Under the pieces are notes generated by a model. It saw nothing but the letters and a program-made list of their open reading frames with translations. It searched no databases and had not been told where the DNA came from. Of a DNA stretch of 64,000 nt, positions 1 through 64,000 are shown piece by piece. Origin of the DNA: Pelagomonas calceolata (Eukaryota; Sar; Pelagophyceae; Pelagomonadales; Pelagomonadaceae); NCBI GenBank assembly GCA_918797485.1, contig CAKKNE010000005.1:4588001-4652000 (forward strand), written 5' to 3'. Position numbers and translations under genes: made by a program. How positions within the stretch are numbered: the stretch's first letter is position 1; every line of letters starts with the position of its first letter.

Positions 1-1877
1 TTCTGCGATAATAAAGCAGCGAAGACGGCGCCGTCCTTTTCTCCGATGCGATTCCACGACAGGTCGACATGAGTTAAGGAAGACGAGGCCCCTAAACAAG
101 CGATCAACTCCAAACACCCGCAGCCGTTCTTCGTGAGTAATTCCAACCCGACCGCAACACCACCTAAGACCTTAGATTGAGCCACCTTTTTCTTGAGCTC
201 GGGCCGCGCGTCCAAGAAACTCCGTTTCGACTGGGCCCACCCTTTGGAGTCCCCAATACTGTTTTTGGTGTGGTGTGCTTTCTTGTCATGCGCCTTGGTC
301 GTCGCTTCTGATGTAGTTCGCATGACCGCGAGGGCCGACGCGCCGTTCGTGTCAGTCGCGCCGCCGAGACCATTACCCGCCACATCCAAGACCTTGAGCG
401 TCTTGGACTTCGCACATTGTTCCAAGATAGGTGCCAATTCCGCGTCGTCGAGATCCGCGTCCGCCAGACCGAGCGACACTATCCCACATTTCTCATGGCT
501 CAAAACTTCGGCCAGCTTCCTGGCCGAGGCATCGTCCAGGTCGTTGGCCGACAGATCCAGGGTCTTGAGCTTCGGGCCTATTTTGATGCATGAATCTAAC
601 AACGGCGTTAATGCATCGTCGCTCCACCGATTGCCCGCCGCGAGCAATTCACCTATTTCTGGTAATTTTGGCAGTACTCGAGCTAATGCCTCACCCAACA
701 CATCGCCCAAGGAACGATGCGACAGATCTAGGGCCGTGGAGTCCGGCCTCGCTAATGCTTCGGCTCTTGTGGAAGGAGGCGTCTCCCGTATCAGGATGCA
801 CTCCGGCGGTAATTGTAAGCGAGCGAGCTCCGCGAGGAAGTCGTGCCTCGGCGAGTTTAATGGTGCAAGTAAGCCCGGTTCCCTCTCATTGTCTGAGTCT
901 AGCTCCGCGTCGAAGGGAACGGGGCCCTTTACCGTAATTTCATCTGTGGTTCTAACATAACAAGCCTGCTGCGAGATCCTCCGGAACGCTTTCCGGAACT
1001 TGTCCCGCGCACCGTCGCCAAAATACGTGTCTATGACAGAAGGTGACAAGCGCTGCGTGCAGGCCTCGTCGGGGAACGGGTAGACTTTTGGAGCGGGCGT
1101 TGGAGGTGGTGTAGGTGGCGGTGTCGGCGGCGGCGTCGGGATGCGAGGAGGTGGTATGGTAGAATCGGGCTGAATGTCCAATATATCATCATAACCCTTC
1201 TGTCGTAACCGGTGGTTCTCCGCAAAGACATCGCCCAGGTCCTCCTCGATTGCGCCCTTTGACAGGACGGGAGCCACTGAGATGCCTTGCACGAAAGACA
1301 CCTGCAGCGGCCCCGCTCGAGGGGGCAGGGGCTTCTTGCCTCCCCTCAAATAGGCCTTTCGCGCGTCCGCGCCTCGTAAGTATTGACGAGGTAGGTCCTT
1401 TCCAGTGATGGGCTCCAAGATGGGATTCAAATCAACCCTATCGGGAGCGTAGATCCGCAGCCCGTCGGCCCAGGACGCTAATTCAGTAACCGTATCTGAT
1501 AAATCATACGCTTTCAGCGTTTGGGCTCTACGACGAACCTTGGCGAGTTTCAGGACCGTACTGCCAATGGGCAATTCTTCCGGCGGCTTTTCGTCGTGGA
1601 TGCTCTTCTTCTTCGGCGGGTCCGGGCGCGAGATGGCGTCTATTCTTTTCCCGCGGATCTTCACGCTGTAGGGCGTCTTGTCCCGGCGCTTCTCGTACTC
1701 GTCTCGCACTTTACTCCGGTTCCGCGCGATGCCCGTGTCGAAACTAATAGTACATCCCTTCAAAGTCTCGGGGCTGAGCGGCTTTTGCGATTTTTTCGTA
1801 ACATTTGATAAATGCGACTCCGCGTAGGACGCGGCGGGCGTCGTGTCGAAGGACACGCGGCTGCCCTGGCGCGACAT
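1..1877 (-). CDS. Leucine-rich-repeat (RI-like) protein, 3' part beyond the left edge
   Basis: One minus-strand frame is open from the ATG at 1877 to base 1 (about 625 codons), so the C terminus lies outside the window. The N-terminal 240 residues are basic and Lys/Pro-rich without a recognised domain. A Pro-Thr repeat (PTPPP units) follows near residues 246-262. From about residue 380 the protein carries ribonuclease-inhibitor-type leucine-rich repeats: ALDLSH near 382, LKTLDLSAND near 436, LKVLDVAGN near 490, LTHVDLSWN near 600. A spacer rich in Lys and His (about 510-560) splits the LRRs. LRR_RI proteins are usually protein-binding scaffolds; in algae many are axonemal or signalling proteins, but nothing here fixes the role. 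The start is the first ATG of the frame. No introner is visible. Confidence 0.75.
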   Translation of the reverse strand, partial: MSRQGSRVSFDTTPAASYAESHLSNVTKKSQKPLSPETLKGCTISFDTGIARNRSKVRDEYEKRRDKTPYSVKIRGKRIDAISRPDPPKKKSIHDEKPPEELPIGSTVLKLAKVRRRAQTLKAYDLSDTVTELASWADGLRIYAPDRVDLNPILEPITGKDLPRQYLRGADARKAYLRGGKKPLPPRAGPLQVSFVQGISVAPVLSKGAIEEDLGDVFAENHRLRQKGYDDILDIQPDSTIPPPRIPTPPPTPPPTPPPTPAPKVYPFPDEACTQRLSPSVIDTYFGDGARDKFRKAFRRISQQACYVRTTDEITVKGPVPFDAELDSDNEREPGLLAPLNSPRHDFLAELARLQLPPECILIRETPPSTRAEALARPDSTALDLSHRSLGDVLGEALARVLPKLPEIGELLAAGNRWSDDALTPLLDSCIKIGPKLKTLDLSANDLDDASARKLAEVLSHEKCGIVSLGLADADLDDAELAPILEQCAKSKTLKVLDVAGNGLGGATDTNGASALAVMRTTSEATTKAHDKKAHHTKNSIGDSKGWAQSKRSFLDARPELKKKVAQSKVLGGVAVGLELLTKNGCGCLELIACLGASSSLTHVDLSWNRIGEKDGAVFAALLSQ

Positions 1878-2173
1878 GCTTGTGTTGCGTGGGGCTGTGA
1901 GAGCAGCCCAGAGGTGCTTGCCAAGAGGTGCTGCCCAGGCGCACGGCTACCGATGCGCAGCAGAGTGGTGGATGGCGCGTGACCAAGTATTGCTGCCCGC
2001 CGCGTCGATGGCGTGCAAGGCGCCCGCTCGTCCCAAGGGCGGCGCCGGGGAGGTGGGCAGCTCTCGCGCTGGCGCTGCAGCGGGAGCTAGATTTTTGCAA
2101 GGCCGAAAGACGGCTCCGAGGGCTCGTTCTCGCGTGCCCTATGGCTCGCTTTGGACGCATTGAAGCCTGCGGT

Positions 2174-2195
2174 GCTAGCGTGTCGACACACTAGC
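2174..2195. repeat. CTAG near-palindrome, promoter-associated
   Basis: GCTAGCG then TGTCGACACACTAGC: a perfect inner palindrome (TGTCGACA) inside the CTAG arms. It sits in the 389-bp gap between the divergent LRR (start 1877) and MYND (start 2267) genes, 72 bp before the MYND ATG. Nothing else was recognised in the gap. Confidence 0.7.
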
Positions 2196-2266
2196 TGCGA
2201 CAAAGAGGAGAGCCTGCGACATCATTGCCAAGCGAAAAGCACGAGAAGCAGCCCAAACAAGCTAGG

Positions 2267-3382
2267 ATGATCCTCACGCAGTGCGCCGTCTGCGCCACCG
2301 AGCTTGGGCTAACCTTGGGGAAGAAATGCGGCCGCTGCAGCACGCGCTATTGTGGGCCCGAATGCCAGGTGCAGCACTGGAAAGAGGGCGGTCATGACCA
2401 GCTCTGCAAGAAGATTAAAAAAGCGGGTGGAGCCGAACAGTACAACGCAAATAAGAAGTACGCGGAGGCCGTCGCCGTCGCGGCCGAGGCGTGCGCCGAC
2501 GACACGAGGGGCCAGACGTGCTACATCTGCACGCAGGCCGTCCATTGGAAGACGAAGGAGGGTCTTGTGCGCGGGTGCGCGTGCCGCGGGACGGCGGGCT
2601 TCGCGCACGTGTCGTGTTTGGCGGAGCAGCCGAAGATTCTGGTCGCGGAGGCCGAGGAGAACAATTTGGACCTCGAGGTGAAGCAGGCGAGGTTTAATCG
2701 TTGGCACACTTGTAGCCTGTGCGAGCAAGACTATCACGGCGTGGTTTACTGCGCGCTCGGCTGGGCGTGCTGGAAGACGTACGTGGGTCGGGCGGAGAGG
2801 GATCAGAGTAGGCGCTTGGCGATAAACATGCTCGGGCTCGGTTTAAGTAGTGCAAACCACCATGATGACGCGCTGGTCGTGAAAGAGGCCACTTTGGCTA
2901 TAATGCGGCGCCTTGGCGACTCAGAAGACAACATGCTTGCCGTGCAGAGTAATCTTGCGAATACGTATGAGGTGCTCGGACAATATGAACGGGCCCTGCA
3001 GATGCGGCAGGAGGCGTACTCTGGACGTGTGAGGCTCAACGGTGAAGAACATGCACAAACCCTCCGAGCGGCCGACAACTACGCGCTATCTCTTCTTAAA
3101 CTACGGCGCTTCGAAGAAGCGAAGAGATTGCTACGCAAAGTGGCGCCAGTGGCGCGACGCGTCCTCGGTAAGGACCACGAGCTCACGTTGTCTTTGCGCG
3201 AGGACCTCTGTCACGCGATGCTAGACGAGGACTCTGCCGCCGACGAAAAGCGCGAGGCGCTTGAGATGCTCAAGGACACGGCAGGGGCAATGCGCCGCGT
3301 CCTGGGCCCGGATCACCCAGATACCGTGCACGCCCAAACTAGGCTGGAGTCTTACGTGGAAAAGTACCGCGAGTCGGTTTGA
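2267..3382 (+). CDS. MYND finger / RING-variant / TPR protein
   Basis: 371 aa from the ATG at 2267, the first ATG of the frame. Residues 5-45 are a MYND zinc finger (C-x2-C, CGRC, YCGPECQ, HDQLC). Residues about 84-160 form a RING-variant-like Cys/His domain (CYIC, GCACRG, HVSC, CSLC). Residues 170-371 are TPR repeats of the kinesin-light-chain type (ALQMRQEAY, VLGKDHELT, VLGPDHPDT). MYND and RINGv modules mediate protein contacts and possibly ubiquitin transfer; the substrate is unknown. A paralogue lies at 25359-27047 with the same order of domains and very similar finger sequences, so this is an expanded family. No intron is needed. The next gene is convergent, 41 bp away. Confidence 0.85.
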   Translation: MILTQCAVCATELGLTLGKKCGRCSTRYCGPECQVQHWKEGGHDQLCKKIKKAGGAEQYNANKKYAEAVAVAAEACADDTRGQTCYICTQAVHWKTKEGLVRGCACRGTAGFAHVSCLAEQPKILVAEAEENNLDLEVKQARFNRWHTCSLCEQDYHGVVYCALGWACWKTYVGRAERDQSRRLAINMLGLGLSSANHHDDALVVKEATLAIMRRLGDSEDNMLAVQSNLANTYEVLGQYERALQMRQEAYSGRVRLNGEEHAQTLRAADNYALSLLKLRRFEEAKRLLRKVAPVARRVLGKDHELTLSLREDLCHAMLDEDSAADEKREALEMLKDTAGAMRRVLGPDHPDTVHAQTRLESYVEKYRESV

Positions 3383-3423
3383 CAGCTTCGCGCGTACTTC
3401 TAGTAAGAAAAATAGTACTTCTC

Positions 3424-4632
3424 TTAATCGCCCCCAGCAGCGGCCTCCTCCTCGTCCTCGACAACCCCCGGCAGCCGCGCCGTCGTCTCGTGCGGCTGGC
3501 CGCGCTTCCGCTTCGCCGACACCGCGCAGCCGAGCCGCGCCTTGAGCAGCGCCGTGCAGCGCTTGACCGTGGCCCGGAGCGCGCGCGCCGCGTCCTCGAC
3601 CCTTAACCGCCCGCCGCCGGCCCGCAGCAACGCGAAGAGCACCGCGACCGTCAAAGCGTCTTGCAACGGCGCCGCGCGGCAGTCGTATCTATACGATCCC
3701 GCCGCCGTCTTGGAGGCCTGGGCGTACGTCTCCAGGATCGCGCCCAGGACGGCCTCGGGCATCTGCCGCTCGCGCGCGACGGCAACCACCCTACACGTGC
3801 CCTTCTGGTCCAGCGACCGGAACTCCAACAAGTGCCGCGCCAACAGTAAATCGCGCGTTTGAGCTTCGTCCGCGTCTTTTAGCTGAGATACGATGAAGAC
3901 GGGCCACGCCTCGGGCACCCACGAGTCCCGGCCTCGTTCGGAAGCCAGCGCTTGTAACGCCCTTTTCTGCGCATCTAGAGAGGAACCATGCGCCGCAAAG
4001 GCATTATCAAAGGTCGTCGAGACGACCTCGAGGCCGGACTTTTCCTCCTCGGCTTGTTGTTGACTAGCTTTCTCCTCGAGCTCTTTTACCGTACTGCTAA
4101 GGTCGGCACCGCCGAACGTCGCTTCCGGCGCGACCCTGTTCGCGGCGCGCTGCCGCAATTGCCTCTGGGCTTTAGGCGTCTGGAACGCGTCCGCGATGGC
4201 TATTTTTTTGTCGAGCCAGTCGCCCTCGGGCAATGCGCTTCCCGTTTCTGGCGCTTTGGCCTGCAAAGGGTCGGCGTACATGTCGAACTCGTCGGCGTAC
4301 TTGAAGTCGACGCGGCCCGTCGTCTTGTCGTAGACGCCGACGGCCCAGCGCGCGTGCGGGTCGTCCTTCGGGGGTTCGAGCTTCTTGCACGTGTACTTCA
4401 TCACGTTGCTCTGGCCTTCTAGTTCGCCTTCGTCGTTGACCGCTAAATCAACATGTTGCACGTGGTCCAAGTTGAGCGGGCACCTTATCACTCGGTGCGT
4501 GCCGTCCAACGCGTGGGCCGTGGCCTGGTCGGCCATCGCCTCGGCTTGTGCCTCGGAGTGCACACTGTCTCGCAAGCTCTTGCCGTATTTTCGGCTCCGC
4601 GCGCGGAGTAATTGCTCCGAGTGCAGCTGCAC
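3424..4632 (-). CDS. RPA49: RNA polymerase I subunit A49-like protein
   Basis: The frame gives 402 codons ending at 3424. The RPA49/PAF53 hallmark WAVGVYDKTTGRVDFKYADEF lies near residue 95-115, preceded by HRVIRCPLNLD and followed by a C-terminal tandem-winged-helix-like region (DAQTRDLLLARHLLEF, AVLFALLRAGGGRL). RPA49 binds RPA34 and stimulates Pol I elongation and rRNA synthesis in the nucleolus. The frame has no ATG at 4632 (it is GTG), and a stop lies upstream, so the true start is either an ATG near codon 33 or in a small upstream exon. The tail (residues 365-402) is charged, with KRKRG and an acidic end. Identification rests on the A49 motif and overall length. Confidence 0.75.
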   Translation of the reverse strand: MQLHSEQLLRARSRKYGKSLRDSVHSEAQAEAMADQATAHALDGTHRVIRCPLNLDHVQHVDLAVNDEGELEGQSNVMKYTCKKLEPPKDDPHARWAVGVYDKTTGRVDFKYADEFDMYADPLQAKAPETGSALPEGDWLDKKIAIADAFQTPKAQRQLRQRAANRVAPEATFGGADLSSTVKELEEKASQQQAEEEKSGLEVVSTTFDNAFAAHGSSLDAQKRALQALASERGRDSWVPEAWPVFIVSQLKDADEAQTRDLLLARHLLEFRSLDQKGTCRVVAVARERQMPEAVLGAILETYAQASKTAAGSYRYDCRAAPLQDALTVAVLFALLRAGGGRLRVEDAARALRATVKRCTALLKARLGCAVSAKRKRGQPHETTARLPGVVEDEEEAAAGGD

Positions 4633-5043
4633 TGTCGCCGGCTCAGGCTCCCGCCAGGCGCAACGCTGTGCCTCACCGCTCCTCAGCCTTCTTCAACGGG
4701 GTGAATGCTAACTTTTACGAAGGTGTGGCGAGTAATTAGCTCGGCGCGCGGCGTATAATCGATCGAGAGCAAGGCTGCGAGAGCAGCCCGCACGCACTCG
4801 ACGCTTGCTGCACCACGGCTCCGCGCGCTAAAAGCTGCACTGCAAGCGCGTCTGCGCATTCATTTATTGCTTGCAAGAACGTCCGCGACACGTGCGATTC
4901 GCACAATCGCGCCACACCGCGTGCCACTGCTCTCAAGTGCTTGCACACAAACTCGCCGCGCGGCGCAGTGCGTGACACGCGAGCGGACGCCATCGCTGCG
5001 CTGTGACACGTGAGCGCACGCCATCGCTGCACAACACAAAAAG
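4633..5043. other. Divergent intergenic region with a 30-bp imperfect duplication
   Basis: 411 bp between RPA49 and RRP40. It holds two adjacent copies of a roughly 30-bp unit (4971-5000 and 5001-5030), sharing TGACACG, GAGCG and ACGCCATCGCTGC, ending just before the RRP40 ATG. The CTAG palindrome seen in most divergent gaps was not found here. Confidence 0.5.
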
Positions 5044-5736
5044 ATGCCAAACGCCGCCGCCGCCGAGGACCTCGCCGCGGCCTTCGCCGACGTGCGGTCA
5101 AGGCGACAAAACAAAGAGACGATACGGCGCCCGCGCGTCTACGAGCCGCTGCCCGGCGACTATGTAGTAGGGAGAGTAGAAGAAAGGAACGCCGAGGGCT
5201 ATAAGGTGAAATTGATGGGCGCGGCGGTGCCGGGCGTGCTCGGCGCCGTGGCGTTTGATGGGGCGACGAAACGAACAAGGCCCCACTTGAATATTGACGA
5301 CCTCGTGTACTGCCGCGTGCTGCGCGTGCCGCGGGGCGGCGAGGCGGAGTTGACTTGTTGTGCGCCGCCGAAAGGGCCGCGGCGCGAGTGGACGACGGGC
5401 GCGGCGACGTTCGGGCCTCTATCTTCATCTGAAGCATTAATTGCCGTCGTGCCTCCCCAATTCGCGGAATTGTTGCTGGAGCGCGACGCGCCGGTACTGA
5501 AAGCGCTCGCGCAATATATCGCGTACGAGGTCGCGATCGGCCTGAACGGGCGAGTGTGGTGCCGCGCGGCGACTTTAGGTGATGCGATCGTCGTCGCGAA
5601 CGCGCTGGAAAACGCCGCTTTCTTAGAGGATACTGCGGTGGCGCCCATGGTCGGACAGGTGATCAACGCGATGCGTGCGAAGACGGCGTCGCAGGGGGGC
5701 TACGCGCAAGCTGTATCGGGGGATAATCCTAGTTAG
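5044..5736 (+). CDS. RRP40: Exosome cap subunit RRP40 (EXOSC3)
   Basis: 230 aa from ATG 5044. The order is a short N-terminal domain, an S1-like barrel (GDYVVGRVEERNAEGYKV at about 38-55, then HLNIDDLVYCRV near 90) and a KH domain with the family signature EVAIGLNGRVW near residues 161-171. RRP40 is one of three S1/KH cap proteins on the nine-subunit RNA exosome ring, guiding RNA to the 3'-5' exonuclease in nucleus and cytoplasm. Length matches the family (220-275 aa). The stop at 5734-5736 is one base from the stop of the convergent sulfotransferase gene, so the two 3' UTRs must overlap. Confidence 0.85.
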   Translation: MPNAAAAEDLAAAFADVRSRRQNKETIRRPRVYEPLPGDYVVGRVEERNAEGYKVKLMGAAVPGVLGAVAFDGATKRTRPHLNIDDLVYCRVLRVPRGGEAELTCCAPPKGPRREWTTGAATFGPLSSSEALIAVVPPQFAELLLERDAPVLKALAQYIAYEVAIGLNGRVWCRAATLGDAIVVANALENAAFLEDTAVAPMVGQVINAMRAKTASQGGYAQAVSGDNPS

Positions 5737-5737
5737 C

Positions 5738-6924
5738 TTACGCATCCTCGTGCAAGAACCGCTCGAACTCCGTCCCGGTCAGCGTCTTCACGACGACGTT
5801 CCAGTTCAGGACCGTCTCGTTCAGGCGCTTCGAGTGGATCTTGAGCACCGCGCGCGCGCCCGGGCCGTCGACCTCCCGCGACGTGTCCAACGCACTGGGG
5901 CACTTCGAGCCGCCGCCCTGGAGCCAGTTCGCGAGCTGGGCGAACGCCGTCGCGTTCGCTGATAAATCTTCGTAGGCCACCATGCGCGTCTCGAGGCCCG
6001 CGGCCCGCGCCTTGTCCCGGAGGTGGCCGAGCTCGCTGTAGGCGTTCTTCACGTTCTTGAGCTGCCGGAGCATCTCCCACCGACCGCTTGTGTCGAGCTT
6101 GACCTTTTTCTTCGCAATGCGCTGTAGGTCCTCAGGTTTTGGGTGCGCGTCGTGAGTCTTCCAGTTGGACGCGCGAGAGACCTGTGTGGAAATCAACCAG
6201 TGCGTCGGGTGCTCGGTCCTGGCTCGGTCGAGCGGTGAGGAACCCGCCATAGCGCAGGCGTCGCGTCGATGGCGTGGAGGACGACGCGACGATTCAGCAC
6301 GAACGTGCCGCGGCCGGGCCGTAATTTTTTTTGATTTCAGCGCAGCGCGAGACGACGGTCGCGAGGTGGTTCCGCCGTCGTAAAAAGAGCACCTTGACCC
6401 CCCTGTGCTTCCACATGCGCTTGAGCCAGGGCCAGTCGCGCATCATACCCCCGACGCCAATTTTAGATCGGGGCCCCGGCTTGCCCGCATTGAGCAGGTA
6501 CTTCCAGCCGACGACGGCGGGCAGGGACGAGCGATTCTGGCGCGCGGCGAAGTCGCGGACTTCGCTTCGAAACTGCGTGGGGAGCTGCGTCGGTGGCGTA
6601 GCAAGATTTTGAAGTCGGACGCCGGCCGCGGACCTTCTTAAACTTCTCCGAGCACTTGTGGGGCTTCTGCTTTTTGTCGACGTCGGACCCGTAGAGCGTC
6701 TTCAGGCACCGGACACGTGAAGACTCCGTCCAAGTGAAGCCCTTGTGGTCGAGGAAGAGCTCCGTGCCCGTGGCGATGCACGACGAGTGCTTCGAAAGCT
6801 CGCTCATGACCCACGTGCTTCCCGTGCGCTGCGTCGCCAGTAAAATGAAGTGGGCCGTCGGCTCCGCTCGCTCGGCGACGACCGCCGCCGCCGCGGCGAG
6901 GAGCAAAAATTTGTGAGGTTTCAT
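5738..6924 (-). CDS. Sulfotransferase-like secretory protein (three exons)
   Basis: Signal peptide MKPHKFLLLAAAAAVVAERA, then the PAPS-binding 5' loop LLATQRTGSTWV, and a 3'-phosphate-binding-like segment VLFLRRRNHLATVVSRA. Proposed exons are 6924-6634, 6584-6354 and 6181-5738, giving 321 aa. The second intron (6353-6182) is an introner; removing it joins ATV to VSRASNWKT in frame, exactly as carbohydrate sulfotransferases read. The first intron (6633-6585, GT-AG, 49 nt) is inferred from a frame change between EKFKK and LPTQFRSEV; a one-base sequence error is the alternative. Likely a Golgi sulfotransferase of the Stf0/NodH-like superfamily; acceptor unknown. Confidence 0.75.
6182..6345 (-). 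mobile_element. Introner element IE-1 (intron 2 of the sulfotransferase)
   Basis: Left end CTGTGTGGAAATCAA, right end TTGATTTCAGCGCAG (the right TIR has decayed). Flanked by target copies CGAGAGAC (6174-6181) and CGCGAGAC (6346-6353), 7/8 identical. On the coding strand the intron is 6353-6182 (172 nt): donor GT from the upstream target copy GTCTCGCG, acceptor AG from the TIR end CCACACAG. The interior holds the GATGGCGTGG module common to the family. Confidence 0.85.
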
Positions 6925-7043
6925 TGTCTCATGTTTACGCCATTAACAGATCTCAGCTCTTTCATGAGCGATCATAGGTGACACGATAGTGACGAATTTG
7001 GTCTCCGCGCGCTCCTGGTCTCGCGCTGCCTCGCGCTGCCAAA

Positions 7044-7067
7044 GCTAGCGGCCTGTAAGACACTAGC
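7044..7067. repeat. CTAG near-palindrome, promoter-associated
   Basis: Reads GCTAGCGGCC, then TGTAAGACACTAGC: the consensus form. It lies in the 307-bp gap between the divergent sulfotransferase (start 6924) and DnaJ (start 7232) genes. Just upstream is a short TCGCGCTGCC tandem duplication (about 7021-7040). Confidence 0.8.
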
Positions 7068-7231
7068 CAGGCGCTCCAGTTTTGGTGATAGCTTTTATTT
7101 CACGCCACGACTGCGTTTATACGCAGCTGTTGTGTGTTTCCTCCACCTCATTGGTCATAGCAGTCGTCGGTGCTATCTGCGAACCTCGGCACCTCGATTC
7201 GACACAGCACACGTAAGACTGCGGAGGAGCG

Positions 7232-8341
7232 ATGCTGCCGCGCGCCGGCCTCCGGACGTTGCTCGCGGCGCGGCACCGCGTCGTCCGCGGCGCGCCGTCG
7301 CCGCGCGCGACGCTGCACCACCTCGCCAGGCGGCCGCCGCGCCGCGCGCCCGCGCCGTACCATCGCGTACTGTCGTCAAAAGCAAAAAGAGATTACTATG
7401 AAGTGCTCGGCGTGCCGCGGAGCGCGACCGCCGCGGAGATCAAAAAAGCCTACCGCAAGCTCGCCAAGGAGCACCACCCCGACGCCGGCGGCGACGCCGC
7501 CAAGTTCCAGGAGGCTAGTGAAGCCTACGAGGTGCTGAGCGACACGGAGAAGCGCCAGGGCTACGACGCGTACGGCCACGCGGCGCAGGACCTCGGGGGA
7601 GGCGGCGACCCCTTCGAGGCCTTCCGCCAGGCCTTTGGGGGCCAGGCCGGGGGCTTCCACTTCCACCAGCAGGGCGGCGGCCAGGAGCCCTTCGAAGACT
7701 TGCTGAACGAGTTTTTCGGGGGCGGGCAAAGGAGGCGGGGTCCGCGTCGAGGCGCGGACCTCCAGTTGACTTTGAGGCTATCCTTCATGGAGGCGGCTCG
7801 AGGCGTGCAGGAGAAGACCTTGGAGTGGCACGAGGTCGCGCGCGACGGTAGGAGAGGCGATCGGAAATCTGTGGATGTGCGCGTGCCGGCCGGCGTCGAC
7901 TCGGGCATGCAGATCCGCTTGAGCGGCAAGGGCGGCCAGGGCGACCCCGGGGCGCCGTCGGGCGACTTGTTCGTGCAGATCGAGGTCGAGCCGGACTCGT
8001 ATTTCGAACGGGACGGTCCGGATATTCATGTGGCACTGGAGGTGCCCTTCGCCGACGCCGCGCTCGGTGCGACGGTCGACGTGCTGACGCTGGACGGCAT
8101 CGTCCAGCTCAAAGTGCCCCCGGGCTGCCAGCCTTTATCGAAGTTAAGGTTGCGGGGCAAGGGCCTGCCGTCGGTCGATCGGCGCGGGCGAGGCAACCAG
8201 ATCGTGACGGTCCACGTGACCGTGCCCGAGGTCCTCTCGCCGCGCCAGAAGGAGCTCCTCGAGGAGTTTAGGAATGAAGAGCCCGCGGAGGAGTCGCCGG
8301 CGCAGCGGGCGCTGAAGCGGTTGCGGGGCTTCTTTAGTTAA
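7232..8341 (+). CDS. Organellar type II DnaJ (Hsp40) co-chaperone
   Basis: 369 aa. The first 50 residues are Arg/Ala/Pro-rich without acids, as in a mitochondrial presequence. The J domain spans about 53-115, with HPD in [10 protein letters not shown] Gly/Phe-rich linker follows ([20 protein letters not shown]), then the two beta-sandwich substrate domains ([45 protein letters not shown]-like and [19 protein letters not shown]). The four CxxCxGxG zinc-finger motifs of type I DnaJ are absent; where they should be (about 190-212) is only a short charged link. It therefore stimulates Hsp70 ATPase but lacks the zinc module. Single exon. Confidence 0.88.
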
Positions 8342-8551
8342 CTTGAATTTAGTGTGTCACATAACGGCTCGCGTCGATGGCGTCCAAGGACTCGGACGTC
8401 CAAGTGGGCCATTGAAGTGGCGTCCCAAAACGGCGTGCCGCGTCGATCGTGTCGGGACCGGTGGCGTCCCAGTCAGGGTGGTGTCGGCGGTGTTAGTTCA
8501 CTTAGTTATGTTAATGTCTCAAACAAATGGGGCGGCGGAGGACAGGCGCCA
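8342..8551. other. Convergent intergenic spacer with solo GATGGCGT motifs
   Basis: 210 bp between the DnaJ stop and the UBAC2-like stop. It contains CGTCGATGGCGTCC near 8373 and related fragments resembling introner interiors, but no TIRs. No gene or clear terminator was seen. Confidence 0.35.
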
Positions 8552-9379
8552 CTAGCCCTGCAGCAGCCGGTCCGCGGCCGCGGCGACGTCGTCGTGGCAC
8601 GCCAGGAGCGCCGCGAAGGCGCGGTCCCGGTCGAAGCCCATCGACACCAAAGAAGCGACGTGGTCGTCGGACGGCTGGACCTGCTGGAAGCGGTCTTCGG
8701 CCGGCGGCGGCACGGAGCGCGGCGGCGGGTCGTCGTCGACAGGCATTTGTCGAGGAGGCGGCCGCCGGCGCGGCGCGAAGAGCGGCTCCAGGAATTTGGG
8801 CAGCGCCAACCGTCGCAGCAGGGGCACCGTGTCGGACAGGTAGAGGAAGCCCGCCAATAAACCGCACGCCGCGGGCACGCCCGACCTAGAACCTTGGCAG
8901 ACGAAGAGCTGCGCGCCCACCAGATACATGAGCGACTTGTCCGAGAGCGTGATACCTAGCACGCGCATCAGCTTCGGCTGCGCCACGGGGATCATGTCGT
9001 AGAAGAGCGCGTACAATCCAAATATCAATGCGTAGGGCCCCGACGCCGGCGCTTTGATGAACCTGGGAAAGAGGGTGGCGCCGCCCACTACTAGTAGCGT
9101 GGTGATCGCAGATGTGCTCAACACAAAACCGCAGAATTTTCTAGACCCGAGATATCTCTCGAAGCGCCGGAATCGAAACAGCGCGATGCTTCCCAGCGCC
9201 GCCTCGCCCAATCCATCAAAGACCCAGTGGTGGCTGATCAGTCGCAACCATTCTCCTCGTGCCAGTACGGCGCCGAGGTCCAATGCTAGTCGGGCCTTCG
9301 CGCTCGCGGGGAGGAAGAAGGCCGAGGCGAGGCCGCCGCAGGCGACGATGCGGCAGACCGGCGCGCCCTCGAAGTTCAT
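8552..9379 (-). CDS. UBAC2: UBAC2-like rhomboid-fold protein with C-terminal UBA domain
   Basis: 275 aa. The first 200 residues are hydrophobic with about five or six membrane segments laid out like derlin/rhomboid pseudoproteases (HHWVFDGLGEAALGSIALFRFRRFERYLGSRKF; ALIFGLYALFYDMIP). A Pro-rich linker (PRRRPPPRQMPVDDDPPPRSVPPP) leads to a UBA domain at about 232-275 (VASLVSMGFDRDRAFAALLACHDDVAAAADRLL) with the MGF loop. No catalytic Ser-His pair is evident, as in UBAC2. UBAC2 is an ER membrane protein that works with ubiquitin in ERAD and retains UBXD8. Single exon from an ATG at 9379. Confidence 0.8.
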   Translation of the reverse strand: MNFEGAPVCRIVACGGLASAFFLPASAKARLALDLGAVLARGEWLRLISHHWVFDGLGEAALGSIALFRFRRFERYLGSRKFCGFVLSTSAITTLLVVGGATLFPRFIKAPASGPYALIFGLYALFYDMIPVAQPKLMRVLGITLSDKSLMYLVGAQLFVCQGSRSGVPAACGLLAGFLYLSDTVPLLRRLALPKFLEPLFAPRRRPPPRQMPVDDDPPPRSVPPPAEDRFQQVQPSDDHVASLVSMGFDRDRAFAALLACHDDVAAAADRLLQG

Positions 9380-9597
9380 CGCGTCGTTTGCGTGTCACTT
9401 GCTTACCGCTGCGACGGCGCGCGCCGCCAGCGAGGCCGGCGGCCCAGGAGGCCTTTTTGTTACTTTTGCAGCTCGCGCTGGTTCCGCGCTCAACGCCTCA
9501 CGCTGGTGGCGGAGGAGAGTAGTGATGCCAAGCCGTGGCGTGTGTCTGTGGCGCGTGTTTAGCGCACGCGCGGCTGGGGACTTCGGCTTGCTTGTTG

Positions 9598-9620
9598 GCT
9601 AGTGTCTTACAGCCGCTAGC
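9598..9620. repeat. CTAG near-palindrome, promoter-associated
   Basis: Reverse orientation: GCTAGTGTCTTACA then GCCGCTAGC. It lies 219 bp upstream of the UBAC2-like start in the 422-bp gap 9380-9801, between two minus-strand genes. From the UBAC2 side it reads in the consensus direction. The rest of the gap holds a run of nine G near 9778 and no gene. Confidence 0.75.
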
Positions 9621-9801
9621 GCGCATCGGGCCCACGGATATTCGAGGCCGGTGCGAGTCAGTCGGGGTGGCGCCGTCCGACGCGACACGCCGTCGATGAT
9701 CTCTTTTTAATCGGGAGGGATAGGAAGTTCTGGGGGGGCGACGTCGGCAAGGCCGGTAGCGCCGTCGAAGCGACGGGGGGGGGGACAGGGCGGACGGTGC
9801 C

Positions 9802-10389
9802 TCAGAGGGCCGGCCCGTCGAAGGTGTCGGCGCGCGGCTTGAGCTTCGGCGTGCCCTCCTCGGGCTCGCCGGGCGCCGCGTCGTCATCAGCGCCCTTCGC
9901 GGCCGCGGCCGCCGCCGACGCCTCGGCCAATGCTTCGGCGTCCGCGCGGTCGATGGGCGCGAGGGGCTGCGGGAAGCCCGGGTTGCCCGGCTGGTAGTAC
10001 TGCGGGTACGCGTAGCCATAGGCGTACTGCGCCGGGTCGTAGGCCACGGGCTGCACGTACGGGTACGGGTACTGCTGCTGGTAGGCGTAGTAGTACATGA
10101 GCTGCTGGTGCTGCTCCGGCGTCATTGTATTCCCAGTGACGGGAGCGCTCGGCTGCTGCCTCCTATTCTGCTCGCCGCCCCTACGACCTCGACGATTCGG
10201 GCTCGCCGGGCGCCGCGGCGGTCGCGGCGACGGCTCCCCAGAAAGCACATCATCTAAATCGGGGCCCTTCGCATCTTCGAGTCTTCGCGCGTCCACACAC
10301 TTCGTGCGATCCTTATAAGACGCTACCGAGTAAGATGATTCTCCCGCGCGACCCCGATGCGCCACCGGGCGGCCCTGGTATTCTAGCAT
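9802..10389 (-). CDS. Tyr/Gln-rich low-complexity protein, unknown function
   Basis: 195 aa. A basic N-terminal half (PSPRPPRRPASPNRRGRRGG) precedes a prion-like Tyr/Gln/Pro region (LMYYYAYQQQYPYPYVQP; YAYGYAYPQYYQPGNPGF, residues about 100-135), an Ala-rich stretch and the charged end LKPRADTFDGPAL. Such tails occur in RNA-binding and condensate-forming proteins, but no RNA-binding fold is present. The opening segment SYSVASYKDRTKCVDARRL is the best candidate for a conserved motif. I do not recognise the family. The frame is long for chance and starts at an ATG, so it is probably real. Confidence 0.5.
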   Translation of the reverse strand: MLEYQGRPVAHRGRAGESSYSVASYKDRTKCVDARRLEDAKGPDLDDVLSGEPSPRPPRRPASPNRRGRRGGEQNRRQQPSAPVTGNTMTPEQHQQLMYYYAYQQQYPYPYVQPVAYDPAQYAYGYAYPQYYQPGNPGFPQPLAPIDRADAEALAEASAAAAAAKGADDDAAPGEPEEGTPKLKPRADTFDGPAL

Positions 10390-10413
10390 CCGGCCTGCTC
10401 CCTCCCTCGCCGT

Positions 10414-10445
10414 CGTCGCCTCCGGGCTAACACCCAGAGGCGACG
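10414..10445. other. Perfect hairpin between two minus-strand genes
   Basis: CGTCGCCTC and GAGGCGACG form a 9-bp stem, extended by GGG/CCC across a one-base mismatch, with a short loop CTAACA. It lies between the stop of the O-fucosyltransferase-like gene (10512) and the start of the next gene (10389), so it could act in a 3' end or a 5' UTR. No U-run follows. Confidence 0.5.
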
Positions 10446-10511
10446 GTGTGAGGGCTGGGGGCGGGGCAGACCCGCGTCGGCCCCGCGGCTAGAAGCAAAC
10501 TACAAACAATG

Positions 10512-12851
10512 TTAGTGGCTCGGCAGCCGCCGCTGCTTCACCGGCGCCGGCCCGACGTCGAGCGGCTTCGCGTTGCGGCGCCCGCGCGCGCTCCTATCTA
10601 AAACCACGGTCTGGGACCAGGTCGACCGCGCCGACGGCGCGAAGCTCTCGACCATGGAACAGAGCTCCTGCTCGACGAGCGACACGTCGAAGGGGTCTAG
10701 ACTTTCAAAGCCGACGCTCATGTCCGTCGACGCCGTCCGCGCGTCGAAGCCCCGCTCCTCCAGACTCGCCAACAGTGTTGACGGTTCGTCCTCGAAGCCC
10801 GCGCCACCCGCGTGCGCCAGGTAGATGCGCGACGCGCCGTGCGTCGCGGCCCGGTCCACGATGTTATCTAACAGCCTGTGTAGAAATCGAAGTGTCGCGA
10901 CGTGCACCCGACTCACTGCTTGACTTCCACACGGCTCAATGCGTCGCCGTCGGCACCGTGCCCTGCGGCGTCGGGCAGACGACGTACCTCCTACCGGGCA
11001 CGCACCCGAGCGTCTCGGCCTCCCTTCGAACATGCGCGCAGAGCACCTTCTCGTCGCCGGGGAAGAGGGCCCCCCGTAGCGTCGCCGCGAGCGTCCGCAC
11101 GCGCTCGGACCGGACGCGATACCGCGCCGCCTCCCGCAGCAGGTCCTGCTCGCCGTCGACGACGAAGAGGGGCGCCCTGCGTTCGTATGCGGCGTCACAC
11201 GGCGGACACGCCATCGCCGCGGACGACACGTCGAAGGGAGGACGCTGAAGACACACAACGCCACGAACACGGCGCCGGCCGCACTAAAACCTTTAAAAGC
11301 TTGAGCCACGTCCGCGGCCCGCGAGTGCGACCGCACGAAGGCCTTCTTCCGCGGCGCCTGGTCGAAGCCCACATTATGTAAAGCTTTGGACAGCCGCTCC
11401 TTATTTAAGGGAGACGCGAGGATCTTGGGCGACGTCTTCCACAACTTTATTACATCCTCGTCGACGAATTCTACAGAAGTGAATTCTCGTAGTGTCCTTT
11501 CGTCGAAGACGTCCCCGAATTTCTTTTTTTGAGAACGCGTATCTCGATAGTGGGGGTCGAAGTACCGAGGAAGTAATAAAGTCCTCCCGACGAGTTTCGC
11601 CACCGTCAAGGCTTCCAGCAGGCCCTCGAACTGGTTGTTCGGGCCGAACGCTAATAAAGGCACGAGGTACTGGCGTTGTACTGTAAGGCGTCGATGCGGC
11701 ACATCACAAGCCTCCCGCGCCTCGGACAACAAACACTTGCGCCCGTGCTCGTTGCCCAGCAACAGGGGCGTGTACGTACCTTCACTAAACCGCGCAAAAT
11801 CATACAACGCGAGCATCCGGGGGCAGTTGTACCAGAAGTTCTGGCACCCATCGAACGAACCTTGGTCGAGATGTTTCAGCGCAGGATATGTCCCCGAGTC
11901 GCAGCACGACGCACTATCCACATCATGAGTCAGATCGCGCACCGACGGCGCGACGCCGAGTTCCGGTAGAGGGTCATCATCTTTCGCGAAGGTCTGCAGT
12001 TTATGGGGTAGGATAATCAGTGTTGGATCTTCATCCATCGCCTTTCCTAGACTTCGGATGCACCGCGCGTGCAGGACCAAGTCCGCGTCGTTGTACATAA
12101 CGTAGGCATAGTCCTCTCCTTGTAACCAGCTTTCACAAATCTCGTTCCTATAGACGTGTCGCTCGCGCCTCGCTCTTTGTATCAAACACCTCTTGAGCGT
12201 CGCTTGCGTCGCTCGAGGTAAATAGGGCAGCTGGCACTTCTCGAGGTTCAGGTTGTGGACCACAACTCGCTCCAGACCTTGTAAAGCTTCTCGCGCTCTC
12301 ATAGCGTGGGCCTCGTCGCACGTCGCCACGATGACTCTGGATAAGGCATCGGTCATGGACATCACAACAGCTCTCAACATTTGTGAAGACAGTGCTTGCC
12401 AATGTTTTGATGAAGGAACGCCCCCGAAGGGCACGATGCCGATGGAGCGTTCCAGATATTGATGAGAGAAGGTATGTCGATGCGTATAGCCATCTAGTCT
12501 AGAAGTGATGTTCCCGAGGAACGTGTCCTGGCCCTGTTTCCCGGGCGCCATCTTGGTGAGGTAACTGAAGTGCTCCACCGAAAAGTCGAAGAAGTCCCGC
12601 GTGAGCGCGGGCGTCGGTTGTAATCCGTTGACGCCTCCATACACATGCGCGTGGACGGCACCTTCGATGTTGCCGATCTTCCTAGGCTCGAATTTCATAA
12701 AGCGCTTCGCCGGCTGGAGCCAGGTCCCGGCGTATATGTCGGGCCAGGCGTAGCCAGTGCCGGGGTCGAGGGGGTTCCGCCGCTCTACTTTCACGACGGG
12801 GGAGCACTGCTGCCCTGCGGCGGCGGCGACTAGCCATAGGGCAGCCCACAT
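10512..12851 (-). CDS. Glycosyltransferase / GDP-fucose O-fucosyltransferase-like two-domain protein
   Basis: Proposed exons 12851-11310, 11244-10943 and 10875-10512 give 735 aa. MWAALWLVAAAAG is a signal peptide; the frame also runs 10 codons upstream but without ATG. The N-terminal domain (to about residue 370) looks like a GT-A glycosyltransferase: RVIVATCDEAHAM, and DYAYVMYNDADLVLHA with a D-x-D-like DAD. After the linker the O-FucT signature appears: PLLAFGPNNQFEGLLEALTVAKLVGRTLLLP. The C-terminal part ends with FEDEPSTLLASLEERG and STWSQ. The last intron (10942-10876) is a decayed introner with a GC donor; the exon before it is read as APLFVVDGEQDLLRE. The first intron (11309-11245, 65 nt) is inferred from a frame change and its donor is less certain. 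Confidence 0.7.
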   Translation of the reverse strand: MWAALWLVAAAAGQQCSPVVKVERRNPLDPGTGYAWPDIYAGTWLQPAKRFMKFEPRKIGNIEGAVHAHVYGGVNGLQPTPALTRDFFDFSVEHFSYLTKMAPGKQGQDTFLGNITSRLDGYTHRHTFSHQYLERSIGIVPFGGVPSSKHWQALSSQMLRAVVMSMTDALSRVIVATCDEAHAMRAREALQGLERVVVHNLNLEKCQLPYLPRATQATLKRCLIQRARRERHVYRNEICESWLQGEDYAYVMYNDADLVLHARCIRSLGKAMDEDPTLIILPHKLQTFAKDDDPLPELGVAPSVRDLTHDVDSASCCDSGTYPALKHLDQGSFDGCQNFWYNCPRMLALYDFARFSEGTYTPLLLGNEHGRKCLLSEAREACDVPHRRLTVQRQYLVPLLAFGPNNQFEGLLEALTVAKLVGRTLLLPRYFDPHYRDTRSQKKKFGDVFDERTLREFTSVEFVDEDVIKLWKTSPKILASPLNKERLSKALHNVGFDQAPRKKAFVRSHSRAADVAQAFKGFSAAGAVFVALCVFSVLPSTCRPRRWRVRRVTPHTNAGRPSSSSTASRTCCGRRRGIASGPSACGRSRRRYGGPSSPATRRCSARMFEGRPRRSGACPVGGTSSARRRRARCRRRRIEPCGSQAVSRVHVATLRFLHRLLDNIVDRAATHGASRIYLAHAGGAGFEDEPSTLLASLEERGFDARTASTDMSVGFESLDPFDVSLVEQELCSMVESFAPSARSTWSQTVVLDRSARGRRNAKPLDVGPAPVKQRRLPSH
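10876..10934 (-). mobile_element. Decayed introner IE-2 with GC donor
   Basis: Ends CTGTGTAGAAATCGA and TTGACTTCCACACGG. The target copies CTAACAGC (10868-10875) and CTCAATGC (10935-10942) match at 5/8. On the coding strand the intron is 10942-10876 (67 nt): the upstream target copy reads GCATTGAG, so the donor is GC, and the acceptor is TTTCTACACAG. Only this choice joins GTVPTA to LLDNIVDRA without a stop. Confidence 0.7.
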
Positions 12852-12960
12852 TGGTGGTTCCTGGTACGCAGCGACGGGCACAGATGCGACGTTAAACTTC
12901 CATCCCTGCGGCGCAGATGGGCAGCATTTGTGTATTGCTCTTTGTCGATTTTTAGCTTTA

Positions 12961-12982
12961 GCTAGCGTAGTAACACACTTGC
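12961..12982. repeat. Degenerate CTAG near-palindrome
   Basis: GCTAGCGTAGTAACACACTTGC, a weak match to the consensus, in the 281-bp gap between the divergent O-FucT-like (12851) and GOT1 (13133) starts. Its position matches the other copies; the sequence alone would not be convincing. Confidence 0.4.
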
Positions 12983-13132
12983 CGCGTGGTGTTGAGACTC
13001 AAGCGACTGCAAAACTGCAGTTACTACAGCCGCAAACCGCATTTGACTTACTATACTGCATCGCTGCCGTCCAGCGCAGCCAACGTGAGCAACGCATATT
13101 GCAACCGCAACATTCCCATTGCAGCAGCAACA

Positions 13133-13870
13133 ATGCATAGAGCAGCAAGCTGGAGCGTCGCACTCGCAGCCGTCGCCGTGGCGCGGCCCGTACCCCTGAA
13201 GCTGCAGCTGCGCACGCGACGACCAGAGGCGGGCAGGGCGGGAGCAAGCTTGCGCGCGATAGGCGTGCGAGGCGGCAGCCGCGACGCGACAGCGATCGCA
13301 ATCCGGGGCGGCAGCTACGACGAGTCGTACGACGACGACTGGAGTGGCGAGGGCTACGCGGGCGGCGACGCCTACGACTACGGCGGCGCGCCGCCCGTCG
13401 ACGCGCCCAAGCAGAATTTGGACGTCAAGGGCTTCGTGCCTGATAGAAAAACAGGTCTCATCATGTGTGCCGCCGGCGCGATGGCGACGATGCTGGGCAT
13501 TTCATTGTTCTTCGAGAAGAATTTGATCCGCGTGGGCAACATCCTATTAGTGTTGGGCGCGCCGATCGTCGTCGGGCCGGCGCGGGCTTCTAGATATGTG
13601 TTGGCACCGGCAAAACTGAGAGCAACTTTAGTGTTTGCGTTCGGCTTCTTCCTCATCTTGTCGGGGCGGCCGTTACTGGGAATTTGTGTGGAGGCGTTCG
13701 GGTTCCTGAACCTGTTCGGGAATCTGTTCCCGATGCTGGGCGTCATGCTGCGGTCACTGCCCTTCGTGCCAGGAGGTGGCAACACAGGTGGGAATTCGGG
13801 AGGGGGCGGCGGCCAGGACTTCGGGGGCATGCCCATGCCGCCTCCCCAAGATGAGTACGGGGGGTACTAA
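13133..13870 (+). CDS. GOT1: GOT1-family vesicle-trafficking membrane protein
   Basis: 245 aa from ATG 13133; the frame is open further upstream, but the conserved part begins much later and this ATG follows a typical leader. An N-terminal Gly/Asp/Tyr-rich stretch (GGSYDESYDDDWSGEGY) precedes the Got1/Sft2 core with four membrane helices: DRKTGLIMCAAGAMATMLG, FFEKNLIRVGNILLVLGAP, ATLVFAFGFFLILSGRPL, GICVEAFGFLNLFGNLFP. The tail is Gly/Pro-rich. Got1 proteins act in ER-Golgi vesicle budding and fusion. The N-terminal extension of about 100 residues is longer than in yeast or animals. Single exon. Confidence 0.85.
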   Translation: MHRAASWSVALAAVAVARPVPLKLQLRTRRPEAGRAGASLRAIGVRGGSRDATAIAIRGGSYDESYDDDWSGEGYAGGDAYDYGGAPPVDAPKQNLDVKGFVPDRKTGLIMCAAGAMATMLGISLFFEKNLIRVGNILLVLGAPIVVGPARASRYVLAPAKLRATLVFAFGFFLILSGRPLLGICVEAFGFLNLFGNLFPMLGVMLRSLPFVPGGGNTGGNSGGGGGQDFGGMPMPPPQDEYGGY

Positions 13871-13878
13871 CAATCAAC

Positions 13879-15303
13879 TTAGGTAGAGGGCGACACCTTC
13901 GCGTAGCCCTCGAGCGGCGAGTGGTCCTCGGGTCGGAGTGCTGGAGGCACGAGCCCCTGGTGCAGCCGCCGCAGCATGACGCCGTCCATGAGGTTCGCCG
14001 CGGCGCGACCGAATTTCTGAGATGAAAAGGGCGACCCATATCCATAAACGACCTGTGTGGAAATCAACCAGTGGCTCGGTGGAGCCAGGCGTCGCGTCGA
14101 TGGCGTGGAGATTTCCACACAGTAAACGACGTCGTCGCGGATCGCGTTCAGGTAGCGCCACATGTCCCGTTCTTCCGTTTCCGTGACATCCCGCACGGCG
14201 TCCTCGTAAGCCTTCGTGGCGTCCTCGTACAGGAGCCTCTCGTCGACGCGCGGAAACCGTGTATAATCAACATACGTGTCGCGGAACGGCAGGTGCGGGT
14301 GCTCCTTCCCAGACACGAACCAGCCCCAGCCCTCGTGGCACGGCGCCTCGCACCGGCCCCACAATCTTGTACCGACGATGAGCGGGATGCAATCCGCGAC
14401 AATCGCATCGAAGATGCGCCTAGACGTCGGCGTGTCGCCGCACATGACCAAACAAAAGTCTGCCACGCGCATACTATGCGCGAAGGCGTCCTCATCTAAT
14501 AAACGTCGTCGGTGGGATTTGATATGTATCGACGACCGCGGGACACTTTCCAGCCCAAGCGCCTTGCTCCGGTCGCAGCCCGACCACTGCGCGGCGTTCG
14601 GTCTTCTATGGGCCGCGAAGAAGACGGAGATCTCGTGATTATGTAGTTGTGTCGACGTGCCGGCCAGCCTTGACGCGTCCACTACATATGGCGCGGGGAC
14701 CATCCTTCGTAGAGTTTCCTCCTTCCTATCGCCGCCGACCCAGGCCGGGTTCATCTCGAAGACCCCGAAATAACTCTGTTCTAAACCGGCGTGGAGCTTC
14801 GGGAATAGCAGTTGCCTTGCCACTCCGGGATTGATCGACGAATACCCGAAGACGTGGTCGGCGCCCCGGTGGCGCTGGAACCACTTGGAGCTTCTTAGTT
14901 CTTCGATTAAAGCTGAAAGTCGTTCGTCGTGGCCCTGCCCATCAGAATTTTTCGAGAGGGACAGATACGCGGGCACGAAAAACAAACTCGCCGCCTCCGG
15001 ATCCGTCGTGCGGCGTTTGTCGTTGAGCAACGCGCGGTGGACCCAGACCTCGACCAGTTCCTCCGCGATCTTGTAGTGTCTTCTTTGTTGAGGCAGCGCC
15101 GTCGTGATCGCGTCGAAGGCGCCGCCCGCATAGACGTAAAAGGAGTAGTTGCCGACGGCCGCTTGGATACGCTGGCGCTGCTCGGCGTAGGTCGCGTGGG
15201 CTCCCTCGAAGTGGGAGCGGTTCAGCTGGCGCTGGCCGCGGGCCCAGACCGCCGCTTGGCCGCGGGCTCCATTTGTGATCAGGAGGAGGAGGAGCCCTCG
15301 CAT
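13879..15303 (-). CDS. Exostosin-like (GT47) glycosyltransferase
   Basis: Exons 15303-14131 and 14052-13879, 448 aa. It has a signal peptide MRGLLLLLITNGARG and then the exostosin-type domain: FYVYAGGAFDAI, EAASLFFVPAYLS, HRGADHVFGY, and the C-terminal GT47 core ADFCLVMCGDTPTSRRIFDAI with DCIPLIVGTRLWG (the usual pattern is CL.P.G...S.R..DA...GCIPV). A Golgi type II or lumenal sugar transferase, acceptor unknown. The intron (14130-14053) is a 78-nt introner that leaves the frame open if retained, so a naive translation carries 26 extra residues after RDDVVY. The spliced form reads RDD-VVYGYG. Confidence 0.85.
   Translation of the reverse strand: MRGLLLLLITNGARGQAAVWARGQRQLNRSHFEGAHATYAEQRQRIQAAVGNYSFYVYAGGAFDAITTALPQQRRHYKIAEELVEVWVHRALLNDKRRTTDPEAASLFFVPAYLSLSKNSDGQGHDERLSALIEELRSSKWFQRHRGADHVFGYSSINPGVARQLLFPKLHAGLEQSYFGVFEMNPAWVGGDRKEETLRRMVPAPYVVDASRLAGTSTQLHNHEISVFFAAHRRPNAAQWSGCDRSKALGLESVPRSSIHIKSHRRRLLDEDAFAHSMRVADFCLVMCGDTPTSRRIFDAIVADCIPLIVGTRLWGRCEAPCHEGWGWFVSGKEHPHLPFRDTYVDYTRFPRVDERLLYEDATKAYEDAVRDVTETEERDMWRYLNAIRDDVVYCVEISTPSTRRLAPPSHWLISTQVVYGYGSPFSSQKFGRAAANLMDGVMLRRLHQGLVPPALRPEDHSPLEGYAKVSPST
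14053..14122 (-). mobile_element. Short introner IE-3, perfect target duplication
   Basis: 70-bp deletion form: CTGTGTGGAAATCAA at the left, GATTTCCACACAG at the right, with the GATGGCGTGG module inside. Target copies TAAACGAC at 14045-14052 and 14123-14130 are identical. The intron on the coding strand is 14130-14053, donor GTCGTTTA (target), acceptor CCACACAG (TIR). Confidence 0.9.
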
Positions 15304-15415
15304 CGCATCGATGGCGGCGGCTGCCCACGGTGGATCGAACCGTGCTCAGGGCGATGTCTGTGGGTTCTGCGACGGACCGGGGCAGCCCTACGCCGCCTCG
15401 CGCCGCGTCGACCGA

Positions 15416-15439
15416 GCTAGCGTGTGTCGACACACTAGG
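15416..15439. repeat. CTAG near-palindrome, promoter-associated
   Basis: GCTAGCGTGTGTCGACACACTAGG (split: GCTAGCG / TGTGTCGACACACTAGG); the core GTGTGTCGACACAC is a perfect palindrome like the copy at 2174. It lies between the divergent exostosin-like start (15303) and the acidic-protein gene (15445 or 15538). Confidence 0.7.
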
Positions 15440-15537
15440 TTTTCATGCCGACGCTCCCAAGCCGAACACTCTGGTCTGAGGGAGCGAACAATAAGGCCAG
15501 CTCGCAATCCAGTCTCAAACCGAACACATCCGCAGCC

Positions 15538-17244
15538 ATGGCCGCCCAGCGTCCCGAGGCGCCCGCGCCTCAGAACGCGGCTGATGACAGTGATGGGGGC
15601 AGCCTGCGGCGCCGGCTCCCGAGGGCTGCCTGGGACTGCTTGGCAGCCCATGTGGCGTCTCCGGAATTTGCCCTGGTCCTACCTGCGGTGTCGAAGACCT
15701 TCTGCCGAATCCTCGACGGAGCGCCGGCCTGGGCGCGCGTGTGGGCCGCGCTGACCGCGCGCCGGTCCACGCATTTAGAATTCGCCAAGTGCAAGCCGTG
15801 GAACTACCGTGAGTCGCGACCCTACACCAAGGCCGAGCTCAGGGCGATTCAGGAGGAGAGGGCCGAGCTCAGGGCGATTCAGGAGGAGAGGGAGGCACGC
15901 CTCGAGGAGGAAATGCGGGCGAGAGACAGTGACGCCGGCATGATCGACTGGCCAGCAAGGTTGGAAGCTGCAGGCGCGGAGACGAAGCGGCGACGCGAGG
16001 CAGAGCGGCGACGCGAGGCAGATAATTCGTTCGGCATGCCGGTCGGAGAGCCCTCCGTTCACGCAGGTGGCCCGTGGTTTTTTAAGGGTCCCGGCGTGAG
16101 CGATGAGGCCACGCGCTCCAATGCCCTGCCCCAACGCTCGAGCCCCTACCCCAACGCTCAGTGGCACAATGACTCAGACTCGGACAGGGACTCGGATTTG
16201 GACTTGGAGTCGGACTCGGACGTCTCGGACGCCTCGGGATCGGGCGACGATACTGATTCAGACGCCGCCAAGTCGGATGCAGGCGAGTCAGACGCCCCCA
16301 AGCCATCCGACGCGGACGCTGACGCCCCTGTCCATCCACGCGTCCTGCTGGCCAAATCGCAGGAGGCGCAGTATTGGAGGCGCCTGCGCGGCGCGCTGGA
16401 GGCGTGGGCCGCGCGCCTGCCAGCGGCCAAGGGTGCCGCCGTGCGGGACTTTGCAATGCGTTCCTCCTGCGACGTCTTCATCACCGCCGAGGCGGAAAGA
16501 CAAGTCCTCACAAAACGGGGGAAAAAGGCCTACTTGGGTTCCAAACTCGTCTCCATCGCAACGTTGACCGTCAACGAGGTCTTGCTGCGCGTCGTGGTGG
16601 TGCCGGAGTGCTGGTGTCATGGCGGCTATGATTCGCAGCTGAGCCAGAGCTTGACTTGTTCGTTTAAGTGTCCTGGAGAGGAGTGGGTCTCGCCCATCGA
16701 CTACGAGTCTGACGAACGATGCTTTAACAAGGCCAACGACAACCGGAGCTCCGTGGCGCGCGGCAACCTGCTCCTGGACATGGCACGTGCGGTAGGGGTA
16801 GGGGCACTCGACGTGCCAGAACTCGTGCACCTGCTGTTTTTACTCGCGGGAACGCATCCGGTGGTGGGGCACATCTTTTGCGAGCCCTCTATCATCTCCG
16901 ATTGGATCGCGTGCGTCGACGCGGCGCGCAGCGGCGAGCTCAAGAGCGAACGACGCAATGTCTATCGCCCCGAGTCGATCGCGTATGAACACTGGCACAA
17001 AAAGCCGGCAGAAAACCGGCCCGACCTCTCGGCGTTCGGGTCTCTGCTGATGTTCAGCGGGTACAATCACGGTCCTAGTGAATACACACACTCGCGCCAG
17101 TACGCGGCGTACTACGCGCAGAGGGGCTTTGACGATTTATGGGAGGAGAGTGGCTTTGAGCGGCCGGTATGTATATCCAGTCCCGACGACGACCGCGACC
17201 AGCCCGTTCGCATGAGGCGGTCAGGTTATAAGAATCGAAACTAA
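15538..17244 (+). CDS. Acidic Ser/Asp-rich protein of unknown function
   Basis: 568 aa from the ATG at 15538, which has a good context (GCCATGG); an in-frame ATG at 15445 would add 31 residues. The N terminus (LPRAAWDCLAAHVASPEFALVLPAVSKTFCRIL) resembles an F-box-like helical start. A perfect 30-bp tandem repeat (15831-15860, 15861-15890) encodes AELRAIQEER twice in a charged helix. A linker of alternating Ser and Asp (DSDSDRDSDLDLESDSDVSD and on) follows. The C-terminal 300 residues are globular with Trp and Cys (VVVPECWCHGGYDSQLSQSL; LLMFSGYNHGPSEYTH) and match no family I know. Single exon. Possibly an F-box-type adaptor, but that is a guess. Confidence 0.65.
   Translation: MAAQRPEAPAPQNAADDSDGGSLRRRLPRAAWDCLAAHVASPEFALVLPAVSKTFCRILDGAPAWARVWAALTARRSTHLEFAKCKPWNYRESRPYTKAELRAIQEERAELRAIQEEREARLEEEMRARDSDAGMIDWPARLEAAGAETKRRREAERRREADNSFGMPVGEPSVHAGGPWFFKGPGVSDEATRSNALPQRSSPYPNAQWHNDSDSDRDSDLDLESDSDVSDASGSGDDTDSDAAKSDAGESDAPKPSDADADAPVHPRVLLAKSQEAQYWRRLRGALEAWAARLPAAKGAAVRDFAMRSSCDVFITAEAERQVLTKRGKKAYLGSKLVSIATLTVNEVLLRVVVVPECWCHGGYDSQLSQSLTCSFKCPGEEWVSPIDYESDERCFNKANDNRSSVARGNLLLDMARAVGVGALDVPELVHLLFLLAGTHPVVGHIFCEPSIISDWIACVDAARSGELKSERRNVYRPESIAYEHWHKKPAENRPDLSAFGSLLMFSGYNHGPSEYTHSRQYAAYYAQRGFDDLWEESGFERPVCISSPDDDRDQPVRMRRSGYKNRN
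15831..15890 (+). repeat. Perfect 30-bp in-frame tandem repeat
   Basis: Two identical units beginning GGCCGAGCTCAGGGC, each encoding AELRAIQEER inside the acidic protein. Identity at the base level implies a recent duplication. Confidence 0.9.
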
Positions 17245-17274
17245 AGTTAGTACCTGGCCGTCGACGCGAGCCCC

Positions 17275-18018
17275 TCATAAATTGAGGTGCCCACCAACGT
17301 GCAGCACCAGAAAGCAAACACCTCCCGCCCAGAATCCCATCGAGATGACGAGCCACACAACTCCCCAGCCGCGCGCCGGACAGATCGGACACAGCTGCGC
17401 GCAGACCACCGCGTCGGACTTCGTCTGGGCATCGTTCACATATCTCCGAACGCAGTCGTCGTAGATGTCGTAGACGGAGAAGACGGAGACGTAGGTCGTC
17501 ACGAAGAGTAGCACGTACTGGGCCACGAGACGAACCGTGCCGCCCTCTAGGCTCGCCCAGGCGAGAAACACGCAGATGCCCAGAAAGAATACGCTCAGCA
17601 TGCCGGTGGTCGCGCGGTCGTCGTTGCGTTTCGTCCACAGCAAACTCAGGAGCGTCGCTAGTAATGCGAGCCCGAGCGACGCCGCGACGGCGAAAATGCC
17701 CCACCGGTAGTCGAGGACCGCGGTGCAAATTGCGGCCCAAAGAGCGCCACCCAAGTAGCCGGCAGGAGTCACGCAGAGGCGCCAGCCGCCGCGGTACCTT
17801 GTGACACCTCCTTCGTTTATGTTGACCTCGACGCCGTCGACGCGGCCGCCCGTCGCGAGGCAGGCGCACGCGTGACAGCCCTCGTGCACGAAGACCGCGA
17901 GCAATTTGAACGGCTTGACGACGGCGTCGACGCGCCACGTCCCGAGGATGAGCACCGTGTAGGCGCAGACTGCCACTATGACATCGATTTGGTGGGCGTT
18001 GCAGCACAGCGACCCCAT
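17275..18018 (-). CDS. M50-type membrane zinc metalloprotease-like protein
   Basis: 247 aa from ATG 18018; the frame extends to 18111 but only with a non-ATG codon. The motif FVHEGCHACACLATGG (about residues 43-58) contains HExxH (HEGCH), the zinc site of M50/M50B intramembrane proteases. At least six hydrophobic segments follow (VIVAVCAYTVLILGTW; VTPAGYLGGALWAAICTAV, where PAG-Y-LGG resembles the second conserved M50B motif; FAVAASLGLALLATLLSLLW; FLGICVFLAWASL; YVLLFVTTYVSVFSVYDIYD; VWLVISMGFWAGGVCFLVL). M50B proteins include fungal and plant Stp22/YYBQ-like proteases. MGSLCC at the N terminus could be lipidated. The third metal ligand is not obvious. Confidence 0.7.
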   Translation of the reverse strand: MGSLCCNAHQIDVIVAVCAYTVLILGTWRVDAVVKPFKLLAVFVHEGCHACACLATGGRVDGVEVNINEGGVTRYRGGWRLCVTPAGYLGGALWAAICTAVLDYRWGIFAVAASLGLALLATLLSLLWTKRNDDRATTGMLSVFFLGICVFLAWASLEGGTVRLVAQYVLLFVTTYVSVFSVYDIYDDCVRRYVNDAQTKSDAVVCAQLCPICPARGWGVVWLVISMGFWAGGVCFLVLHVGGHLNL

Positions 18019-18380
18019 AGCTATTTGTACTGAGCTTTTCACAGGACAACGACGTCGATATTCTGATGCTCTTGAACGAGTTTCGCGCCCCAGAGCCGGG
18101 TACTCTGGCAAAACCCAAGAATTTTTTTTAAAGTATATATACTAGTTACTCGGTTTTGGGGACGCTAGCCTAGCTCAGGGGGGATGGACGACTAGAAGCA
18201 GGCCCAAGAATTTTTGCCCAGTGTAAAACCCGTTTTTCCGATCGCATGGAAAGACTGCGGACTCCTATAACACAAGCACCCTTACGCCGCTAAAAGGTGC
18301 TGTCACACGCGAACGAGCAACGTGGAGTTCCGGTCAGAGCCTCGACGCCGTCGACGCGGCGGCCGCGCGAGACCAGGACC

Positions 18381-19050
18381 CTAGGGGAAGCTCGCCATGG
18401 CGAGGCTGAAGCCCGTCGCGAAGCCTCCACACAGAGGAATGTGTTTCTTGGCGAACCTTGCCAGCTTGCGCTTCAGCTTTCCCATTGTTTTGAGGTTGTC
18501 CCCGGAAATGAACTCCTTGCCCTTCTCCTTCATGAGCGCCTCGAACTTCTCCTCGGCTTCGACGAACTTCGCGTGCTGCTCCTCGATCATGACTGCATAC
18601 TTCTCAAACCCTAATTTCGCGAGGATCTCGGGGGCATGCATCACCACATACCCGATCGCGGCGACGGGCACCAGACTATACGCGAAGCTTTTCACTACTT
18701 TACCGCTCACGAAGCCGGCCGCGACGCCCGCGTACAGGTTCTTGTTCTTCATGTTCAGGGCCTCGCGCCTGCGACGTGTAACGAGTTGTATGGGCCACGA
18801 CGATGCCGCCTGGCGCGAGACGCGCGGGCGTCGACGGCCGGCCCTTGGCGGACGACCGATCGCGCGCGCAAAATCGCGCGCGCAAACGCCGTCGCTCCGA
18901 TGACGATGTGTTGCGCATAAATGATAAATTGTGCGCTGCGAAACCGCACAGGATAGGATTGCTAATCATGTCAGTGATCGCGTTGTCATCCTGCGCTGCA
19001 GCGCCGTTCGCGCAGAGGCCGACGAGCGCTGCGAACAGATACGTCCTCAT
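18381..19050 (-). CDS. FUN14-like small membrane protein (two exons)
   Basis: Exon 1 19050-18905 carries a signal or transit peptide (MRTYLFAALVGLCANGAAAQ) and AITDMISNPILCGF; exon 2 is 18768-18381. A 136-nt GT-AG intron (18904-18769) joins FMRNTS to REALNMKNKNLYAGVAAGF in phase, giving 177 aa. GVAAGFVSGKVVKSFAYSLV and CGGFATGFSLAMA are the two Gly-rich membrane helices of FUN14-domain proteins, separated by a charged helix (MIEEQHAKFVEAEEKFEALM). FUN14 proteins sit in the outer mitochondrial membrane or plastid; here the leader suggests an organelle. The intron lacks introner TIRs but contains CGCGCGC runs. The call is tentative because FUN14 motifs are short. Confidence 0.55.
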
Positions 19051-19757
19051 CGTTTATTGCTGTGCGAGTGTCTTGCGCGTGAGCAATCGAGCTGTGCTGG
19101 CTTTGCGGGAGAAGAGCTAGCTAGATCCATAGACGCTTTAGACGTAGCGCTAGGTTTTGACTCCGGCGTGACGTGGGCGCGTGGTTCGCGATCGCTCACA
19201 ACGGCCTGAGGCAGCCCGGGACGCATAAATTGCACAGGCAGCCGGGACGCGGGCGCGCCTGCGCGGGTGCTGCCTCTGCAGGTGCGCGCGCCCCGGGCAC
19301 GTTGCAGTGCGCTTGGACGACTCCTCGCGTGCCGTGGACCTCGTATGAACGCCGAGACGCCGATTTACTGGCACCTGGCATTTTAGCACAATTTTAGCAG
19401 CCGCAGCTTTAGCAATAAAAGGCAGGACGCCGCCTCTGTTTAGCCCTGTGAACCTCAAACGCAGTAGGTAGCGGCGTCGTTAACTGTACAAGTCTCTGGA
19501 ACCCCGGAATCCGCGGCGGATGCTGGCGAGGCAGCATTTTAGCCAGCAACATCTGCTGCTATTTTGCCCCCAGAAACGCAGGACGCGCGCGGCGAAGCAG
19601 CTAAAACCACTCGTGCGCGGTGGATAAGCTGGTACTGGGCCCGCAGCCTCCCAAAAAACAGAGAAGCACACACCTGACAGCCGGCGGTCGACGTTCTCGG
19701 CAGCTGCGGACCGTTCCCAACCCACGCAGGCGGCCGCAAACAAGGAAGCAGGACGCC
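19051..19757. other. 707-bp divergent intergenic region
   Basis: Between the FUN14-like gene and the KPRGRAP-repeat gene. It holds repeated TTTTAGC words (GCATTTTAGCACAATTTTAGC near 19380, split here; again near 19535) in both orientations and a GCAGGACGC word three times. Open frames here look like GC-driven shadows. No CTAG palindrome of the usual form was found. Confidence 0.4.
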
Positions 19758-20473
19758 ATGGTGACGTCCAAGACCAGCACGGTCCAGAAGTTCCCGAAGC
19801 CGCGGGGCCGCGCGCCGAAGAACGCGAGCGGCCAGCCCGCGACGTGGGACCCCGACCGCGGCGAGTGGACGGGCGTCGTAAAAAAGACGAAGCCCGACGG
19901 CGTGCCGAAGCCCCGGGGACGAGCCCCCCTCGGCGCGACCTGGGACTACGACAAGGGCGAGTGGGTCGGCGGCACGAAGCCGTCGAAGCCCAAGCCGAAG
20001 ACGCCGAAGTCACCCAAGCCCGCGGGCGCGAAGAAGCCCGCCGCGAAACCTGCCAAAAACGCGAACGACAAGTTTCCGAAGCCGCGTGCCCGCCGCGTCC
20101 TTGCCTGATCGCCGTCGCGTCGCCTGCCCGTGCGTCGCGTCGACGCTATGCGGTGCTCTTCTTGGGCAGCCCTCCATTGCTACGGCGCGCCGTCGCGCCG
20201 ATGGCGTGGAAGTCGACGCGGCACGCCATCGACGCGCCGCTTCGGCAGCACCACGACGGTATCACGCGCAGGCGCGGCCGGGCGCCGCTAGACTCGACGG
20301 GCGCGCCGGCCGCCTGGGACAGCGAGACGGGCGTCTGGGTCGGCGTCGCCAAGAAAACGAAGCCCGACGGCGTGCCCAAGCCGCGCGGGCGGGCACCGCT
20401 CGGCGCGGAGTGGAACTACGAGACGGGCGAGTGGGAGGGCGGCGCCAAGACGTCGGCCAAGAAGAAGAAGTGA
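19758..20473 (+). CDS. KPRGRAP (AT-hook-like) repeat protein
   Basis: Exons 19758-20083 and 20272-20473, 175 aa. The protein is built from repeats: KPRGRAP (an AT-hook-like GRP core variant) followed by a Trp motif (ATWDPDRGEW, ATWDYDKGEW, AAWDSETGVW, AEWNYETGEW), arranged in two near-identical halves joined by a Lys/Pro/Ala linker. The halves share KKTKPDGVPKPRGRAPLGA. The intron 20084-20271 falls inside the third KPRGRAP; only a GC donor (GCGTGCCC) with acceptor CGCGCAG restores FPKP-RGRAP in frame. Likely a chromatin- or DNA-binding basic protein. KPRGRAP differs from the classical PRGRP hook in the last residues, so binding is inferred. Confidence 0.65.
20084..20271 (+). mobile_element. 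Probable decayed introner with GC donor
   Basis: 188-nt intron. Its interior carries GATGGCGTGGAAGTCGACG and CACGCCATCGACGCG, the hairpin module found in the TIR-bearing introners, but the ends have diverged. The two 8-mers expected as target copies, GCGTGCCC at the donor and GCGCGGCC after the acceptor, match at 6/8. Assigned to the family by interior and flanks. Confidence 0.5.
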
Positions 20474-20514
20474 CGCGCCGAATGTCACTGGTGTAAAACA
20501 TTACAAGAATAATA

Positions 20515-23500
20515 CTACAGTCCCTCGGACTCGTCGTCGTCGTCGAGGAGGTCGCCGAGGTTCTCTTCAACAAAGTCCTCGAAGACGCCCAGGGCGTCCT
20601 CGACGCCGGCCTTGCGGAGGGCCTGCCTTAATTCCTCGGCGTACTCTCCGGTGAGGGCCTCCTCGAGGTTCTCGCGGATCAGCTGGAGCATCTCCGCGGA
20701 CGTCCCGTCCTGCTCACCGGCCATCTCCTCGAGCGCCTCGCGCATCGCCGCCGCCATGAGCTCCGGGTCGTCTTCTTCTTCAGCGGCGGCGGCGGCGCGA
20801 GTCCGGCGCGGGGTGTTCGGCTTGTCCGGCACGAGGTCCGCCGTGAGCTGCGCCGCGAAGGCGTCATCAAATCCGGCGCGGCGGAGGGCCTTGTTGATGA
20901 CCTCGGCGTCGGCTCCGTCGACGGTCGCGAGGCCATCACGGATCATCTCGAGGATCTGGCTGGGCATCAGGCCGCCGCCGTCCATCGCCGCTTCGCCCAT
21001 CGCCTGGCGAACCAGCTCCGCCGCCGCCATGATATCCTTCTCAAGGTCGTCGGCGGCGGCGGCGGCGGCGGCGTCGCGTCGCGCGCCGTCGCCGCTGAAC
21101 TCGCCCATAACATCCTCGTAGACGCCGACGCGCTTGAGGTGCTTGAACATCTCCTCGAACACATCCTCCATGTCGGCCCCCTCGAAGAACGGCTGGGTGC
21201 CCAGAAACCCCCTCAAATGAGTACGGTACTCCTCCTCCACGATTTTCATGGTAGGCTGCTCGATGCCCTTCGCTTTCAGCCGCCGCGCGATGCCTTTCCG
21301 CAGTTCCGCCTTCATGCGCGCTGTCTGCGCGGCGAGGTGCTCGTCGCTGCCGAAGCCGTCGAACGTCTCCGCGCCGGCATCTTCCATGATATACTCGTTA
21401 GCGATGCCCGCGAAGATGTCTTGGAAGATCTCGTCGAAGACCTCTTGATCTAAGTCTCGGTTGCTTCTTATGAAGTCGCGGACAAACGTGGCGAAGGCCT
21501 CCTGCACGACGGCGCGCGGAGCCTTCCCCTTGAAGCCGCGAGCGCGCAGGCGCTCCTCGAGGCCCTCGCGCGCCTCGCGCACGAGGCGCTCGTCGTTGCT
21601 CTCGTCGTAGTCGCCATCATAGTCATACTCGTCGTCACCGTCGTCGTAGAGTTCGAACTGCTCGTCATCATAGTCGTCGTCCGGCCCGGGCTCGTCGACC
21701 GGGGGCCCGTCGCCTTCTCTCGCGGCGCGCATCTTCTCGACGTCCGCTTTGAGCTCGTCCAGACTCGTCCCCATCTCCCGCAAGAGGTGTCCCAGGGCGT
21801 CGTCGCCGCCGCCAAAAGTTTCGAGGCTGGGACCGAGCATTTCGCGGAGCATGTCCGTCACATCGGCGTCGCCAGCGTCGCCAGCGTCGCCGCCATCGCC
21901 AGCGTCGCCAGCGTCGCCGCCAACGTCACCAGCGTCGCGGCGTCGGCGGAAAGCCGGAGCTTCGAGGGCGCTAAGCGGCACGTTCCGTTTCGTGTCGCGG
22001 TCGATCTTGACGTCGAAGGTGCCGTCGGCGTGGGCCGCGGTGATCGTGCCCGGCTCGGCCGTCCCGGCGACGGCGACGTCGTCGCCGACGCGGAACGCCG
22101 CGGGGTCGTCGTCGGCGTAGGCGTACTGTTTCAAGAGGTCCTCGAGCGTGGATTCAGGCAGATACATCTCTTTGGCCAGGTCGCGGGCCGCATATTCCAC
22201 GACGTTGCGGGGGGCCTTCTCGCCGTACCCGCGCCTGCGCAGATTTTCCTCCATGCCTTTGTGGACGGCCCGATTCGTCATCTCCTCCTCGACGATCTCC
22301 TTGACGGCCTTCTTCCGCGGGTCGAGCCAGCCCTCGGGCGCGCCCAGGATTTCCTCGGCCAACCGGCGGATCTTCCGCTGCGTCGCCTTGGGATCGAAGG
22401 CGCGGCGCACGGCGTCGCGCTCCGCCGCCGTGAGCTCGAAGTCGCCGTACTCGTTGAGCACCGGCGCGAGGTAGGATTCGCTCAAACCAAGGTCGCGGAA
22501 CGCCTCTTCCACAACGTCGCGCGGCGCCCGCTCGCCGGGCTTATAGCCTCTTTTTCCAAGACGCTCCTCCATGCCGTCGTGGATATTGCGCAGGTGGCGC
22601 GCCTCCATGAAGGTGAGCTCGCCCTCCCCCAGGTAGTCGCCCGTCCACTCCCTACCTTCAGTCGTCTCAACAAACCAGTATTCCGGGTGCAGATCTTTAT
22701 GTATTTGCGTGATGAAGGCCCGGTCTTCCGCCTTCAATCCCAGCTCGTCCCAGTCCTCTTTTGACAGATGTGGAATGTCCGCCACGTCGAGGCCCTCGAA
22801 GGCCTTGATATACATATCTTCCCGCACCGAACTCCGCGTGAACTTGTTGTTCGCCGCCGCCTTCAGGACGGCCTTCAGCCCGATCCCGCAGCCGCCGTCG
22901 ACCCAGGCCCCGGGCTTCCCGAGGCAGCCCGGGTACTCGGGCACATTATCCTCGTCAAAATCAGCGACGCAGTCCAAATGATCCAAAGTGTCGTCTCCGA
23001 CATAATCATGGGACGGCGGGTCGCACAGCGCCGCAATATGTACTACAGCTTCAAACTCGCAGGCCGACGTCTCGAAGACCGCCGCGAGCGCCACCTTTTC
23101 GCGCTTGCCTTCGTGGCGCGAGCACTCGTAGGCAACCGTGGTCTTGTAGACGCCACCGAGGCATGACGCGCCATGATCATAGGATTGGGCCACGACGCCC
23201 GCGTCGCTCATGTCATAACCATTATAATGTCCAAGGTCCACGCTACTATCGTCGCGGAACCGCCTTACATAATGATGGGGGCAGACCTCGTAGGTCCAGT
23301 CGTGCCGCCGCTTCTGGAGGCAGGTCGCGTTCAATCGTCGCGCCGCCCGCCCCGCGATCGCCGCGACCAAATCCGGCTTCGCGCAGGCCATCGGCGCCGC
23401 CACGAACATGCGGTAGTTGCGCGGCGTCGGTTCTATTACCAAAGCGACGCGGGCGGGGTCCCGCGCGTCGCGCGCGTCGCCGGCGCCGTGCGTGTGCTTG

Positions 23501-24153
23501 CGTTTGCTCTGAACGGCGTGAGTATCCTTCCAGACCTCGGCGCCGCGGCCGCCCTCGTCCGATGGTCGCGACGCCAGCCCGCAACCGACGTACACCGTCG
23601 TCCGTCGCCCGCCTTCGCCCCTCTCATAGGTCTCCACCAGCGCGTCGTGCATCAGCCCCGACGGGAAGGCGACGACCCGTTCGAGCGCGTCGTCGCCGAA
23701 GACGCCCCGCAGCTCCGAGGGCGACGCGAGCCGCCTACCAGGCTTCGTGTAGTTCCCCAACGCGTGGGCCCGGCCCGGCTCGAGCATGCCGCCCCTCACG
23801 GACGGTTTCGCCGGCCGGAACTGCGTCACGTACCTTCCAAAGCAGAGCTCGTAGGACCAGAACTCGTCCTTGGAGGCCGCCAGTACATCACAAACGTCGG
23901 CGGCGTCGCGCCAGCGCGCGTAGTCGCGCAGCGCCTTGTCCGCGGGCCGCTGCTCCTCGTCCCGATACTGCGGCTTGCGGTGCGCGTCGGCGGCGCTCAG
24001 CGCGCAGCGGTAGGGCCGGCCCCGTCGATCCGTCATCGCGACGCCGCCCCGCAGCGACATTTGAGTGGAGTCGAAGACACGCACGACGCGGCGCCGGTTC
24101 CAGTCGACGCGGTCGTCGGCGCGCGACGCGGCGAGGACCAGTAGCGCTCGCAT
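20515..24153 (-). CDS. OS-9/ERLEC-like lectin with MRH domains and a repeated acidic C-terminal region
   Basis: 1212 aa, single exon. The open frame extends far upstream of 24153, but that part is antisense to the Tctex1 gene; MRALLVLAASRADD at 24153 is a signal peptide. Two MRH-like blocks follow: DEFWSYELCFGRYVTQF, and CLQKRRHDWTYEVCPHHYVRRF with YKTTVAYECS and FEAVVHIAALC. XTP3-B/ERLEC1 also has two. Then a Cys-rich segment (CLGKPGAWVDGGCGIG), a SAM-like helix (LSKEDWDELGLKAEDRAFI), and four copies of a 30-residue module G-[ML]-E-E-x-L-x-x-R-G followed by AP-x-x-VV-x-EA (about 22560, 22250, 21550, 21290). The rest is Asp/Glu-rich with GDAGDA repeats. A role in ER glycoprotein quality control is inferred from the MRH part. 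Confidence 0.7.
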   Translation of the reverse strand: MRALLVLAASRADDRVDWNRRRVVRVFDSTQMSLRGGVAMTDRRGRPYRCALSAADAHRKPQYRDEEQRPADKALRDYARWRDAADVCDVLAASKDEFWSYELCFGRYVTQFRPAKPSVRGGMLEPGRAHALGNYTKPGRRLASPSELRGVFGDDALERVVAFPSGLMHDALVETYERGEGGRRTTVYVGCGLASRPSDEGGRGAEVWKDTHAVQSKRKHTHGAGDARDARDPARVALVIEPTPRNYRMFVAAPMACAKPDLVAAIAGRAARRLNATCLQKRRHDWTYEVCPHHYVRRFRDDSSVDLGHYNGYDMSDAGVVAQSYDHGASCLGGVYKTTVAYECSRHEGKREKVALAAVFETSACEFEAVVHIAALCDPPSHDYVGDDTLDHLDCVADFDEDNVPEYPGCLGKPGAWVDGGCGIGLKAVLKAAANNKFTRSSVREDMYIKAFEGLDVADIPHLSKEDWDELGLKAEDRAFITQIHKDLHPEYWFVETTEGREWTGDYLGEGELTFMEARHLRNIHDGMEERLGKRGYKPGERAPRDVVEEAFRDLGLSESYLAPVLNEYGDFELTAAERDAVRRAFDPKATQRKIRRLAEEILGAPEGWLDPRKKAVKEIVEEEMTNRAVHKGMEENLRRRGYGEKAPRNVVEYAARDLAKEMYLPESTLEDLLKQYAYADDDPAAFRVGDDVAVAGTAEPGTITAAHADGTFDVKIDRDTKRNVPLSALEAPAFRRRRDAGDVGGDAGDAGDGGDAGDAGDADVTDMLREMLGPSLETFGGGDDALGHLLREMGTSLDELKADVEKMRAAREGDGPPVDEPGPDDDYDDEQFELYDDGDDEYDYDGDYDESNDERLVREAREGLEERLRARGFKGKAPRAVVQEAFATFVRDFIRSNRDLDQEVFDEIFQDIFAGIANEYIMEDAGAETFDGFGSDEHLAAQTARMKAELRKGIARRLKAKGIEQPTMKIVEEEYRTHLRGFLGTQPFFEGADMEDVFEEMFKHLKRVGVYEDVMGEFSGDGARRDAAAAAAADDLEKDIMAAAELVRQAMGEAAMDGGGLMPSQILEMIRDGLATVDGADAEVINKALRRAGFDDAFAAQLTADLVPDKPNTPRRTRAAAAAEEEDDPELMAAAMREALEEMAGEQDGTSAEMLQLIRENLEEALTGEYAEELRQALRKAGVEDALGVFEDFVEENLGDLLDDDDESEGL
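21868..21942 (-). repeat. GDAGDA-encoding short tandem repeat
   Basis: Iterated GCCAGCGTC units on the plus strand encode Gly-Asp-Ala repeats in the OS-9-like protein. Unit number is likely to vary between strains. Confidence 0.7.
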
Positions 24154-24375
24154 TGCCGCGCCGGAGGGCGACTTCTGGCGTCGCGCGGGCATCGCTGCGA
24201 TCGATGCGGTGCCGCTGCTCGTACGGCGATGTGTCGATTCACGGCTGCGCAAGGCGTCGCGAGGGCCAAAGCTCTCGTCGAGAGATGCTTCGCGTAAAGT
24301 TGAGGCACGTATGCGAGTAAGCACTGCCAAATTGACGCGTAGTGACCGCGAGGGCGTCGAGCCGCTTTTACGGCA

Positions 24376-24399
24376 GCTAGCGTTCGGTAAGATACTAGC
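24376..24399. repeat. CTAG near-palindrome, promoter-associated
   Basis: GCTAGCGTTCGG then TAAGATACTAGC, one of the more diverged clear copies. It lies in the 463-bp gap between the divergent OS-9-like (24153) and Tctex1 (24617) starts. An AT-rich patch (TTCACATACAATATAAGG) follows near 24455. Nothing else was recognised. Confidence 0.65.
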
Positions 24400-24616
24400 A
24401 ACCCTCAAGTTTCGAGCACGCGAGCTGCCCGCCGTAGCCGCAGATCTCATATTCACATACAATATAAGGTCATAAACGCTCCTCTCTCGACGTTCGACGC
24501 AGCCCCCGCCAGCCAAGGCTCGCGCGGCAGCTTCCACAACTCGACTTTTTGGCTGCCCCCCACGCCGCGCGCCGGGTGCCGCACCCCTAGCCCGTGGACC
24601 ATAGCACGCCGTCGCC

Positions 24617-25312
24617 ATGCCCAAGAAACCAAAGCCAGACAGGGACGTCGTCGGCCCGCCCGCGGAGGGCGGCCACGCCGAGGCGAAGGACGACGAGGCC
24701 GCCCGAAAACGCGAGGCCAAGGCCGAGAAGAAGCGCGAAGCGAAAAGACTGGCCAAAGAAAAGCGCGCGCGGGAGGAGGCGGAACGCGCAGCCGCGCCCG
24801 CCCGTCCTGATAGACCTGCGCCCGCGCGGCCCGCTCCTACGCAACCCGCGGAGCCCGAGCCCAAGGCTCCTGACACAACAGAAGAGTCGAAGAGCGAGCG
24901 CAAGAAGGAGGCCAAGGCCCAACGGCAGCGGGCCGACGCGCCTCCATTACCACCGAAGGACAAGGACGGGGTCGTCGGTGGTGATACTGTATTTTTCGAA
25001 CAAATACAACCGAACGTCGCGTACCTCATCGAGAACGTGGCGCGGAAGCACCTCGAAGGAAGAGCCTACGACGTCAAGTATCATGCCAGGTGGACGGACG
25101 GAATAACCCAAGACGTGTTAGATCAATGCCGGGCCCTGTCCCCAAATTTCAAGTGGATGATCAGCTGTTTGATCGTGCAGAAGAAGGATAGGACCGCTAT
25201 TTTTAGTGAGTCCGTGGCGTATTATGATCAACAGATGGACGGCTACGCGGCCTACGAGTACTCGGGCTCCAAATGTTTATGCGTGGTCCACGTGTTCTCG
25301 GCGGCGATATAG
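24617..25312 (+). CDS. Tctex1-type dynein light chain with a charged N-terminal extension
   Basis: 231 aa. The first 115 residues are highly charged (KREAKAEKKREAKRLAKEKR and Pro/Ala spacers). The last 110 form the Tctex1 domain: VAYLIENVARKHLEGRAYD, WTDGITQDVLDQCRALSPNFKW with the conserved MISCLIVQKK, then SVAYYDQQMDGYAAYEYSGS and the terminal strand CLCVVHVFSA. Tctex1 light chains dimerise on the dynein intermediate chain and link cargo; TCTEX1D-type proteins also occur in ciliary dyneins. The extension is much longer than in canonical DYNLT1 (113 aa). Single exon, 46 bp from the next convergent gene. Confidence 0.85.
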   Translation: MPKKPKPDRDVVGPPAEGGHAEAKDDEAARKREAKAEKKREAKRLAKEKRAREEAERAAAPARPDRPAPARPAPTQPAEPEPKAPDTTEESKSERKKEAKAQRQRADAPPLPPKDKDGVVGGDTVFFEQIQPNVAYLIENVARKHLEGRAYDVKYHARWTDGITQDVLDQCRALSPNFKWMISCLIVQKKDRTAIFSESVAYYDQQMDGYAAYEYSGSKCLCVVHVFSAAI

Positions 25313-25358
25313 GGGTAAGTATATCTAGTGTGACAGAAAATTTCTTACCCGGTGGCGC

Positions 25359-27047
25359 TCAAAATAGAAACACCCGGATGGCAATCAGCGCGTAGAACGT
25401 CACGGGAGTAATCCACTCACGCCTCAAACTGACGGCGAGGACGATCATCAGCAGGCAGTCCGCCAGAGGAGGCCGAGGCGTAATCTCCTCGCCGTGATCT
25501 GGCGCCTGGGGCGGCGCCGGGCCTTGCGCGGCGTCGGCGTCGTCGGCATCGCGTCGCGCGGTCCGGCGTCGCCTCGCCGGCGCCCCCGTGGGCTGCGCGT
25601 CACCGGGCGCAGACGGCTCCGCCGCCGACACAGGAGCGGGCGCCGGCGCCGGCATCGGCGCAGGCGCGGGCCGAGACGCCGGCGCGGCGGGCGCGGGCGC
25701 GGGAACTGCTCGCGAGGCGCCGGACCGACCGGATTTCTTGCCCTTCTTCTTCTTGGACGGCCCGGGCGTGATGGCGTCCGCCGTGGGGTGCGTCCAGCTC
25801 GTGCGCCCCGTCGCGCGTTCAAAGAAGTAGGGTCGGCCATGGCTCGCGGGGTCGCGCGCCGCCTCCCAGCCGGGCGGCAAAGGGGGATCAAAAGGCCCCC
25901 CGCGGGCCGCGGCGAGTGATGATTTTGCTCGGTCGAGGGTGATCTGGACCTTCTTGGTCTCGGGATGCGCGGGACCGTAGACGCGTTGCATGGTTTTCAA
26001 AACGGCCCCGATGCCCGTCACGCTTTCGACCAGGTCCGGGACTGATGATTCGGCATCGTATAAAATCGCGTCGAAGGAAGCCCAGCGTAGTCGCATCGTA
26101 ATTGGGTGTTGGGCTCCGAGGACGCGCTGCGATGTGGCGACGAGGTCGTGCTTGCGCAGAAACTCGCGAGCTTCGGCGTGCTTTCTGTTTTGTGACAAGC
26201 CCGCCACGAGATTGAGGCCGGCGAGAATCGTTTGTTGGTGCGCGGTACCGAGCGTGGCCTTATAACGCGCGAACACGCTCGTCTCAGCCGCAAACGCCTC
26301 ATCGTGGCGACCAAGCCGGTTGAGACAAAGGGCGATGTTTGCTTGAACCGTAAGCAAATCGTGTTTGGTGGCGGTCTTGTCGCGCCGCAAAGAGTTCAAT
26401 ACCGCCTCGTATACGCAGAGCGCCTCCTCAGCGCGTCCAACGTCACGCTCTGAAAGACCATTGCCGAGTACTGTGAGGGAATTGAGTCGCGCCATGTCCA
26501 TCTCCGGTAGCCCCGCGTACGTCCTGTAGCAAGCCCATCCGAGCGCGCATCGCACATCGCCATGGTATGGTTGCTTGCACAGATCACACGTGTCCCACCG
26601 CTTCCACCGCTCATGGTGGGCCTCGAGACCCAACTTATCCTCCAGCGCCTCCGCGACCAAAAGCTTCGCCTGATCCGCTAAGCACGACACGTGCGCGACG
26701 CCCAGTTCTGGAGAAGTGACGCCCTCACGATCTCCACACGCGCATCCGCGCACGAGGCCTTCTCCCGTGCGCGGATGCACGGCCTCGAGACAGATGTAGC
26801 ATTTCTGGCCCTTCGTGTCCGCCGCGCATTTCTCGACCGCGACCGCGACGGTCTCCTTGTATTTTTTGTCCGCATTGTAAGTTTCTGCGTTACCGGCGCG
26901 GTGTATTTTCTTGCAGATCTGCTTGTGGCCGCGGCGCCAGTGGTCGTGCTGGCAAGTCGAGTCACAATAGCGCATTTTACAGCGTACGCATCGCGGCGCG
27001 TCGTGGGCCAGTGGGGCGGCACAGGCGGCGCAATTTGTGAGGAGCAT
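25359..27047 (-). CDS. MYND finger / RING-variant / TPR / WW protein with C-terminal membrane segment
   Basis: 562 aa from ATG 27047. The MYND finger spans residues 5-45 (CAACAAPL, CVRCKMRYC, CQHDHW). The RINGv-like domain (CYICLEAVHPRTGEGLVRGC, HVSCLADQ, CDLCKQPYHGDVRCALGW) and the TPR repeats (RLGRHDEAFAAETSVF; VYGPAHPETKKV) match the paralogue at 2267-3382. In addition it has a WW domain near residues 395-425 (LPPGWEAARDPASHGRPYFF, then SWTHP), an Ala/Pro-rich linker and a terminal hydrophobic helix (MIVLAVSLRREWITPVTFYALIAI). It is probably a tail-anchored scaffold or E3-type protein. The added WW and tail show domain shuffling after duplication. Confidence 0.85.
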   Translation of the reverse strand: MLLTNCAACAAPLAHDAPRCVRCKMRYCDSTCQHDHWRRGHKQICKKIHRAGNAETYNADKKYKETVAVAVEKCAADTKGQKCYICLEAVHPRTGEGLVRGCACGDREGVTSPELGVAHVSCLADQAKLLVAEALEDKLGLEAHHERWKRWDTCDLCKQPYHGDVRCALGWACYRTYAGLPEMDMARLNSLTVLGNGLSERDVGRAEEALCVYEAVLNSLRRDKTATKHDLLTVQANIALCLNRLGRHDEAFAAETSVFARYKATLGTAHQQTILAGLNLVAGLSQNRKHAEAREFLRKHDLVATSQRVLGAQHPITMRLRWASFDAILYDAESSVPDLVESVTGIGAVLKTMQRVYGPAHPETKKVQITLDRAKSSLAAARGGPFDPPLPPGWEAARDPASHGRPYFFERATGRTSWTHPTADAITPGPSKKKKGKKSGRSGASRAVPAPAPAAPASRPAPAPMPAPAPAPVSAAEPSAPGDAQPTGAPARRRRTARRDADDADAAQGPAPPQAPDHGEEITPRPPLADCLLMIVLAVSLRREWITPVTFYALIAIRVFLF

Positions 27048-27107
27048 CTTGGTCTGGCGTGAGGCGGTATGCGGGTCGCGTTAGTCGGCAATGCGTTGCT
27101 GATAATT

Positions 27108-27131
27108 GCTAGTGTCTTACATGCCGCTAGT
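27108..27131. repeat. CTAG near-palindrome, promoter-associated
   Basis: Reverse orientation: GCTAGTGTCTTACA then TGCCGCTAGT. It is 61 bp upstream of the MYND/WW start (27047), in the 276-bp divergent gap before MUS81 (27324). Confidence 0.8.
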
Positions 27132-27323
27132 GTGATTATAATCCCGACGAAGCCAGCCCTTGCTTTGTGCGCGGCTAGCGGCGTGCGCGTGGGTCAAACG
27201 CGGATCAGACGTCCGCAGAAATAGCGCTTACCTTGCGAAGACCTCGCAGCGGCCGCGCCCGAGCCCCCAGCAGTCGCAGAGGGAACGTTCAGGCCACTGC
27301 TGTAACGGGCAGAACGACGCGCG

Positions 27324-29800
27324 ATGGCCCAACAACAACTAGCAGACAAGCGCGACCAGTTCGTACGAACCCTCTGGGACCGCGCCGACACGCTGCGGCG
27401 CGGCGAGTTCGACACCGCCGCGCGCCTCGCGACGATAAAGGCGTTGGTAAGAATAGCAGTGCACGAGCAGCCGCTCCGGTCGGCAACGCAGTGCCGCCAA
27501 GTCAAGAGCGTCGGCTCGGCCATCATCGACGTGCTTGCCACAGCAAATGGACCAACCACCACCGAGAACGGGAAGTACGCGTCCGCCGCCGTCGCGATAT
27601 TAGCGGCGCTCCTGGAAACGGAGAAGACGACGATCCCGACGCCGATGCGCGACGTGCTGGATGCAGCATCAAAGCTGCTCGAGAACAACCGCCGCTTCGC
27701 ACCTTTACAACAAATCTGCGCGGCGCCGGCTTCGTGTTCCGCGTGGGAGCAGCTGAAGATCCTCGAGGGCGCCCTGAAGCTTGTCAAGCGACGGCAGCGG
27801 TCGCAGTGCGAGGGCGGCTGCGCCTTCGAGCTCACGGACGAAGGCCGGGACGTCGCGCGGCGCCTCGCGAAGGAGCGGTGCGGGAATAATGAGGAGAGCC
27901 GCGGCGCGCTGCGGGCCTGGGGCGGGACGTCCGCCGACGACGTCGTGGTTTTGGTGGATGATCGCGAGGGCGGCGGCGACCGCCACCACCTCCATTCAAT
28001 TGGCCAGCTCCTGAGGGACAACCGGGCGCCCTTCGAGACGCGGACACTTCCGACGGGATTTGGGGATTACGTCATTGCGCGGAGGAGAGCCCGCGTCGAC
28101 GCAGCGACGGGCTGTGGCCCGCACGTCGCTCCTGTGTTAATAGAGCGCAAGTCCGCCGTCGACGTCGCGGCGTCGCTGAAGGATGGAAGGTGGCAGCGGC
28201 AGCACGATGCGATGAAGAGAGTGGCCCAGCTCGGTGCTTCACGGGCGGAGATCGTGTACGTCATCGAAGGCGACCCGTCGAAGCCTGTGTGGAAATCAAC
28301 AATTGCGTCGGGTGCTCGACGACGCGGCCGTCCTGGCTCGGTCGAGCGGCGAGGAACCGGCATCGCCACGCCATTGAGCAGGCGTCGCGTCGATGGCGTG
28401 GAGGGTGACGCGATGATTCAGCACGAACACGCCATAAATTTTGATTTCCACACAGGTCGAAACACGTCTACCGAGCCTGCGGCTGCGGTTGTCTCGGGAT
28501 AGGTGCCTGCGGCAACCCGAACCTGCAAGCGGTCACGGCCGCCATTTCAGAAAGGGAGCGCGCCGGTGCTAAAATCGTGCGCACGGCTGATCCAAGAGAC
28601 ACAGCGCGCTGGCTCGCCGCCGAGCGCCGGCGCCAGCTCCAGAGCCACTTCCGCGAGGCCGACCGGCCGCCGCCACAAACGCCCGAGAAGCGCAAGAAGC
28701 AGCCCACGCAAGAGGTCTCGCCGCCGAAGCGCAGTACTTCTGTATTGACCGCCGCCGCGCGCGCCGCCTGGACCCGGAGAGATAGGGACGCGCTCGGGCG
28801 CCTGAAAGTTACTGAGCTCAAGCAGCTCTGCGAGTCCGTGGGCGAGATCGCGTCGGGCAACAAGGCTGCTTTAGTTGATCGCTTGCTCACGCCGGCGAAC
28901 CCGGCTTTGCTTGTACAAAGGAAGCGCGCCGGTAAAAGAGTACCGCGAGACCGCACGTGCAACTACGCGTTGCTGTGCGCCTTAGATGCGGCCCAAGAAC
29001 CTTTGACGAAGGAGCGGTGGATGGCCGCGGCCGAAGCGACGGGAATTGCCAACGTCTCTTTGTACGAAAAGTCGGGCCCGATGGCTTACGACGGCTGGGC
29101 GGGCGTCGGCGGCGACCTCACGCAGGGCGACCCGCCTCTGGTCGTGAAAGAGCGCGGTTCCCGCTACAAGCTGTCGACGTGCGGTGGTGATGATGCAGGG
29201 AAGGCCGTGGCTTCGGCTCTGCACGCGAAGGCGCATCAGCGGGGCTGGTGCGCCTGCGCGCGGCCGCCTGCCCCTGTTCAACCGGTGCGCTTGGAAGCGC
29301 CGGAGCAGGCCATGTCGCCGCTGCACGCGGCGGCTCGAAGGGCGAGAGTGCGCACGCCGGAGACGCGCCGCGCGCCGCCGCCGCCGCGTTCGGCCTCGCC
29401 GCCGCGCCGGCGCTCGACCGCGCCGCCGACGCCTCCCACAACCGCGAGCAAGGCCGCGCGCGCCCGCGGCCGGCGACGGTCACCGGTGCCCGACGACGAC
29501 TCGGACGACAGCGTCCTGGGCTTCAGCCCGCCACGGCCCGCTCGCCCGCCCGCGACGCCGGCGTCGTCGATCATGGATTTGACGACGCCGCGCGTGCCGC
29601 CGTCCTCGGCCATGGACCTCGCGACGCCCGCGCCGCACTCCGGCGCGCAAACGCCGTACTCGAACGCCATGAGCCTCTCGTCGGAGGCGTCGGACGTCGT
29701 CGATTTGACGCGGTTGTCGTCGCCGTCGCCGGCGCGCGCGGCGTCGCCGATCGACCTCATCTCGCCGGCGGCGAGTCCTGCGCACGATAGCCCATCGTAA
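27324..29800 (+). CDS. MUS81: MUS81-type structure-specific endonuclease with C-terminal SAP and second winged helix
   Basis: Exons 27324-28276 and 28456-29800, 765 aa. The N terminus has the MUS81 helix-hairpin-helix (KALVRIAVHEQPLRSATQCR, KSVGSAIIDVL) and winged helix (ASAAVAILAALLE ... CAFELTDEGRDVARRL). The ERCC4 nuclease follows: VVLVDDREGGGD, GFGDYVIARR, LIERKSAVDVAASLKDGRW (the ERK motif), VYVIEGDPSKHVYRACG. After it come a SAP domain (LGRLKVTELKQLCESVGEI) and a second winged helix (NYALLCALDAAQEPLTKERW ... VVKERGSRYKLS) in place of the usual HhH2, then a disordered Ser/Pro tail with repeated MDLTTP/VDLTRL motifs that resemble SUMO-interacting sites. MUS81 cuts branched recombination and fork intermediates, normally with EME1. 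The introner lies inside the nuclease domain. Confidence 0.85.
28285..28455 (+). mobile_element. Introner IE-4 (intron of MUS81)
   Basis: Complete ends CTGTGTGGAAATCAA and TTGATTTCCACACAG, with the internal CCACGCCATTGA / TCGATGGCGTGG hairpin. Target copies GTCGAAGC (28277-28284) and GTCGAAAC (28456-28463), 7/8. The intron is 28277-28455 (179 nt), donor GT from the target copy. Splicing joins EGDP-SKHVYRACG in the nuclease domain. Confidence 0.92.
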
Positions 29801-29857
29801 ACCACTCTGTCAGGCTCAGGCTAGTTACATCGCAGGGTCCCCCGTACCACTCTGTAT

Positions 29858-29880
29858 GCTAGTGTCTTACAGGCCGCTAG
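29858..29880. repeat. CTAG near-palindrome in a tandem gap
   Basis: Reverse orientation: GCTAGTGTCTTACA then GGCCGCTAG. It lies in the 287-bp gap between MUS81 (stop 29800) and the TDP1 fusion (start 30088), both plus-strand. Confidence 0.75.
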
Positions 29881-30087
29881 GTATTAACGCGGCGGGCGCG
29901 GTTCGCGCGGACAGATCGGTTCCTGAGGCGCGAGCGCGTCTCCCGGCACGGCAGGAGGTCCTGACGCAGCGCATATCTCGACCCTTAACACCCTGCGCAG
30001 CGGCGCGCCGCGATACGACTGCTAAGATCAAAGCAGCTTTGACCAGCAGCACAGAGCACAAATAAAACAGCGGCGGGGAGCGAAAAA

Positions 30088-33000
30088 ATGGCCGACTGGC
30101 AGTGCTTCTGCACGACCGTGAACAAAGCCGACGCCAGGGAGTGCTGGGTGTGCGGACTCCGGCGACCCGATATCCCGCGAGCGGAGGCACCGCCGGCGCC
30201 GGCGCCCGCGCCCGCGAGACCGCGCTACCCGTCGCCGCCGCCGCTGCCTTCGGCGCCCGCGCAAGCATCAGTGCCGCGCGCGCCGTCGCCGCGGCCGTCG
30301 GCGCCGCCGCCGCGCGCCCCATCGCCGCGGCCGCCGGCACCGTCGGCGCCGCCGCCGCGCGTGACGCAGACGCAGCCGAAGAAGAAAATCGTCGACCTCA
30401 CGGGCTCGGACGACGAGTCGCCGCCCAAGAAGCCGCGCATGGAAGAAGCGTCGAGAAGTGGTCACGACGACCGGCCCATGTATCGGGAGGCGGGCGTGCC
30501 CAAGGCACGAGCAGAAGAGCTCAAACGACGACGCGACAACGAGAATGACCGACCTTTACATCGAAATGTCTGTAGGGAGAAGGTCCAAGATCTAGAACAG
30601 TTGAGAGAACGACAACGAGCGAAGTACGACCACCCCCAGCACATCCCGGCCGACCCGAGATGCTGGAAGGACGATGTGGACAAGGCCTCGCACAGGATAC
30701 CACCAAGGAAGGTCTTCGACGGGACCAAATACTTCATGAATACCCTAGATGAAGCCATCACCGGTCCCTTGGCCAAAAGCGACCGAGAGACCCTATCTCC
30801 AGTAGACATTTTGTGGCACACGCCTTTTATACAAAAAGCTTTAATGACGTCCTACGGTGTGGACTACGAGTTCCTAGCTTACTTATTCAGAGATTCTAGA
30901 CTCGTGGTGGAGCCGAACCTCATGACCGTGGTCGACAACTACGACCACTCGAAGAACGCGCCGCAAGTCCGGCAAGGGACGAAGGAGAAACCGTTCCGCG
31001 TGGTGTGGCCGCCCTTTTATGATAAGCACGCGTCGTCGCAAGTGCGGGAACGATTAAAACTAGCGACGATGCATCCCAAGTTCTGGCTATTGGTGTTCGG
31101 CGACTTTTTGCGGGTCGTCGTGTCGTCGTCGAACCTGGGAGGTCCGTGACTCGGTGTCGTGAAACGTGACGCCGTCGCGGCGATGGCGTCGCGGCGATGG
31201 CGTCGACGTGGCCGCATGAGAGTCCATACGCCTCGCGAGAGAGCCGCGGCAGTTCGCGACGGCGTCCTTACACACAGGCTACGACAACAAGATGAACAAC
31301 CAGTTCTGGGTCTGCGACTTCCCTCGCAGATCAACACCTATGGTACAACAGGCGACGCCGGAGGCCGAAGTAGATGATAGAGATGCCGCTGATGCTTGTC
31401 TTAAAGAAAGGATCGGGGCCGTGAAGGGCGACGCTCTCATAAAATTCGCGAAGGGCGACCGAAGTAGAGTCGACGTGCGCGGCTTAGATTCAGATTCAAG
31501 GAAGGCCGTGCACCGCTGGGCCGAGTGGCGCGGCGGGCTGGCGACGGAATCTAGGGGAGAAGCTCATGAAAGAACGTTAAGACTTACAAGAACAAAAGGA
31601 TCGAACCGCCACGCCAAGGTGACCTTCGCGTCGTCGTTACGGGGCTTTGTAACTGAGATGCTCAAGGGCGACGACGCTGCTGCGACGTCCGTCCGCGAGG
31701 AGTGGGACGACATCCTACAAAGGCACGACCTCGATAGTATAGCGGACGGCGTCGTGTTCATCCCGTGCTCGTCAGCGTGAAAATCGAGGTTCTACGCCAT
31801 CGACGCGTCTGCGCGATGGCGTCGAGGGTGCCACACGCAGGTCGACGCCGGGCGTGCGACGAGGTTCATTGGCGGACTGCTTCGGCCACCGCGCGATCAA
31901 GCGCGCTTTACGGGAACGAGGCCTGAAGGTAGCCAGGGCGGAGTTCGCCAACTCGTCGCTGGGAAGACTCTTTGACGACCGCTTCCTGAAATGTTTTAGG
32001 GAGTCGATCTTTGGTTCTCCGATTGATGATGGAAGGTTAAGCATCGTGTGGCCTACCGCTGATGTAGCCATGAGAATGAGTAGACGATTAGCGGTCCGAG
32101 CCATGACCGAGGACCAGGGCACAGCGCAGATGACGGGGCCCCACCCCGACATCTGGGCGAAATTCAAGCCCCAACTCAAGGCTAGATTTTGTCGCCACGA
32201 GCCGCCGCCGGATCGACGAACGCTCCACCACTCGAAGATCCTCTGCTTATATGATGAGCAAGATACGTTGATTGGTGTGCTCGGAGGCTCACATAATTGT
32301 TCGGGCGCGGCCTGGGGCGTGTCCGAGCAGGACGCGTCGGTCGTCATGTCCTTCGAGGCCGGCGTACTCATCTTCTGCGACAAGGATCAACAACGACGCG
32401 TTGCGTTGGAAGCGATGCTGCCCTGGTCAAGACCCGTACAACCCTATCAAGGAGACGACGTGCCCTGGCACGGCGACCACTTGCTGAACCGGTTGCACGC
32501 CAAAGGCGACGAGTATGCGAGAGCCTGCGCCTTTTCCCGCGAAAGTGCGTCGCACCTCCCAGACTTACCTCTACTCAAAGGCGCGTTCCCGGCGCACGAC
32601 AAGGTCCAAACTCTCAAAATTGTTTCCCCATGTGACGTCTACGCCGAGTCGCTTGATGAACACACGCGCAAGGTCTGCGGCGAGGGCGCGAAGAAGGAAT
32701 TAAGGTTGCGAGGTGTCTTACATGGCAACGTCTTTTCTAGGAGCAGAAGGCCGGTCAAAAGGTTGCAAGCGGGTATGTTGGTAGCTGTCGACGGCGGGCA
32801 ACACAAGAACTACGAGTACAAGCATGCGGTACGGGGCACGGTGGCGATTGATGAGTACCGCTTAGTGGACGGGTCGGGCTACGTGGATACTGGTGTAAGT
32901 GCACAGAAGGCGGTTGTGTTAGTAGCAGAAGGTGAGTACGATGCGAAGCCTTGCCTAGGTGTGTTCGTCGAGAAGGACCAACCGGCACCATCCGCTTTAG

Positions 33001-34169
33001 TAAAATGTCTGGGCGATGTCAAAGTCCAGTCGTTGCTACGAGACGAGTTCTTAGGAGTGTGGTGCGGCGTCGGCAACGCCCCTGGAAGGCTGGAGCACGC
33101 CGAGTGTGTTTGTCGGAAGATCTTCGACGTCGAGCTTAAAAGTGGACAGGGGCCCTGTTTAGGTGCCGTCGTGAAGGGCGAGCGGGTCCTCGTGGCGGAC
33201 CAATCCGAGACAGCTTTGTTGCTGGAGTCTCCGTCAACGTTCCACGCGATGTTAAGGGACGTCCTCGAAAAGACCGAGGAGGCCCTCTCTACCAGTGTGA
33301 AAGATAGGGAAGAGAAACGTATCAAAATGGAGGAGCTGCCTTTGCAGAAAGCGCGAGAGGCGGCGAAATTTGTGGCGGACAACTACGACCTACTGGTCAT
33401 CGAGCCCGAGGGCACTTTGAAGGCGCCCGGCCGCGTCAAGCTCTGGCGCGAGCCGCCGTCGGCGGCCGAGAAGGCGCGACTGGCGGACGACACTTCTAGA
33501 CAGATCGGGACGCGCGACGCGTTCTACGGGGACTTGGTGCCGTTTCTCGCGGCTCTGCGCGAGAACCATAGCGTACCCATCAGTTTCGCGACGGTCTTCG
33601 GCCAAAAGTGTACGGATCCGGAGCCGCGGGGCCGCGCGAAGGAGGATCGCGTGCGGAGTGCCTTGGATGATTTGGTGGCGCGCCTCCAAGCGGAAGCTCC
33701 GGGTTACCGTGAGGACGATATCGATATATTGATAGCGTGGCGCTGCTCGAAGGCTCATTTGTCAAACTACTCGGCGGAGAAGGCCCAGGAGGCGCTGCGG
33801 GGTTTAGCTCTGCCGTCTGCGTCCGAATCCGAGCGAGCGTTAAGTGGAGGCGTCCACGCTTTGGCGGTGAAGCTCGTCGAGGAGGGCCCGGCCGGGCCCG
33901 TGCGCCGCGCGGCGGAGTGGTCTCCATTATTTGCGGAGGACGGCCTGTACCTGCAGGCGGCCGTCGCGCGGCACCGGGAAGCTTTTGAATTGATCGGCGC
34001 GCCGCGGACGTTAGTGATCGGCGCGGACCACGCGCACAAGCTCGCGGCGCGCCTCGCCGGCTTTGATTATATCGAGGAGAAGTACCTGGCGTTCGGCGCT
34101 CTCGCGGCGCAGAAGGTCGTGAGGCCGGACGCGCCCGAGGAGCTCGAGGAGGTGGTGGACTTCGGATAG
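30088..34169 (+). CDS. TDP1: Tyrosyl-DNA phosphodiesterase 1 (TDP1) fusion: Zn finger, TDP1, HAD-like tail
   Basis: Exons 30088-31141, 31278-31764 and 31841-34169, 1289 aa. Residues 1-30 are a RanBP2-type zinc finger (WQCFCTTVNKADARECWVCG). After a Pro/Ala linker come the TDP1 halves: first HKN block MHPKFWLLVFGDFLRVVVSS (H329-x-K331) with SNLGGYDNKMNNQFWVCDFP across intron 1; FIPSTPGVRRGS across intron 2; second block LHHSKILCLYD (H644-x-K646) with GGSHNCSGAAWG. TDP1 removes 3'-phosphotyrosyl adducts left by topoisomerase I. Beyond residue 750 is an unfamiliar region. The last 260 residues (LLVIEPEGTLKAPG near 1031; TLVIGADHAHKLAARLAGF near the end) recall a HAD/PNKP 3'-phosphatase, but the nucleophile Asp is Glu. 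It follows MUS81 on the same strand, making a repair pair. Confidence 0.82.
31142..31277 (+). other. TDP1 intron 1, possibly a decayed introner
   Basis: 136-nt GT-AG intron fixed by the TDP1 frame (SSSNLG-GYDNKMNNQF). It contains repeated GATGGCGTCG units and ends TTACACACAG like the family, but the left end and target copies (GTCCGTGA, GCTACGAC) do not match convincingly. Confidence 0.6.
31773..31840 (+). mobile_element. Decayed introner IE-5 (TDP1 intron 2)
   Basis: Left end CAGCGTGAAAATCGA (11/15 to the TIR), right end TGCCACACGCAG, interior CGCCATCGACGCG / CGCGATGGCGTCG hairpin. The intron is 31765-31840 (76 nt). The donor GTGCTCGT is where the upstream target copy should be; the downstream 8-mer GTCGACGC matches at only 4/8. 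Splicing restores FIPSTPG, a TDP1 family motif. Confidence 0.7.
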
Positions 34170-34187
34170 TGTGTGATAAGTGACTGT

Positions 34188-34721
34188 TTACTCTTTCTCG
34201 ACGACCGCGCGGAAGCGCTCCATGAAGCCCTCGGGCGCGGGATTCGTGGGGCACGTCCACGTGAGGTCGTCGTCGACGTTCTGCGCGACGGCCACCCACG
34301 GGCCGCCGAGGAGAGACCGCACGACTACCATCTCTCGAGAGTAGGTAAGCGGCAACCCTTGCGACGGCGGAGTGGTGCATCTCTCGCCAGGGAGATACTC
34401 CTCCGAGGGACCAGCATCGCCCCGGATCACGTGGCCATTCGCGTTGCCGCCGAAGCGTGCGAGCCAGAAGTAATACGGCTCCAGGACGCCATGGTGCTTG
34501 TGGGTAAACGCCGTCACCGAGCACACGCCGTCGTCGACGATTCTCGGATTGAAGACGTCCTCGATCGTCTGGGCGTTGCCCCACAATCGTGAGGATAGCA
34601 GCAACTCGAGCTGCGCGGCGAGATGCTCGTTGGCGCGTAAAGCGTCGGCGTCGAAGTAGATCGTCTCCAACACCTCGGTGCCGTCGCTCAAGGTCCGCGC
34701 CTTTACTCGGCGGCCGCGCAT
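34188..34721 (-). CDS. Unknown protein, possibly with an upstream transmembrane exon
   Basis: 177 aa from ATG 34721. Protein-like with conserved-looking segments (EVLETIYFDADALRANEHLA; YYFWLARFGGNANGHVIRGD; GGPWVAVAQNVDDDLTWTCP), no family recognised. Just upstream another frame (34909-34703) encodes a strong membrane helix (GLIFATLVVVFVLWPAAQWAFVV) but has no ATG. A small intron or an indel between the two would make a single type II membrane protein. The 19-bp gap to the TDP1 stop means the two genes converge. Confidence 0.55.
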   Translation of the reverse strand: MRGRRVKARTLSDGTEVLETIYFDADALRANEHLAAQLELLLSSRLWGNAQTIEDVFNPRIVDDGVCSVTAFTHKHHGVLEPYYFWLARFGGNANGHVIRGDAGPSEEYLPGERCTTPPSQGLPLTYSREMVVVRSLLGGPWVAVAQNVDDDLTWTCPTNPAPEGFMERFRAVVEKE

Positions 34722-35051
34722 TTTACAGGTCGAACGACGAACGCCCACTGCGCCGCGGGCCACAAAACAAAGACTACTACTAGCGTCGCGAAGATGAGTC
34801 CGGGCACGTCGACGGATCGGCCGCGTGATTGTGGTTCTGTGTCCCTTGCTGGACGCTCCCTCTTCAGCCAGGTTAAAGGGCCATTTTGTGCCTTCGCGCA
34901 GGCTGCCAAATCGGGAAAATTACAAGCACATTAAATGAGCCTCCGAGCCGGCCCCGCGTATCATACGAGGTTCGGTAGATCAAAAGGATAACCAGAAGAG
35001 TCGAATCCTGTGCCTGTAACGGAGGAAGGGCTTTTGCGTGAAGCGCGATAA

Positions 35052-35075
35052 GCTAGCGGCATGTAAGACACTAAG
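35052..35075. repeat. CTAG near-palindrome, promoter-associated
   Basis: GCTAGCGGCA then TGTAAGACACTAAG; one arm has CTAAG for CTAGC. It is in the 542-bp divergent gap between the unknown gene (34721) and the E1-like gene (35264). Part of the gap (34722-34909) may be an exon of the former; the remainder shows no gene. Confidence 0.75.
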
Positions 35076-35263
35076 CAGGAAAGCAAAAGCACTGAGCCCT
35101 GGAGCAATACGCTGCCGCAGCAGCCTTGGATGTTGCGCACCGCTCTGGCTGGATCTCGTGCGTCCAAACGCATCGAACAAGAGCTCATCTTTAAGGCGCT
35201 GGCCGCCGCCGCCTTGCAAGCTCTGACTCTCTGCTGCGCTTGGAGCGCGCTCCACAAGAAGAA

Positions 35264-36658
35264 ATGAAGCTCCCCCTCATCCTCCCCGTGCCGCTCCTCG
35301 CGCCTGCATTCGTGTCGATTTTCGCGCCCAGAACCGCGCCGCCGCGCGTCGCGCCGCCGCCGCCCGAATCAGCCCAGCCGGCCGACCTCGACCGCATCGG
35401 CTACGACACGATAAAAAACGCGCCGCCCGAGGCCGGGAAGGAGGCGCGTGCTGCGAATTTGGCCGCGCTCTTCGGCGGCGACCTCTCTGTGCCTGCAGCA
35501 CCGGTTGTTGAGCCGGCGCCGGTCACAACCGCACCGTCCGACGAGGACCTCACGGACGACGAGATCAAGCGATATTCAAGACATCTAATACTAGAGAACG
35601 TTGGTGTCGAGGGCCAGAAGCGCCTCAAAGCTTCTAAAGTGGCCGTCGTCGGCGCGGGAGGTTTAGGATCGCCTGCTCTCTTATACCTCGCAGCCGCCGG
35701 TGTGGGTACATTAACAATAGTCGACGATGACACGGTCGAAACCTCAAACCTCCAGCGGCAGATCGTGCACGACACTGACGAAGTCGGCGAATACAAAGCC
35801 GCGAGCGCCGCGTCGTCTATACATAGAGTCAACCTCCTGGTCGAGGTGAAGCAGTTGCGAGAACGTTTAAATGCAGACAACGCTCAGGAACTACTAAAAG
35901 GCCACGACGTCATCTTAGATGGATGTGATAATTTTGACACGAAATATGCGGTCGACGACGCGTGTAGAGCATTGGGCATCCCCTGCGCCTACGCCGCCAT
36001 CCTGCGATTCGAGGGCCAGGCTTCCACGTTCAACTACCCGCCCGGTGTTGGGCCGACCTATAGGGACCTGATGCCGGAGGGGCCGGCGCCGGGCACCGTC
36101 CCCTCGTGCGCGGAGGGCGGCGTTTTAGGTGTATTACCGGGTGTCCTAGGATGCATCCAGGCCACGGAGGTGCTCAAGGTGTTATTGAAAAGGCCATCAA
36201 GCGATTGCCTCGCGGGCCGCGTTCTGGTTTATGATGCGCTGCGGATGACGTTCCGCGAAATTCCGTTGGTGAAAGGCGCGGCCGAGTGCGCCGCCGCGGA
36301 AAAGTCTCTGGAAGAGGAGCCGCTCCCGCCGGACGCGCACACCCCCTTAACGGCCACGGAGTGCGCGGACAAATTACGGGAGGGCTGGGCGCCCTACGTC
36401 TTGGACGTGCGGTTGCCGCAAGAAGCCGAGATCTGCCAGCTGCCCTTCGCCGACGCGCTCTGTCCGCATAGGAATATCAAGGCGGCGGCGGACGGGCTGC
36501 CCCGCGACGTCGACCTGCTGGTGCACTGCAAGTCGGGCTTTCGGTCGCGCGCGGCGTGCCGCGACCTCGCATCGCTGGGCTTCGACCGGCTCTACAACAT
36601 GGAGGGGGGCATCCTGGCCTGGGCGAGGGACGTCGACCCGCGGCTCCCGACCTACTAA
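35264..36658 (+). CDS. MOCS3: Plastid-targeted MoeB/UBA4-type E1 with rhodanese domain
   Basis: 464 aa from ATG 35264. The leader MKLPLILPVPLLAPAFVSIF has an A-PAF-like site, as in bipartite presequences of red complex plastids. The E1 domain spans about 95-345: DDEIKRYSRHLILENVGVEG, the ATP loop VAVVGAGGLGSPALLYLAA, IVDDDTVETSNLQRQ, ILDGCDNFDTKYAVDDACRA, and PSCAEGGVLGVLPGVLGCIQ. The segment GPTYRDLMPEGPAPGTVPSC has lost the CxxC of MOCS3 and E. coli MoeB and resembles the cyanobacterial type. The rhodanese domain (370-464) has the active loop VHCKSGFRSRA. The protein adenylates, and probably thiocarboxylates, a MoaD/Urm1/ThiS-like carrier for molybdopterin synthesis or tRNA thiolation. Confidence 0.85.
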   Translation: MKLPLILPVPLLAPAFVSIFAPRTAPPRVAPPPPESAQPADLDRIGYDTIKNAPPEAGKEARAANLAALFGGDLSVPAAPVVEPAPVTTAPSDEDLTDDEIKRYSRHLILENVGVEGQKRLKASKVAVVGAGGLGSPALLYLAAAGVGTLTIVDDDTVETSNLQRQIVHDTDEVGEYKAASAASSIHRVNLLVEVKQLRERLNADNAQELLKGHDVILDGCDNFDTKYAVDDACRALGIPCAYAAILRFEGQASTFNYPPGVGPTYRDLMPEGPAPGTVPSCAEGGVLGVLPGVLGCIQATEVLKVLLKRPSSDCLAGRVLVYDALRMTFREIPLVKGAAECAAAEKSLEEEPLPPDAHTPLTATECADKLREGWAPYVLDVRLPQEAEICQLPFADALCPHRNIKAAADGLPRDVDLLVHCKSGFRSRAACRDLASLGFDRLYNMEGGILAWARDVDPRLPTY

Positions 36659-36873
36659 GCTCCTTGTTATCATACGAGAGGGGTGGGGACACACAGCAAT
36701 CACTTGTTCCGCGCTGACTTCTGCCGCAGCGTCTTGACGCGCGCCGCGCGCAGCTCGAGCACGTCCTGACCAAAACCCGCTCCTTGGCTACTGCGATCCC
36801 TGGCTAATGCATTAAAGAAAACACAAACTATTATGGATGCGTCGCCCCGGGCGACGGCGTCGAGAAGGACTCG

Positions 36874-38039
36874 TCAGGTCGGACGCACGGACTTGAGATG
36901 CAACTTCCGTGGCGGGATCGCGAAGTGGAGCACGAGCGCCAGGAGGCCGACCACGAGCGCGGCGACGCCGCCCAGAATCGAAAGCAAGCAGCCGACCGTG
37001 CAGACCTGTCCGTCGAACACGTCGTGGTCCTCGACGGCCTCCGTCATCTCCGTCCGGTAGTTGCCGGCGCCCGCGAGGGCCACGAGGCCGCCTAACATTA
37101 AGCCCAGGCAGAGGACAGCGAAGAGCTTCCCGTGGTGCGGGCGAGGACTCTGCCTGGCCAGGACCAGGGCGGGCACGGCGACCAAAAGCGAGGTCACTCC
37201 CACCACCGTGGTGTCCCGCGCCGTATTGCTGGACGCAACGAGCGCCTCGCAGAACGCGTCGCCGGCGCACTTCTTGTCGTCCGTCTCGAGCGCCTCCGTC
37301 TCTTTCCCATTCTCTGTCTTGACGTGCGCGTTCCAGAGGTCGTACCGTGTCTCGACCTTGGTTGCGTTCAAAGGCATCTCGTATTCAATCGTCATCCAGT
37401 GGCAGTATACTGGCGCGCCGAAACGTGCAAATAACTGGCAGAGGAAGCAGAGGACCGCCACGGCGCCCACGCGAGAGAAGCGCTTCCTCAAGTTAGGATA
37501 CAACTGACCATGCTTTGTGTGCAAACCGTGCTGCGGCGTGCGCGCGTCGACGGGCTGGTGATGACGAGCTGCCTTGACTTTGAGAGGGGAGGTGGCCTTT
37601 TCCCCTTTCCCAAGGAGCCGCACGACCGTCAGCGTGTTCTCGGTCGCGAGGTCGACTTGGATCATGCCTGTGTGGAAATCGACCAGTGAGTTAGATTATC
37701 CACGGGGACAACGTCGCGTCGATGGCGTGGGGCGCCCGAAATTTGATTTCCACTCAGGATCATGCCCGTCGCGGGCGGCTTTCGGACCCGCTCGCTCACC
37801 GCGTGCGCGCCGAAGCGCACCTCGGTTTCGAGGACCGTGCCATTTGGTAGCACCACGGGCGTGAGCCGCACGACGTCCGCCTGGCGCCGCAGGGCCCGCA
37901 GGATCAGCGCGTTGTCCACGTCGCTGTACGGAGCCTGCTTGCCACCCGCGATGTTGGCGAAGCGCGTCTCAGCCGCCGCCGCGTCGAACGATTCCGGTGT
38001 CCGCCGCTGCGGCGAACTGATGATGGCGGCGCCTCCCAT
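36874..38039 (-). CDS. Multi-pass membrane protein of unknown function (two exons)
   Basis: Exons 38039-37766 and 37667-36874, 355 aa. The N-terminal cytosolic half (APYSDVDNALILRALRRQAD; VVRLTPVVLPNGTVLETEVR) continues across the introner into MIQVDLATENTLTVVRLLGK, a TonB/ubiquitin-like-looking fold not recognised with confidence. Four hydrophobic segments follow: RVGAVAVLCFLCQLFARFGA; TTVVGVTSLLVAVPALVLA; KLFAVLCLGLMLGGLVALAG; CLLSILGGVAALVVGLLALV. A lumenal loop (CHWMTIEYEMPLNATKVETR) sits between TM1 and TM2, giving a tetraspan layout, but no CCG or claudin motif is present. The intron uses a GC donor (see IE-6). Confidence 0.65.
37668..37757 (-). mobile_element. Introner IE-6 with perfect target duplication and GC donor
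   Basis: Ends CTGTGTGGAAATCGA and TTGATTTCCACTCAG. Target copies GATCATGC at 37660-37667 and 37758-37765 are identical. On the coding strand the intron is 37765-37668 (98 nt) and the upstream target copy reads GCATGATC, so the donor is GC, with acceptor CCACACAG. Only this restores PPATG-MIQVDLATE. The interior (GGACAACGTCGCGTCGATGG) is shared with IE-7. Confidence 0.9.
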
Positions 38040-38179
38040 TACATCCGGGCAGCCTCCTTACCCTGGTATGGTCCTGTCGCGGCTCTTGCGGGCTGAGTGC
38101 ATTGTGTGGGTGGCTGGCTAATCTACAATGGCCAGAATGCCGGGCACTAGCGCGGGAGAGCATCGGATTATCGAACGGG

Positions 38180-38202
38180 GCTAGCGGCCTGTAAGACACT
38201 AG
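38180..38202. repeat. CTAG near-palindrome, promoter-associated
   Basis: GCTAGCGGCC then TGTAAGACACTAG, the consensus form, in the 201-bp gap between divergent starts at 38039 and 38241, only 38 bp before the DUF760 ATG. Confidence 0.8.
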
Positions 38203-38240
38203 GAATGCCTGCAAGCGCAAGCTTGAGCCATTGCTGCATG

Positions 38241-39453
38241 ATGGCCGTTCCGCGACCAGCACTCGCATGGATTGCAGCGCTCGCGCTTGCCACGGCCTTC
38301 GTGCCGCCGCTGAGGCGACATGCACAGCTCAAGCCCGTTTCATCGACTGCGCGACGACGACCTACATTGTTACGCGCGACCGACGAGCCGCGCAGCGATA
38401 ATGGCACGAGGGACGACGAGTTCGACCTGGAGCCGCGCGCAGCCAAGGACGACGCGCCGACGGCCGCTCTGGCCAAGTCCGACGACGAGACGAACCCCTA
38501 CTACAAGGTCGTGGCTGCGTTATCCCCAGGCGAGATCATCGGGCGGTTCGCGGCGACGGCGCCGCCGCGCGTCCAGGACGCCGTCAAACAAACGATCATG
38601 GGTCTGCTCGGCAACGCGGGCTCCTTCGCCCTCGAGACGGCGACGGTGACGACGTCGGAGAAGCTCGCGAACCTCATGTTCCAGCTCCAGATGACGGGGT
38701 ACATGTTCAAGAACGCCGAGTACCGGTTGAGTTTGTCGCGGAGTCTGCAGCCGTGTGGAAATCAACCAGTGAGTTAGGTTATCCTGAGAAATATTGCGTG
38801 AGCCTTCGTGAGCCTCCAAGCCATCGAGCCGACGCGGGCACGGGGACAACGTCGCGTCGATGGCGTGGAATCGCCACGCCATCGCGCAGACGCAGCTACG
38901 GAGACAACGTCGCGTCGATGGCGTGGGGCGCCCGAAATTTGATTTCCACACAGGTCTGCAGGACGTGCCCGCGCTCATGCCGGGCGAGGACGACAGTTCT
39001 TCCCTGCCGCCCGTCGAGGGCCAGGTCAAGGTCAACGTCATGGGCGAGGAGGTCGCCATCGACGCCGACGCGTACATGGCCGAATTACGGGAAGAGGTCG
39101 AGACGCTGCGGACGGAGTTGGATAGGGTCGAGGAAGCTCGAAGGGAGGCGACGCAGTCCGATTTATTGGCGTACGTGCGCTCGCTGCCGGAGCAGCAGAT
39201 GGCGGCGCTCACGTCGGAGATTACTGATGATGTTTTGGATGGCATGAAGAAGCTCGTCTATTCCATCATGAAGGGCATGGGCACGTCGTCCGTCGAGGCG
39301 AACACGCTGCTGCAGCAGTCGGGGAGCGCGATGGCGCAATTATGCATGTGGCAGCTCGCGATCGGCTACAACTTGCGCGAGCTCGAGGTGAAGAACGCGC
39401 TCTCGAAGCAGCTCGAGGCCGGCGATGATGGCGGCGACGCCGTCGACGCGTAA
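38241..39453 (+). CDS. Plastid DUF760-family protein
   Basis: Exons 38241-38742 and 38954-39453, 333 aa. The leader MAVPRPALAWIAALALATAF, then VPP, is a signal peptide with an ATAF cleavage site typical of stramenopile plastid import. Two DUF760 blocks follow: QTIMGLLGNAGSFALETATV ... LANLMFQLQMTGYMFKNAEY (residues about 115-165), and DVLDGMKKLVYSIMKGMG ... LCMWQLAIGYNLRELEVKNA near the C terminus. DUF760 proteins are conserved chloroplast proteins of land plants and algae without a defined reaction. The introner splits SRS-LQDVPALMPG between the blocks. The central part has a helical acidic segment (ELREEVETLRTELDRVEEAR). Confidence 0.8.
38751..38953 (+). mobile_element. Introner IE-7 with duplicated interior
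   Basis: Ends CCGTGTGGAAATCAA and TTGATTTCCACACAG. Target copies GTCTGCAG at 38743-38750 and 38954-38961 are identical. The intron is 38743-38953 (211 nt), donor GT from the target copy. The interior holds two copies of GACAACGTCGCGTCGATGG, near 38843 and 38901, so the element has an internal duplication relative to IE-6. Confidence 0.92.
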
Positions 39454-39531
39454 ATTGACGACTCGTAGTTATGACTTCTTAGAGCTAGACCGAATAGCCA
39501 CAAGCCGCCGCGCAGTCGCGTCGTCGTCGTC

Positions 39532-40044
39532 TTACGGCATCGGCGGCGTGTACGGAGGAAGTTCCCCCGACTCAGTCATCTCGTACACGCGCGCCGCCGC
39601 GATGTGCGCGGGACCGCCGCCGTTGTAGGCTTCGAAGCCCGCGTCGCAGAGGTGCTCGGCCGCCTTGCCGCCGCGGCCGCCCGAGCCGCAATGCGTGATG
39701 ATCGGGCGGTCCTTGGGCAGCGCCACGACGACTTCATTGATCTTCTTGAGGAACTCTTCCTGCGTTGTCGGGCGCTCGCTCTGCTTGACGCCGTCCATGT
39801 TGAGCGGTACGTTGACGGCACCCTCGATCTTCGCGGGCGGGCCGCCCTTGCCGGCCTCGACCTCCGCGGGATCTCGGACGTCGAGAATGACCGGGTTCTT
39901 GAGATCAGCGAGGACCTCGGCATCCGCGACGGCTCCGGGGCGCGCGCTCCGGCTCACGAAATCGGACGCAAACCGGACCGAGAGCAGGCGACGCGTGCCT
40001 CGCGGTTGCGCGGCGAATGTGGCGAGGGCGCGGACGATACGCAT
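39532..40044 (-). CDS. Single-domain rhodanese, probably organellar
   Basis: 170 aa. The N terminus (MRIVRALATFAAQPRGTRRL) is basic and acid-free, suggesting a mitochondrial presequence. The rhodanese domain spans about 35-150: LKNPVILDVRDPAEVEAGKG, GAVNVPLNMDG, and the active-site loop THCGSGGRGGKAAEHL with catalytic Cys. The tail GGPAHIAAARVY follows. Such proteins carry sulfur as persulfide or act as beta-lactamase-like hydrolase partners; the substrate is unknown. Single exon. It is convergent with DUF760 (78 bp). Confidence 0.85.
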   Translation of the reverse strand: MRIVRALATFAAQPRGTRRLLSVRFASDFVSRSARPGAVADAEVLADLKNPVILDVRDPAEVEAGKGGPPAKIEGAVNVPLNMDGVKQSERPTTQEEFLKKINEVVVALPKDRPIITHCGSGGRGGKAAEHLCDAGFEAYNGGGPAHIAAARVYEMTESGELPPYTPPMP

Positions 40045-40373
40045 AGCTCTTGTGCACAGTCGGAGAAGCTCAAAGAAGAGTAGTCAAGCGGGCACGCACG
40101 CTCGCCTAGCCGGAAAGACTCTGATGCAGTCACTGGCTCTCACAAGAGAGAGAGCTTTAAAGTCTGTGTCGACTCTCTGAGAGAGCAGAAAACGGACTGC
40201 AAGTTCGGCGCGTTATCTGTCGAGCCGCGTTCCGCGACGGGTAGGTCTGGACAAGCGCGACGGAGCTTGTATGCTTCACTGAGCGAAAAACCCGTGCGAG
40301 CCCTGGCATATGCCTGGTGCCGAGCCTATGTGGCCCACTACTCACACGCCTAAGTCAATAACAGACAAAAAAC
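40045..40373. other. 329-bp spacer between two minus-strand genes
   Basis: Upstream of the rhodanese start and downstream of the RING ligase stop. It contains two AGAGAGAG-type words (near 40145 and 40180) and no CTAG palindrome. No gene was seen. Confidence 0.4.
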
Positions 40374-43244
40374 TTACTCAACTTCCTCCTCGGGAGCCGC
40401 GGCGGCGAAATCCCCAACAACGGGTAGGTCCGGTCCCGGAGCCACGACGGGCTCCGGCGCCGCCTCCCCCCGCCGCATCGGCGCGGTACAAATGGGACAC
40501 ACCAAAGGCCGCAGCGTCCGGTGCGCGTTCTCGAGGCACACCTCGAGGCACCCCCTATGTAATAAATGCGCGCACCGCGGCAGCTTGATCGGCGTCGTCC
40601 GCCTTAGGCGCCGCGCGCCGTCGACCTCGAAATTGTCGTGGCAGATGACGCAGATATCGTCGTACCTTTCGACGACGGCTTCGCTCGCCGGGACGAACAG
40701 CGCGCGCTCGTCCTTCGCCCTCGTGTTCAGCTGGAGCCACTCGCGGTGGTAGGCGACTTTCGCCCGCAGCTTCCCAAACGCGTGCTGCGCGTACAGCGAG
40801 AATAAGACCGACCCGGCCGTCGGCTCGAGCGCGCCGCGGATCAGCTCGTAGCCGTACCACGCCAGCGCCACGACGAGTTCGATACAGTGGCACCACAGCT
40901 CGCAGTAGTACGACGCGACGGCCCGTCTTGGAGATGGCTTCGCGCGCGCGTGGAAGCGCCACTCGAGGGCGAAGGCCTCGCGCGTCGGCCGCCGCAGCGC
41001 CGAGACGAGCATCGCGTCCTTGCCGAAGATCAACGTGCAGCAGACGTGCAGGAAGACTTGCGTCGTTCTGCTGACAGTACGCGCGCAGAGCGCTGCTGCC
41101 CTTAATTTCCGGGGTAGGGAGTAGCGCCAGAAAGCTCCGGTTTCCATGGTCCGGAAGTAGTATACAGAAGCGCCGACGACGAAGCCCTCGAGGAGCAGGA
41201 CGCAGAGCAGCAGCACTAGATGCGCGCGGACGCGTTTATACACAGCGGCGTAGCTCGCCTCCAGCGGCTCGTCGAGCGCGAGCCGCGCGGCCCGCGCCCG
41301 GCAGAGCTTCGCCACTAGGGCGACCGCGCCGGCAACCAAAGCCCCGAGGAACGCGTCGCGGAGCGACTCGTCCAGGCCGTCTTCTCCCTTGCGCAGGTCG
41401 CGCGCGAGCGCGATGGCCATCAACCACAAGGCCTCGTCTCCCGCGGCCTTGGTCGCGCCGCGCCAGTCGTCGGCTCCGACCCACGAAATGATGTGGCGCG
41501 TGAGCGCGACGACAGATAAAGCGAACCTCAAACTCGCGTTCAGCGCGAGCGCAACCACCACTCGCGGATGTTTCTGATAGGCGCTCACGAAGGCTGATGT
41601 TAGTTGTGAAGGCGTCGCGGCGGCCTCCCGCAGAATCATCAGGAGGAGCAGCGCGACGGGCACGACGAAATGGCCCTCGAATCTCCTCAACACCGCCCGC
41701 CACTCTGTCCGTGGCACAGGGTCAAAAGTAACTTCCCGCGGCTCGTCATCCTCGGACTCCGACGCCCAGCCCTCGCCACCGATCTGCGGCGTCGGCGCCA
41801 CGCCGAGTATGTCATCATTCTCGCGCTGGTCGAAGAACGGCCTATCCACATTTTCAAAGAGGACGCGCCGGCCCAGCCAGAGCGCCAGCATGAGGAACGC
41901 CGTGAGCACGGCGACGCCGACCGCCGCTAATACTAAAACGTCTTCCCGGTACTGCGCGTCCGCCCCATCCAGAATATCCTCCAGGGTCCCGTCGTCCAGC
42001 ACCTTGAGGAGCCACGTCGCGGCAATTGACTTCCAGCTTTCCGGCTTCGCCAGACGCGACAGCGCGCGCTCGACGCGCTTTAAACCTTCCGCAGACCCGT
42101 CCAATAAAGCATCTAGTAACGCGGGCACGTCCTCTCCAGACAACTTCTCCAGCGCGTCCTGACACACCGTGCCGCGCTGCGCCCTTAAGACAAAGGGCGC
42201 GCGCGTCGGCCAGTCGGACGCTATGATCCGAGCCTCCTCTTCTGTTAATTCAGCGTGCGCGACGGTGGACGCGCGATCCACAATACCCCACGCCGAGCGG
42301 GCCTCGGGCGGTTTCTGGGAAGCGCCGGCCTTGATCGTCCGCAAATAGTCGACGTCGTCCGAGGGCGTCTCGGGATTACGCTCGTTCGAGACGAACCAGT
42401 GCGACGTGCCGGAGGGCTGCGTGAACTGGGAAAGCGTGACGTCTCCCTGTATATATGTACACACCTCGCCCGCGCAGGGCCCGCGCGCGTACCATCCATC
42501 AATATAGCGGGACCCGCTGCCCACGATACACACGCCGGCGCAGGGTTCCGTGGAGCAGGGAAAGTCGAAATTGTCGGTCTGCCTGCCAGAGACACTTTCC
42601 AAGAACGCGGCGACGGTCGGCACCGGGTTCTTCTTGCTCTTCTGCAATATTGACTTTTGAATATCACCGTCGAAGTCGACCGTGAAGACCTGGCCGTCTC
42701 CCAGTTGCACTTGGACCTTCTGGTCGTTTGCGGACGGGAAGAGCTTGGCCAGATCTTCCGTCGAGATCTCGACCGTTCGAAAACCAGAGTTCTTCTTTGT
42801 TTTTGTCGGTTTCAGTAAATCCGCGAGCTCGCGCGCCTGCTTGGACAGCTCGGCCTCCAAACCCGCGAGGTCTCCCGCGCCAAATATTTTCGAGACCGCG
42901 TCGTCCTTGTCATCCTTATCGCTCGCCAGCAGCTTGTTCACGAAGGCCTCCAAAGATTCGGAGTCGTCACTTACGTCGAGGTCCTTCGCTTTTTTGCGCC
43001 GCTTCTTCTTTTGGGCCGGTGTCGCCGCGGCCGCGGATTGGACGGAGTTGGCTTCAAACAGCTGCTCCAAGAGCTGGTCCAGCGTCTTCTCGGCCGTCTT
43101 CTTCGGGCGGCGGCGCGGCTTCTTCTCATCGAGCTCGACGAGCGTCGACGTCGCCGCGCCCGTCGCGTTCGCGGTCGCGTTTTTGGTGGCGTTCTCGGCT
43201 CTGCAGCCGGCGGTGAGGACGAGGAGGAATGTGAGAGCTCGCAT
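40374..43244 (-). CDS. Multi-pass membrane RING-H2 E3 ligase-like protein
   Basis: 956 aa, single exon. Signal peptide MRALTFLLVLTAGCRA, then an Asn/Thr-rich segment and long charged lumenal region (EKTLDQLLEQLFEA; a Cys pair region CSTEPCAGVCIVGSGSRYID with WYARGPCAGEVC and SGTSHWFVSNERNP). A first helix VLVLAAVGVAVLTAFLMLAL (about 455-475) precedes five to seven further membrane segments (VPVALLLLMIL; LVLLLCVLLLEGFVVGASVY). The C-terminal RING is C3H2C3-type: CVICHDNFEVDGARRL, PRCAHLLHRGCLEVCL, CPICTAPM. The layout recalls Hrd1/gp78-type ERAD ligases, but the large lumenal domain is unusual. Substrates unknown. Confidence 0.8.
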   Translation of the reverse strand: MRALTFLLVLTAGCRAENATKNATANATGAATSTLVELDEKKPRRRPKKTAEKTLDQLLEQLFEANSVQSAAAATPAQKKKRRKKAKDLDVSDDSESLEAFVNKLLASDKDDKDDAVSKIFGAGDLAGLEAELSKQARELADLLKPTKTKKNSGFRTVEISTEDLAKLFPSANDQKVQVQLGDGQVFTVDFDGDIQKSILQKSKKNPVPTVAAFLESVSGRQTDNFDFPCSTEPCAGVCIVGSGSRYIDGWYARGPCAGEVCTYIQGDVTLSQFTQPSGTSHWFVSNERNPETPSDDVDYLRTIKAGASQKPPEARSAWGIVDRASTVAHAELTEEEARIIASDWPTRAPFVLRAQRGTVCQDALEKLSGEDVPALLDALLDGSAEGLKRVERALSRLAKPESWKSIAATWLLKVLDDGTLEDILDGADAQYREDVLVLAAVGVAVLTAFLMLALWLGRRVLFENVDRPFFDQRENDDILGVAPTPQIGGEGWASESEDDEPREVTFDPVPRTEWRAVLRRFEGHFVVPVALLLLMILREAAATPSQLTSAFVSAYQKHPRVVVALALNASLRFALSVVALTRHIISWVGADDWRGATKAAGDEALWLMAIALARDLRKGEDGLDESLRDAFLGALVAGAVALVAKLCRARAARLALDEPLEASYAAVYKRVRAHLVLLLCVLLLEGFVVGASVYYFRTMETGAFWRYSLPRKLRAAALCARTVSRTTQVFLHVCCTLIFGKDAMLVSALRRPTREAFALEWRFHARAKPSPRRAVASYYCELWCHCIELVVALAWYGYELIRGALEPTAGSVLFSLYAQHAFGKLRAKVAYHREWLQLNTRAKDERALFVPASEAVVERYDDICVICHDNFEVDGARRLRRTTPIKLPRCAHLLHRGCLEVCLENAHRTLRPLVCPICTAPMRRGEAAPEPVVAPGPDLPVVGDFAAAAPEEEVE

Positions 43245-43447
43245 CGCAGTCGTGCGGGCCGCCTATCAAAATTGCAGCTGAGCACCCAATCACTCTGAGC
43301 AGCCTTGCGGCCCCAAGGGCAGGCCGACGTTCGTTGGAAATCAGCTCACGCCTTAGGAATGGTTCGTACGCGACGTGTCGCAGAGTCTCGTAGCCGATCG
43401 TTCAGGCTGTCGAGCGTACGGCTCGCAAAACTTCGCGCAGCGCCGGG

Positions 43448-43471
43448 GCTAGCGGCCTGTAAGTCACTAGC
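43448..43471. repeat. CTAG near-palindrome, promoter-associated
   Basis: GCTAGCGGCC then TGTAAGTCACTAGC, one base from consensus. It lies in the 388-bp gap between the divergent RING ligase (43244) and UBL-protein (43633) starts; the rest of the gap shows nothing recognisable. Confidence 0.8.
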
Positions 43472-43632
43472 AAGCAAAAAAAAATCGAGAACCCATCAGT
43501 TTCCAAACAGAGGCGTGTAGAGAGCGCCCCATATGACTCTCACGGCCTTTGAAAACCCCACAACTTGGCTGGCCAAGACTGGGTAGTGGCCTTCCATAAT
43601 CGAAGCGCGCACGCCACCACCGCGACGCAAAA

Positions 43633-44804
43633 ATGGCCGCTGCCGTGGTCTTCGAGGGCGCGACGGGCATCCCCAAGCAGCCCGGCGTCACGCACCCCAC
43701 GCCGGGCCTGCTCCATCAGATGACGAGCACGCCCTGGTTGGTCGACAAGCTGAGACCGCGCCGGATCGGCACGCTGCTCGTCTACGTGCGCCTGCCGAGC
43801 GGCCAGCTGTCGTCCTACAAGGTCGAGTCCAAGGACACCGTCGCGTCGCTGAAGAAGAAGGTCGCGGCGACGGCGGTCGCGCGCGCGCTCGAAGAAGAAC
43901 CGGCGACGGAGGCGCTGCTCTACATGGGCCGCGAGTTGGGTGATGACGAGACCTTCGAGGCGGCGCTCGTCGCGGACCGGGCCATGTTGGTCAGACCGGG
44001 CCGCGCGCGCGCGTCCGCGGACGATTTGAAGGCATTTGTATCGTCCCGTGCGGAAATCAAATTTCGCGGCGCCTTTGTTGCCGCAACAGCGCGTTGACCT
44101 CCACGCCATCGACGCGACGTCTCCTCGATGGCGTCGAGAAATGGACGCCGCGCGCAACCGTTGATGAGGAACTTGGTCGTGCCCGTGGCGTAGATCAATT
44201 TCTCCTCGCCTGTGTGGAAATCAAGAGTTCACGGCGCCTCGTGCTGAATCGTCGCGTCCACCTCCACGCCATCGACGCGCCGCCTGCTCGATGGCGTCCA
44301 CATAGGTCAAGACGACCAAGGCGCCCTCGACGGACACGCTATACGAGCGCATCAAGCGCGAGCCGAAGCGCGGCCTCGACCTCGACTACGACGTCCGGTC
44401 CTGGCCTGTGCGGAAATCAAAATTTTACTGCGCGTTCGTGCTGAATCATCGCGTCGTCCTCCACGCCGTCGACGCGATGCCTGCTCGATGGCGTGGCAAT
44501 GCCGGTTCTTATCCGCTCGACCGAGCCAGGTCGGCCGCGTCATCGCGGAGAAATGACTTAGTGAAGAATTATCGGGTGCACCCGACGCACTGGTTGATTT
44601 CCACACAGGTCCTGGCACTACCTCTACAAGCCCTACGCCCTGTACAAGCAGCCCGTCGACGGCGTCTCCCAATACCAGAGCGCCGAGTACGAGCTCACGG
44701 GCGACCAGGCCTGGCGCCGCGACTACTACTACGACGGCCCGGGCGACCAGGCCGTCGTGAACAACGCCTACGCCATGGAGCACGCGTGCGAGGAGACGGA
44801 GTGA
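43633..44804 (+). CDS. Ubiquitin-like-domain protein interrupted by two introners
   Basis: Exons 43633-44037, 44306-44397 and 44609-44804, 230 aa. Residues about 45-120 form a UBL-like fold: GTLLVYVRLPSGQLSSYKVE, TVASLKKKVAATAV, LLYMGRELGDDETFEAALV. The C-terminal half (TLYERIKREPKRGLDLDYDV; SWHYLYKPYALYKQPVDGVS; WRRDYYYDGPGDQAVVNNAY) is Tyr-rich and not recognised. Both introns follow the introner rule; the exon between them is only 92 nt, and the frames join as KAF-VKTTKAP and DVR-SWHYLYKP. The 92-nt exon is shorter than either flanking element. Confidence 0.75.
44046..44305 (+). mobile_element. Composite introner IE-8
   Basis: Intron 44038-44305 (268 nt). It opens with CCGTGCGGAAATCAA after target-like GTATCGTC and closes with GCGTCCACATAG before GTCAAGAC (4/8). 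A second TIR, CTGTGTGGAAATCAA at about 44207, lies inside, so it seems to combine two elements, one right end having been lost. Between them (about 44140-44205) is a non-introner segment whose reverse strand reads EEKLIYATGTTKFLINGC. Confidence 0.65.
44406..44608 (+). mobile_element. Introner IE-9, opposite element orientation
   Basis: Ends CTGTGCGGAAATCAA and TTGATTTCCACACAG. Target copies GTCCTGGC at 44398-44405 and 44609-44616 are identical. The intron is 44398-44608 (211 nt). Its interior runs in the reverse sense to IE-4 (the GGGTGCACCCGACGCACTGG arm is at the right end), yet donor and acceptor follow the same rule. Confidence 0.92.
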
Positions 44805-44846
44805 TGAGTACACCGCCCGCCCGCGTAAGTGTAGGGTTTCTTGAAA

Positions 44847-45575
44847 CTAATACTTATCCACGGGCATCGGATTCTCGCTGCGCGGCCCGAGCTCGACCGC
44901 GTCGCCGGACGGAGGCTTCCTCGCAGCGCATCGAAGCCGCGCGGAACAAAAAAGGGTCGCGAGCACGAACACAAGCAGGACGCACCGGTAGGTGGCCGCG
45001 TTGTAGAAGAGATGAGCGTCCGTGCCCTGTTTATCGAGTTCTTCATCGTCATCATACTCGCTGTGAGCCACTCGCCGCGCGATCGGCGGCCCCAGCGTCA
45101 GGCAGAGGACGATCGACAGCGCGAGCGCATGTGTCTCGATTGAAATAGCACACCACTAGGAGGCACCCGATGCTGATGAGCACAATACCCGTGTAAAAGA
45201 GCGGGTCCCTTTTCTTTTTCCTCCCGCACGTGAGCCATGGAATTGGCTGACACCCGCACGTGAAGATGATACACGACACGAACCAGAACCCTAGGACCGC
45301 AAAGTCGCCGCGAGCCATCTCAGGCTCGGCGCCCGAGAACAAGCGTCGGGTCCGCGGAGGCAGTGGTGGTTGTTCGATTGCTTCTTCGGCTTCCGCGAGA
45401 ACGGGGAGGGCGGCGGCCTCTTCTTCCGTGGGGGCCTCTTCCCGTTCCCCGAACAAGAACGAGGTAAGCTTCGAGAAGAACGAAGGCTCGACGGCCTCCT
45501 CGGCCTGGCTGCGGCTTGGGCGCGCGACTCCAGAGACTCGGAGGCGGTCGCTTCCTCGTTGGGGGAAGCTGTCAT
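44847..45575 (-). CDS. Small multi-TM protein, frame changes unresolved
   Basis: Three overlapping minus frames carry protein-like sequence: MTASPNEEATASESLESRAQ (from ATG 45575), then EEAVEPSFFSKLTSFLFG ... FAVLGFWFVSCIIFTCGCQP and PLFYTGIVLISIGCLLVVCY, then HALALSIVLCLTLGPPIARR ... SEYDDDEELDKQG and the last helix CVLLVFVLATLFCSARLRC ending PMPVDKY. Short introns or base errors must link them; the second change needs a loss of 1 nt modulo 3 near 45130-45165. Four membrane helices and a Cys-rich loop suggest a tetraspan protein; no family assigned. It is convergent with the UBL gene (42 bp). Confidence 0.45.
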
Positions 45576-45770
45576 CACGCAGCAGCAGCTGTCGGGGCAG
45601 CCGAATACGCACAGAACCGGTGAATTCGAGCGTGGTTATGCAAGCTGTTAATCGATGGAGCTGCCCGGCGCCGGGCTTAGCCAGCGCGCACTCGGTGCGA
45701 GAGCTGGGATCCAGACCACACCCGCACGTAAACGGAGGCGCACGAAGCGTCTTAGGCGAGGACGACGACG

Positions 45771-46493
45771 CTAGATGGGGTAGATCGCGTCGCCGTCGAC
45801 CATGATCGCGTTCTCCGCCTCGAGGTGGTCGAGGACCGCGGGCAGGTTCGGCACGGGCGTCTGGAGGAGCTGCTCGCGCAGCCGCTGCACGGAGACGTAG
45901 TGGTCGTCGTCGCCCGGCGAGAGCGCCGAGATCTGCTCGGACACGCGCGCGACGTCGACGGGCGAGAACGGCGTGAGCAGCGGGAGCGGCGGCGCGTTCC
46001 GCGGCGTCGTCGGCGCCGTACTCAAAACGTCGGGCGCCGGCGCCGGCGAGAGGGCCGGCGGCCGGCCGGGGCCCTTGCGCCTTCTTCTAGGCTCCGCCGC
46101 CGCGCGCTCGTGGACCAGCGGCGGCAAACCATCACTCTCGCCGACGTTCGCGTCGACTAACGCGTTGAAGTCCGCAAAATCTACACTATCGCGGCGCTGC
46201 AGGGGCTGGCCCTCGCTCCGCGCCGCCTGCGCCATGGCCTCGAGCGGGCCCGGCGACACGGCGCGCGGCCGCTTCGAGGCGCGCTCGACGTCTTCCATTG
46301 GACAGACCTCGTGGGCGTCCACCAACATCGACGTCTTGTCGGACCAGTAGACTTCGTAGCACTCCGTGTCGCGCGTCTCGAAAACTCTCAAAACCCAGAG
46401 CGGCCGCACGCCGCGCTTTGCACTGGGCAGGCGCCAGCGGCCGCCGTAGAGCACGGCTAAGTCCGTGCGAGCGTTGTCGGGGGCTTTGCTCAT
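45771..46493 (-). CDS. AT-hook protein with C-terminal winged-helix-like end
   Basis: 240 aa from ATG 46493; the frame is open upstream. The N-terminal module (LAVLYGGRWRLPSAKRGVRP ... CYEVYWSDKTSMLVDAHEV) resembles a small Tudor/chromo-like barrel. The middle is disordered with the AT-hook RRRRKGPGRPPA. The C terminus (YVSVQRLREQLLQTPVPNLP, AVLDHLEAENAIMVDGDAIY) resembles the winged helix found at the end of MCM-type and replication proteins. A nuclear DNA-binding role is inferred. It is divergent from CDC6. Confidence 0.55.
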   Translation of the reverse strand: MSKAPDNARTDLAVLYGGRWRLPSAKRGVRPLWVLRVFETRDTECYEVYWSDKTSMLVDAHEVCPMEDVERASKRPRAVSPGPLEAMAQAARSEGQPLQRRDSVDFADFNALVDANVGESDGLPPLVHERAAAEPRRRRKGPGRPPALSPAPAPDVLSTAPTTPRNAPPLPLLTPFSPVDVARVSEQISALSPGDDDHYVSVQRLREQLLQTPVPNLPAVLDHLEAENAIMVDGDAIYPI

Positions 46494-46823
46494 GGTGATA
46501 CGTGAGCTGTAGCGAGCTGTGGTGATGTGCACGAGCGGCGCTGCGGTTTTGCAGGAGCGCTTTTGAAATGGTGTGCTAAAACGCACTTTGCGGCGTCAAA
46601 AGCCAGGCGTTTCTTGGATGACAGCGATGTGGATGAAATGCAGCAGCTATGCGGCGTTGCACACTACAGCTGTCCGTTTTTAGTTTTAAACAGGCTGTGA
46701 AATCAAAATGCAGCTTTTTGAACTCGCATTTTTTTAGTGCAGATGTCCCGCCAACACGTCTAGGAGAGACGATTGGACCCCGTGGAGTCTCCTAGGGGTA
46801 CACTCTGGTCTGGCTGCGGCCTT

Positions 46824-46845
46824 CTAGTGTCTTACATGCCGCTAG
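46824..46845. repeat. CTAG near-palindrome, promoter-associated
   Basis: Reverse orientation: CTAGTGTCTTACA then TGCCGCTAG. It lies in the 503-bp divergent gap between the AT-hook gene (46493) and CDC6 (46997). The gap also has an AT-rich stretch with TTTTTAGTTTTAAAC near 46680. Confidence 0.8.
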
Positions 46846-46996
46846 ATAATCTCGGACCGCGCGCGCTTGTATCAAGCAAGCGCATAAACTGCACTTGCGC
46901 GCTCTGAAGCACGGTCGCTGCTTGCCAGGGACCCGCCGCAGCGGTGCCCGGCGCCCGAGCGCGTCGCGTGCCCCACGCGTTGCATAAACACAAAAA

Positions 46997-48436
46997 ATGT
47001 CGAGCGCCCCCAAAAAACGCAAGCTCTCCATAGCGGTAGGAGACAAGGTCGACGCGCTCTGGCCCGCCGACGGCGAGTACTACCCGGCCAAGGTGCGCGC
47101 TATTAATGAAGACGGCACCATCGCGCTAGATTACGCGGACGGCGACCGGCGGAACGACGCCACAACTTCTGAACTGCGCTGCAAGAAGCCATTGCTGGAA
47201 GCGCCCACGACACCAGAGGCGCCGCCCTCGGAGCCGTCGGAACCGTCACCAATAAACCCGGACGACGCGCTGCGACTGAGCTACGCGCCCGACACCACGT
47301 CTCACAGAGAAACGGAGTACGAGGCCATCCGCCGCTTCTTCGCTGAAAGATTAGAACAAAGGCGCGGCGGCTCGTTGTACGTCTGCGGCGCGCCGGGCAC
47401 GGGCAAGACATTACATGTGGAGCGCGCGCGTGCTCACGTGCTCGGTTCCATCCCAACGCGCGATGCCAAAGCATGCTTCCTGCGGGGCACGGCCTTTGCC
47501 TCTGGTGATGCGTTTCTGAGGGCCGTGGCGAAGGGCGTTTGTTCCTCTTCCGTACTCCAGGGCGACCCGGAACGGGGCGAGCTTTTGTTGAGACTCAAGG
47601 AGACGTGCGACGCGGGAACCAAGACGAATCCCGTACTGAGGGTTGTGGTCGTCGACGAGATTGATTCTTTATTAAAATGCGGCGGCGAAGCCCTCAGAAA
47701 GGTTTATGGGCTAGCTACGAGGGAGACGTCGACGCTAGCTCTGGTCGGGGTCGCGAACGCGATTGATGTCCCTCGACGCGCCTTTTTTGGGGACATTCCC
47801 CGGAATTCCGAAGAAGCCTCGAGGCACGGCACCGTGGTATTTAGACCGTACGAGCACAAGCAGCTCGTCGACATCGTCAAGCAAAGGGTCGGCGAAGGTG
47901 TTTTTGCTGCGCCGGCCCTCGAGTTTGTCGCGCGCAAGGTCGCGGCTCATAGTGGTGATGCTAGACGTGCCTTGGATGCGTGTCGGGCGGCTCTCTTAAG
48001 CGCTAGGCGCCACGGTGAACATCCCGTGTCCATGGCGCGGGCCGCCGAGGCGATCCGGGAAAGTGGAGGCGCGACGCACGGGCCTTTGGCCGCCGTGGCT
48101 TCGTTGCCGCACCACGCGCACGTCGCTTTACGAGCGGCCTTGGACCTGTCCACGAACGCCGACCGGAGCTTCACGCGGTCTGCTTTAGCGACGGCCTATT
48201 CCAGGTTACAACCGCAATTAGGGCGGCGCGGCGACTGCGCGGGCGCGGCCGACGACAGCGTCGCTCTCCTAGAATCCGCGGGACTCGTCGGCGCGGCGCC
48301 GGACCGGCGGTCGAAGGCGCTCAAGGCGCGGAACCCGGGCCAGGCGAAGCTTCGGGTGCTGGTCGACGCCGACGACGCGCGCGCGGCGCTCGAGCGGGGC
48401 GCGCGGTCGTCGGCGCTCGCCGCGCGGGCGCGCTAG
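46997..48436 (+). CDS. CDC6: CDC6/ORC1-type AAA+ replication-licensing ATPase with Tudor-like N terminus
   Basis: 479 aa, single exon. Residues 12-62 form a Tudor/SGF29-like barrel (VGDKVDALWPADGEYYPAKV, then EDGTIALDYADGDRRNDAT). The AAA+ core follows: RETEYEAIRRFFAERLEQRR, Walker A GAPGTGKT (131-138), Walker B VVVDEIDSLL near 225, sensor 1 TLALVGVANAIDVPRRAFFG, sensor 2 HSGDARRALDACR. A winged helix forms the C terminus (FTRSALATAYSRLQPQL). CDC6 loads MCM2-7 at origins with ORC and Cdt1. The SRF/NLS-like N-terminal KKRKL supports nuclear location. The Tudor-like part is not standard for CDC6. Confidence 0.85.
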   Translation: MSSAPKKRKLSIAVGDKVDALWPADGEYYPAKVRAINEDGTIALDYADGDRRNDATTSELRCKKPLLEAPTTPEAPPSEPSEPSPINPDDALRLSYAPDTTSHRETEYEAIRRFFAERLEQRRGGSLYVCGAPGTGKTLHVERARAHVLGSIPTRDAKACFLRGTAFASGDAFLRAVAKGVCSSSVLQGDPERGELLLRLKETCDAGTKTNPVLRVVVVDEIDSLLKCGGEALRKVYGLATRETSTLALVGVANAIDVPRRAFFGDIPRNSEEASRHGTVVFRPYEHKQLVDIVKQRVGEGVFAAPALEFVARKVAAHSGDARRALDACRAALLSARRHGEHPVSMARAAEAIRESGGATHGPLAAVASLPHHAHVALRAALDLSTNADRSFTRSALATAYSRLQPQLGRRGDCAGAADDSVALLESAGLVGAAPDRRSKALKARNPGQAKLRVLVDADDARAALERGARSSALAARAR

Positions 48437-48606
48437 GCGTGGTTGGGGACCTAAGACTCGTACGTTCATATCCTTTCTTGGGACGACAGTCCGACGACGA
48501 CTCCGCGGCGCAAGACCCGAGTTGCAAAAAACACAGCGCAATCGGGCAGCCTAAACGCAAATTATTGGACGCCACGAGCCCGCGGGCAGCCTCTCAGAAG
48601 AACAAC

Positions 48607-48882
48607 ATGGCGACATACACGCCTGGCATCGCGCCCCGCGATTTTGACAGCGGTGTGACCGCCGAGGAAGTGGAAGTCTGGAAAGCATCCGAAGCCCAGC
48701 GCAAGAAGAACGCCGAGATCGAGGGCACGGCGGCGACGCCGTCGGCGGCGACCGACGACCAGCTGCCCAACCCCTTAAAAACGACGCACGAGGTGGATCA
48801 GTACCACGACGAGCAGCGCGTGCGCGACGCCGAGATCAACGACGCGCTCAAGGAGATCGCGAGCGGCGCGCCTTCCAAATAG
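48607..48882 (+). CDS. Small acidic hydrophilic protein, unknown
   Basis: 91 aa from ATG 48607 (MATYTPGIAPRDFDSGVTAE ... DALKEIASGAPSK). Charged and helical, with repeated DAEIND/NAEIEG motifs (AQRKKNAEIEGTA; EQRVRDAEINDAL), no family recognised. The stop is 4 bp from the ATG of the next gene on the same strand, so the two must share transcribed DNA. Coding character (acidic, no Arg-rich shadow composition) supports a real gene. Confidence 0.55.
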   Translation: MATYTPGIAPRDFDSGVTAEEVEVWKASEAQRKKNAEIEGTAATPSAATDDQLPNPLKTTHEVDQYHDEQRVRDAEINDALKEIASGAPSK

Positions 48883-48886
48883 AGTC

Positions 48887-50227
48887 ATGCGGCGCTTTGC
48901 TCTATTCGTCGCGGCGCGCGCGGCGCTGGCCGAGGTGGTCTGTGGCGGACATTCGGCGGCGTCGTGCGACCTCTGTCCGCAAGGCAACGGCGCGGCCTGG
49001 TGCAACGGCGAGTGTACGTGGTTGGATAACGAATGCACCTCGGGCTGCTACGGCGACGAGCAAGCCTCGTGTAGTGGCGATAGCTGCGAGTGGATTGACG
49101 CGACAGGCTCATGCCGCGATGCCTTGTCGGATTCCGTCCGCACGGCGTCCGTGCACCTCAACTACAGCCCGTCGGTCGCCCAGGCGGCTTTCTGGTGGCA
49201 GCGCGTCGAGCCGAGAGACGTTGCCGAGGCTACCTACTTTGCATCGAACGGCTTCCAGTACGGCTACGGCGGCGTCCAGCAACCCACGGATTCACTCGAT
49301 CGTGCCATTTTTTCTATATGGGATACCTGCGATACCGAGCACAACACGTGCGACGCCGATGACCTCGCCACCACCGTCGCGTGCGGGACTGGCGTGACTT
49401 GTACCGGCTTCGGGGGCGAGGGCACCGGTCGCAAGTCGCAGCTCGACGCGGAGCTCGGTGCCGGCCCGTACTACTACGTGACGCAAGCCCACGAGGTGGG
49501 CGATCGCGCCCAGTTTAGCGGGTATATCTGGTCTCAATCGCTTGGTTGGCGTTTCCTCAGCAGAATTGAGCTCAAGGCAGCAGCGGACATCGATGGACTG
49601 TATTCTTTCGTCGAGCAGTGGGTCGCCGGCGAGGACGCCGCACGCTCAGCGCGCTACGGACCGACGTACATGAGCGACGCGAGCGCTCCGACGACCTTTC
49701 ACCAGATCGACGAAGCGACGTTCTCCTACGGCACCCTCGAGAACCATAAGCACGTCAACGCGTGGGAATGTGCCTCAAACAGTATCGCCATCTCTACAGG
49801 CGGCGACACGGTCCAGGCGGCGGCGTCGGGGACGTCCTTCCCTTACGACCCCGCGGCGCCTCCCACAGAGCTGGTCGACTTTGCGGCGAAGGTGCCTTGT
49901 TTGCAAGCCGCAACCGCGACGGACGCCGTCGAGGCGTGCCTTGCGGCCCCAGCGCCGACGGCCGTGCCGACGGCCGCCGCGCCTTCGCCGTCGCCGAGCC
50001 CCACCATGTCGCCGCCCGACCACGTCGATTGCGCCGCGCTCTGGGATCCGGTCTGCGGCGGCGACGGCACGACCTACTCCAACGCCTGTCGGGCCGACGC
50101 TGCTGGCGTCACGTACGTGTCCGGTGCTTGTGCCGCCCAGGCGTTGAATTTCAACATTACGTCGGGCGCCGCGCCTCGGACGACTTCTGCCGCGCTGGCC
50201 GCGGCCGTCGCGGTGCTGGCGGCATAG
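48887..50227 (+). CDS. Secreted DUF3472-like protein with Kazal domain and C-terminal anchor signal
   Basis: 446 aa. Signal peptide MRRFALFVAARAALAEVVCG, then a Cys-rich segment (CDLCPQGNGAAWCNGECTWL; CSGDSCEWID). The central DUF3472-type domain (about 95-280) reads YFASNGFQYGYGGVQ, then RAIFSIWDT. A Thr/Pro/Ser linker (APTAVPTAAAPSPSPSPTMS) leads to a Kazal-type inhibitor motif CAALWDPVCGGDGTTYSNAC (about 383-420). The last 18 residues are hydrophobic (ALAAAVAVLAA), as for a GPI-anchor signal. Likely a cell-surface protein; no enzyme function claimed. Confidence 0.75.
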   Translation: MRRFALFVAARAALAEVVCGGHSAASCDLCPQGNGAAWCNGECTWLDNECTSGCYGDEQASCSGDSCEWIDATGSCRDALSDSVRTASVHLNYSPSVAQAAFWWQRVEPRDVAEATYFASNGFQYGYGGVQQPTDSLDRAIFSIWDTCDTEHNTCDADDLATTVACGTGVTCTGFGGEGTGRKSQLDAELGAGPYYYVTQAHEVGDRAQFSGYIWSQSLGWRFLSRIELKAAADIDGLYSFVEQWVAGEDAARSARYGPTYMSDASAPTTFHQIDEATFSYGTLENHKHVNAWECASNSIAISTGGDTVQAAASGTSFPYDPAAPPTELVDFAAKVPCLQAATATDAVEACLAAPAPTAVPTAAAPSPSPSPTMSPPDHVDCAALWDPVCGGDGTTYSNACRADAAGVTYVSGACAAQALNFNITSGAAPRTTSAALAAAVAVLAA

Positions 50228-50256
50228 CCCTTCCCCCTACAATTGAATAGTGAGCC

Positions 50257-50969
50257 TTACGACGACGAGGCGTTCGCCTCGGACCAGCTCTTCGTCGTGG
50301 GGACCTGCGTCTGGAGCCGCTCGGCGTACGGCGCCGCCAGCGTCAGCCGCCCGTTCTCCGAGCGGCGGATCAGGCGCCGCGCCGCGTCGGACTCGCTCCC
50401 CTTGGTGCTCTTCCAGGCGGCGCCGAGCCGTTCTAAACATTCCTCACGGCACCGCGAGTGGCTCAGGGCCCGCTTCGTCGTCTGTAGGCCCTCCGCGAGG
50501 TTCCGGCCCTAAGAGAACGCGCCGACGACCGTGAGGGGGAGCGGCTGTTTAGTGGACGTGTACTTGCGCATGAGGACGTTGCCGCCGACCTGTGTGGAAA
50601 TCAACCAGTGTGTCGGGTGCACCCGATAATTCTTCACTAAGTCATTTCTCGGCGATGACGCGGCCGTGCTGGCCCCGTCGAGCGGTGAGGAACCGGCATC
50701 GCCACGCCATCGAGCAGGCGGCGCGTCGATGGCGTGGAGGTCGACGCGGCGATTCGGGACGAACGCGCCGTAAATTTGATTTCCACACAGCCACCGACGG
50801 CGCCAACGGCGGCGGCGAGCGCTAGAAGACCAGCAAACTTGAAAGAAATCGGCGCGTCGTCGTCCAGGAAGTGGGGCTCTTTTCTTTGGCCGAGCGGCGG
50901 GCTCCGCGTCTGCGGCGACGCGTGGGACCGGCGCGAGTGCTTGTGCTTTTGCTGGTGGGGCCGAGGCAT
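50257..50969 (-). CDS. Small single-pass membrane protein with introner
   Basis: Exon 1 50969-50799 encodes MPRPHQQKHKHSRRSHASPQ ... FLDDDAPISFKFAGLLALAAAVGA, a basic start and one membrane helix. The introner IE-10 is next. Downstream sequence continues as VGGNVLMRKYTS and, after a probable second intron ending TTCTCTTAG near 50512, as GRNLAEGLQTTKRALSHSRC ... TLAAPYAERLQTQVPTTKSW to a stop at 50257. The donor of that second intron is uncertain, so exact protein length is not given. No family recognised. Convergent with the DUF3472/Kazal gene, 29 bp apart. Confidence 0.55.
50590..50790 (-). mobile_element. Introner IE-10, full-length form
   Basis: 201 bp, ends CTGTGTGGAAATCAA and TTGATTTCCACACAG. 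Contains the long arm (GGTGCACCCGATAATTCTTC, GACGCGGCCG) and the CCACGCCATCGA / TCGATGGCGTGG hairpin. Target copies CCGCCGAC (50582-50589) and CCACCGAC (50791-50798), 7/8. The intron on the coding strand is 50798-50590, donor GTCGGTGG. Confidence 0.9.
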
Positions 50970-51090
50970 TGTTGCGGCGTCGCGCAGTGATCGTGGTTAA
51001 TATGTATTAGTCTCGTGTCCTTTACGCCTAACACAAACGCCTCGCGCGGCGCGGCGCCGCGCACTCTCTCCGACCGTCTGTCTCGGCAGT

Positions 51091-51111
51091 CTAGTATGTC
51101 GTCACGCTAGC
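51091..51111. repeat. Degenerate CTAG near-palindrome
   Basis: Reverse orientation, CTAGTATGTCGTCACGCTAGC split as CTAGTATGTC / GTCACGCTAGC. It lies in the 286-bp divergent gap between 50969 and 51256. Confidence 0.45.
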
Positions 51112-51255
51112 TGTGAAGCCGTCGTTATCGGTGCTTACTCACTCGCAATTCCAAATCGTCCTTAGTCTTCTTAGGTCATGTATCTACTCGCCCGGCGACC
51201 AGGGGTCGACCGCGGTCGGCGACGCGCGCGGTCCTGTTACTAGCGGCCCGGGCCC

Positions 51256-51543
51256 ATGGCTCACGCCGCGGCCCTCACGAACACGCCGGCTTCGACGGGA
51301 CCGGCCTACGTCAACATGCCCCCTGTCGCTTCGGCGCCGCCGGCGGGACCCGGTTCGTACGTCGTCGACGGCACGCCCGTCGTCCAGGCGACGATCGTGC
51401 AAGCCGCGCCGGTGCAATCGGTGCCCGTGGCTGACCCGCCGCCGACGTATCTGCCGCCGCAGTGGGAGGAGCGGATCGCGCCCGACGGGCGGCCCTACTA
51501 CGTCAACCACCAGACGCAGACGACCCAGTGGCATCCCCCCTGA
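51256..51543 (+). CDS. Small WW-domain protein
   Basis: 95 aa. A Pro/Ala/Val-rich N terminus ([37 protein letters not shown]) precedes a complete WW domain in the last 30 residues: [20 protein letters not shown], then TTQWHPP, with both Trp residues and the Tyr-Tyr pair. WW domains bind Pro-rich ligands such as PPxY. Ending right after the WW is unusual but the stop is clear. A role as an adaptor is inferred. Confidence 0.75.
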
Positions 51544-51572
51544 TGGTGGACTCCTCCCCGTGTAGATTAGCT

Positions 51573-51595
51573 CTAGTGTCTTACAGTACGCTAGC
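51573..51595. repeat. CTAG near-palindrome in a tandem gap
   Basis: Reverse orientation: CTAGTGTCTTACA then GTACGCTAGC, 30 bp after the WW-protein stop and 133 bp before the next plus-strand start. Confidence 0.75.
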
Positions 51596-51727
51596 ATGCC
51601 AGGCAAGGCAAAAGAGGCCAAACAGCCGTGCTTGCGGGCTGGACAGGAGATAGCGTAGTGGCACACATTCGTCCAAGCAGCAGTCCAACTCTCAGACCAC
51701 CATCACTGGCAGCCGGCGCGAGCGCTA

Positions 51728-53579
51728 ATGGGTGACAAGCGCTCGGGCGCCCGGCCGCGCCAGCCGAGCCAGGGCGGCTGCCTCGTCGTCGCAGCGCTCG
51801 TCTTGATGGCCTTCCTCTACGCCAACAACCCGGCAGTGCAGGACGCCGACGACGGCATCGCCCTGCGGCTCGCGCGCGTCGCTGAGCTCGACGTCGAGCT
51901 CCAGGGCCACGCCGCTTTAAGAGATGCGGCCCGCAGCGACGTGGAATTGGCGCGGGCCCAGGCGGAGCACATCGAAGCGCCGCCAGAACCGCCGCCACCA
52001 CCTCGGCAACAACGGCGCGAGGTATTAACCACGAAACCGGAGTCGCAGAAGGACTATAGGGGATACACCTTCTGGTCCTCCGACTTTCATATAAGCCCCA
52101 TCGCCGACTTGAAGGACCTCTTCGCGCCCATGGGCATGCGCATCATCGATGAGTCGTTGTCCGGCCACTGTCACCTGAAGAAGACGTGCTCGCGGAACCT
52201 CAAAGTGATTACTAAACAAAATGGTATCACGCTAGGACAGTGCCCCAACCAGTTGCGGCGCAAGTTCTTCGAGGCCTATGTTAATGATGCTAGAATGAGA
52301 AGTGTCGACGCGTTCTTATGTCATCATGCTGCTGGTTTGTGTGAAGCGTTCATGCCGTTCAACAAGTCGCTGATCGTCGTCGCTTCCACCAGATACGAGA
52401 TCGGCCGGCATGATCCTAGAAGGTGGAAGGCGTGGAACGCGAACCTCAAGGCCATCGCGGCGCATCCCCGCAATGTTGTGGCGGCGAACAACCGCTACGA
52501 CGCGGAGTACGTCAAGTACTTTACTGGTTTAAGTCATGTGCCGGTCCTGCCGAATTATTGTGGGTGGCGGTGTGGGAATCAACTTCCAGGCGCGCTCGTC
52601 GTCCCCGTGACTGCGTCTGCTCGATGACGTCGACGTGACGTTTCGCTGTAACAGCGTCTGCTCGATGGCGTGGAGATACCACGCCATCGGCGCGACGACG
52701 TCCCAGTGATTGTGTCTGCTCGATGGCGTGGAGATTCGACGCCATCGGCGCGGCGTCGTCTGCTAACTCACCGGTTGATTTCCACACGCAGGCGGATATA
52801 CGGGCGTAACCTACAACCCGACGCGACGACAAATACTAATAGGGCCAGGACGAGGCGTCAAGGACCACTTCGTCCAGCAGCTTGATAGCGCGGCAAGAAA
52901 TAAACGATTCCAGGGCCAACAACTCCAATTCAAGCGAATACGGGACCTCTACCCGCACTTCGAATATAGCGATTTAGCAGCCCACCCTTGTATCGTATTG
53001 ATCCCCTACCAAGTTTCATTGATGTCGATTTTCGAATATTACCGCATGGGTATACCGATGTGGGCGCCTTCACCGGAGTTATTGGCGCAGTGGCAGCTGA
53101 AGTACCGCGTCATGAGCGAGCGGACCTGGGATCTAGTCAGGAAGAAGCGGCCCACACGTGGAAGTCCTCTACCGAGAGCGCCCGGTGCTTCCCACAGACA
53201 CGACCCGAACGACGAGTTCGACATAAAGGCAATAGCCTTCTGGATCAAGTACGCGGACTTCTACGAGTGGCCCCACATTTCTACGTTTACTTCGTTCGAC
53301 GATTTGGTACAGCAGCTGACGGCTCCTTCGTTGGATCTGCGCGGCATGTCGCAGAAAGTCATCGCGTACAACGAGGAGATGGTCCGCGACTTGAAGAGCG
53401 AGTGGCGGTCCATCTTCGCGAAGATGTTCCGTGGGCTGCAGCCCGCGGCGTCGGAGCCGCGGGAGCAAAAGCGGAACTACGACGAGGCGCTACTCGCGAA
53501 GTACGGCGCGCGGCAGTCCGACCGGTGCGTCGGTGACGCGTTCGATGGGGCCGCTTCCGATTGGTTGGTTCGTCCTTAA
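51728..53579 (+). CDS. Type II membrane glycosyltransferase-like protein (two exons)
   Basis: Exons 51728-52559 and 52792-53579, 539 aa. A short cytosolic N terminus (GDKRSGARPRQPSQGG) precedes the anchor CLVVAALVLMAFLYANNP, then a coiled Ala/Glu stem and the lumenal domain from about residue 110: TFWSSDFHISPIADLKDLFA, FFEAYVNDARMRSVDAFLC, NKSLIVVASTRYEIGRHDPR. The introner splits VPVLPNYCG-YTGVTYNPTR. Exon 2 continues ILIGPGRGVKDHFVQQL, HPCIVLIPYQVSLMSIFEYY and MGIPMWAPSPELL, the C-terminal nucleotide-sugar-binding half of a GT-B-like fold. Topology fits a Golgi glycosyltransferase; exact family not assigned. Confidence 0.7.
52568..52791 (+). mobile_element. Introner IE-11 with internal repeats
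   Basis: Left end CGGTGTGGGAATCAA, right end TTGATTTCCACACGCAG. The intron is 52560-52791 (232 nt), donor GTGGGTGG at the expected target position; the downstream 8-mer GCGGATAT matches at 4/8. The interior contains two copies of a unit with TCTGCTCGATGGCGTGGAGA and CGCCATCGGCGCG (from about 52650 and 52708). Confidence 0.8.
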
Positions 53580-53975
53580 GTTTTGGGTTTTGTGCTTCCT
53601 GTATCTTTTCCGGTTGCGGTGGCGGCGGCGCGGCCTTGGACGCGCGTCAATCGAGTGTTAAGGGGCGTTGTAGGCGTGTCTGCGCGTCTGTGGCGGGTGA
53701 ATAAGGGTCTCCCACGCAGTTTGAAGCCCTGAATTTTAAACCTAGCGTAATTTAAACCTCTAGAATTGAGAGCTGACTGAGCATCAAACCGCTATCGCGC
53801 CGTACGCCACCGCTACGCACGCACACGCTACGTGCTCGTTGTCACAGCATCTTGCCACCGGTGGCAGTGACCTCCTAGCTCCGGACGCGCCACCTCGCCT
53901 CCGTTGCCAAGTGCAGCCAGTGCCCGCGTGCAACTGCTACCCGCCAAGACGCCGTCGACGCGCCAGCCAACAACC
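53580..53975. other. 396-bp tandem intergenic region
   Basis: Between the type II membrane protein stop and the coiled-coil start. Two TTTAAACCT words (near 53737 and 53752) and CTAGAATTGAGAG stand out from the GC-rich background. No CTAG palindrome of the usual form, no gene. Confidence 0.4.
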
Positions 53976-54773
53976 ATGATCAGACGACGAGTCCTCGCCC
54001 TGGCCCTCGTGGCCTTCACCGGGGAAGCGCTCCAGGCGCCGTCCACGGGGAGACTCATCCACCGGCACCTCGAGACGAGCGCCACGTCCAAGGTCCAGAC
54101 GCCGCGCGTCGACCTGTCCAAGCACGTGCAGCCCACGGCCGCCGAGATTTCCGCCGCGTTCGCCGAGACGCTCGTGAAGCAGCATGAAACTAGACTAAAA
54201 ACGGACAAGAAGCATGCGCGCGACCTCCAGCAGGCGCAAGCTGTCACAGATGAGGTCCAGGCGTTGCTCGATGAGACGCGCCAGGCCTTCCAAGAGTCCC
54301 TCGCGAAGACGCACGAGGCGAAACTGGAGATGCAGAAGGAGCATGCTGCTCAGCTCAATGCATTGCAGAGCGAGCTGCGCGAGACGCAAAAGGCGTTCGG
54401 CGACCAGTTAGTGAAGGCCCACGAACAAAAGATCAACCTCATCAACCAGCACTCCGTCGAATTAAGACAAGCCGACGCGCGCACGGACGCCGTACGGGAG
54501 GAGATGCAGGAGGTCCAGGCGGCCTTCACGGACTACATGGCCCGGAAGCAGAACGAACTGATGGAGCGCACCACGTCTTTACAGAAGGACGTCGATTCTG
54601 CTAGATCGGAGGCCGAGGCGAAGCAGGGCGAACTTGATCAGATCCAGGAGGCCTTCAACGAGCACACCCAACAAACCGACGACCTGATCGAAGCGCAAGG
54701 TGACGAACTGCGGAAAGCGCGCGAGACGCTCCAGGCCGTCGGGGCGTCTGCCATTGCGGCGCTGAAGGAGTAA
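53976..54773 (+). CDS. Coiled-coil protein, probably plastid or secretory targeted
   Basis: 265 aa from ATG 53976. MIRRRVLALALVAFTGEALQ is signal-like, with AL at the likely cut site. From residue 50 to the end the protein is one long coiled coil built of about 45-residue repeats: ETLVKQHETRLKTDKKHARD, ESLAKTHEAKLEMQKEHAAQ, DQLVKAHEQKINLINQHSVE, then more divergent copies. Gln, Glu, Lys and Ala dominate and Pro is absent. Structural role inferred; no family assigned. Single exon. Confidence 0.65.
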   Translation: MIRRRVLALALVAFTGEALQAPSTGRLIHRHLETSATSKVQTPRVDLSKHVQPTAAEISAAFAETLVKQHETRLKTDKKHARDLQQAQAVTDEVQALLDETRQAFQESLAKTHEAKLEMQKEHAAQLNALQSELRETQKAFGDQLVKAHEQKINLINQHSVELRQADARTDAVREEMQEVQAAFTDYMARKQNELMERTTSLQKDVDSARSEAEAKQGELDQIQEAFNEHTQQTDDLIEAQGDELRKARETLQAVGASAIAALKE

Positions 54774-54998
54774 AAATACAAGGAAATTACTATAGACAAC
54801 TAGTCGCATCGATGGCGTACCTGCGAGGGCCGCGCCGATCGGAGAAGCGCACGCTATCGACGCGACGTGCAACGACGACGAGGTGGGCGTTCTCAGGGGT
54901 AGTGACAGGTTTTGTCGACAGGCGTGGATTCGGTTTTTCAGTATGAATAGACATCAACGAACGGTGTGACGAGAAAACGAGGACGCCGCGGCGCGCGG
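54774..54998. other. Convergent spacer with inverted GATGGCGT-like words
   Basis: 225 bp. GCATCGATGGCGTACC (54808) and GCACGCTATCGACGCG (54849) are inverted copies of the introner hairpin arms without TIRs: a solo or decayed interior outside a gene. Nothing else seen. Confidence 0.45.
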
Positions 54999-55801
54999 CT
55001 ATTGGGGCGGCTGCTGGACGAAGACGGGGCCGGCCTGGTGGTGGACCATGTACCACCGCCCGTCCCTTCTTTCAAACACGTTGATGGCCTCGAGCGCCGA
55101 CGGCTCGCCCTCGGGCGCCTCGTTGCACGTGACCCAGGCCGCCGAGCCGCGCAGGACCTGCGTGGAAATCAAAATTTTACGGCTTGTTCGTGCTGAATCA
55201 TCGCACCGTCCTCCACGCCATCGACGCGACGCCTGCTCGATGGCAATGCCGGTTCCTCGCCGCTCGAGCGAGCCAAGACGGCCGCGTCATCGCCGAGAAA
55301 TGACTTAGTGAAGAATTGTCGGGTGCACCCGACGCACTGGTTGATTTCCACACAGCACAGGACCACGCGCTGCCGCTGTGCCTCGAGCTTCGGCATGCCG
55401 CCGGCGCTCGAGAAGAGCGCGCGCCAGCTGTTCAAGACCAAATCGGCGCCCGAAATCAGCGGGTGGCCCGGATGTACACACGTGACGTCGTCGCTGTCGC
55501 TCCAGACCGCCTTCATCTTCGCGACGTCGCAAGACTGGAAGGCGTCGTAGAAGGCCGCGTTCGCGCTCAGCACGGACATCTCGGCCGACATCCGCGACAT
55601 CCCGAGCTTCTCGGCCAGTTCTTTTTGCTCGTTGGGCTCGGTGGACGCGGCGATGGCGTTTTCCAGGCGCTCGACTTCTAGCACGGGATCGGTTTGTTCA
55701 CTGCTGCGCCGTCGCGTGCGTGGTGAGGGCCTGGGGTGGGCGTACTGAAGGGCGCTCGCTGCGGCCGCGTAGTAGCAGAGAAGGATGCGTCGGCGGTGCA
55801 T
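54999..55801 (-). CDS. SnoaL-like (NTF2-fold) protein, probably organelle targeted
   Basis: Exons 55801-55364 and 55157-54999, 198 aa. Leader MHRRRILLCYYAAAASALQY with ASA-L, then a basic stretch. From about residue 75 an NTF2/SnoaL-type domain: ANAAFYDAFQSCDVAKMKAV, WSDSDDVTCVHPGHPLISGA, VLNSWRALFSSAG, and after the introner RGSAAWVTCNEAPEGEPSAL, NVFERRDGRWYMVHHQAGPV. The domain is complete only after splicing across IE-12 (QRQRV-VLRGSA). Such proteins are often small-molecule isomerases/hydrolases or binding proteins; the substrate is unknown. Plant homologues of this type are chloroplast proteins. Confidence 0.8.
55158..55355 (-). mobile_element. Introner IE-12
   Basis: 198 bp, ends CTGCGTGGAAATCAA and TTGATTTCCACACAG, interior closely like IE-9 (AATTTTACGG, TTCGTGCTGAATCATCGC). 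Target copies CGCAGGAC (55150-55157) and CACAGGAC (55356-55363), 7/8. The intron on the coding strand is 55363-55158 (206 nt), donor GTCCTGTG, acceptor CCACGCAG. Confidence 0.92.
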
Positions 55802-55889
55802 GGCTGTAATATGAGATTCGCACGAGTTCTAAGCTGCCATACACAGCGCTACAGTGCTGCCTGTGCTTCAGCCTGCTTGCTAGGGATGC

Positions 55890-55911
55890 CTAGTGTCTAA
55901 CAGACGCTAGC
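55890..55911. repeat. CTAG near-palindrome, promoter-associated
   Basis: Reverse orientation: CTAGTGTCTAACA then GACGCTAGC. It lies in the 468-bp divergent gap between 55801 and 56270, 89 bp from the SnoaL-like ATG. No gene was seen in the gap. Confidence 0.75.
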
Positions 55912-56269
55912 TCGCGAACGTGTCATTGGGTTTTCGTGCGCCCAAAGGCCGTCCCACTCCATCCTTCGAGTCCGTAGAAGGGTGGGCCTGTTGCGAATCG
56001 AGCATGTCTGGAAATTACTTTAGCTCTCATTTGGCTTTGCGCTGTGTCGCTGGATATCGATCACAGTCGTGGCCGCGTCTATCGTACGGGACCCTCGCAC
56101 GATCGTTATCATCATCGTTCGTCGAGAAACGGGAGAGAAGGGCGCAAAATCGCTCTGCCAGCTTATCTAGAACCAGAGAGTACTTAAGCGGTCACGAACG
56201 CGTAGCTGCGTACGCGGAGAAACGCTCAAAACAAGGTATCCTAACGCGCGGCGCGACGCAGGTCAAACA

Positions 56270-56821
56270 ATGCAGACGGTCAGCAAAGCGTACGGCGCCG
56301 CCGACGCCGAAGCGCAGACCGCCGCGGCTCCGGAGGCGAAGCCCCTGAGGCTCGGCCGGGCGACCGTCGCCGCGATTTGCCTCGCGGCCGCGCTCAGCGG
56401 CGCCGCGGTCGCGTCCGTCGCGCGCGTGCGGACGCGCACCTACGTCGCGGACCTCGCCGGCGTCAGCTACACCATGGGAGCATCGGAGCTGTGCGGCGAC
56501 CTCGGCAAATGCGAGGAACCCACGAAATGCTACCAAAAACTCAAGGACAACGGCGAGACGAAGTACAAGTGCGCCGAAGGGTCCCCGGGGAACAAGTGGA
56601 CCATCGTCGAAAGCGCAAGAAGCAAGAAGAAGCCGGGCCCCGATTCCCTCAGCGGCGGGGGCGACAAGCCCGACAAGATCATGTGCGCGATGGTGCACCG
56701 CCCGGTGTGCGACACCGAGGGCAACTGGCACACGAACGCCTGCGTGGCCGAGCACCAAAAGTTCAAGACGATTTCGAGCGAGCACGTCTTCGACAACGGC
56801 AAGTGCGTGAAGCGGCGGTGA
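56270..56821 (+). CDS. Type II membrane or secreted protein with Kazal-like C terminus
   Basis: 183 aa. A 30-residue N terminus and one hydrophobic helix (ATVAAICLAAALSGAAVASV, about 31-50) suggest an anchor rather than a cleaved signal. The outer part is Cys-rich: ELCGDLGKCEEPTKCYQKLK and KYKCAEGS, then a Kazal-type half: MCAMVHRPVCDTEGNWHTNA, CVAEHQKF, DNGKC. Kazal domains inhibit serine proteases; spacing is non-classical, so inhibition is inferred only weakly. A second Kazal-bearing gene is at 48887-50227. Confidence 0.65.
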   Translation: MQTVSKAYGAADAEAQTAAAPEAKPLRLGRATVAAICLAAALSGAAVASVARVRTRTYVADLAGVSYTMGASELCGDLGKCEEPTKCYQKLKDNGETKYKCAEGSPGNKWTIVESARSKKKPGPDSLSGGGDKPDKIMCAMVHRPVCDTEGNWHTNACVAEHQKFKTISSEHVFDNGKCVKRR

Positions 56822-57002
56822 GCAGTGGACGCCGTCACGCCGATTCATCGAGTAGCCCGCCGCGCGACGCGCTCACGGCTCCTCCTCTCCCCACACCTCC
56901 GTATCGCCTCCTCCCTCTTGATTCCTCCCGCCGCGTATATGTGAGTTTTACGAGGTATCCTATGTAGTCGACGTTTACGGTGCTAGGACGAGGTATCCCG
57001 TA

Positions 57003-57024
57003 GCTAGCGCTGTAAGGCACTAGC
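57003..57024. repeat. CTAG near-palindrome in a tandem gap
   Basis: GCTAGCGC then TGTAAGGCACTAGC. It lies in the 327-bp gap between the Kazal-like stop (56821) and the cysteine-synthase-like ATG (57149). Confidence 0.75.
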
Positions 57025-57148
57025 AAACAAGCAAGCGCGAGTGCCGGCGTTTGACAAAGCTAGGCAAGGTCTCGACGAGGAATTCGTTCGTTGTAATACT
57101 GTGATCTCTGCGCGGCGTGCAGCGGCGCAGCAAGACTCCTATCGACCA

Positions 57149-58330
57149 ATGCGCACCACCATGACTGCAGCTCTCGCTGCGATCACTGCTGCTGTAGCAA
57201 TAGCGCTGCGACGACGCCGTCGCCGCAAGGAAGAACAAGACGACTGGACCGCCTGCGGCGGCGCCCAGCTCGTGGGCTCAACACCGCTGATAAAACTGCA
57301 ATCTTTAAGCAAACTCTGCGGCTGCGACGTTTACGCAAAGTGCGAACATTTAAATCCGAACGGCACGGGAAAAGATAGATTAGCCTTGGCCATGATCTTG
57401 AATGCCGAGGCCGACGGTTCACTACCAAAGGGCGGCGGCGGCTACGTCGTCGAGGGCTCGTCCGGCTCAACAACTTTAGCGCTCGCGCCGCTCGTCGCGG
57501 CCGCCGGACATAAGTTGGTGGCGGTGATCCCCGACGACTGCGCCGCCGAGAAGCGCGATGCTATACGAGCGTGCCCCGGCGTCGACGTGCACGTCGTCCA
57601 GAGTGCCGCTATTTCTTCTCCAACGCACTACGTGAACGTGGCTAGAAAACTCGCGAAGGATCTCAACGAAAAGGGCAAAACCGCGATCTTCGCGGACCAG
57701 TTCGACAATTTGTGCAACTGGCGCACGCACCTCCACACCGCTCACGAAATCCGCAATCAGGTCGGCCGCGTCGACGCGTTTGTCATGGGGGCCGGGACGG
57801 GCGGCACGCTCGCGGGCTGCTCGAAGGTCTTCGACGAAGCGCGCATCTACCTCGCGGACCCGCAGGGCTCGGCCTTGCACTCAAAAGTGCGGCACGGCGT
57901 GTGCTACAACGTCAAACAGGCAGAAAGATCTGTAAGACGCCACCGCTACGACACGATCGCCGACGGCATTGGGTTAGATCGGGTCACGGCGAACTTTCGG
58001 GAGGCGCGCGTCGACGACGCCATTCGCGTTGCTGATCAGGACGCGCTGGTCATGGCGCACTACTTGTTACGGTTCGAGGGCCTGTTCCTCGGCTCGTCGT
58101 CTGCTTTAAATTGCGTCGCGGCGCTGCGGGCGGGCGCCGAGCTGCGGCGGTCCTCATCGGATCGGTTGACGGTCGTGACGGTGCTCTGCGACGGCGGCGC
58201 GCGCTACCTGTCGCGCTTCTGGAATAGGGAATTTGTCGAGAAGCGGGGATTGAGTTGGCCGCCGGAGGATTCGGGGGCGCTCGCGGGTTTGGTGGAGCGG
58301 CTCGTGAAGCGAGAGGAGGTTGTCCTGTAA
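57149..58330 (+). CDS. Cysteine-synthase-like PLP enzyme with N-terminal membrane anchor
   Basis: 393 aa from ATG 57149. MRTTMTAALAAITAAVAIAL followed by RRRRRRK is a membrane anchor or organelle leader. The PLP fold-type II core begins GSTPLIKLQSLSKLCGCDVY with the catalytic Lys in NPNGTGKDRLA (usually NP-GSSKDR), the Asn-loop VVEGSSGSTTLALAPLV, the phosphate loop GAGTGGTLAGCSKVF, and IADGIGLDRVTANF. The layout matches mitochondrial outer-membrane cysteine-synthase-like proteins such as yeast Mcy1 (YGR012W) and Aspergillus Cys12. It probably forms cysteine or a related beta-replacement product from an O-acylated serine. Single exon. Confidence 0.8.
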   Translation: MRTTMTAALAAITAAVAIALRRRRRRKEEQDDWTACGGAQLVGSTPLIKLQSLSKLCGCDVYAKCEHLNPNGTGKDRLALAMILNAEADGSLPKGGGGYVVEGSSGSTTLALAPLVAAAGHKLVAVIPDDCAAEKRDAIRACPGVDVHVVQSAAISSPTHYVNVARKLAKDLNEKGKTAIFADQFDNLCNWRTHLHTAHEIRNQVGRVDAFVMGAGTGGTLAGCSKVFDEARIYLADPQGSALHSKVRHGVCYNVKQAERSVRRHRYDTIADGIGLDRVTANFREARVDDAIRVADQDALVMAHYLLRFEGLFLGSSSALNCVAALRAGAELRRSSSDRLTVVTVLCDGGARYLSRFWNREFVEKRGLSWPPEDSGALAGLVERLVKREEVVL

Positions 58331-58405
58331 GTTCATTGTTATGTACATAAACTAGTGCGCAGCGGCTGCCGCCCGCCGTGTGCGGGGCGGCGCCAGCGTG
58401 CGCGC

Positions 58406-58807
58406 TCATCTGTATTCCCAGCCGACGCGGCCGACGTCCGCCCCTACCAGCTCGAGCTCCTCGGCCGGCGTCATGGGTTCAGCGTCGAACGCGGTGTGCA
58501 CGCGACCGTGCGGTAGCATCACCGCGGGATCGAGCAGGCGCCGCGCGAGCGCCCGGAGGAACGTGACGTGCGGACCGTCGCCCGCGCGGGCCTCGGGCGT
58601 CATCGCGAGCGCCTCGTTGAAGATGTGGCGGCGGCGCTGGGCCGGCGTCAGTACCAATTTGTCGTGTACGATGGAGGCGCGCGCCGCTGTTGTGGTGGAA
58701 CGCCGTGCAGCAGCGAGGGCAGCGCCTTCCTGGGGGCGCGCCACGGTCGTGGCGGTGCGCGCCGCGGCGCCGCGGCGCGCGGCAGCCCGAATATAGGTTT
58801 GCAGCAT
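58406..58807 (-). CDS. Small Ala/Arg-rich, probably mitochondrial protein
   Basis: 133 aa from ATG 58807. The first 50 residues (MLQTYIRAAARRGAAARTAT and on) are basic and acid-free, as in a presequence. The mature part (LVLTPAQRRRHIFNEALAMT; HVTFLRALARRLLDPAVMLP; FDAEPMTPAEELELVG) is helical; no family recognised. Convergent with the cysteine-synthase-like gene (75 bp). Confidence 0.55.
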   Translation of the reverse strand: MLQTYIRAAARRGAAARTATTVARPQEGAALAAARRSTTTAARASIVHDKLVLTPAQRRRHIFNEALAMTPEARAGDGPHVTFLRALARRLLDPAVMLPHGRVHTAFDAEPMTPAEELELVGADVGRVGWEYR

Positions 58808-59138
58808 GGCTTTACGCTGTTCTGCCCCTTGGCTTTTAGCTGTTCCGCCTCTCTGGCCAAAAGTAAACGTGCTCTCGAGCGCTGTGGGTACTGAGCATGC
58901 TGGCCGCAAGCAATAGCAGGGAGGTCTCATAGGCTCGCCGGAGGAGCGATGGCTGCCCCAGAGCTCCCTCCCAAATCGATGAAAACCCGTAGCTCTCAGA
59001 GCTCATTGTTGCTGCCCCGTCCTCGATCGCTGGGGCAAGGAGGAGTGCCACGCAGTGCTGTCGAAGCACTAATTTGTCTCTCGCTTGCAGCCACCGCAGA
59101 AAACGCGCTCGACATCGACTGCAAAACAACTGCAAACG
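58808..59138. other. 331-bp divergent intergenic region without the palindrome
   Basis: Between the mitochondrial-type protein and TrpD. No CTAG element was found, and no gene. AGCACTAATTTG near 59066 is the nearest resemblance. Confidence 0.4.
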
Positions 59139-60332
59139 ATGCGCACCCTCTCCGCGATCACCCTGCTCACAGCGGCGCAAGCGCTCCGCCCGCTCGCACC
59201 ACTCAGAAAACTCGGCAACAAGCTGCGCAAAACGCCGGTCGTGCAGGCCGCACCTAGCGGAGCCTCCTTAAAACCGTACCTCTCTCAATTAATAGAGGGC
59301 GAAGATCTCGCCAAGGACGACGCCAAGGGCTTGTTCGGGGCGTTCTTGGATGGCAGCGCCTCGCCGGAGCAGGTCGCCGCCGTCCTGTGTTGCCTGAGGC
59401 AGAAGGGCGAGACCCCGGACGAGATCGCCGGCGCGGCCGAGGCCATGCGCGCGGCCTGCGTGCCCGTCAAGACGTCTGGTACGTTATTAGATATCGTCGG
59501 CACGGGCGGCGACGGCGCCTGCACCATCAACCTGTCTACTTGTTCTGCGATATTAGCTGCCGCTTGTGGTGCCAAGGTGACAAAGTGTGGAAATAGATCA
59601 GTGTCCTCGGCCTGCGGCGCCGCGGACGTGCTCGAAGCTCTCGGACTAGACTTAGAATTGGATCTCGACGACGTCACGAAGTGCATCGACGACGTCGGCC
59701 TCGGGTTCCTTTTCGCGCCGAAGAACCACCCGTCCATGCGCTTCGTGGCGCCCGTGCGGAAAGCGCTTGGGGTGCGAACGGCCTTCAACCTCCTGGGGCC
59801 CCTGACGAACGCCGCCGGCGCTCAAAGAGTGGTCATTGGCGTCTTCGACGAGAGGCTCGTCGATTTGTTGGCGGGCGCGTTGGAGCGCATCGGGGTGGTG
59901 GAGCACGCTGTGGTGATTCACGGCGTCGGTTTAGATGAACTGTCTCCCCTCGGACCGTGCACCGTGCGCGAGCTCAAGAAAACCAGTTCAGGATACGACT
60001 CCAAGACGTGGACGCTAGAACCTCTAGATTACGGCTTGCCGCGGTGTACGCTGCCCGACTTGGTCGGGGGCGGCCCGGAATTCAACCGGAACGCGTTGAG
60101 GCGGTGCCTCGCGGCAGATCCCTCGTCCATTCCGCTGGGCGAGGAGACGACCCTCAAGGACGACGCGTGCCGCGACGCCATCGCGCTGAACGCCGGCATG
60201 GGCCTGTACGTGGCTGGTGTTTCTGAGAGTGTCGCTGCGGGCGTGGAAAAGGCGAAGGAGGGCCTCGCGTCGGGCGCGGGTTTACAAAAGCTCGACGCGT
60301 GGATCGCCGCGACGAAGGCGCTGGGGAAGTAA
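59139..60332 (+). CDS. trpD: Anthranilate phosphoribosyltransferase, plastid-targeted
   Basis: 397 aa from ATG 59139. The leader MRTLSAITLLTAAQALRPLA is signal-like and is followed by a basic stretch (RKLGNKLRKT), as for a complex-plastid presequence. The enzyme core has the PRPP loop IVGTGGDGACTINLSTCSAI, KVTKCGNRSVSSACGAADVL, FLFAPKNHPSMRFVAPVRKA and RTAFNLLGPLTNAAGAQRVV. It transfers the phosphoribosyl group to anthranilate in tryptophan synthesis. Length and motif order match bacterial and plant TrpD. Single exon. Confidence 0.93.
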   Translation: MRTLSAITLLTAAQALRPLAPLRKLGNKLRKTPVVQAAPSGASLKPYLSQLIEGEDLAKDDAKGLFGAFLDGSASPEQVAAVLCCLRQKGETPDEIAGAAEAMRAACVPVKTSGTLLDIVGTGGDGACTINLSTCSAILAAACGAKVTKCGNRSVSSACGAADVLEALGLDLELDLDDVTKCIDDVGLGFLFAPKNHPSMRFVAPVRKALGVRTAFNLLGPLTNAAGAQRVVIGVFDERLVDLLAGALERIGVVEHAVVIHGVGLDELSPLGPCTVRELKKTSSGYDSKTWTLEPLDYGLPRCTLPDLVGGGPEFNRNALRRCLAADPSSIPLGEETTLKDDACRDAIALNAGMGLYVAGVSESVAAGVEKAKEGLASGAGLQKLDAWIAATKALGK

Positions 60333-60418
60333 GGTTCCTCTGCTTAGAGCTAGGCCGCCTAGCCGCGGAGTTCTACAACACAACAATTAGGTCGTCTGGC
60401 GTCTGCTCGACGACGTCT

Positions 60419-61582
60419 TCAGAGGTCGGGCCCCGCCTCTGGGTCGCGCACGCGGAACGTCTGGCGCCTCGCTGCGCCTATCTGATAGGTGGCGAAGGCC
60501 TCTTCATGTCTATGAAGTTTCGCGGCGAACTCGTGGCCGCGGTAGGTCGAGATTTCGACGCTTGCGCCCGGTGCGGCGGAGCCAACCTCGACGTCGCCGT
60601 CGGGGCCCTTCCAGAGGAGCACCACGTTCTCGTCGCCGTCGTTCGCGAACACAGCCTGGACATCATCGCTCTGATCCAGCGTGCCGTCGAGCGCGTCGAT
60701 GGCCTCGAGGGCGGCCGCGTCTAGACCGACCGTCAACACGCCGCCGTCGTAGAGCCGCGCGTTCGCCGCGATCCGTTCGTTGGAGAACGACCGCGGAATC
60801 ACCACGGCGTTCCGCAGCAGCGCCCACGATAAAGCGACGCGCGCCGGGTCGCCGAACTCCCGCAGCTTTGATGAACTGAGGACCGGGTTGGCGCGCCCCT
60901 GCATGGACCACTGCGTCCCCAGCGTCGAGTAGGCCATGAAGCGGATATTATGTTTTTCGCAGGTCTTTCGCAACTCGACAGAGGCGTGGAACGGGTCCAT
61001 CCACGCCTGGACGACGTGCGGCTTGATGCGCGCGAACTTCACTAACTCGTCAACCTCGCGCGGCCCCACATTCGACACGCCGATGGCCTTTACTAAACCT
61101 TCGTCGTACGCAGCCTCCATCGCGCGCCACGAGTCGCGCCAGTCGCCCTCTACCGTATTTCGCCAATTTTTACCACAGAGCCCGTCCCAGCACGCCAGGT
61201 AGTGCTGCAGGAAGACGTCGACGTACCCGCCGAAGCGCTGTGCGCTTTCGTCGATTAATCTACGCGCCGTCGTCGCGCCGTGGTTCTTCGGGTGGAGCTT
61301 CGTAACTACTGTCACATCGTCCCGGGAGACGCCAGAGGCTCTAAGACCGTCCGCGGCGGCCGCCTCGTCGTACCACTCGTCGGCCTGGGCCGTGTCGATG
61401 AGCCGCACGCCCTCGCGCAATGCTCGTTCGACGTATCTTGCGGAGGCTTTGCCGGCGCAGCCGTAGCCGACCCTTGGCATTACTACTCCGTTCGATAGCT
61501 TTATCGTTGGGCTCGCGCGCGGGTCGTCCTCCTGCTGCAGCGCCGCCTGGGTGGTCATGAAAATCAGCCAGAGGTTGCGCAT
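60419..61582 (-). CDS. Aldo-keto reductase with a VHL-beta-like C-terminal extension
   Basis: 387 aa from ATG 61582; a signal-like start MRNLWLIFMTTQAAL. The AKR barrel has the usual motifs: KLSNGVVMPRVGYG, GVRLIDTAQADEWYDEAAAA (catalytic Asp and Tyr), VTKLHPKNH (Lys), VDVFLQHYLACWDG (His), LVKAIGVSNVGPREVDEL, and VIPRSFSNERIAANARLYDG for the NADPH phosphate. After residue 300 an extension (VVLLWKGPDGDVEVGSAAPG, then VEISTYRGHEFAAKL) resembles the beta domain of von Hippel-Lindau proteins, with the TY-x-GH-x-F/W signature. Substrate unknown. Confidence 0.82.
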   Translation of the reverse strand: MRNLWLIFMTTQAALQQEDDPRASPTIKLSNGVVMPRVGYGCAGKASARYVERALREGVRLIDTAQADEWYDEAAAADGLRASGVSRDDVTVVTKLHPKNHGATTARRLIDESAQRFGGYVDVFLQHYLACWDGLCGKNWRNTVEGDWRDSWRAMEAAYDEGLVKAIGVSNVGPREVDELVKFARIKPHVVQAWMDPFHASVELRKTCEKHNIRFMAYSTLGTQWSMQGRANPVLSSSKLREFGDPARVALSWALLRNAVVIPRSFSNERIAANARLYDGGVLTVGLDAAALEAIDALDGTLDQSDDVQAVFANDGDENVVLLWKGPDGDVEVGSAAPGASVEISTYRGHEFAAKLHRHEEAFATYQIGAARRQTFRVRDPEAGPDL

Positions 61583-61684
61583 GGATGCGCAGCCTGTTGT
61601 AGGCGTTAGTAGTGCTGCGGGAGCGTGTGAAACGCGGGTAATGAGCCTTGTCGACGGCGTTGTGGCTGCGTTTGGGTATCGAGG

Positions 61685-61708
61685 GCTAGCGTCTTGTAAG
61701 ACACTAGC
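61685..61708. repeat. CTAG near-palindrome, most symmetric copy
   Basis: GCTAGCGTCTT, GT, AAGACACTAGC: two 11-bp arms complementary at 10 of 11 positions. It lies in the 314-bp divergent gap between the aldo-keto reductase (61582) and the Zn-ribbon/TM gene (61897). Confidence 0.85.
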
Positions 61709-61896
61709 CTGCATGCATGCCTGCTTTTTGAGGCCGTGTAGCGGCGGTGCTGCTCCATCGCTGGAGCGCATTGATCGTAGTTGATCCTCTCATACCTGAC
61801 GTGACGGTGAGCAGTCGCTAGTTCACCAAACGCCGTCGCCGCGGAACCTGCAGCACGCACTGCTGAGTGCAGCCACGTCCAGCGTGGCGCGCAACG

Positions 61897-62265
61897 ATGT
61901 TCAATGAAGACGAACACCAAAAGCCCATCCACAAGCTCTTCTACCTGATCACGGGCACCTGTAACTGCGGCGTGCGTATTCGAGTGCCGCCACCGACGCC
62001 GGCGGGAGGCTTCTGCCAGCCGTGCAAGCCCGGGGGCGCGCCGCAAAAGCCCAACGTGCTGGGCATGTCCATGCTCGAGCGCGCAGAACGCCGGCAGCAG
62101 CAGAGGGCGAAACCGCCGGCCACGAGCATGGCACCGCGCGCCCGCGCGCGAGCGTTCGCCGCGATCGGCGTCGCCGTCCTCGCGGCCGGTTTAGCTTGGC
62201 GACCGACCGTCGCCGCCGTCGCGAGTGTGGTGCTCGTGGCCGCGAGCTGTGTCTTTATAACGTAG
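61897..62265 (+). CDS. Small Zn-ribbon and membrane protein
   Basis: 122 aa from ATG 61897. The N-terminal half has a four-Cys zinc-ribbon-like motif (TGTCNCGVRIRVPPPTPAGG then FCQPC). A basic linker (MLERAERRQQQRAKPPATSM) precedes one or two hydrophobic helices (AFAAIGVAVLAAGLAW; TVAAVASVVLVAASCVFIT) at the C terminus. Tail-anchored topology is likely. No family recognised. Convergent with V-ATPase subunit c (27 bp). Confidence 0.6.
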   Translation: MFNEDEHQKPIHKLFYLITGTCNCGVRIRVPPPTPAGGFCQPCKPGGAPQKPNVLGMSMLERAERRQQQRAKPPATSMAPRARARAFAAIGVAVLAAGLAWRPTVAAVASVVLVAASCVFIT

Positions 62266-62292
62266 TGTTTTAGTTAACAGGGGGCGGGGATA

Positions 62293-62805
62293 CTAGGCCG
62301 TGCACTCGGCCGACTGCTGCGAGAGGATGAGCGCGACGATCAACCCGTACAGCCCGAGGGCCTCCGCGAAGATGAGGATGAGGATCATGCCGACGAACAG
62401 CTTCTCCTGCTGGCCGACCGCGCGCACGCCCGCGTCGCCGACGACGCCGATCGCCATGCCCGCCGCTAATCCAGATAAACCGCAGCAGAGGCCCGCCGAG
62501 AGGTAGGCGTAGCCCGAGAAGGAGGAGAACTTGGTCGTGAAGGCGCCGTTCGCCTCCTCCGGCTTCGAAATCGACCCCTGGAGGATGACGGCCACGATGA
62601 GCCCGTAGATGCCCAGGACGCCGGCCATGACCACGGGGATGATGTTCCGCATCACTAATCCAGGATTCATGACGCCCATCGACGCGATGCCGACGCCGGA
62701 CTTGGCCGTGCCGTAGGCCGCGCCGATGTTCGCGAAGACTAGGGCCGACGTGACGCCCATGAAGCCGAAGAAGGGCGCGCTCGTGGGGCACGTCTCCGTC
62801 GACAT
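62293..62805 (-). CDS. VMA3: V-type ATPase 16-kDa proteolipid subunit c
   Basis: 170 aa with four membrane helices in two homologous halves: [20 protein letters not shown] with [40 protein letters not shown], then [20 protein letters not shown] and the second proton-binding helix [20 protein letters not shown] with the essential Glu. It forms the membrane rotor of the vacuolar proton pump. The sequence is close to textbook VMA3/ATP6V0C along its whole length. Single exon; the promoter side carries a tandem duplication (62851-63012). Confidence 0.95.
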
Positions 62806-63536
62806 GGTGCCCTGTTCTTACCGCCGCTTCTCTAGGTGTGGTGTAGACCTGCGCGGAACGCGCTTTGTTTGTCGGGTCGGCTGTGCAGTTTCGTCGAGCA
62901 CGTGCGCATGTGTGCTGTGGTTACGGCGGCCGCGGAACGCGCGTCGGGCGGCGGGTCGGCTGCGGCAGTTTCGTCGGGCGAGACTTGCGCACGTGTGCGC
63001 TGTGGTTACGGCGACGTCGCTGCGGGTTCGACGGGCTCGCCGCGGCCGCGCGAGGCGCTCGCGGTCAGCGCGTGTGCTTTTGGGCGGCCTTGCTGAGGAG
63101 GTCACGGCAGCAAGCGCGCTCGCTCGGGAGGCTGTGAACAATGATCTGCGGCACTGCTATCGCACTTCTACGCTTGTAACGCAATCAGGGGCCGCAGCGT
63201 CGGTGATCTAGCAGCGCCGAGGTTGAGTGGTGGGCTGAAAAAAACGGGTTTTCGTCGCGGCAGGGTAGACGCGTCGCTGAAGAGGATGAAGTGGAAGACG
63301 AGACGATGAGTCGTAGGTCGATTTTTGCGTCTGCTGCGCGCCGCCCAGCTCGAGGCTTTGGCCGCATCGCAAATACGCCGCCTACTGCTCCGCATGCCAG
63401 CTTGCAGGCTCTCATCGATCGATGCGCGATAGTTCATGATGCATCTGACCAGCTGCTGTCGCCGGAACCCGTGAAACTTAGCTAGGTGCCTGCACAGGCT
63501 GCATCAAAACTTGAAAAAATTGACGCCGCCGCAGCG
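62806..63536. other. 731-bp divergent region with an about 80-bp tandem duplication
   Basis: Copies at 62851-62927 and 62930-63012 share CGCGGAACGCG, GGGTCGGCTG, GCAGTTTCGTCG, GCGCA-GTGTG and GCTGTGGTTACGGC, with small indels. It begins 46 bp before the V-ATPase ATG and so may be a duplicated promoter. Short frames here (63291 region) look non-coding. No CTAG palindrome. Confidence 0.6.
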
Positions 63537-64000
63537 ATGGCGGACGAGACGCCGGTGCAAAGCCCAACAAGCCGCCGCCGATCCACCAGCGCGATGCTGC
63601 CGCCGCCGACCGAAGGAGAGCCAACGCAGTGCCAAGCGAAGACCACCGGCGCCGGCGCGTCGCTCGCGATGATGGCTACATTGGGCTTCCTCTGGGGCGG
63701 CGCCTGCTTCGGTTTTAATGGGATCAAGACCGTGTTCCTGGACGAGGGCTTATTTGCGGACGCGTGCGACCACGGCGACCGGTGCAAGGCGCAGATCAAT
63801 CAAGTCGACGCCGCCTGGACCTTCGCGTCGGCCATGTTAAATGTCATGGCGCTGGTCAACGGGTCGCTGTCGGACGCGTTGGGGTTGAGAAGGCTGTGCT
63901 TGTTGTCTTCAGCATTGCTCGCTATCTCCACCGGAGCGTTCTACCTCGTCGTCACCAGAAGACGCTACGAGCAGTACCTGTCCTACGTGTACTTTGCGCT
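63537..64000 (+). CDS. Major-facilitator (SLC43-like) transporter, truncated by the right edge
   Basis: 154 codons from ATG 63537 to the window end. A hydrophilic start (SPTSRRRSTSAMLPPPTEGE) precedes TM1 (SLAMMATLGFLWGGACFGFN), a short lumenal loop with Cys pairs (FADACDHGDRCKAQINQVD), TM2 (WTFASAMLNVMALVNG) with the MFS loop SLSDALGLRRLCLL, and TM3 (SALLAISTGAFYLVV). The long first loop with Cys and the position of the DxxGxRR-type motif resemble SLC43/LAT3-like amino-acid transporters. Substrate is inferred from the family only. Confidence 0.7.
   Translation, partial: MADETPVQSPTSRRRSTSAMLPPPTEGEPTQCQAKTTGAGASLAMMATLGFLWGGACFGFNGIKTVFLDEGLFADACDHGDRCKAQINQVDAAWTFASAMLNVMALVNGSLSDALGLRRLCLLSSALLAISTGAFYLVVTRRRYEQYLSYVYFA

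Follow-up and report, generated by a model that had tools for sequence, protein, structure and literature searches.

The window, a 64,000-nucleotide stretch of Pelagomonas calceolata contig CAKKNE010000005.1, contains twelve elements of 59-260 bp with terminal inverted repeats (TIRs), and all twelve that a sequence-only reading had reported were located. By our own gene models they interrupt 11 genes and not the ten reported, as only the 44046 and 44406 elements share a common gene. The predicted introns are listed below, with the donor-side and exon copies of the 8-bp target and the number of matching positions.

6182..6353, minus strand: introner of 164 bp, element 6182-6345; donor-side copy GTCTCGCG, exon copy GTCTCTCG, 7/8
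10876..10942, minus strand: short introner of 59 bp, element 10876-10934; donor GCATTGAG, exon copy GCTGTTAG, 5/8
14053..14130, minus strand: introner of 70 bp, element 14053-14122, in an exostosin-like (GT47) gene; both copies GTCGTTTA, 8/8
28277..28455, plus strand: introner of 171 bp, element 28285-28455, in an ERCC4-domain (MUS81-like) gene; donor GTCGAAGC, exon copy GTCGAAAC, 7/8
31765..31840, plus strand: worn short introner of 68 bp, element 31773-31840, in a TDP1 gene; donor GTGCTCGT, exon copy GTCGACGC, 4/8
37668..37765, minus strand: introner of 90 bp, element 37668-37757; both copies GCATGATC, 8/8, with a GC donor
38743..38953, plus strand: introner of 203 bp with the second interior type, element 38751-38953, in a DUF760 gene; both copies GTCTGCAG, 8/8
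44038..44305, plus strand: composite of 260 bp, element 44046-44305; donor GTATCGTC, exon copy GTCAAGAC, 4/8
44398..44608, plus strand: introner of 203 bp, element 44406-44608; both copies GTCCTGGC, 8/8
50590..50798, minus strand: introner of 201 bp, element 50590-50790; donor GTCGGTGG, exon copy GTCGGCGG, 7/8
52560..52791, plus strand: worn introner of 224 bp, element 52568-52791; donor GTGGGTGG, exon copy GCGGATAT, 4/8
55158..55363, minus strand: introner of 198 bp, element 55158-55355, in a SnoaL-like gene; donor GTCCTGTG, exon copy GTCCTGCG, 7/8

A recount of the target copies gave the same result as reported for the four 8/8 pairs (14053, 37668, 38751 and 44406) and the four 7/8 pairs (6182, 28285, 50590 and 55158), the rest being 5/8 in one element and 4/8 in three. 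GT or GC opens the coding-strand upstream copy and AG closes the element in 12/12, again as reported. The three elements with 4/8 copies (31773, 44046 and 52568) carry little weight, because their ends are worn and the right boundary was chosen with the AG in view. The 44046-44305 sequence is not one clean element, as two element 5' halves are found inside it (starts 44046 and 44210). The gene that it shares with the 44406 element gave a weak ubiquitin-like match under the cut-off. The 50590 element lies in a short ORF with flank scores at odds, making its coding strand less certain.

Protein domains cross the join by at least 8 residues on each side in 3/11 window genes (TDP1, ERCC4 and SnoaL_3) and in 3 of the 18 scanned elsewhere (sulfate permease, Exo_endo_phos2 and DUF2854). 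The join in the TDP1 gene reads FIP-STPG in a gapless alignment to solved TDP1, and the ERCC4 and SnoaL_3 domains contain the joins of the predicted 28277..28455 and 55158..55363 introns, respectively. Of the families proposed at the joins, TDP1, MUS81-like (ERCC4) and SnoaL have their join inside a family domain, whereas the gene at 6182 matched no family in a Pfam scan at E 0.05, so that its proposed identity as a sulfotransferase is unsupported here. The restored reading frame is no independent evidence, because any removal of the element together with one copy restores the frame.

A genome search with the TIR for further copies and their 8-bp flanks, as the sequence-only reading had suggested, covered 32.4 Mb in 8 contigs. 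The TIR 15-mer occurs 1562 times (772+790) against 0 for the backward control, and 158 perfect-TIR pairs are spaced 190-219 bp apart against 0 in the control, which excludes chance. GT is found at position -8 in 645 of the 1562 exact ends and GC at -8 in 342, whereas GT at -9 occurs in only 46, being 14 times rarer; AC occupies -2/-1 in 647. Differing interiors carry identical ends. All sampled copies were located in genes, and the host genes belong to differing Pfam families where any matched, so that like copies recur in large number at places in genes that have nothing in common.

The donor rule was analysed in 43 elements. The window and a set of stretches at even spacing contributed 21 of them and the TIR search the other 22, and the coding strand was assigned by codon usage in 42 and by ORF length in one. 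On the coding strand, GT or GC (GY) was found at the donor in 43/43 elements (12/12 in the window and 31/31 elsewhere; GT 30, GC 13) and AG at the element end in 43/43, whereas the opposite strand showed a GY donor in 12/43. The target copies match at 8/8 in 23 elements, 7/8 in 15 and at most 5/8 in 5, three of the last having boundaries fixed with the AG in view. The 15-bp TIR and the 8-bp copies, matching at 7/8 or better in 38/43 elements, are as expected of TIR DNA transposons of the MITE type. Among the 31 elements with GY on one strand only, codon usage identifies the GY strand as coding in 31/31. Spliced ORF length opposes the codon-usage strand in 2/10 contig-2 elements: in L094:1146-1291, a single-strand GY element, it favours the opposite strand, which reads CC, and in L089 it favours an opposite strand that also reads GT. 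Flank codon scores were at odds in 4/32 and 1/10 elements, which were decided by the summed score. In the contig-2 set of 11, GY is present on both strands in 6, leaving 5/11 that discriminate; a further L094 element of this set, with GY on both strands, was judged by donor and ORF length only. The orientation of the elements relative to the gene is mixed (17:15, with 11/43 lacking an assignment), ruling out element orientation as the source of the GY rule.

The TIR AG is conserved only where it would serve as the acceptor. On the donor side, the terminal AG (position -2) is lost in 9/32 elements, compared with 0/32 on the acceptor side (Fisher p 0.002). The 21 window and even-sample elements give 0 acceptor against 7 donor losses (p 0.009), and the 16 of these with copies of at least 7/8 give 0 against 3 (p 0.23). 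Together with the GY counts on the two strands, this supports the earlier reading that the target copy supplies the donor.

Based on these results, we propose that the elements are very probably non-autonomous cut-and-paste DNA transposons acting as introners, in which the target copy becomes the donor, the TIR provides the acceptor and selection purges non-GY insertions. In the proposed cycle, a MITE-like element with a TIR of about 15 bp and an 8-bp target duplication would be inserted in either orientation by a transposase that we infer to act in trans. The upstream 8-bp copy would form the intron start, where GT or GC would be required, and the element 3' end TTGATTTCCACACAG would supply the AG for the acceptor and might also provide a TTGAT resembling a branch site. 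Such an acceptor module would work in both orientations because the ends are inverted repeats. The spliceosome would excise the upstream copy with the element at the predicted junctions, and the second copy would stay in the exon, leaving the message the same as before the insertion. Insertions without GY on the coding-strand copy would be eliminated by selection, which we infer to cause the strand bias.

The GY rule might instead arise from a transposase that itself prefers GYNNNNNN, the donor being mainly a by-product of target choice with little selection. Among 100 listed of the 645 GT 8-mers, all from contig 1, G-R-C is enriched at the far end (51% G, 72% R and 53% C against 31, 52 and 28%), as a dyad-like trace of target preference would be. 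In addition, GY occurs at the non-donor end in about 32% by a mixture estimate against a genome background of about 17.5%, and the opposite strand reads GY in 6/11 contig-2 elements. However, in the 32-element set the opposite strand has GY in only 6/32 and the donor copy ends in RC in 4/32; a dyad trace is thus suggested by the listed 8-mers and the contig-2 set but not by the 32-element set. A symmetric complex should moreover be blind to the coding strand, yet GY is found in 43/43 against 12/43 (28%, somewhat over the 17.5% background), so that the two-strand test helps to separate splicing selection from target choice and makes this explanation improbable. The bulk origin of introns is an old question, and the present elements allow the donor rule to be tested by comparing the two strands of a single insertion.

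Spread via RNA, with the excised intron reverse-spliced into new sites, was proposed for fungal introner-like elements and would agree with the high similarity of the copies and the location of the sampled ones in genes. Reverse splicing predicts one orientation and no target copies, whereas the elements have TIRs, 8-bp target copies and a 17:15 orientation, and we consider this route very unlikely. That the elements are unspliced, lying in decayed or mis-modelled genes with a merely compositional GY pattern, is hardly credible either, given the 14-fold excess of GT at -8 over -9, the coherent frames and family domains crossing the joins, and the asymmetric conservation of the AG.

For the proposed transposon-derived introns, the donors were also compared beyond the first two letters. 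In 100 listed of the 645 GT donors, positions +3 to +5 resembled those of random genomic GT sites (p 0.19, 0.20 and 0.88), and U1 matches at +3..+6 were not above background (0.65 vs 0.74). The genome has two U1 genes, whose 5' end is the canonical AUACUUACCUG, raising the question of how a canonical-U1 spliceosome uses donors without a U1 match past two letters. As a tentative suggestion, which we hold to be rather doubtful, perhaps two thousand introns (an estimate) have donors alike only in GY, a two-letter donor being accepted while the intron is defined by a 3' module of 15 nt located at the end of the transposon. If true, this would explain the mass production of introns by a transposon.

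Genome profile searches (PF05699, PF18758, PF10551, PF21787 and PF12762), with TIR pairs covered to a span of at most 1200 bp, found no autonomous partner with introner ends. The sole match of PF05699 (hAT) is an apparently complete 3651-bp hAT element, which was rejected as the source, having ends CAGGGCAGCAG and a TSD of TTGCTCGC against the introner ends CTGTGTGG. The MULE (PF10551) and Merlin (PF12762) profiles had no match in the genome; KDZ (PF18758) and P-element (PF21787) had none here nor in any genome searched, and so are uninformative on absence. Carriage by algal viruses was also dropped: two strict patterns gave 0 viral contigs with introners, in a scan that may omit records near the host genome, and the bare TIR 15-mer occurred once in each of 43 viral stretches, with loose pairing in 4/43, about the chance level by a rough estimate.

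Introners of Aureococcus anophagefferens reportedly spread by a DNA-transposon mechanism in which a target copy supplies one splice site, as Huff, Zilberman and Roy are said to have described in 2016. The mechanism proposed here is the one reported for Aureococcus, and the present elements are a further, well-resolved case. The two are similar in pelagophyte host and, by description, in short TIR elements and direct repeats, but A. anophagefferens is another species. In the portion of Guerin et al. 2022 drawn on here (PMC9481584), Aureococcus introners have a characteristic length of about 210 bp, and the intron lengths of P. calceolata peak near 210 bp, as is typical where introners occur; that portion describes neither the TIR nor target copies, and it gives no donor rule and no test of the two strands. 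Similar to our elements, Symbiodinium microadriaticum introners have TIRs, an element-borne acceptor and a donor from the target copy, whereas their target copies are 4 bp compared with 8 bp here (excerpts of Gozashti et al. 2022, PMC9860276). In the same excerpts, introner family 4 of Aureococcus sp. has a like 8-bp target duplication, but that family brings its own donor and acceptor sites and lengthens the transcript by 12 bp, in contrast to our elements, which would add nothing. Amoebophrya introners are also alike in having inverted repeats, with short direct repeats where the element meets the exon, but the part of the source used (PMC7789003) gives repeats of 3-5 nt and mostly non-canonical splice sites, in contrast to the GY-AG borders and 8-bp copies found here.

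All 32 distinct introners of a first set, each probably a short non-autonomous TIR transposon that would act as an intron, carry a GT (23) or GC (9) donor and an AG acceptor on the coding strand, as the sequence-only reading had claimed for the window. The donor opens the upstream 8-bp target copy and the AG is the TIR end of the element. The set comprised 12 elements from the window, 9 from an even sample (200 kb of stretches spaced evenly through contig 1 up to 3 Mb) and 11 from TIR-fetched loci, after duplicate records of a place and a second worn element in the stretch L030 had been removed. The coding strand was called from the codon score of the 240-base flanks, splice letters playing no part, with a codon table trained on 33 long ORFs taken from the window and the even sample; tested elements may lie in some of these ORFs. 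Upstream and downstream scores conflicted in 4 of the 32 elements, which were decided by the sum. The opposite strand showed GT or GC (GY) in 6/32. A later check took the ten perfect-TIR places that head the list for contig 2 and revealed a GY donor in 10/10 elements scored, one being an unplanned second element in the stretch L094; in the intended L094 element, the strand that gives the longer ORF reads GT, resulting in a total of 11/11. This set discriminates less, as the other strand also shows GY in 6/11, and spliced ORF length pointed to the other strand in 2/10 (L089 and L094:1146-1291). Pooling both sets yields GY in 43/43 on the coding strand against 12/43 on the other; the 22 of these 43 elements that were TIR-fetched are biased to young copies. 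Where only one strand has GY, it is the coding strand in 31/31.

The twelve elements read in the window were all present, with the same counts of target copies matching at 8/8 (four) and 7/8 (four); the remaining four match at 5/8 (one) and 4/8 (three). The ends of the TDP1 element are badly worn, and it was the FIPSTPG protein motif named in that reading that led to it. At 44046-44305 two element halves form a composite, and the stretch between them (44136-44209) contains an antisense frame EEKLIYATGTTKFLINGC, perhaps a captured gene piece. The genome scan covered 32,445,274 bases in 8 contigs, with the window at C5:4588001-4652000; Guerin et al. 2022 (PMC9481584) describe the P. calceolata assembly as having, besides its plastid and mitochondrial contigs, six nuclear ones of 32.4 Mb in total. 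The TIR search that had been proposed found 1562 exact ends of the 15-mer TTGATTTCCACACAG (772 + 790 copies; backward control 0), and perfect-TIR pairs 190-219 bp apart number 158 in the whole genome. The densities of 12 elements per 64 kb in the window and 9 per 200 kb in the even sample suggest a genome total of at least two thousand copies, a rough figure in which worn copies are not counted.

At the 1562 exact TIR ends, GT stands at -8 in 645, GC at -8 in 342 and AC at -2/-1 in 647, while GT at -9 occurs in 46. A mixture estimate, assuming half-and-half gene strands and using 100 listed 8-mers of the 645, all from contig 1, gives about 75% GT and 19% GC donors; on the same basis, GY at the non-donor end is about 32%, against about 17.5% for the genome background.

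The A of the terminal AG was altered in 0/32 acceptor-side TIRs versus 9/32 donor-side TIRs (p 0.002), a generous p value since some worn ends were positioned with the AG in view. In the 21 elements that were not TIR-fetched, AG loss was 0 versus 7 (p 0.009), and in the 16 of these whose copies match at 7/8 or 8/8 it was 0 versus 3 (p 0.23). Over the entire TIR no acceptor/donor asymmetry was found (36 versus 30 mismatches). Retention of the AG on the acceptor side only may be read as a footprint of splicing.

Protein families had also been claimed across the joins. Scanning of 11/11 host genes in the window supported this for the TDP1 (Tyr-DNA_phospho), ERCC4 and SnoaL_3 genes, whose domains span the join, and the TDP1 join aligns without gaps to solved TDP1. 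The claimed sulfotransferase gene of 6182 gave no family, nor did the genes of 10876, 37668, 50590 and 52568. The listed DUF760 stretch barely reaches its join, and an exostosin match and a below-cut-off ubiquitin match both lie away from theirs. Outside the window, the scan took in 18 of 20 spliced ORFs, L013:2454 and L039 being omitted as their frame looked non-coding. The join was spanned by at least 8 residues on each side in 3/18 (sulfate permease, Exo_endo_phos2 and DUF2854), and three further domains, one below cut-off, touch it at the edge.

Spread by transposition as DNA fits the evidence: the elements have target copies and TIRs, their orientation is mixed and their interiors are of two types. 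Orientation relative to the gene is 17:15, with 11 unassigned, and the two interior types have identical introner ends. The second type was found at two places:
window 38743-38953, second interior type
L017:832-1020, second interior type
The elements at 37668 and 52568 are perhaps also of this type. Given the shared ends, a single transposase is likely to have mobilised at least two introner subfamilies. A hAT source was rejected, as the sole hAT element found in the genome carries different ends:
L083:4550-8200 (contig C4, about 4,499,549-4,503,199), 3651 bp, single and apparently complete hAT element with ends CAGGGCAGCAGAAGGGCAAG, target duplication TTGCTCGC on both sides and a long transposase frame
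Other transposase-family searches of the genome, part of them uninformative, recovered no introner transposase.

Donor recruitment from the target copy has been described in other lineages (Gozashti et al. 2022, PMC9860276). Among the titles and abstract openings listed for introners, Pelagomonas introns and U1, none gave an account of these ends or of the donor rule in this species, and an earlier description is possible. The proposed kind of intron origin is already known, and the P. calceolata case is a well-resolved instance of it.

Two U1 snRNA genes were found (E 1.4e-14 and 9.7e-13), both divergent and below the Rfam gathering score, yet with the canonical 5' start AUACUUACCUG:
L084:1501-1672, U1 snRNA gene
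L085:1501-1678, U1 snRNA gene
A tandem array of GGAGAAACTCGACAAACC lies shortly after the L084 gene, at about 1750-2080. Among 100 listed introner GT donors, positions +3 to +5 resemble those of genomic GT sites in general, and the number of U1 matches over +3 to +6 averages 0.65 versus 0.74 for the background. These donors thus show no trace of selection for pairing with U1 past the GY. The branch-site motif is yUnAy, and TTGAT within the TIR fits it as a putative branch site. The gene of the splicing factor U1-C (zf-U1) in L030 itself has a 204-bp introner at 677-880 and a worn 79-bp one at 978-1056. The latter with its 8-base copy (87 bases) forms an open frame with no stop, and could thus be retained as 29 codons.
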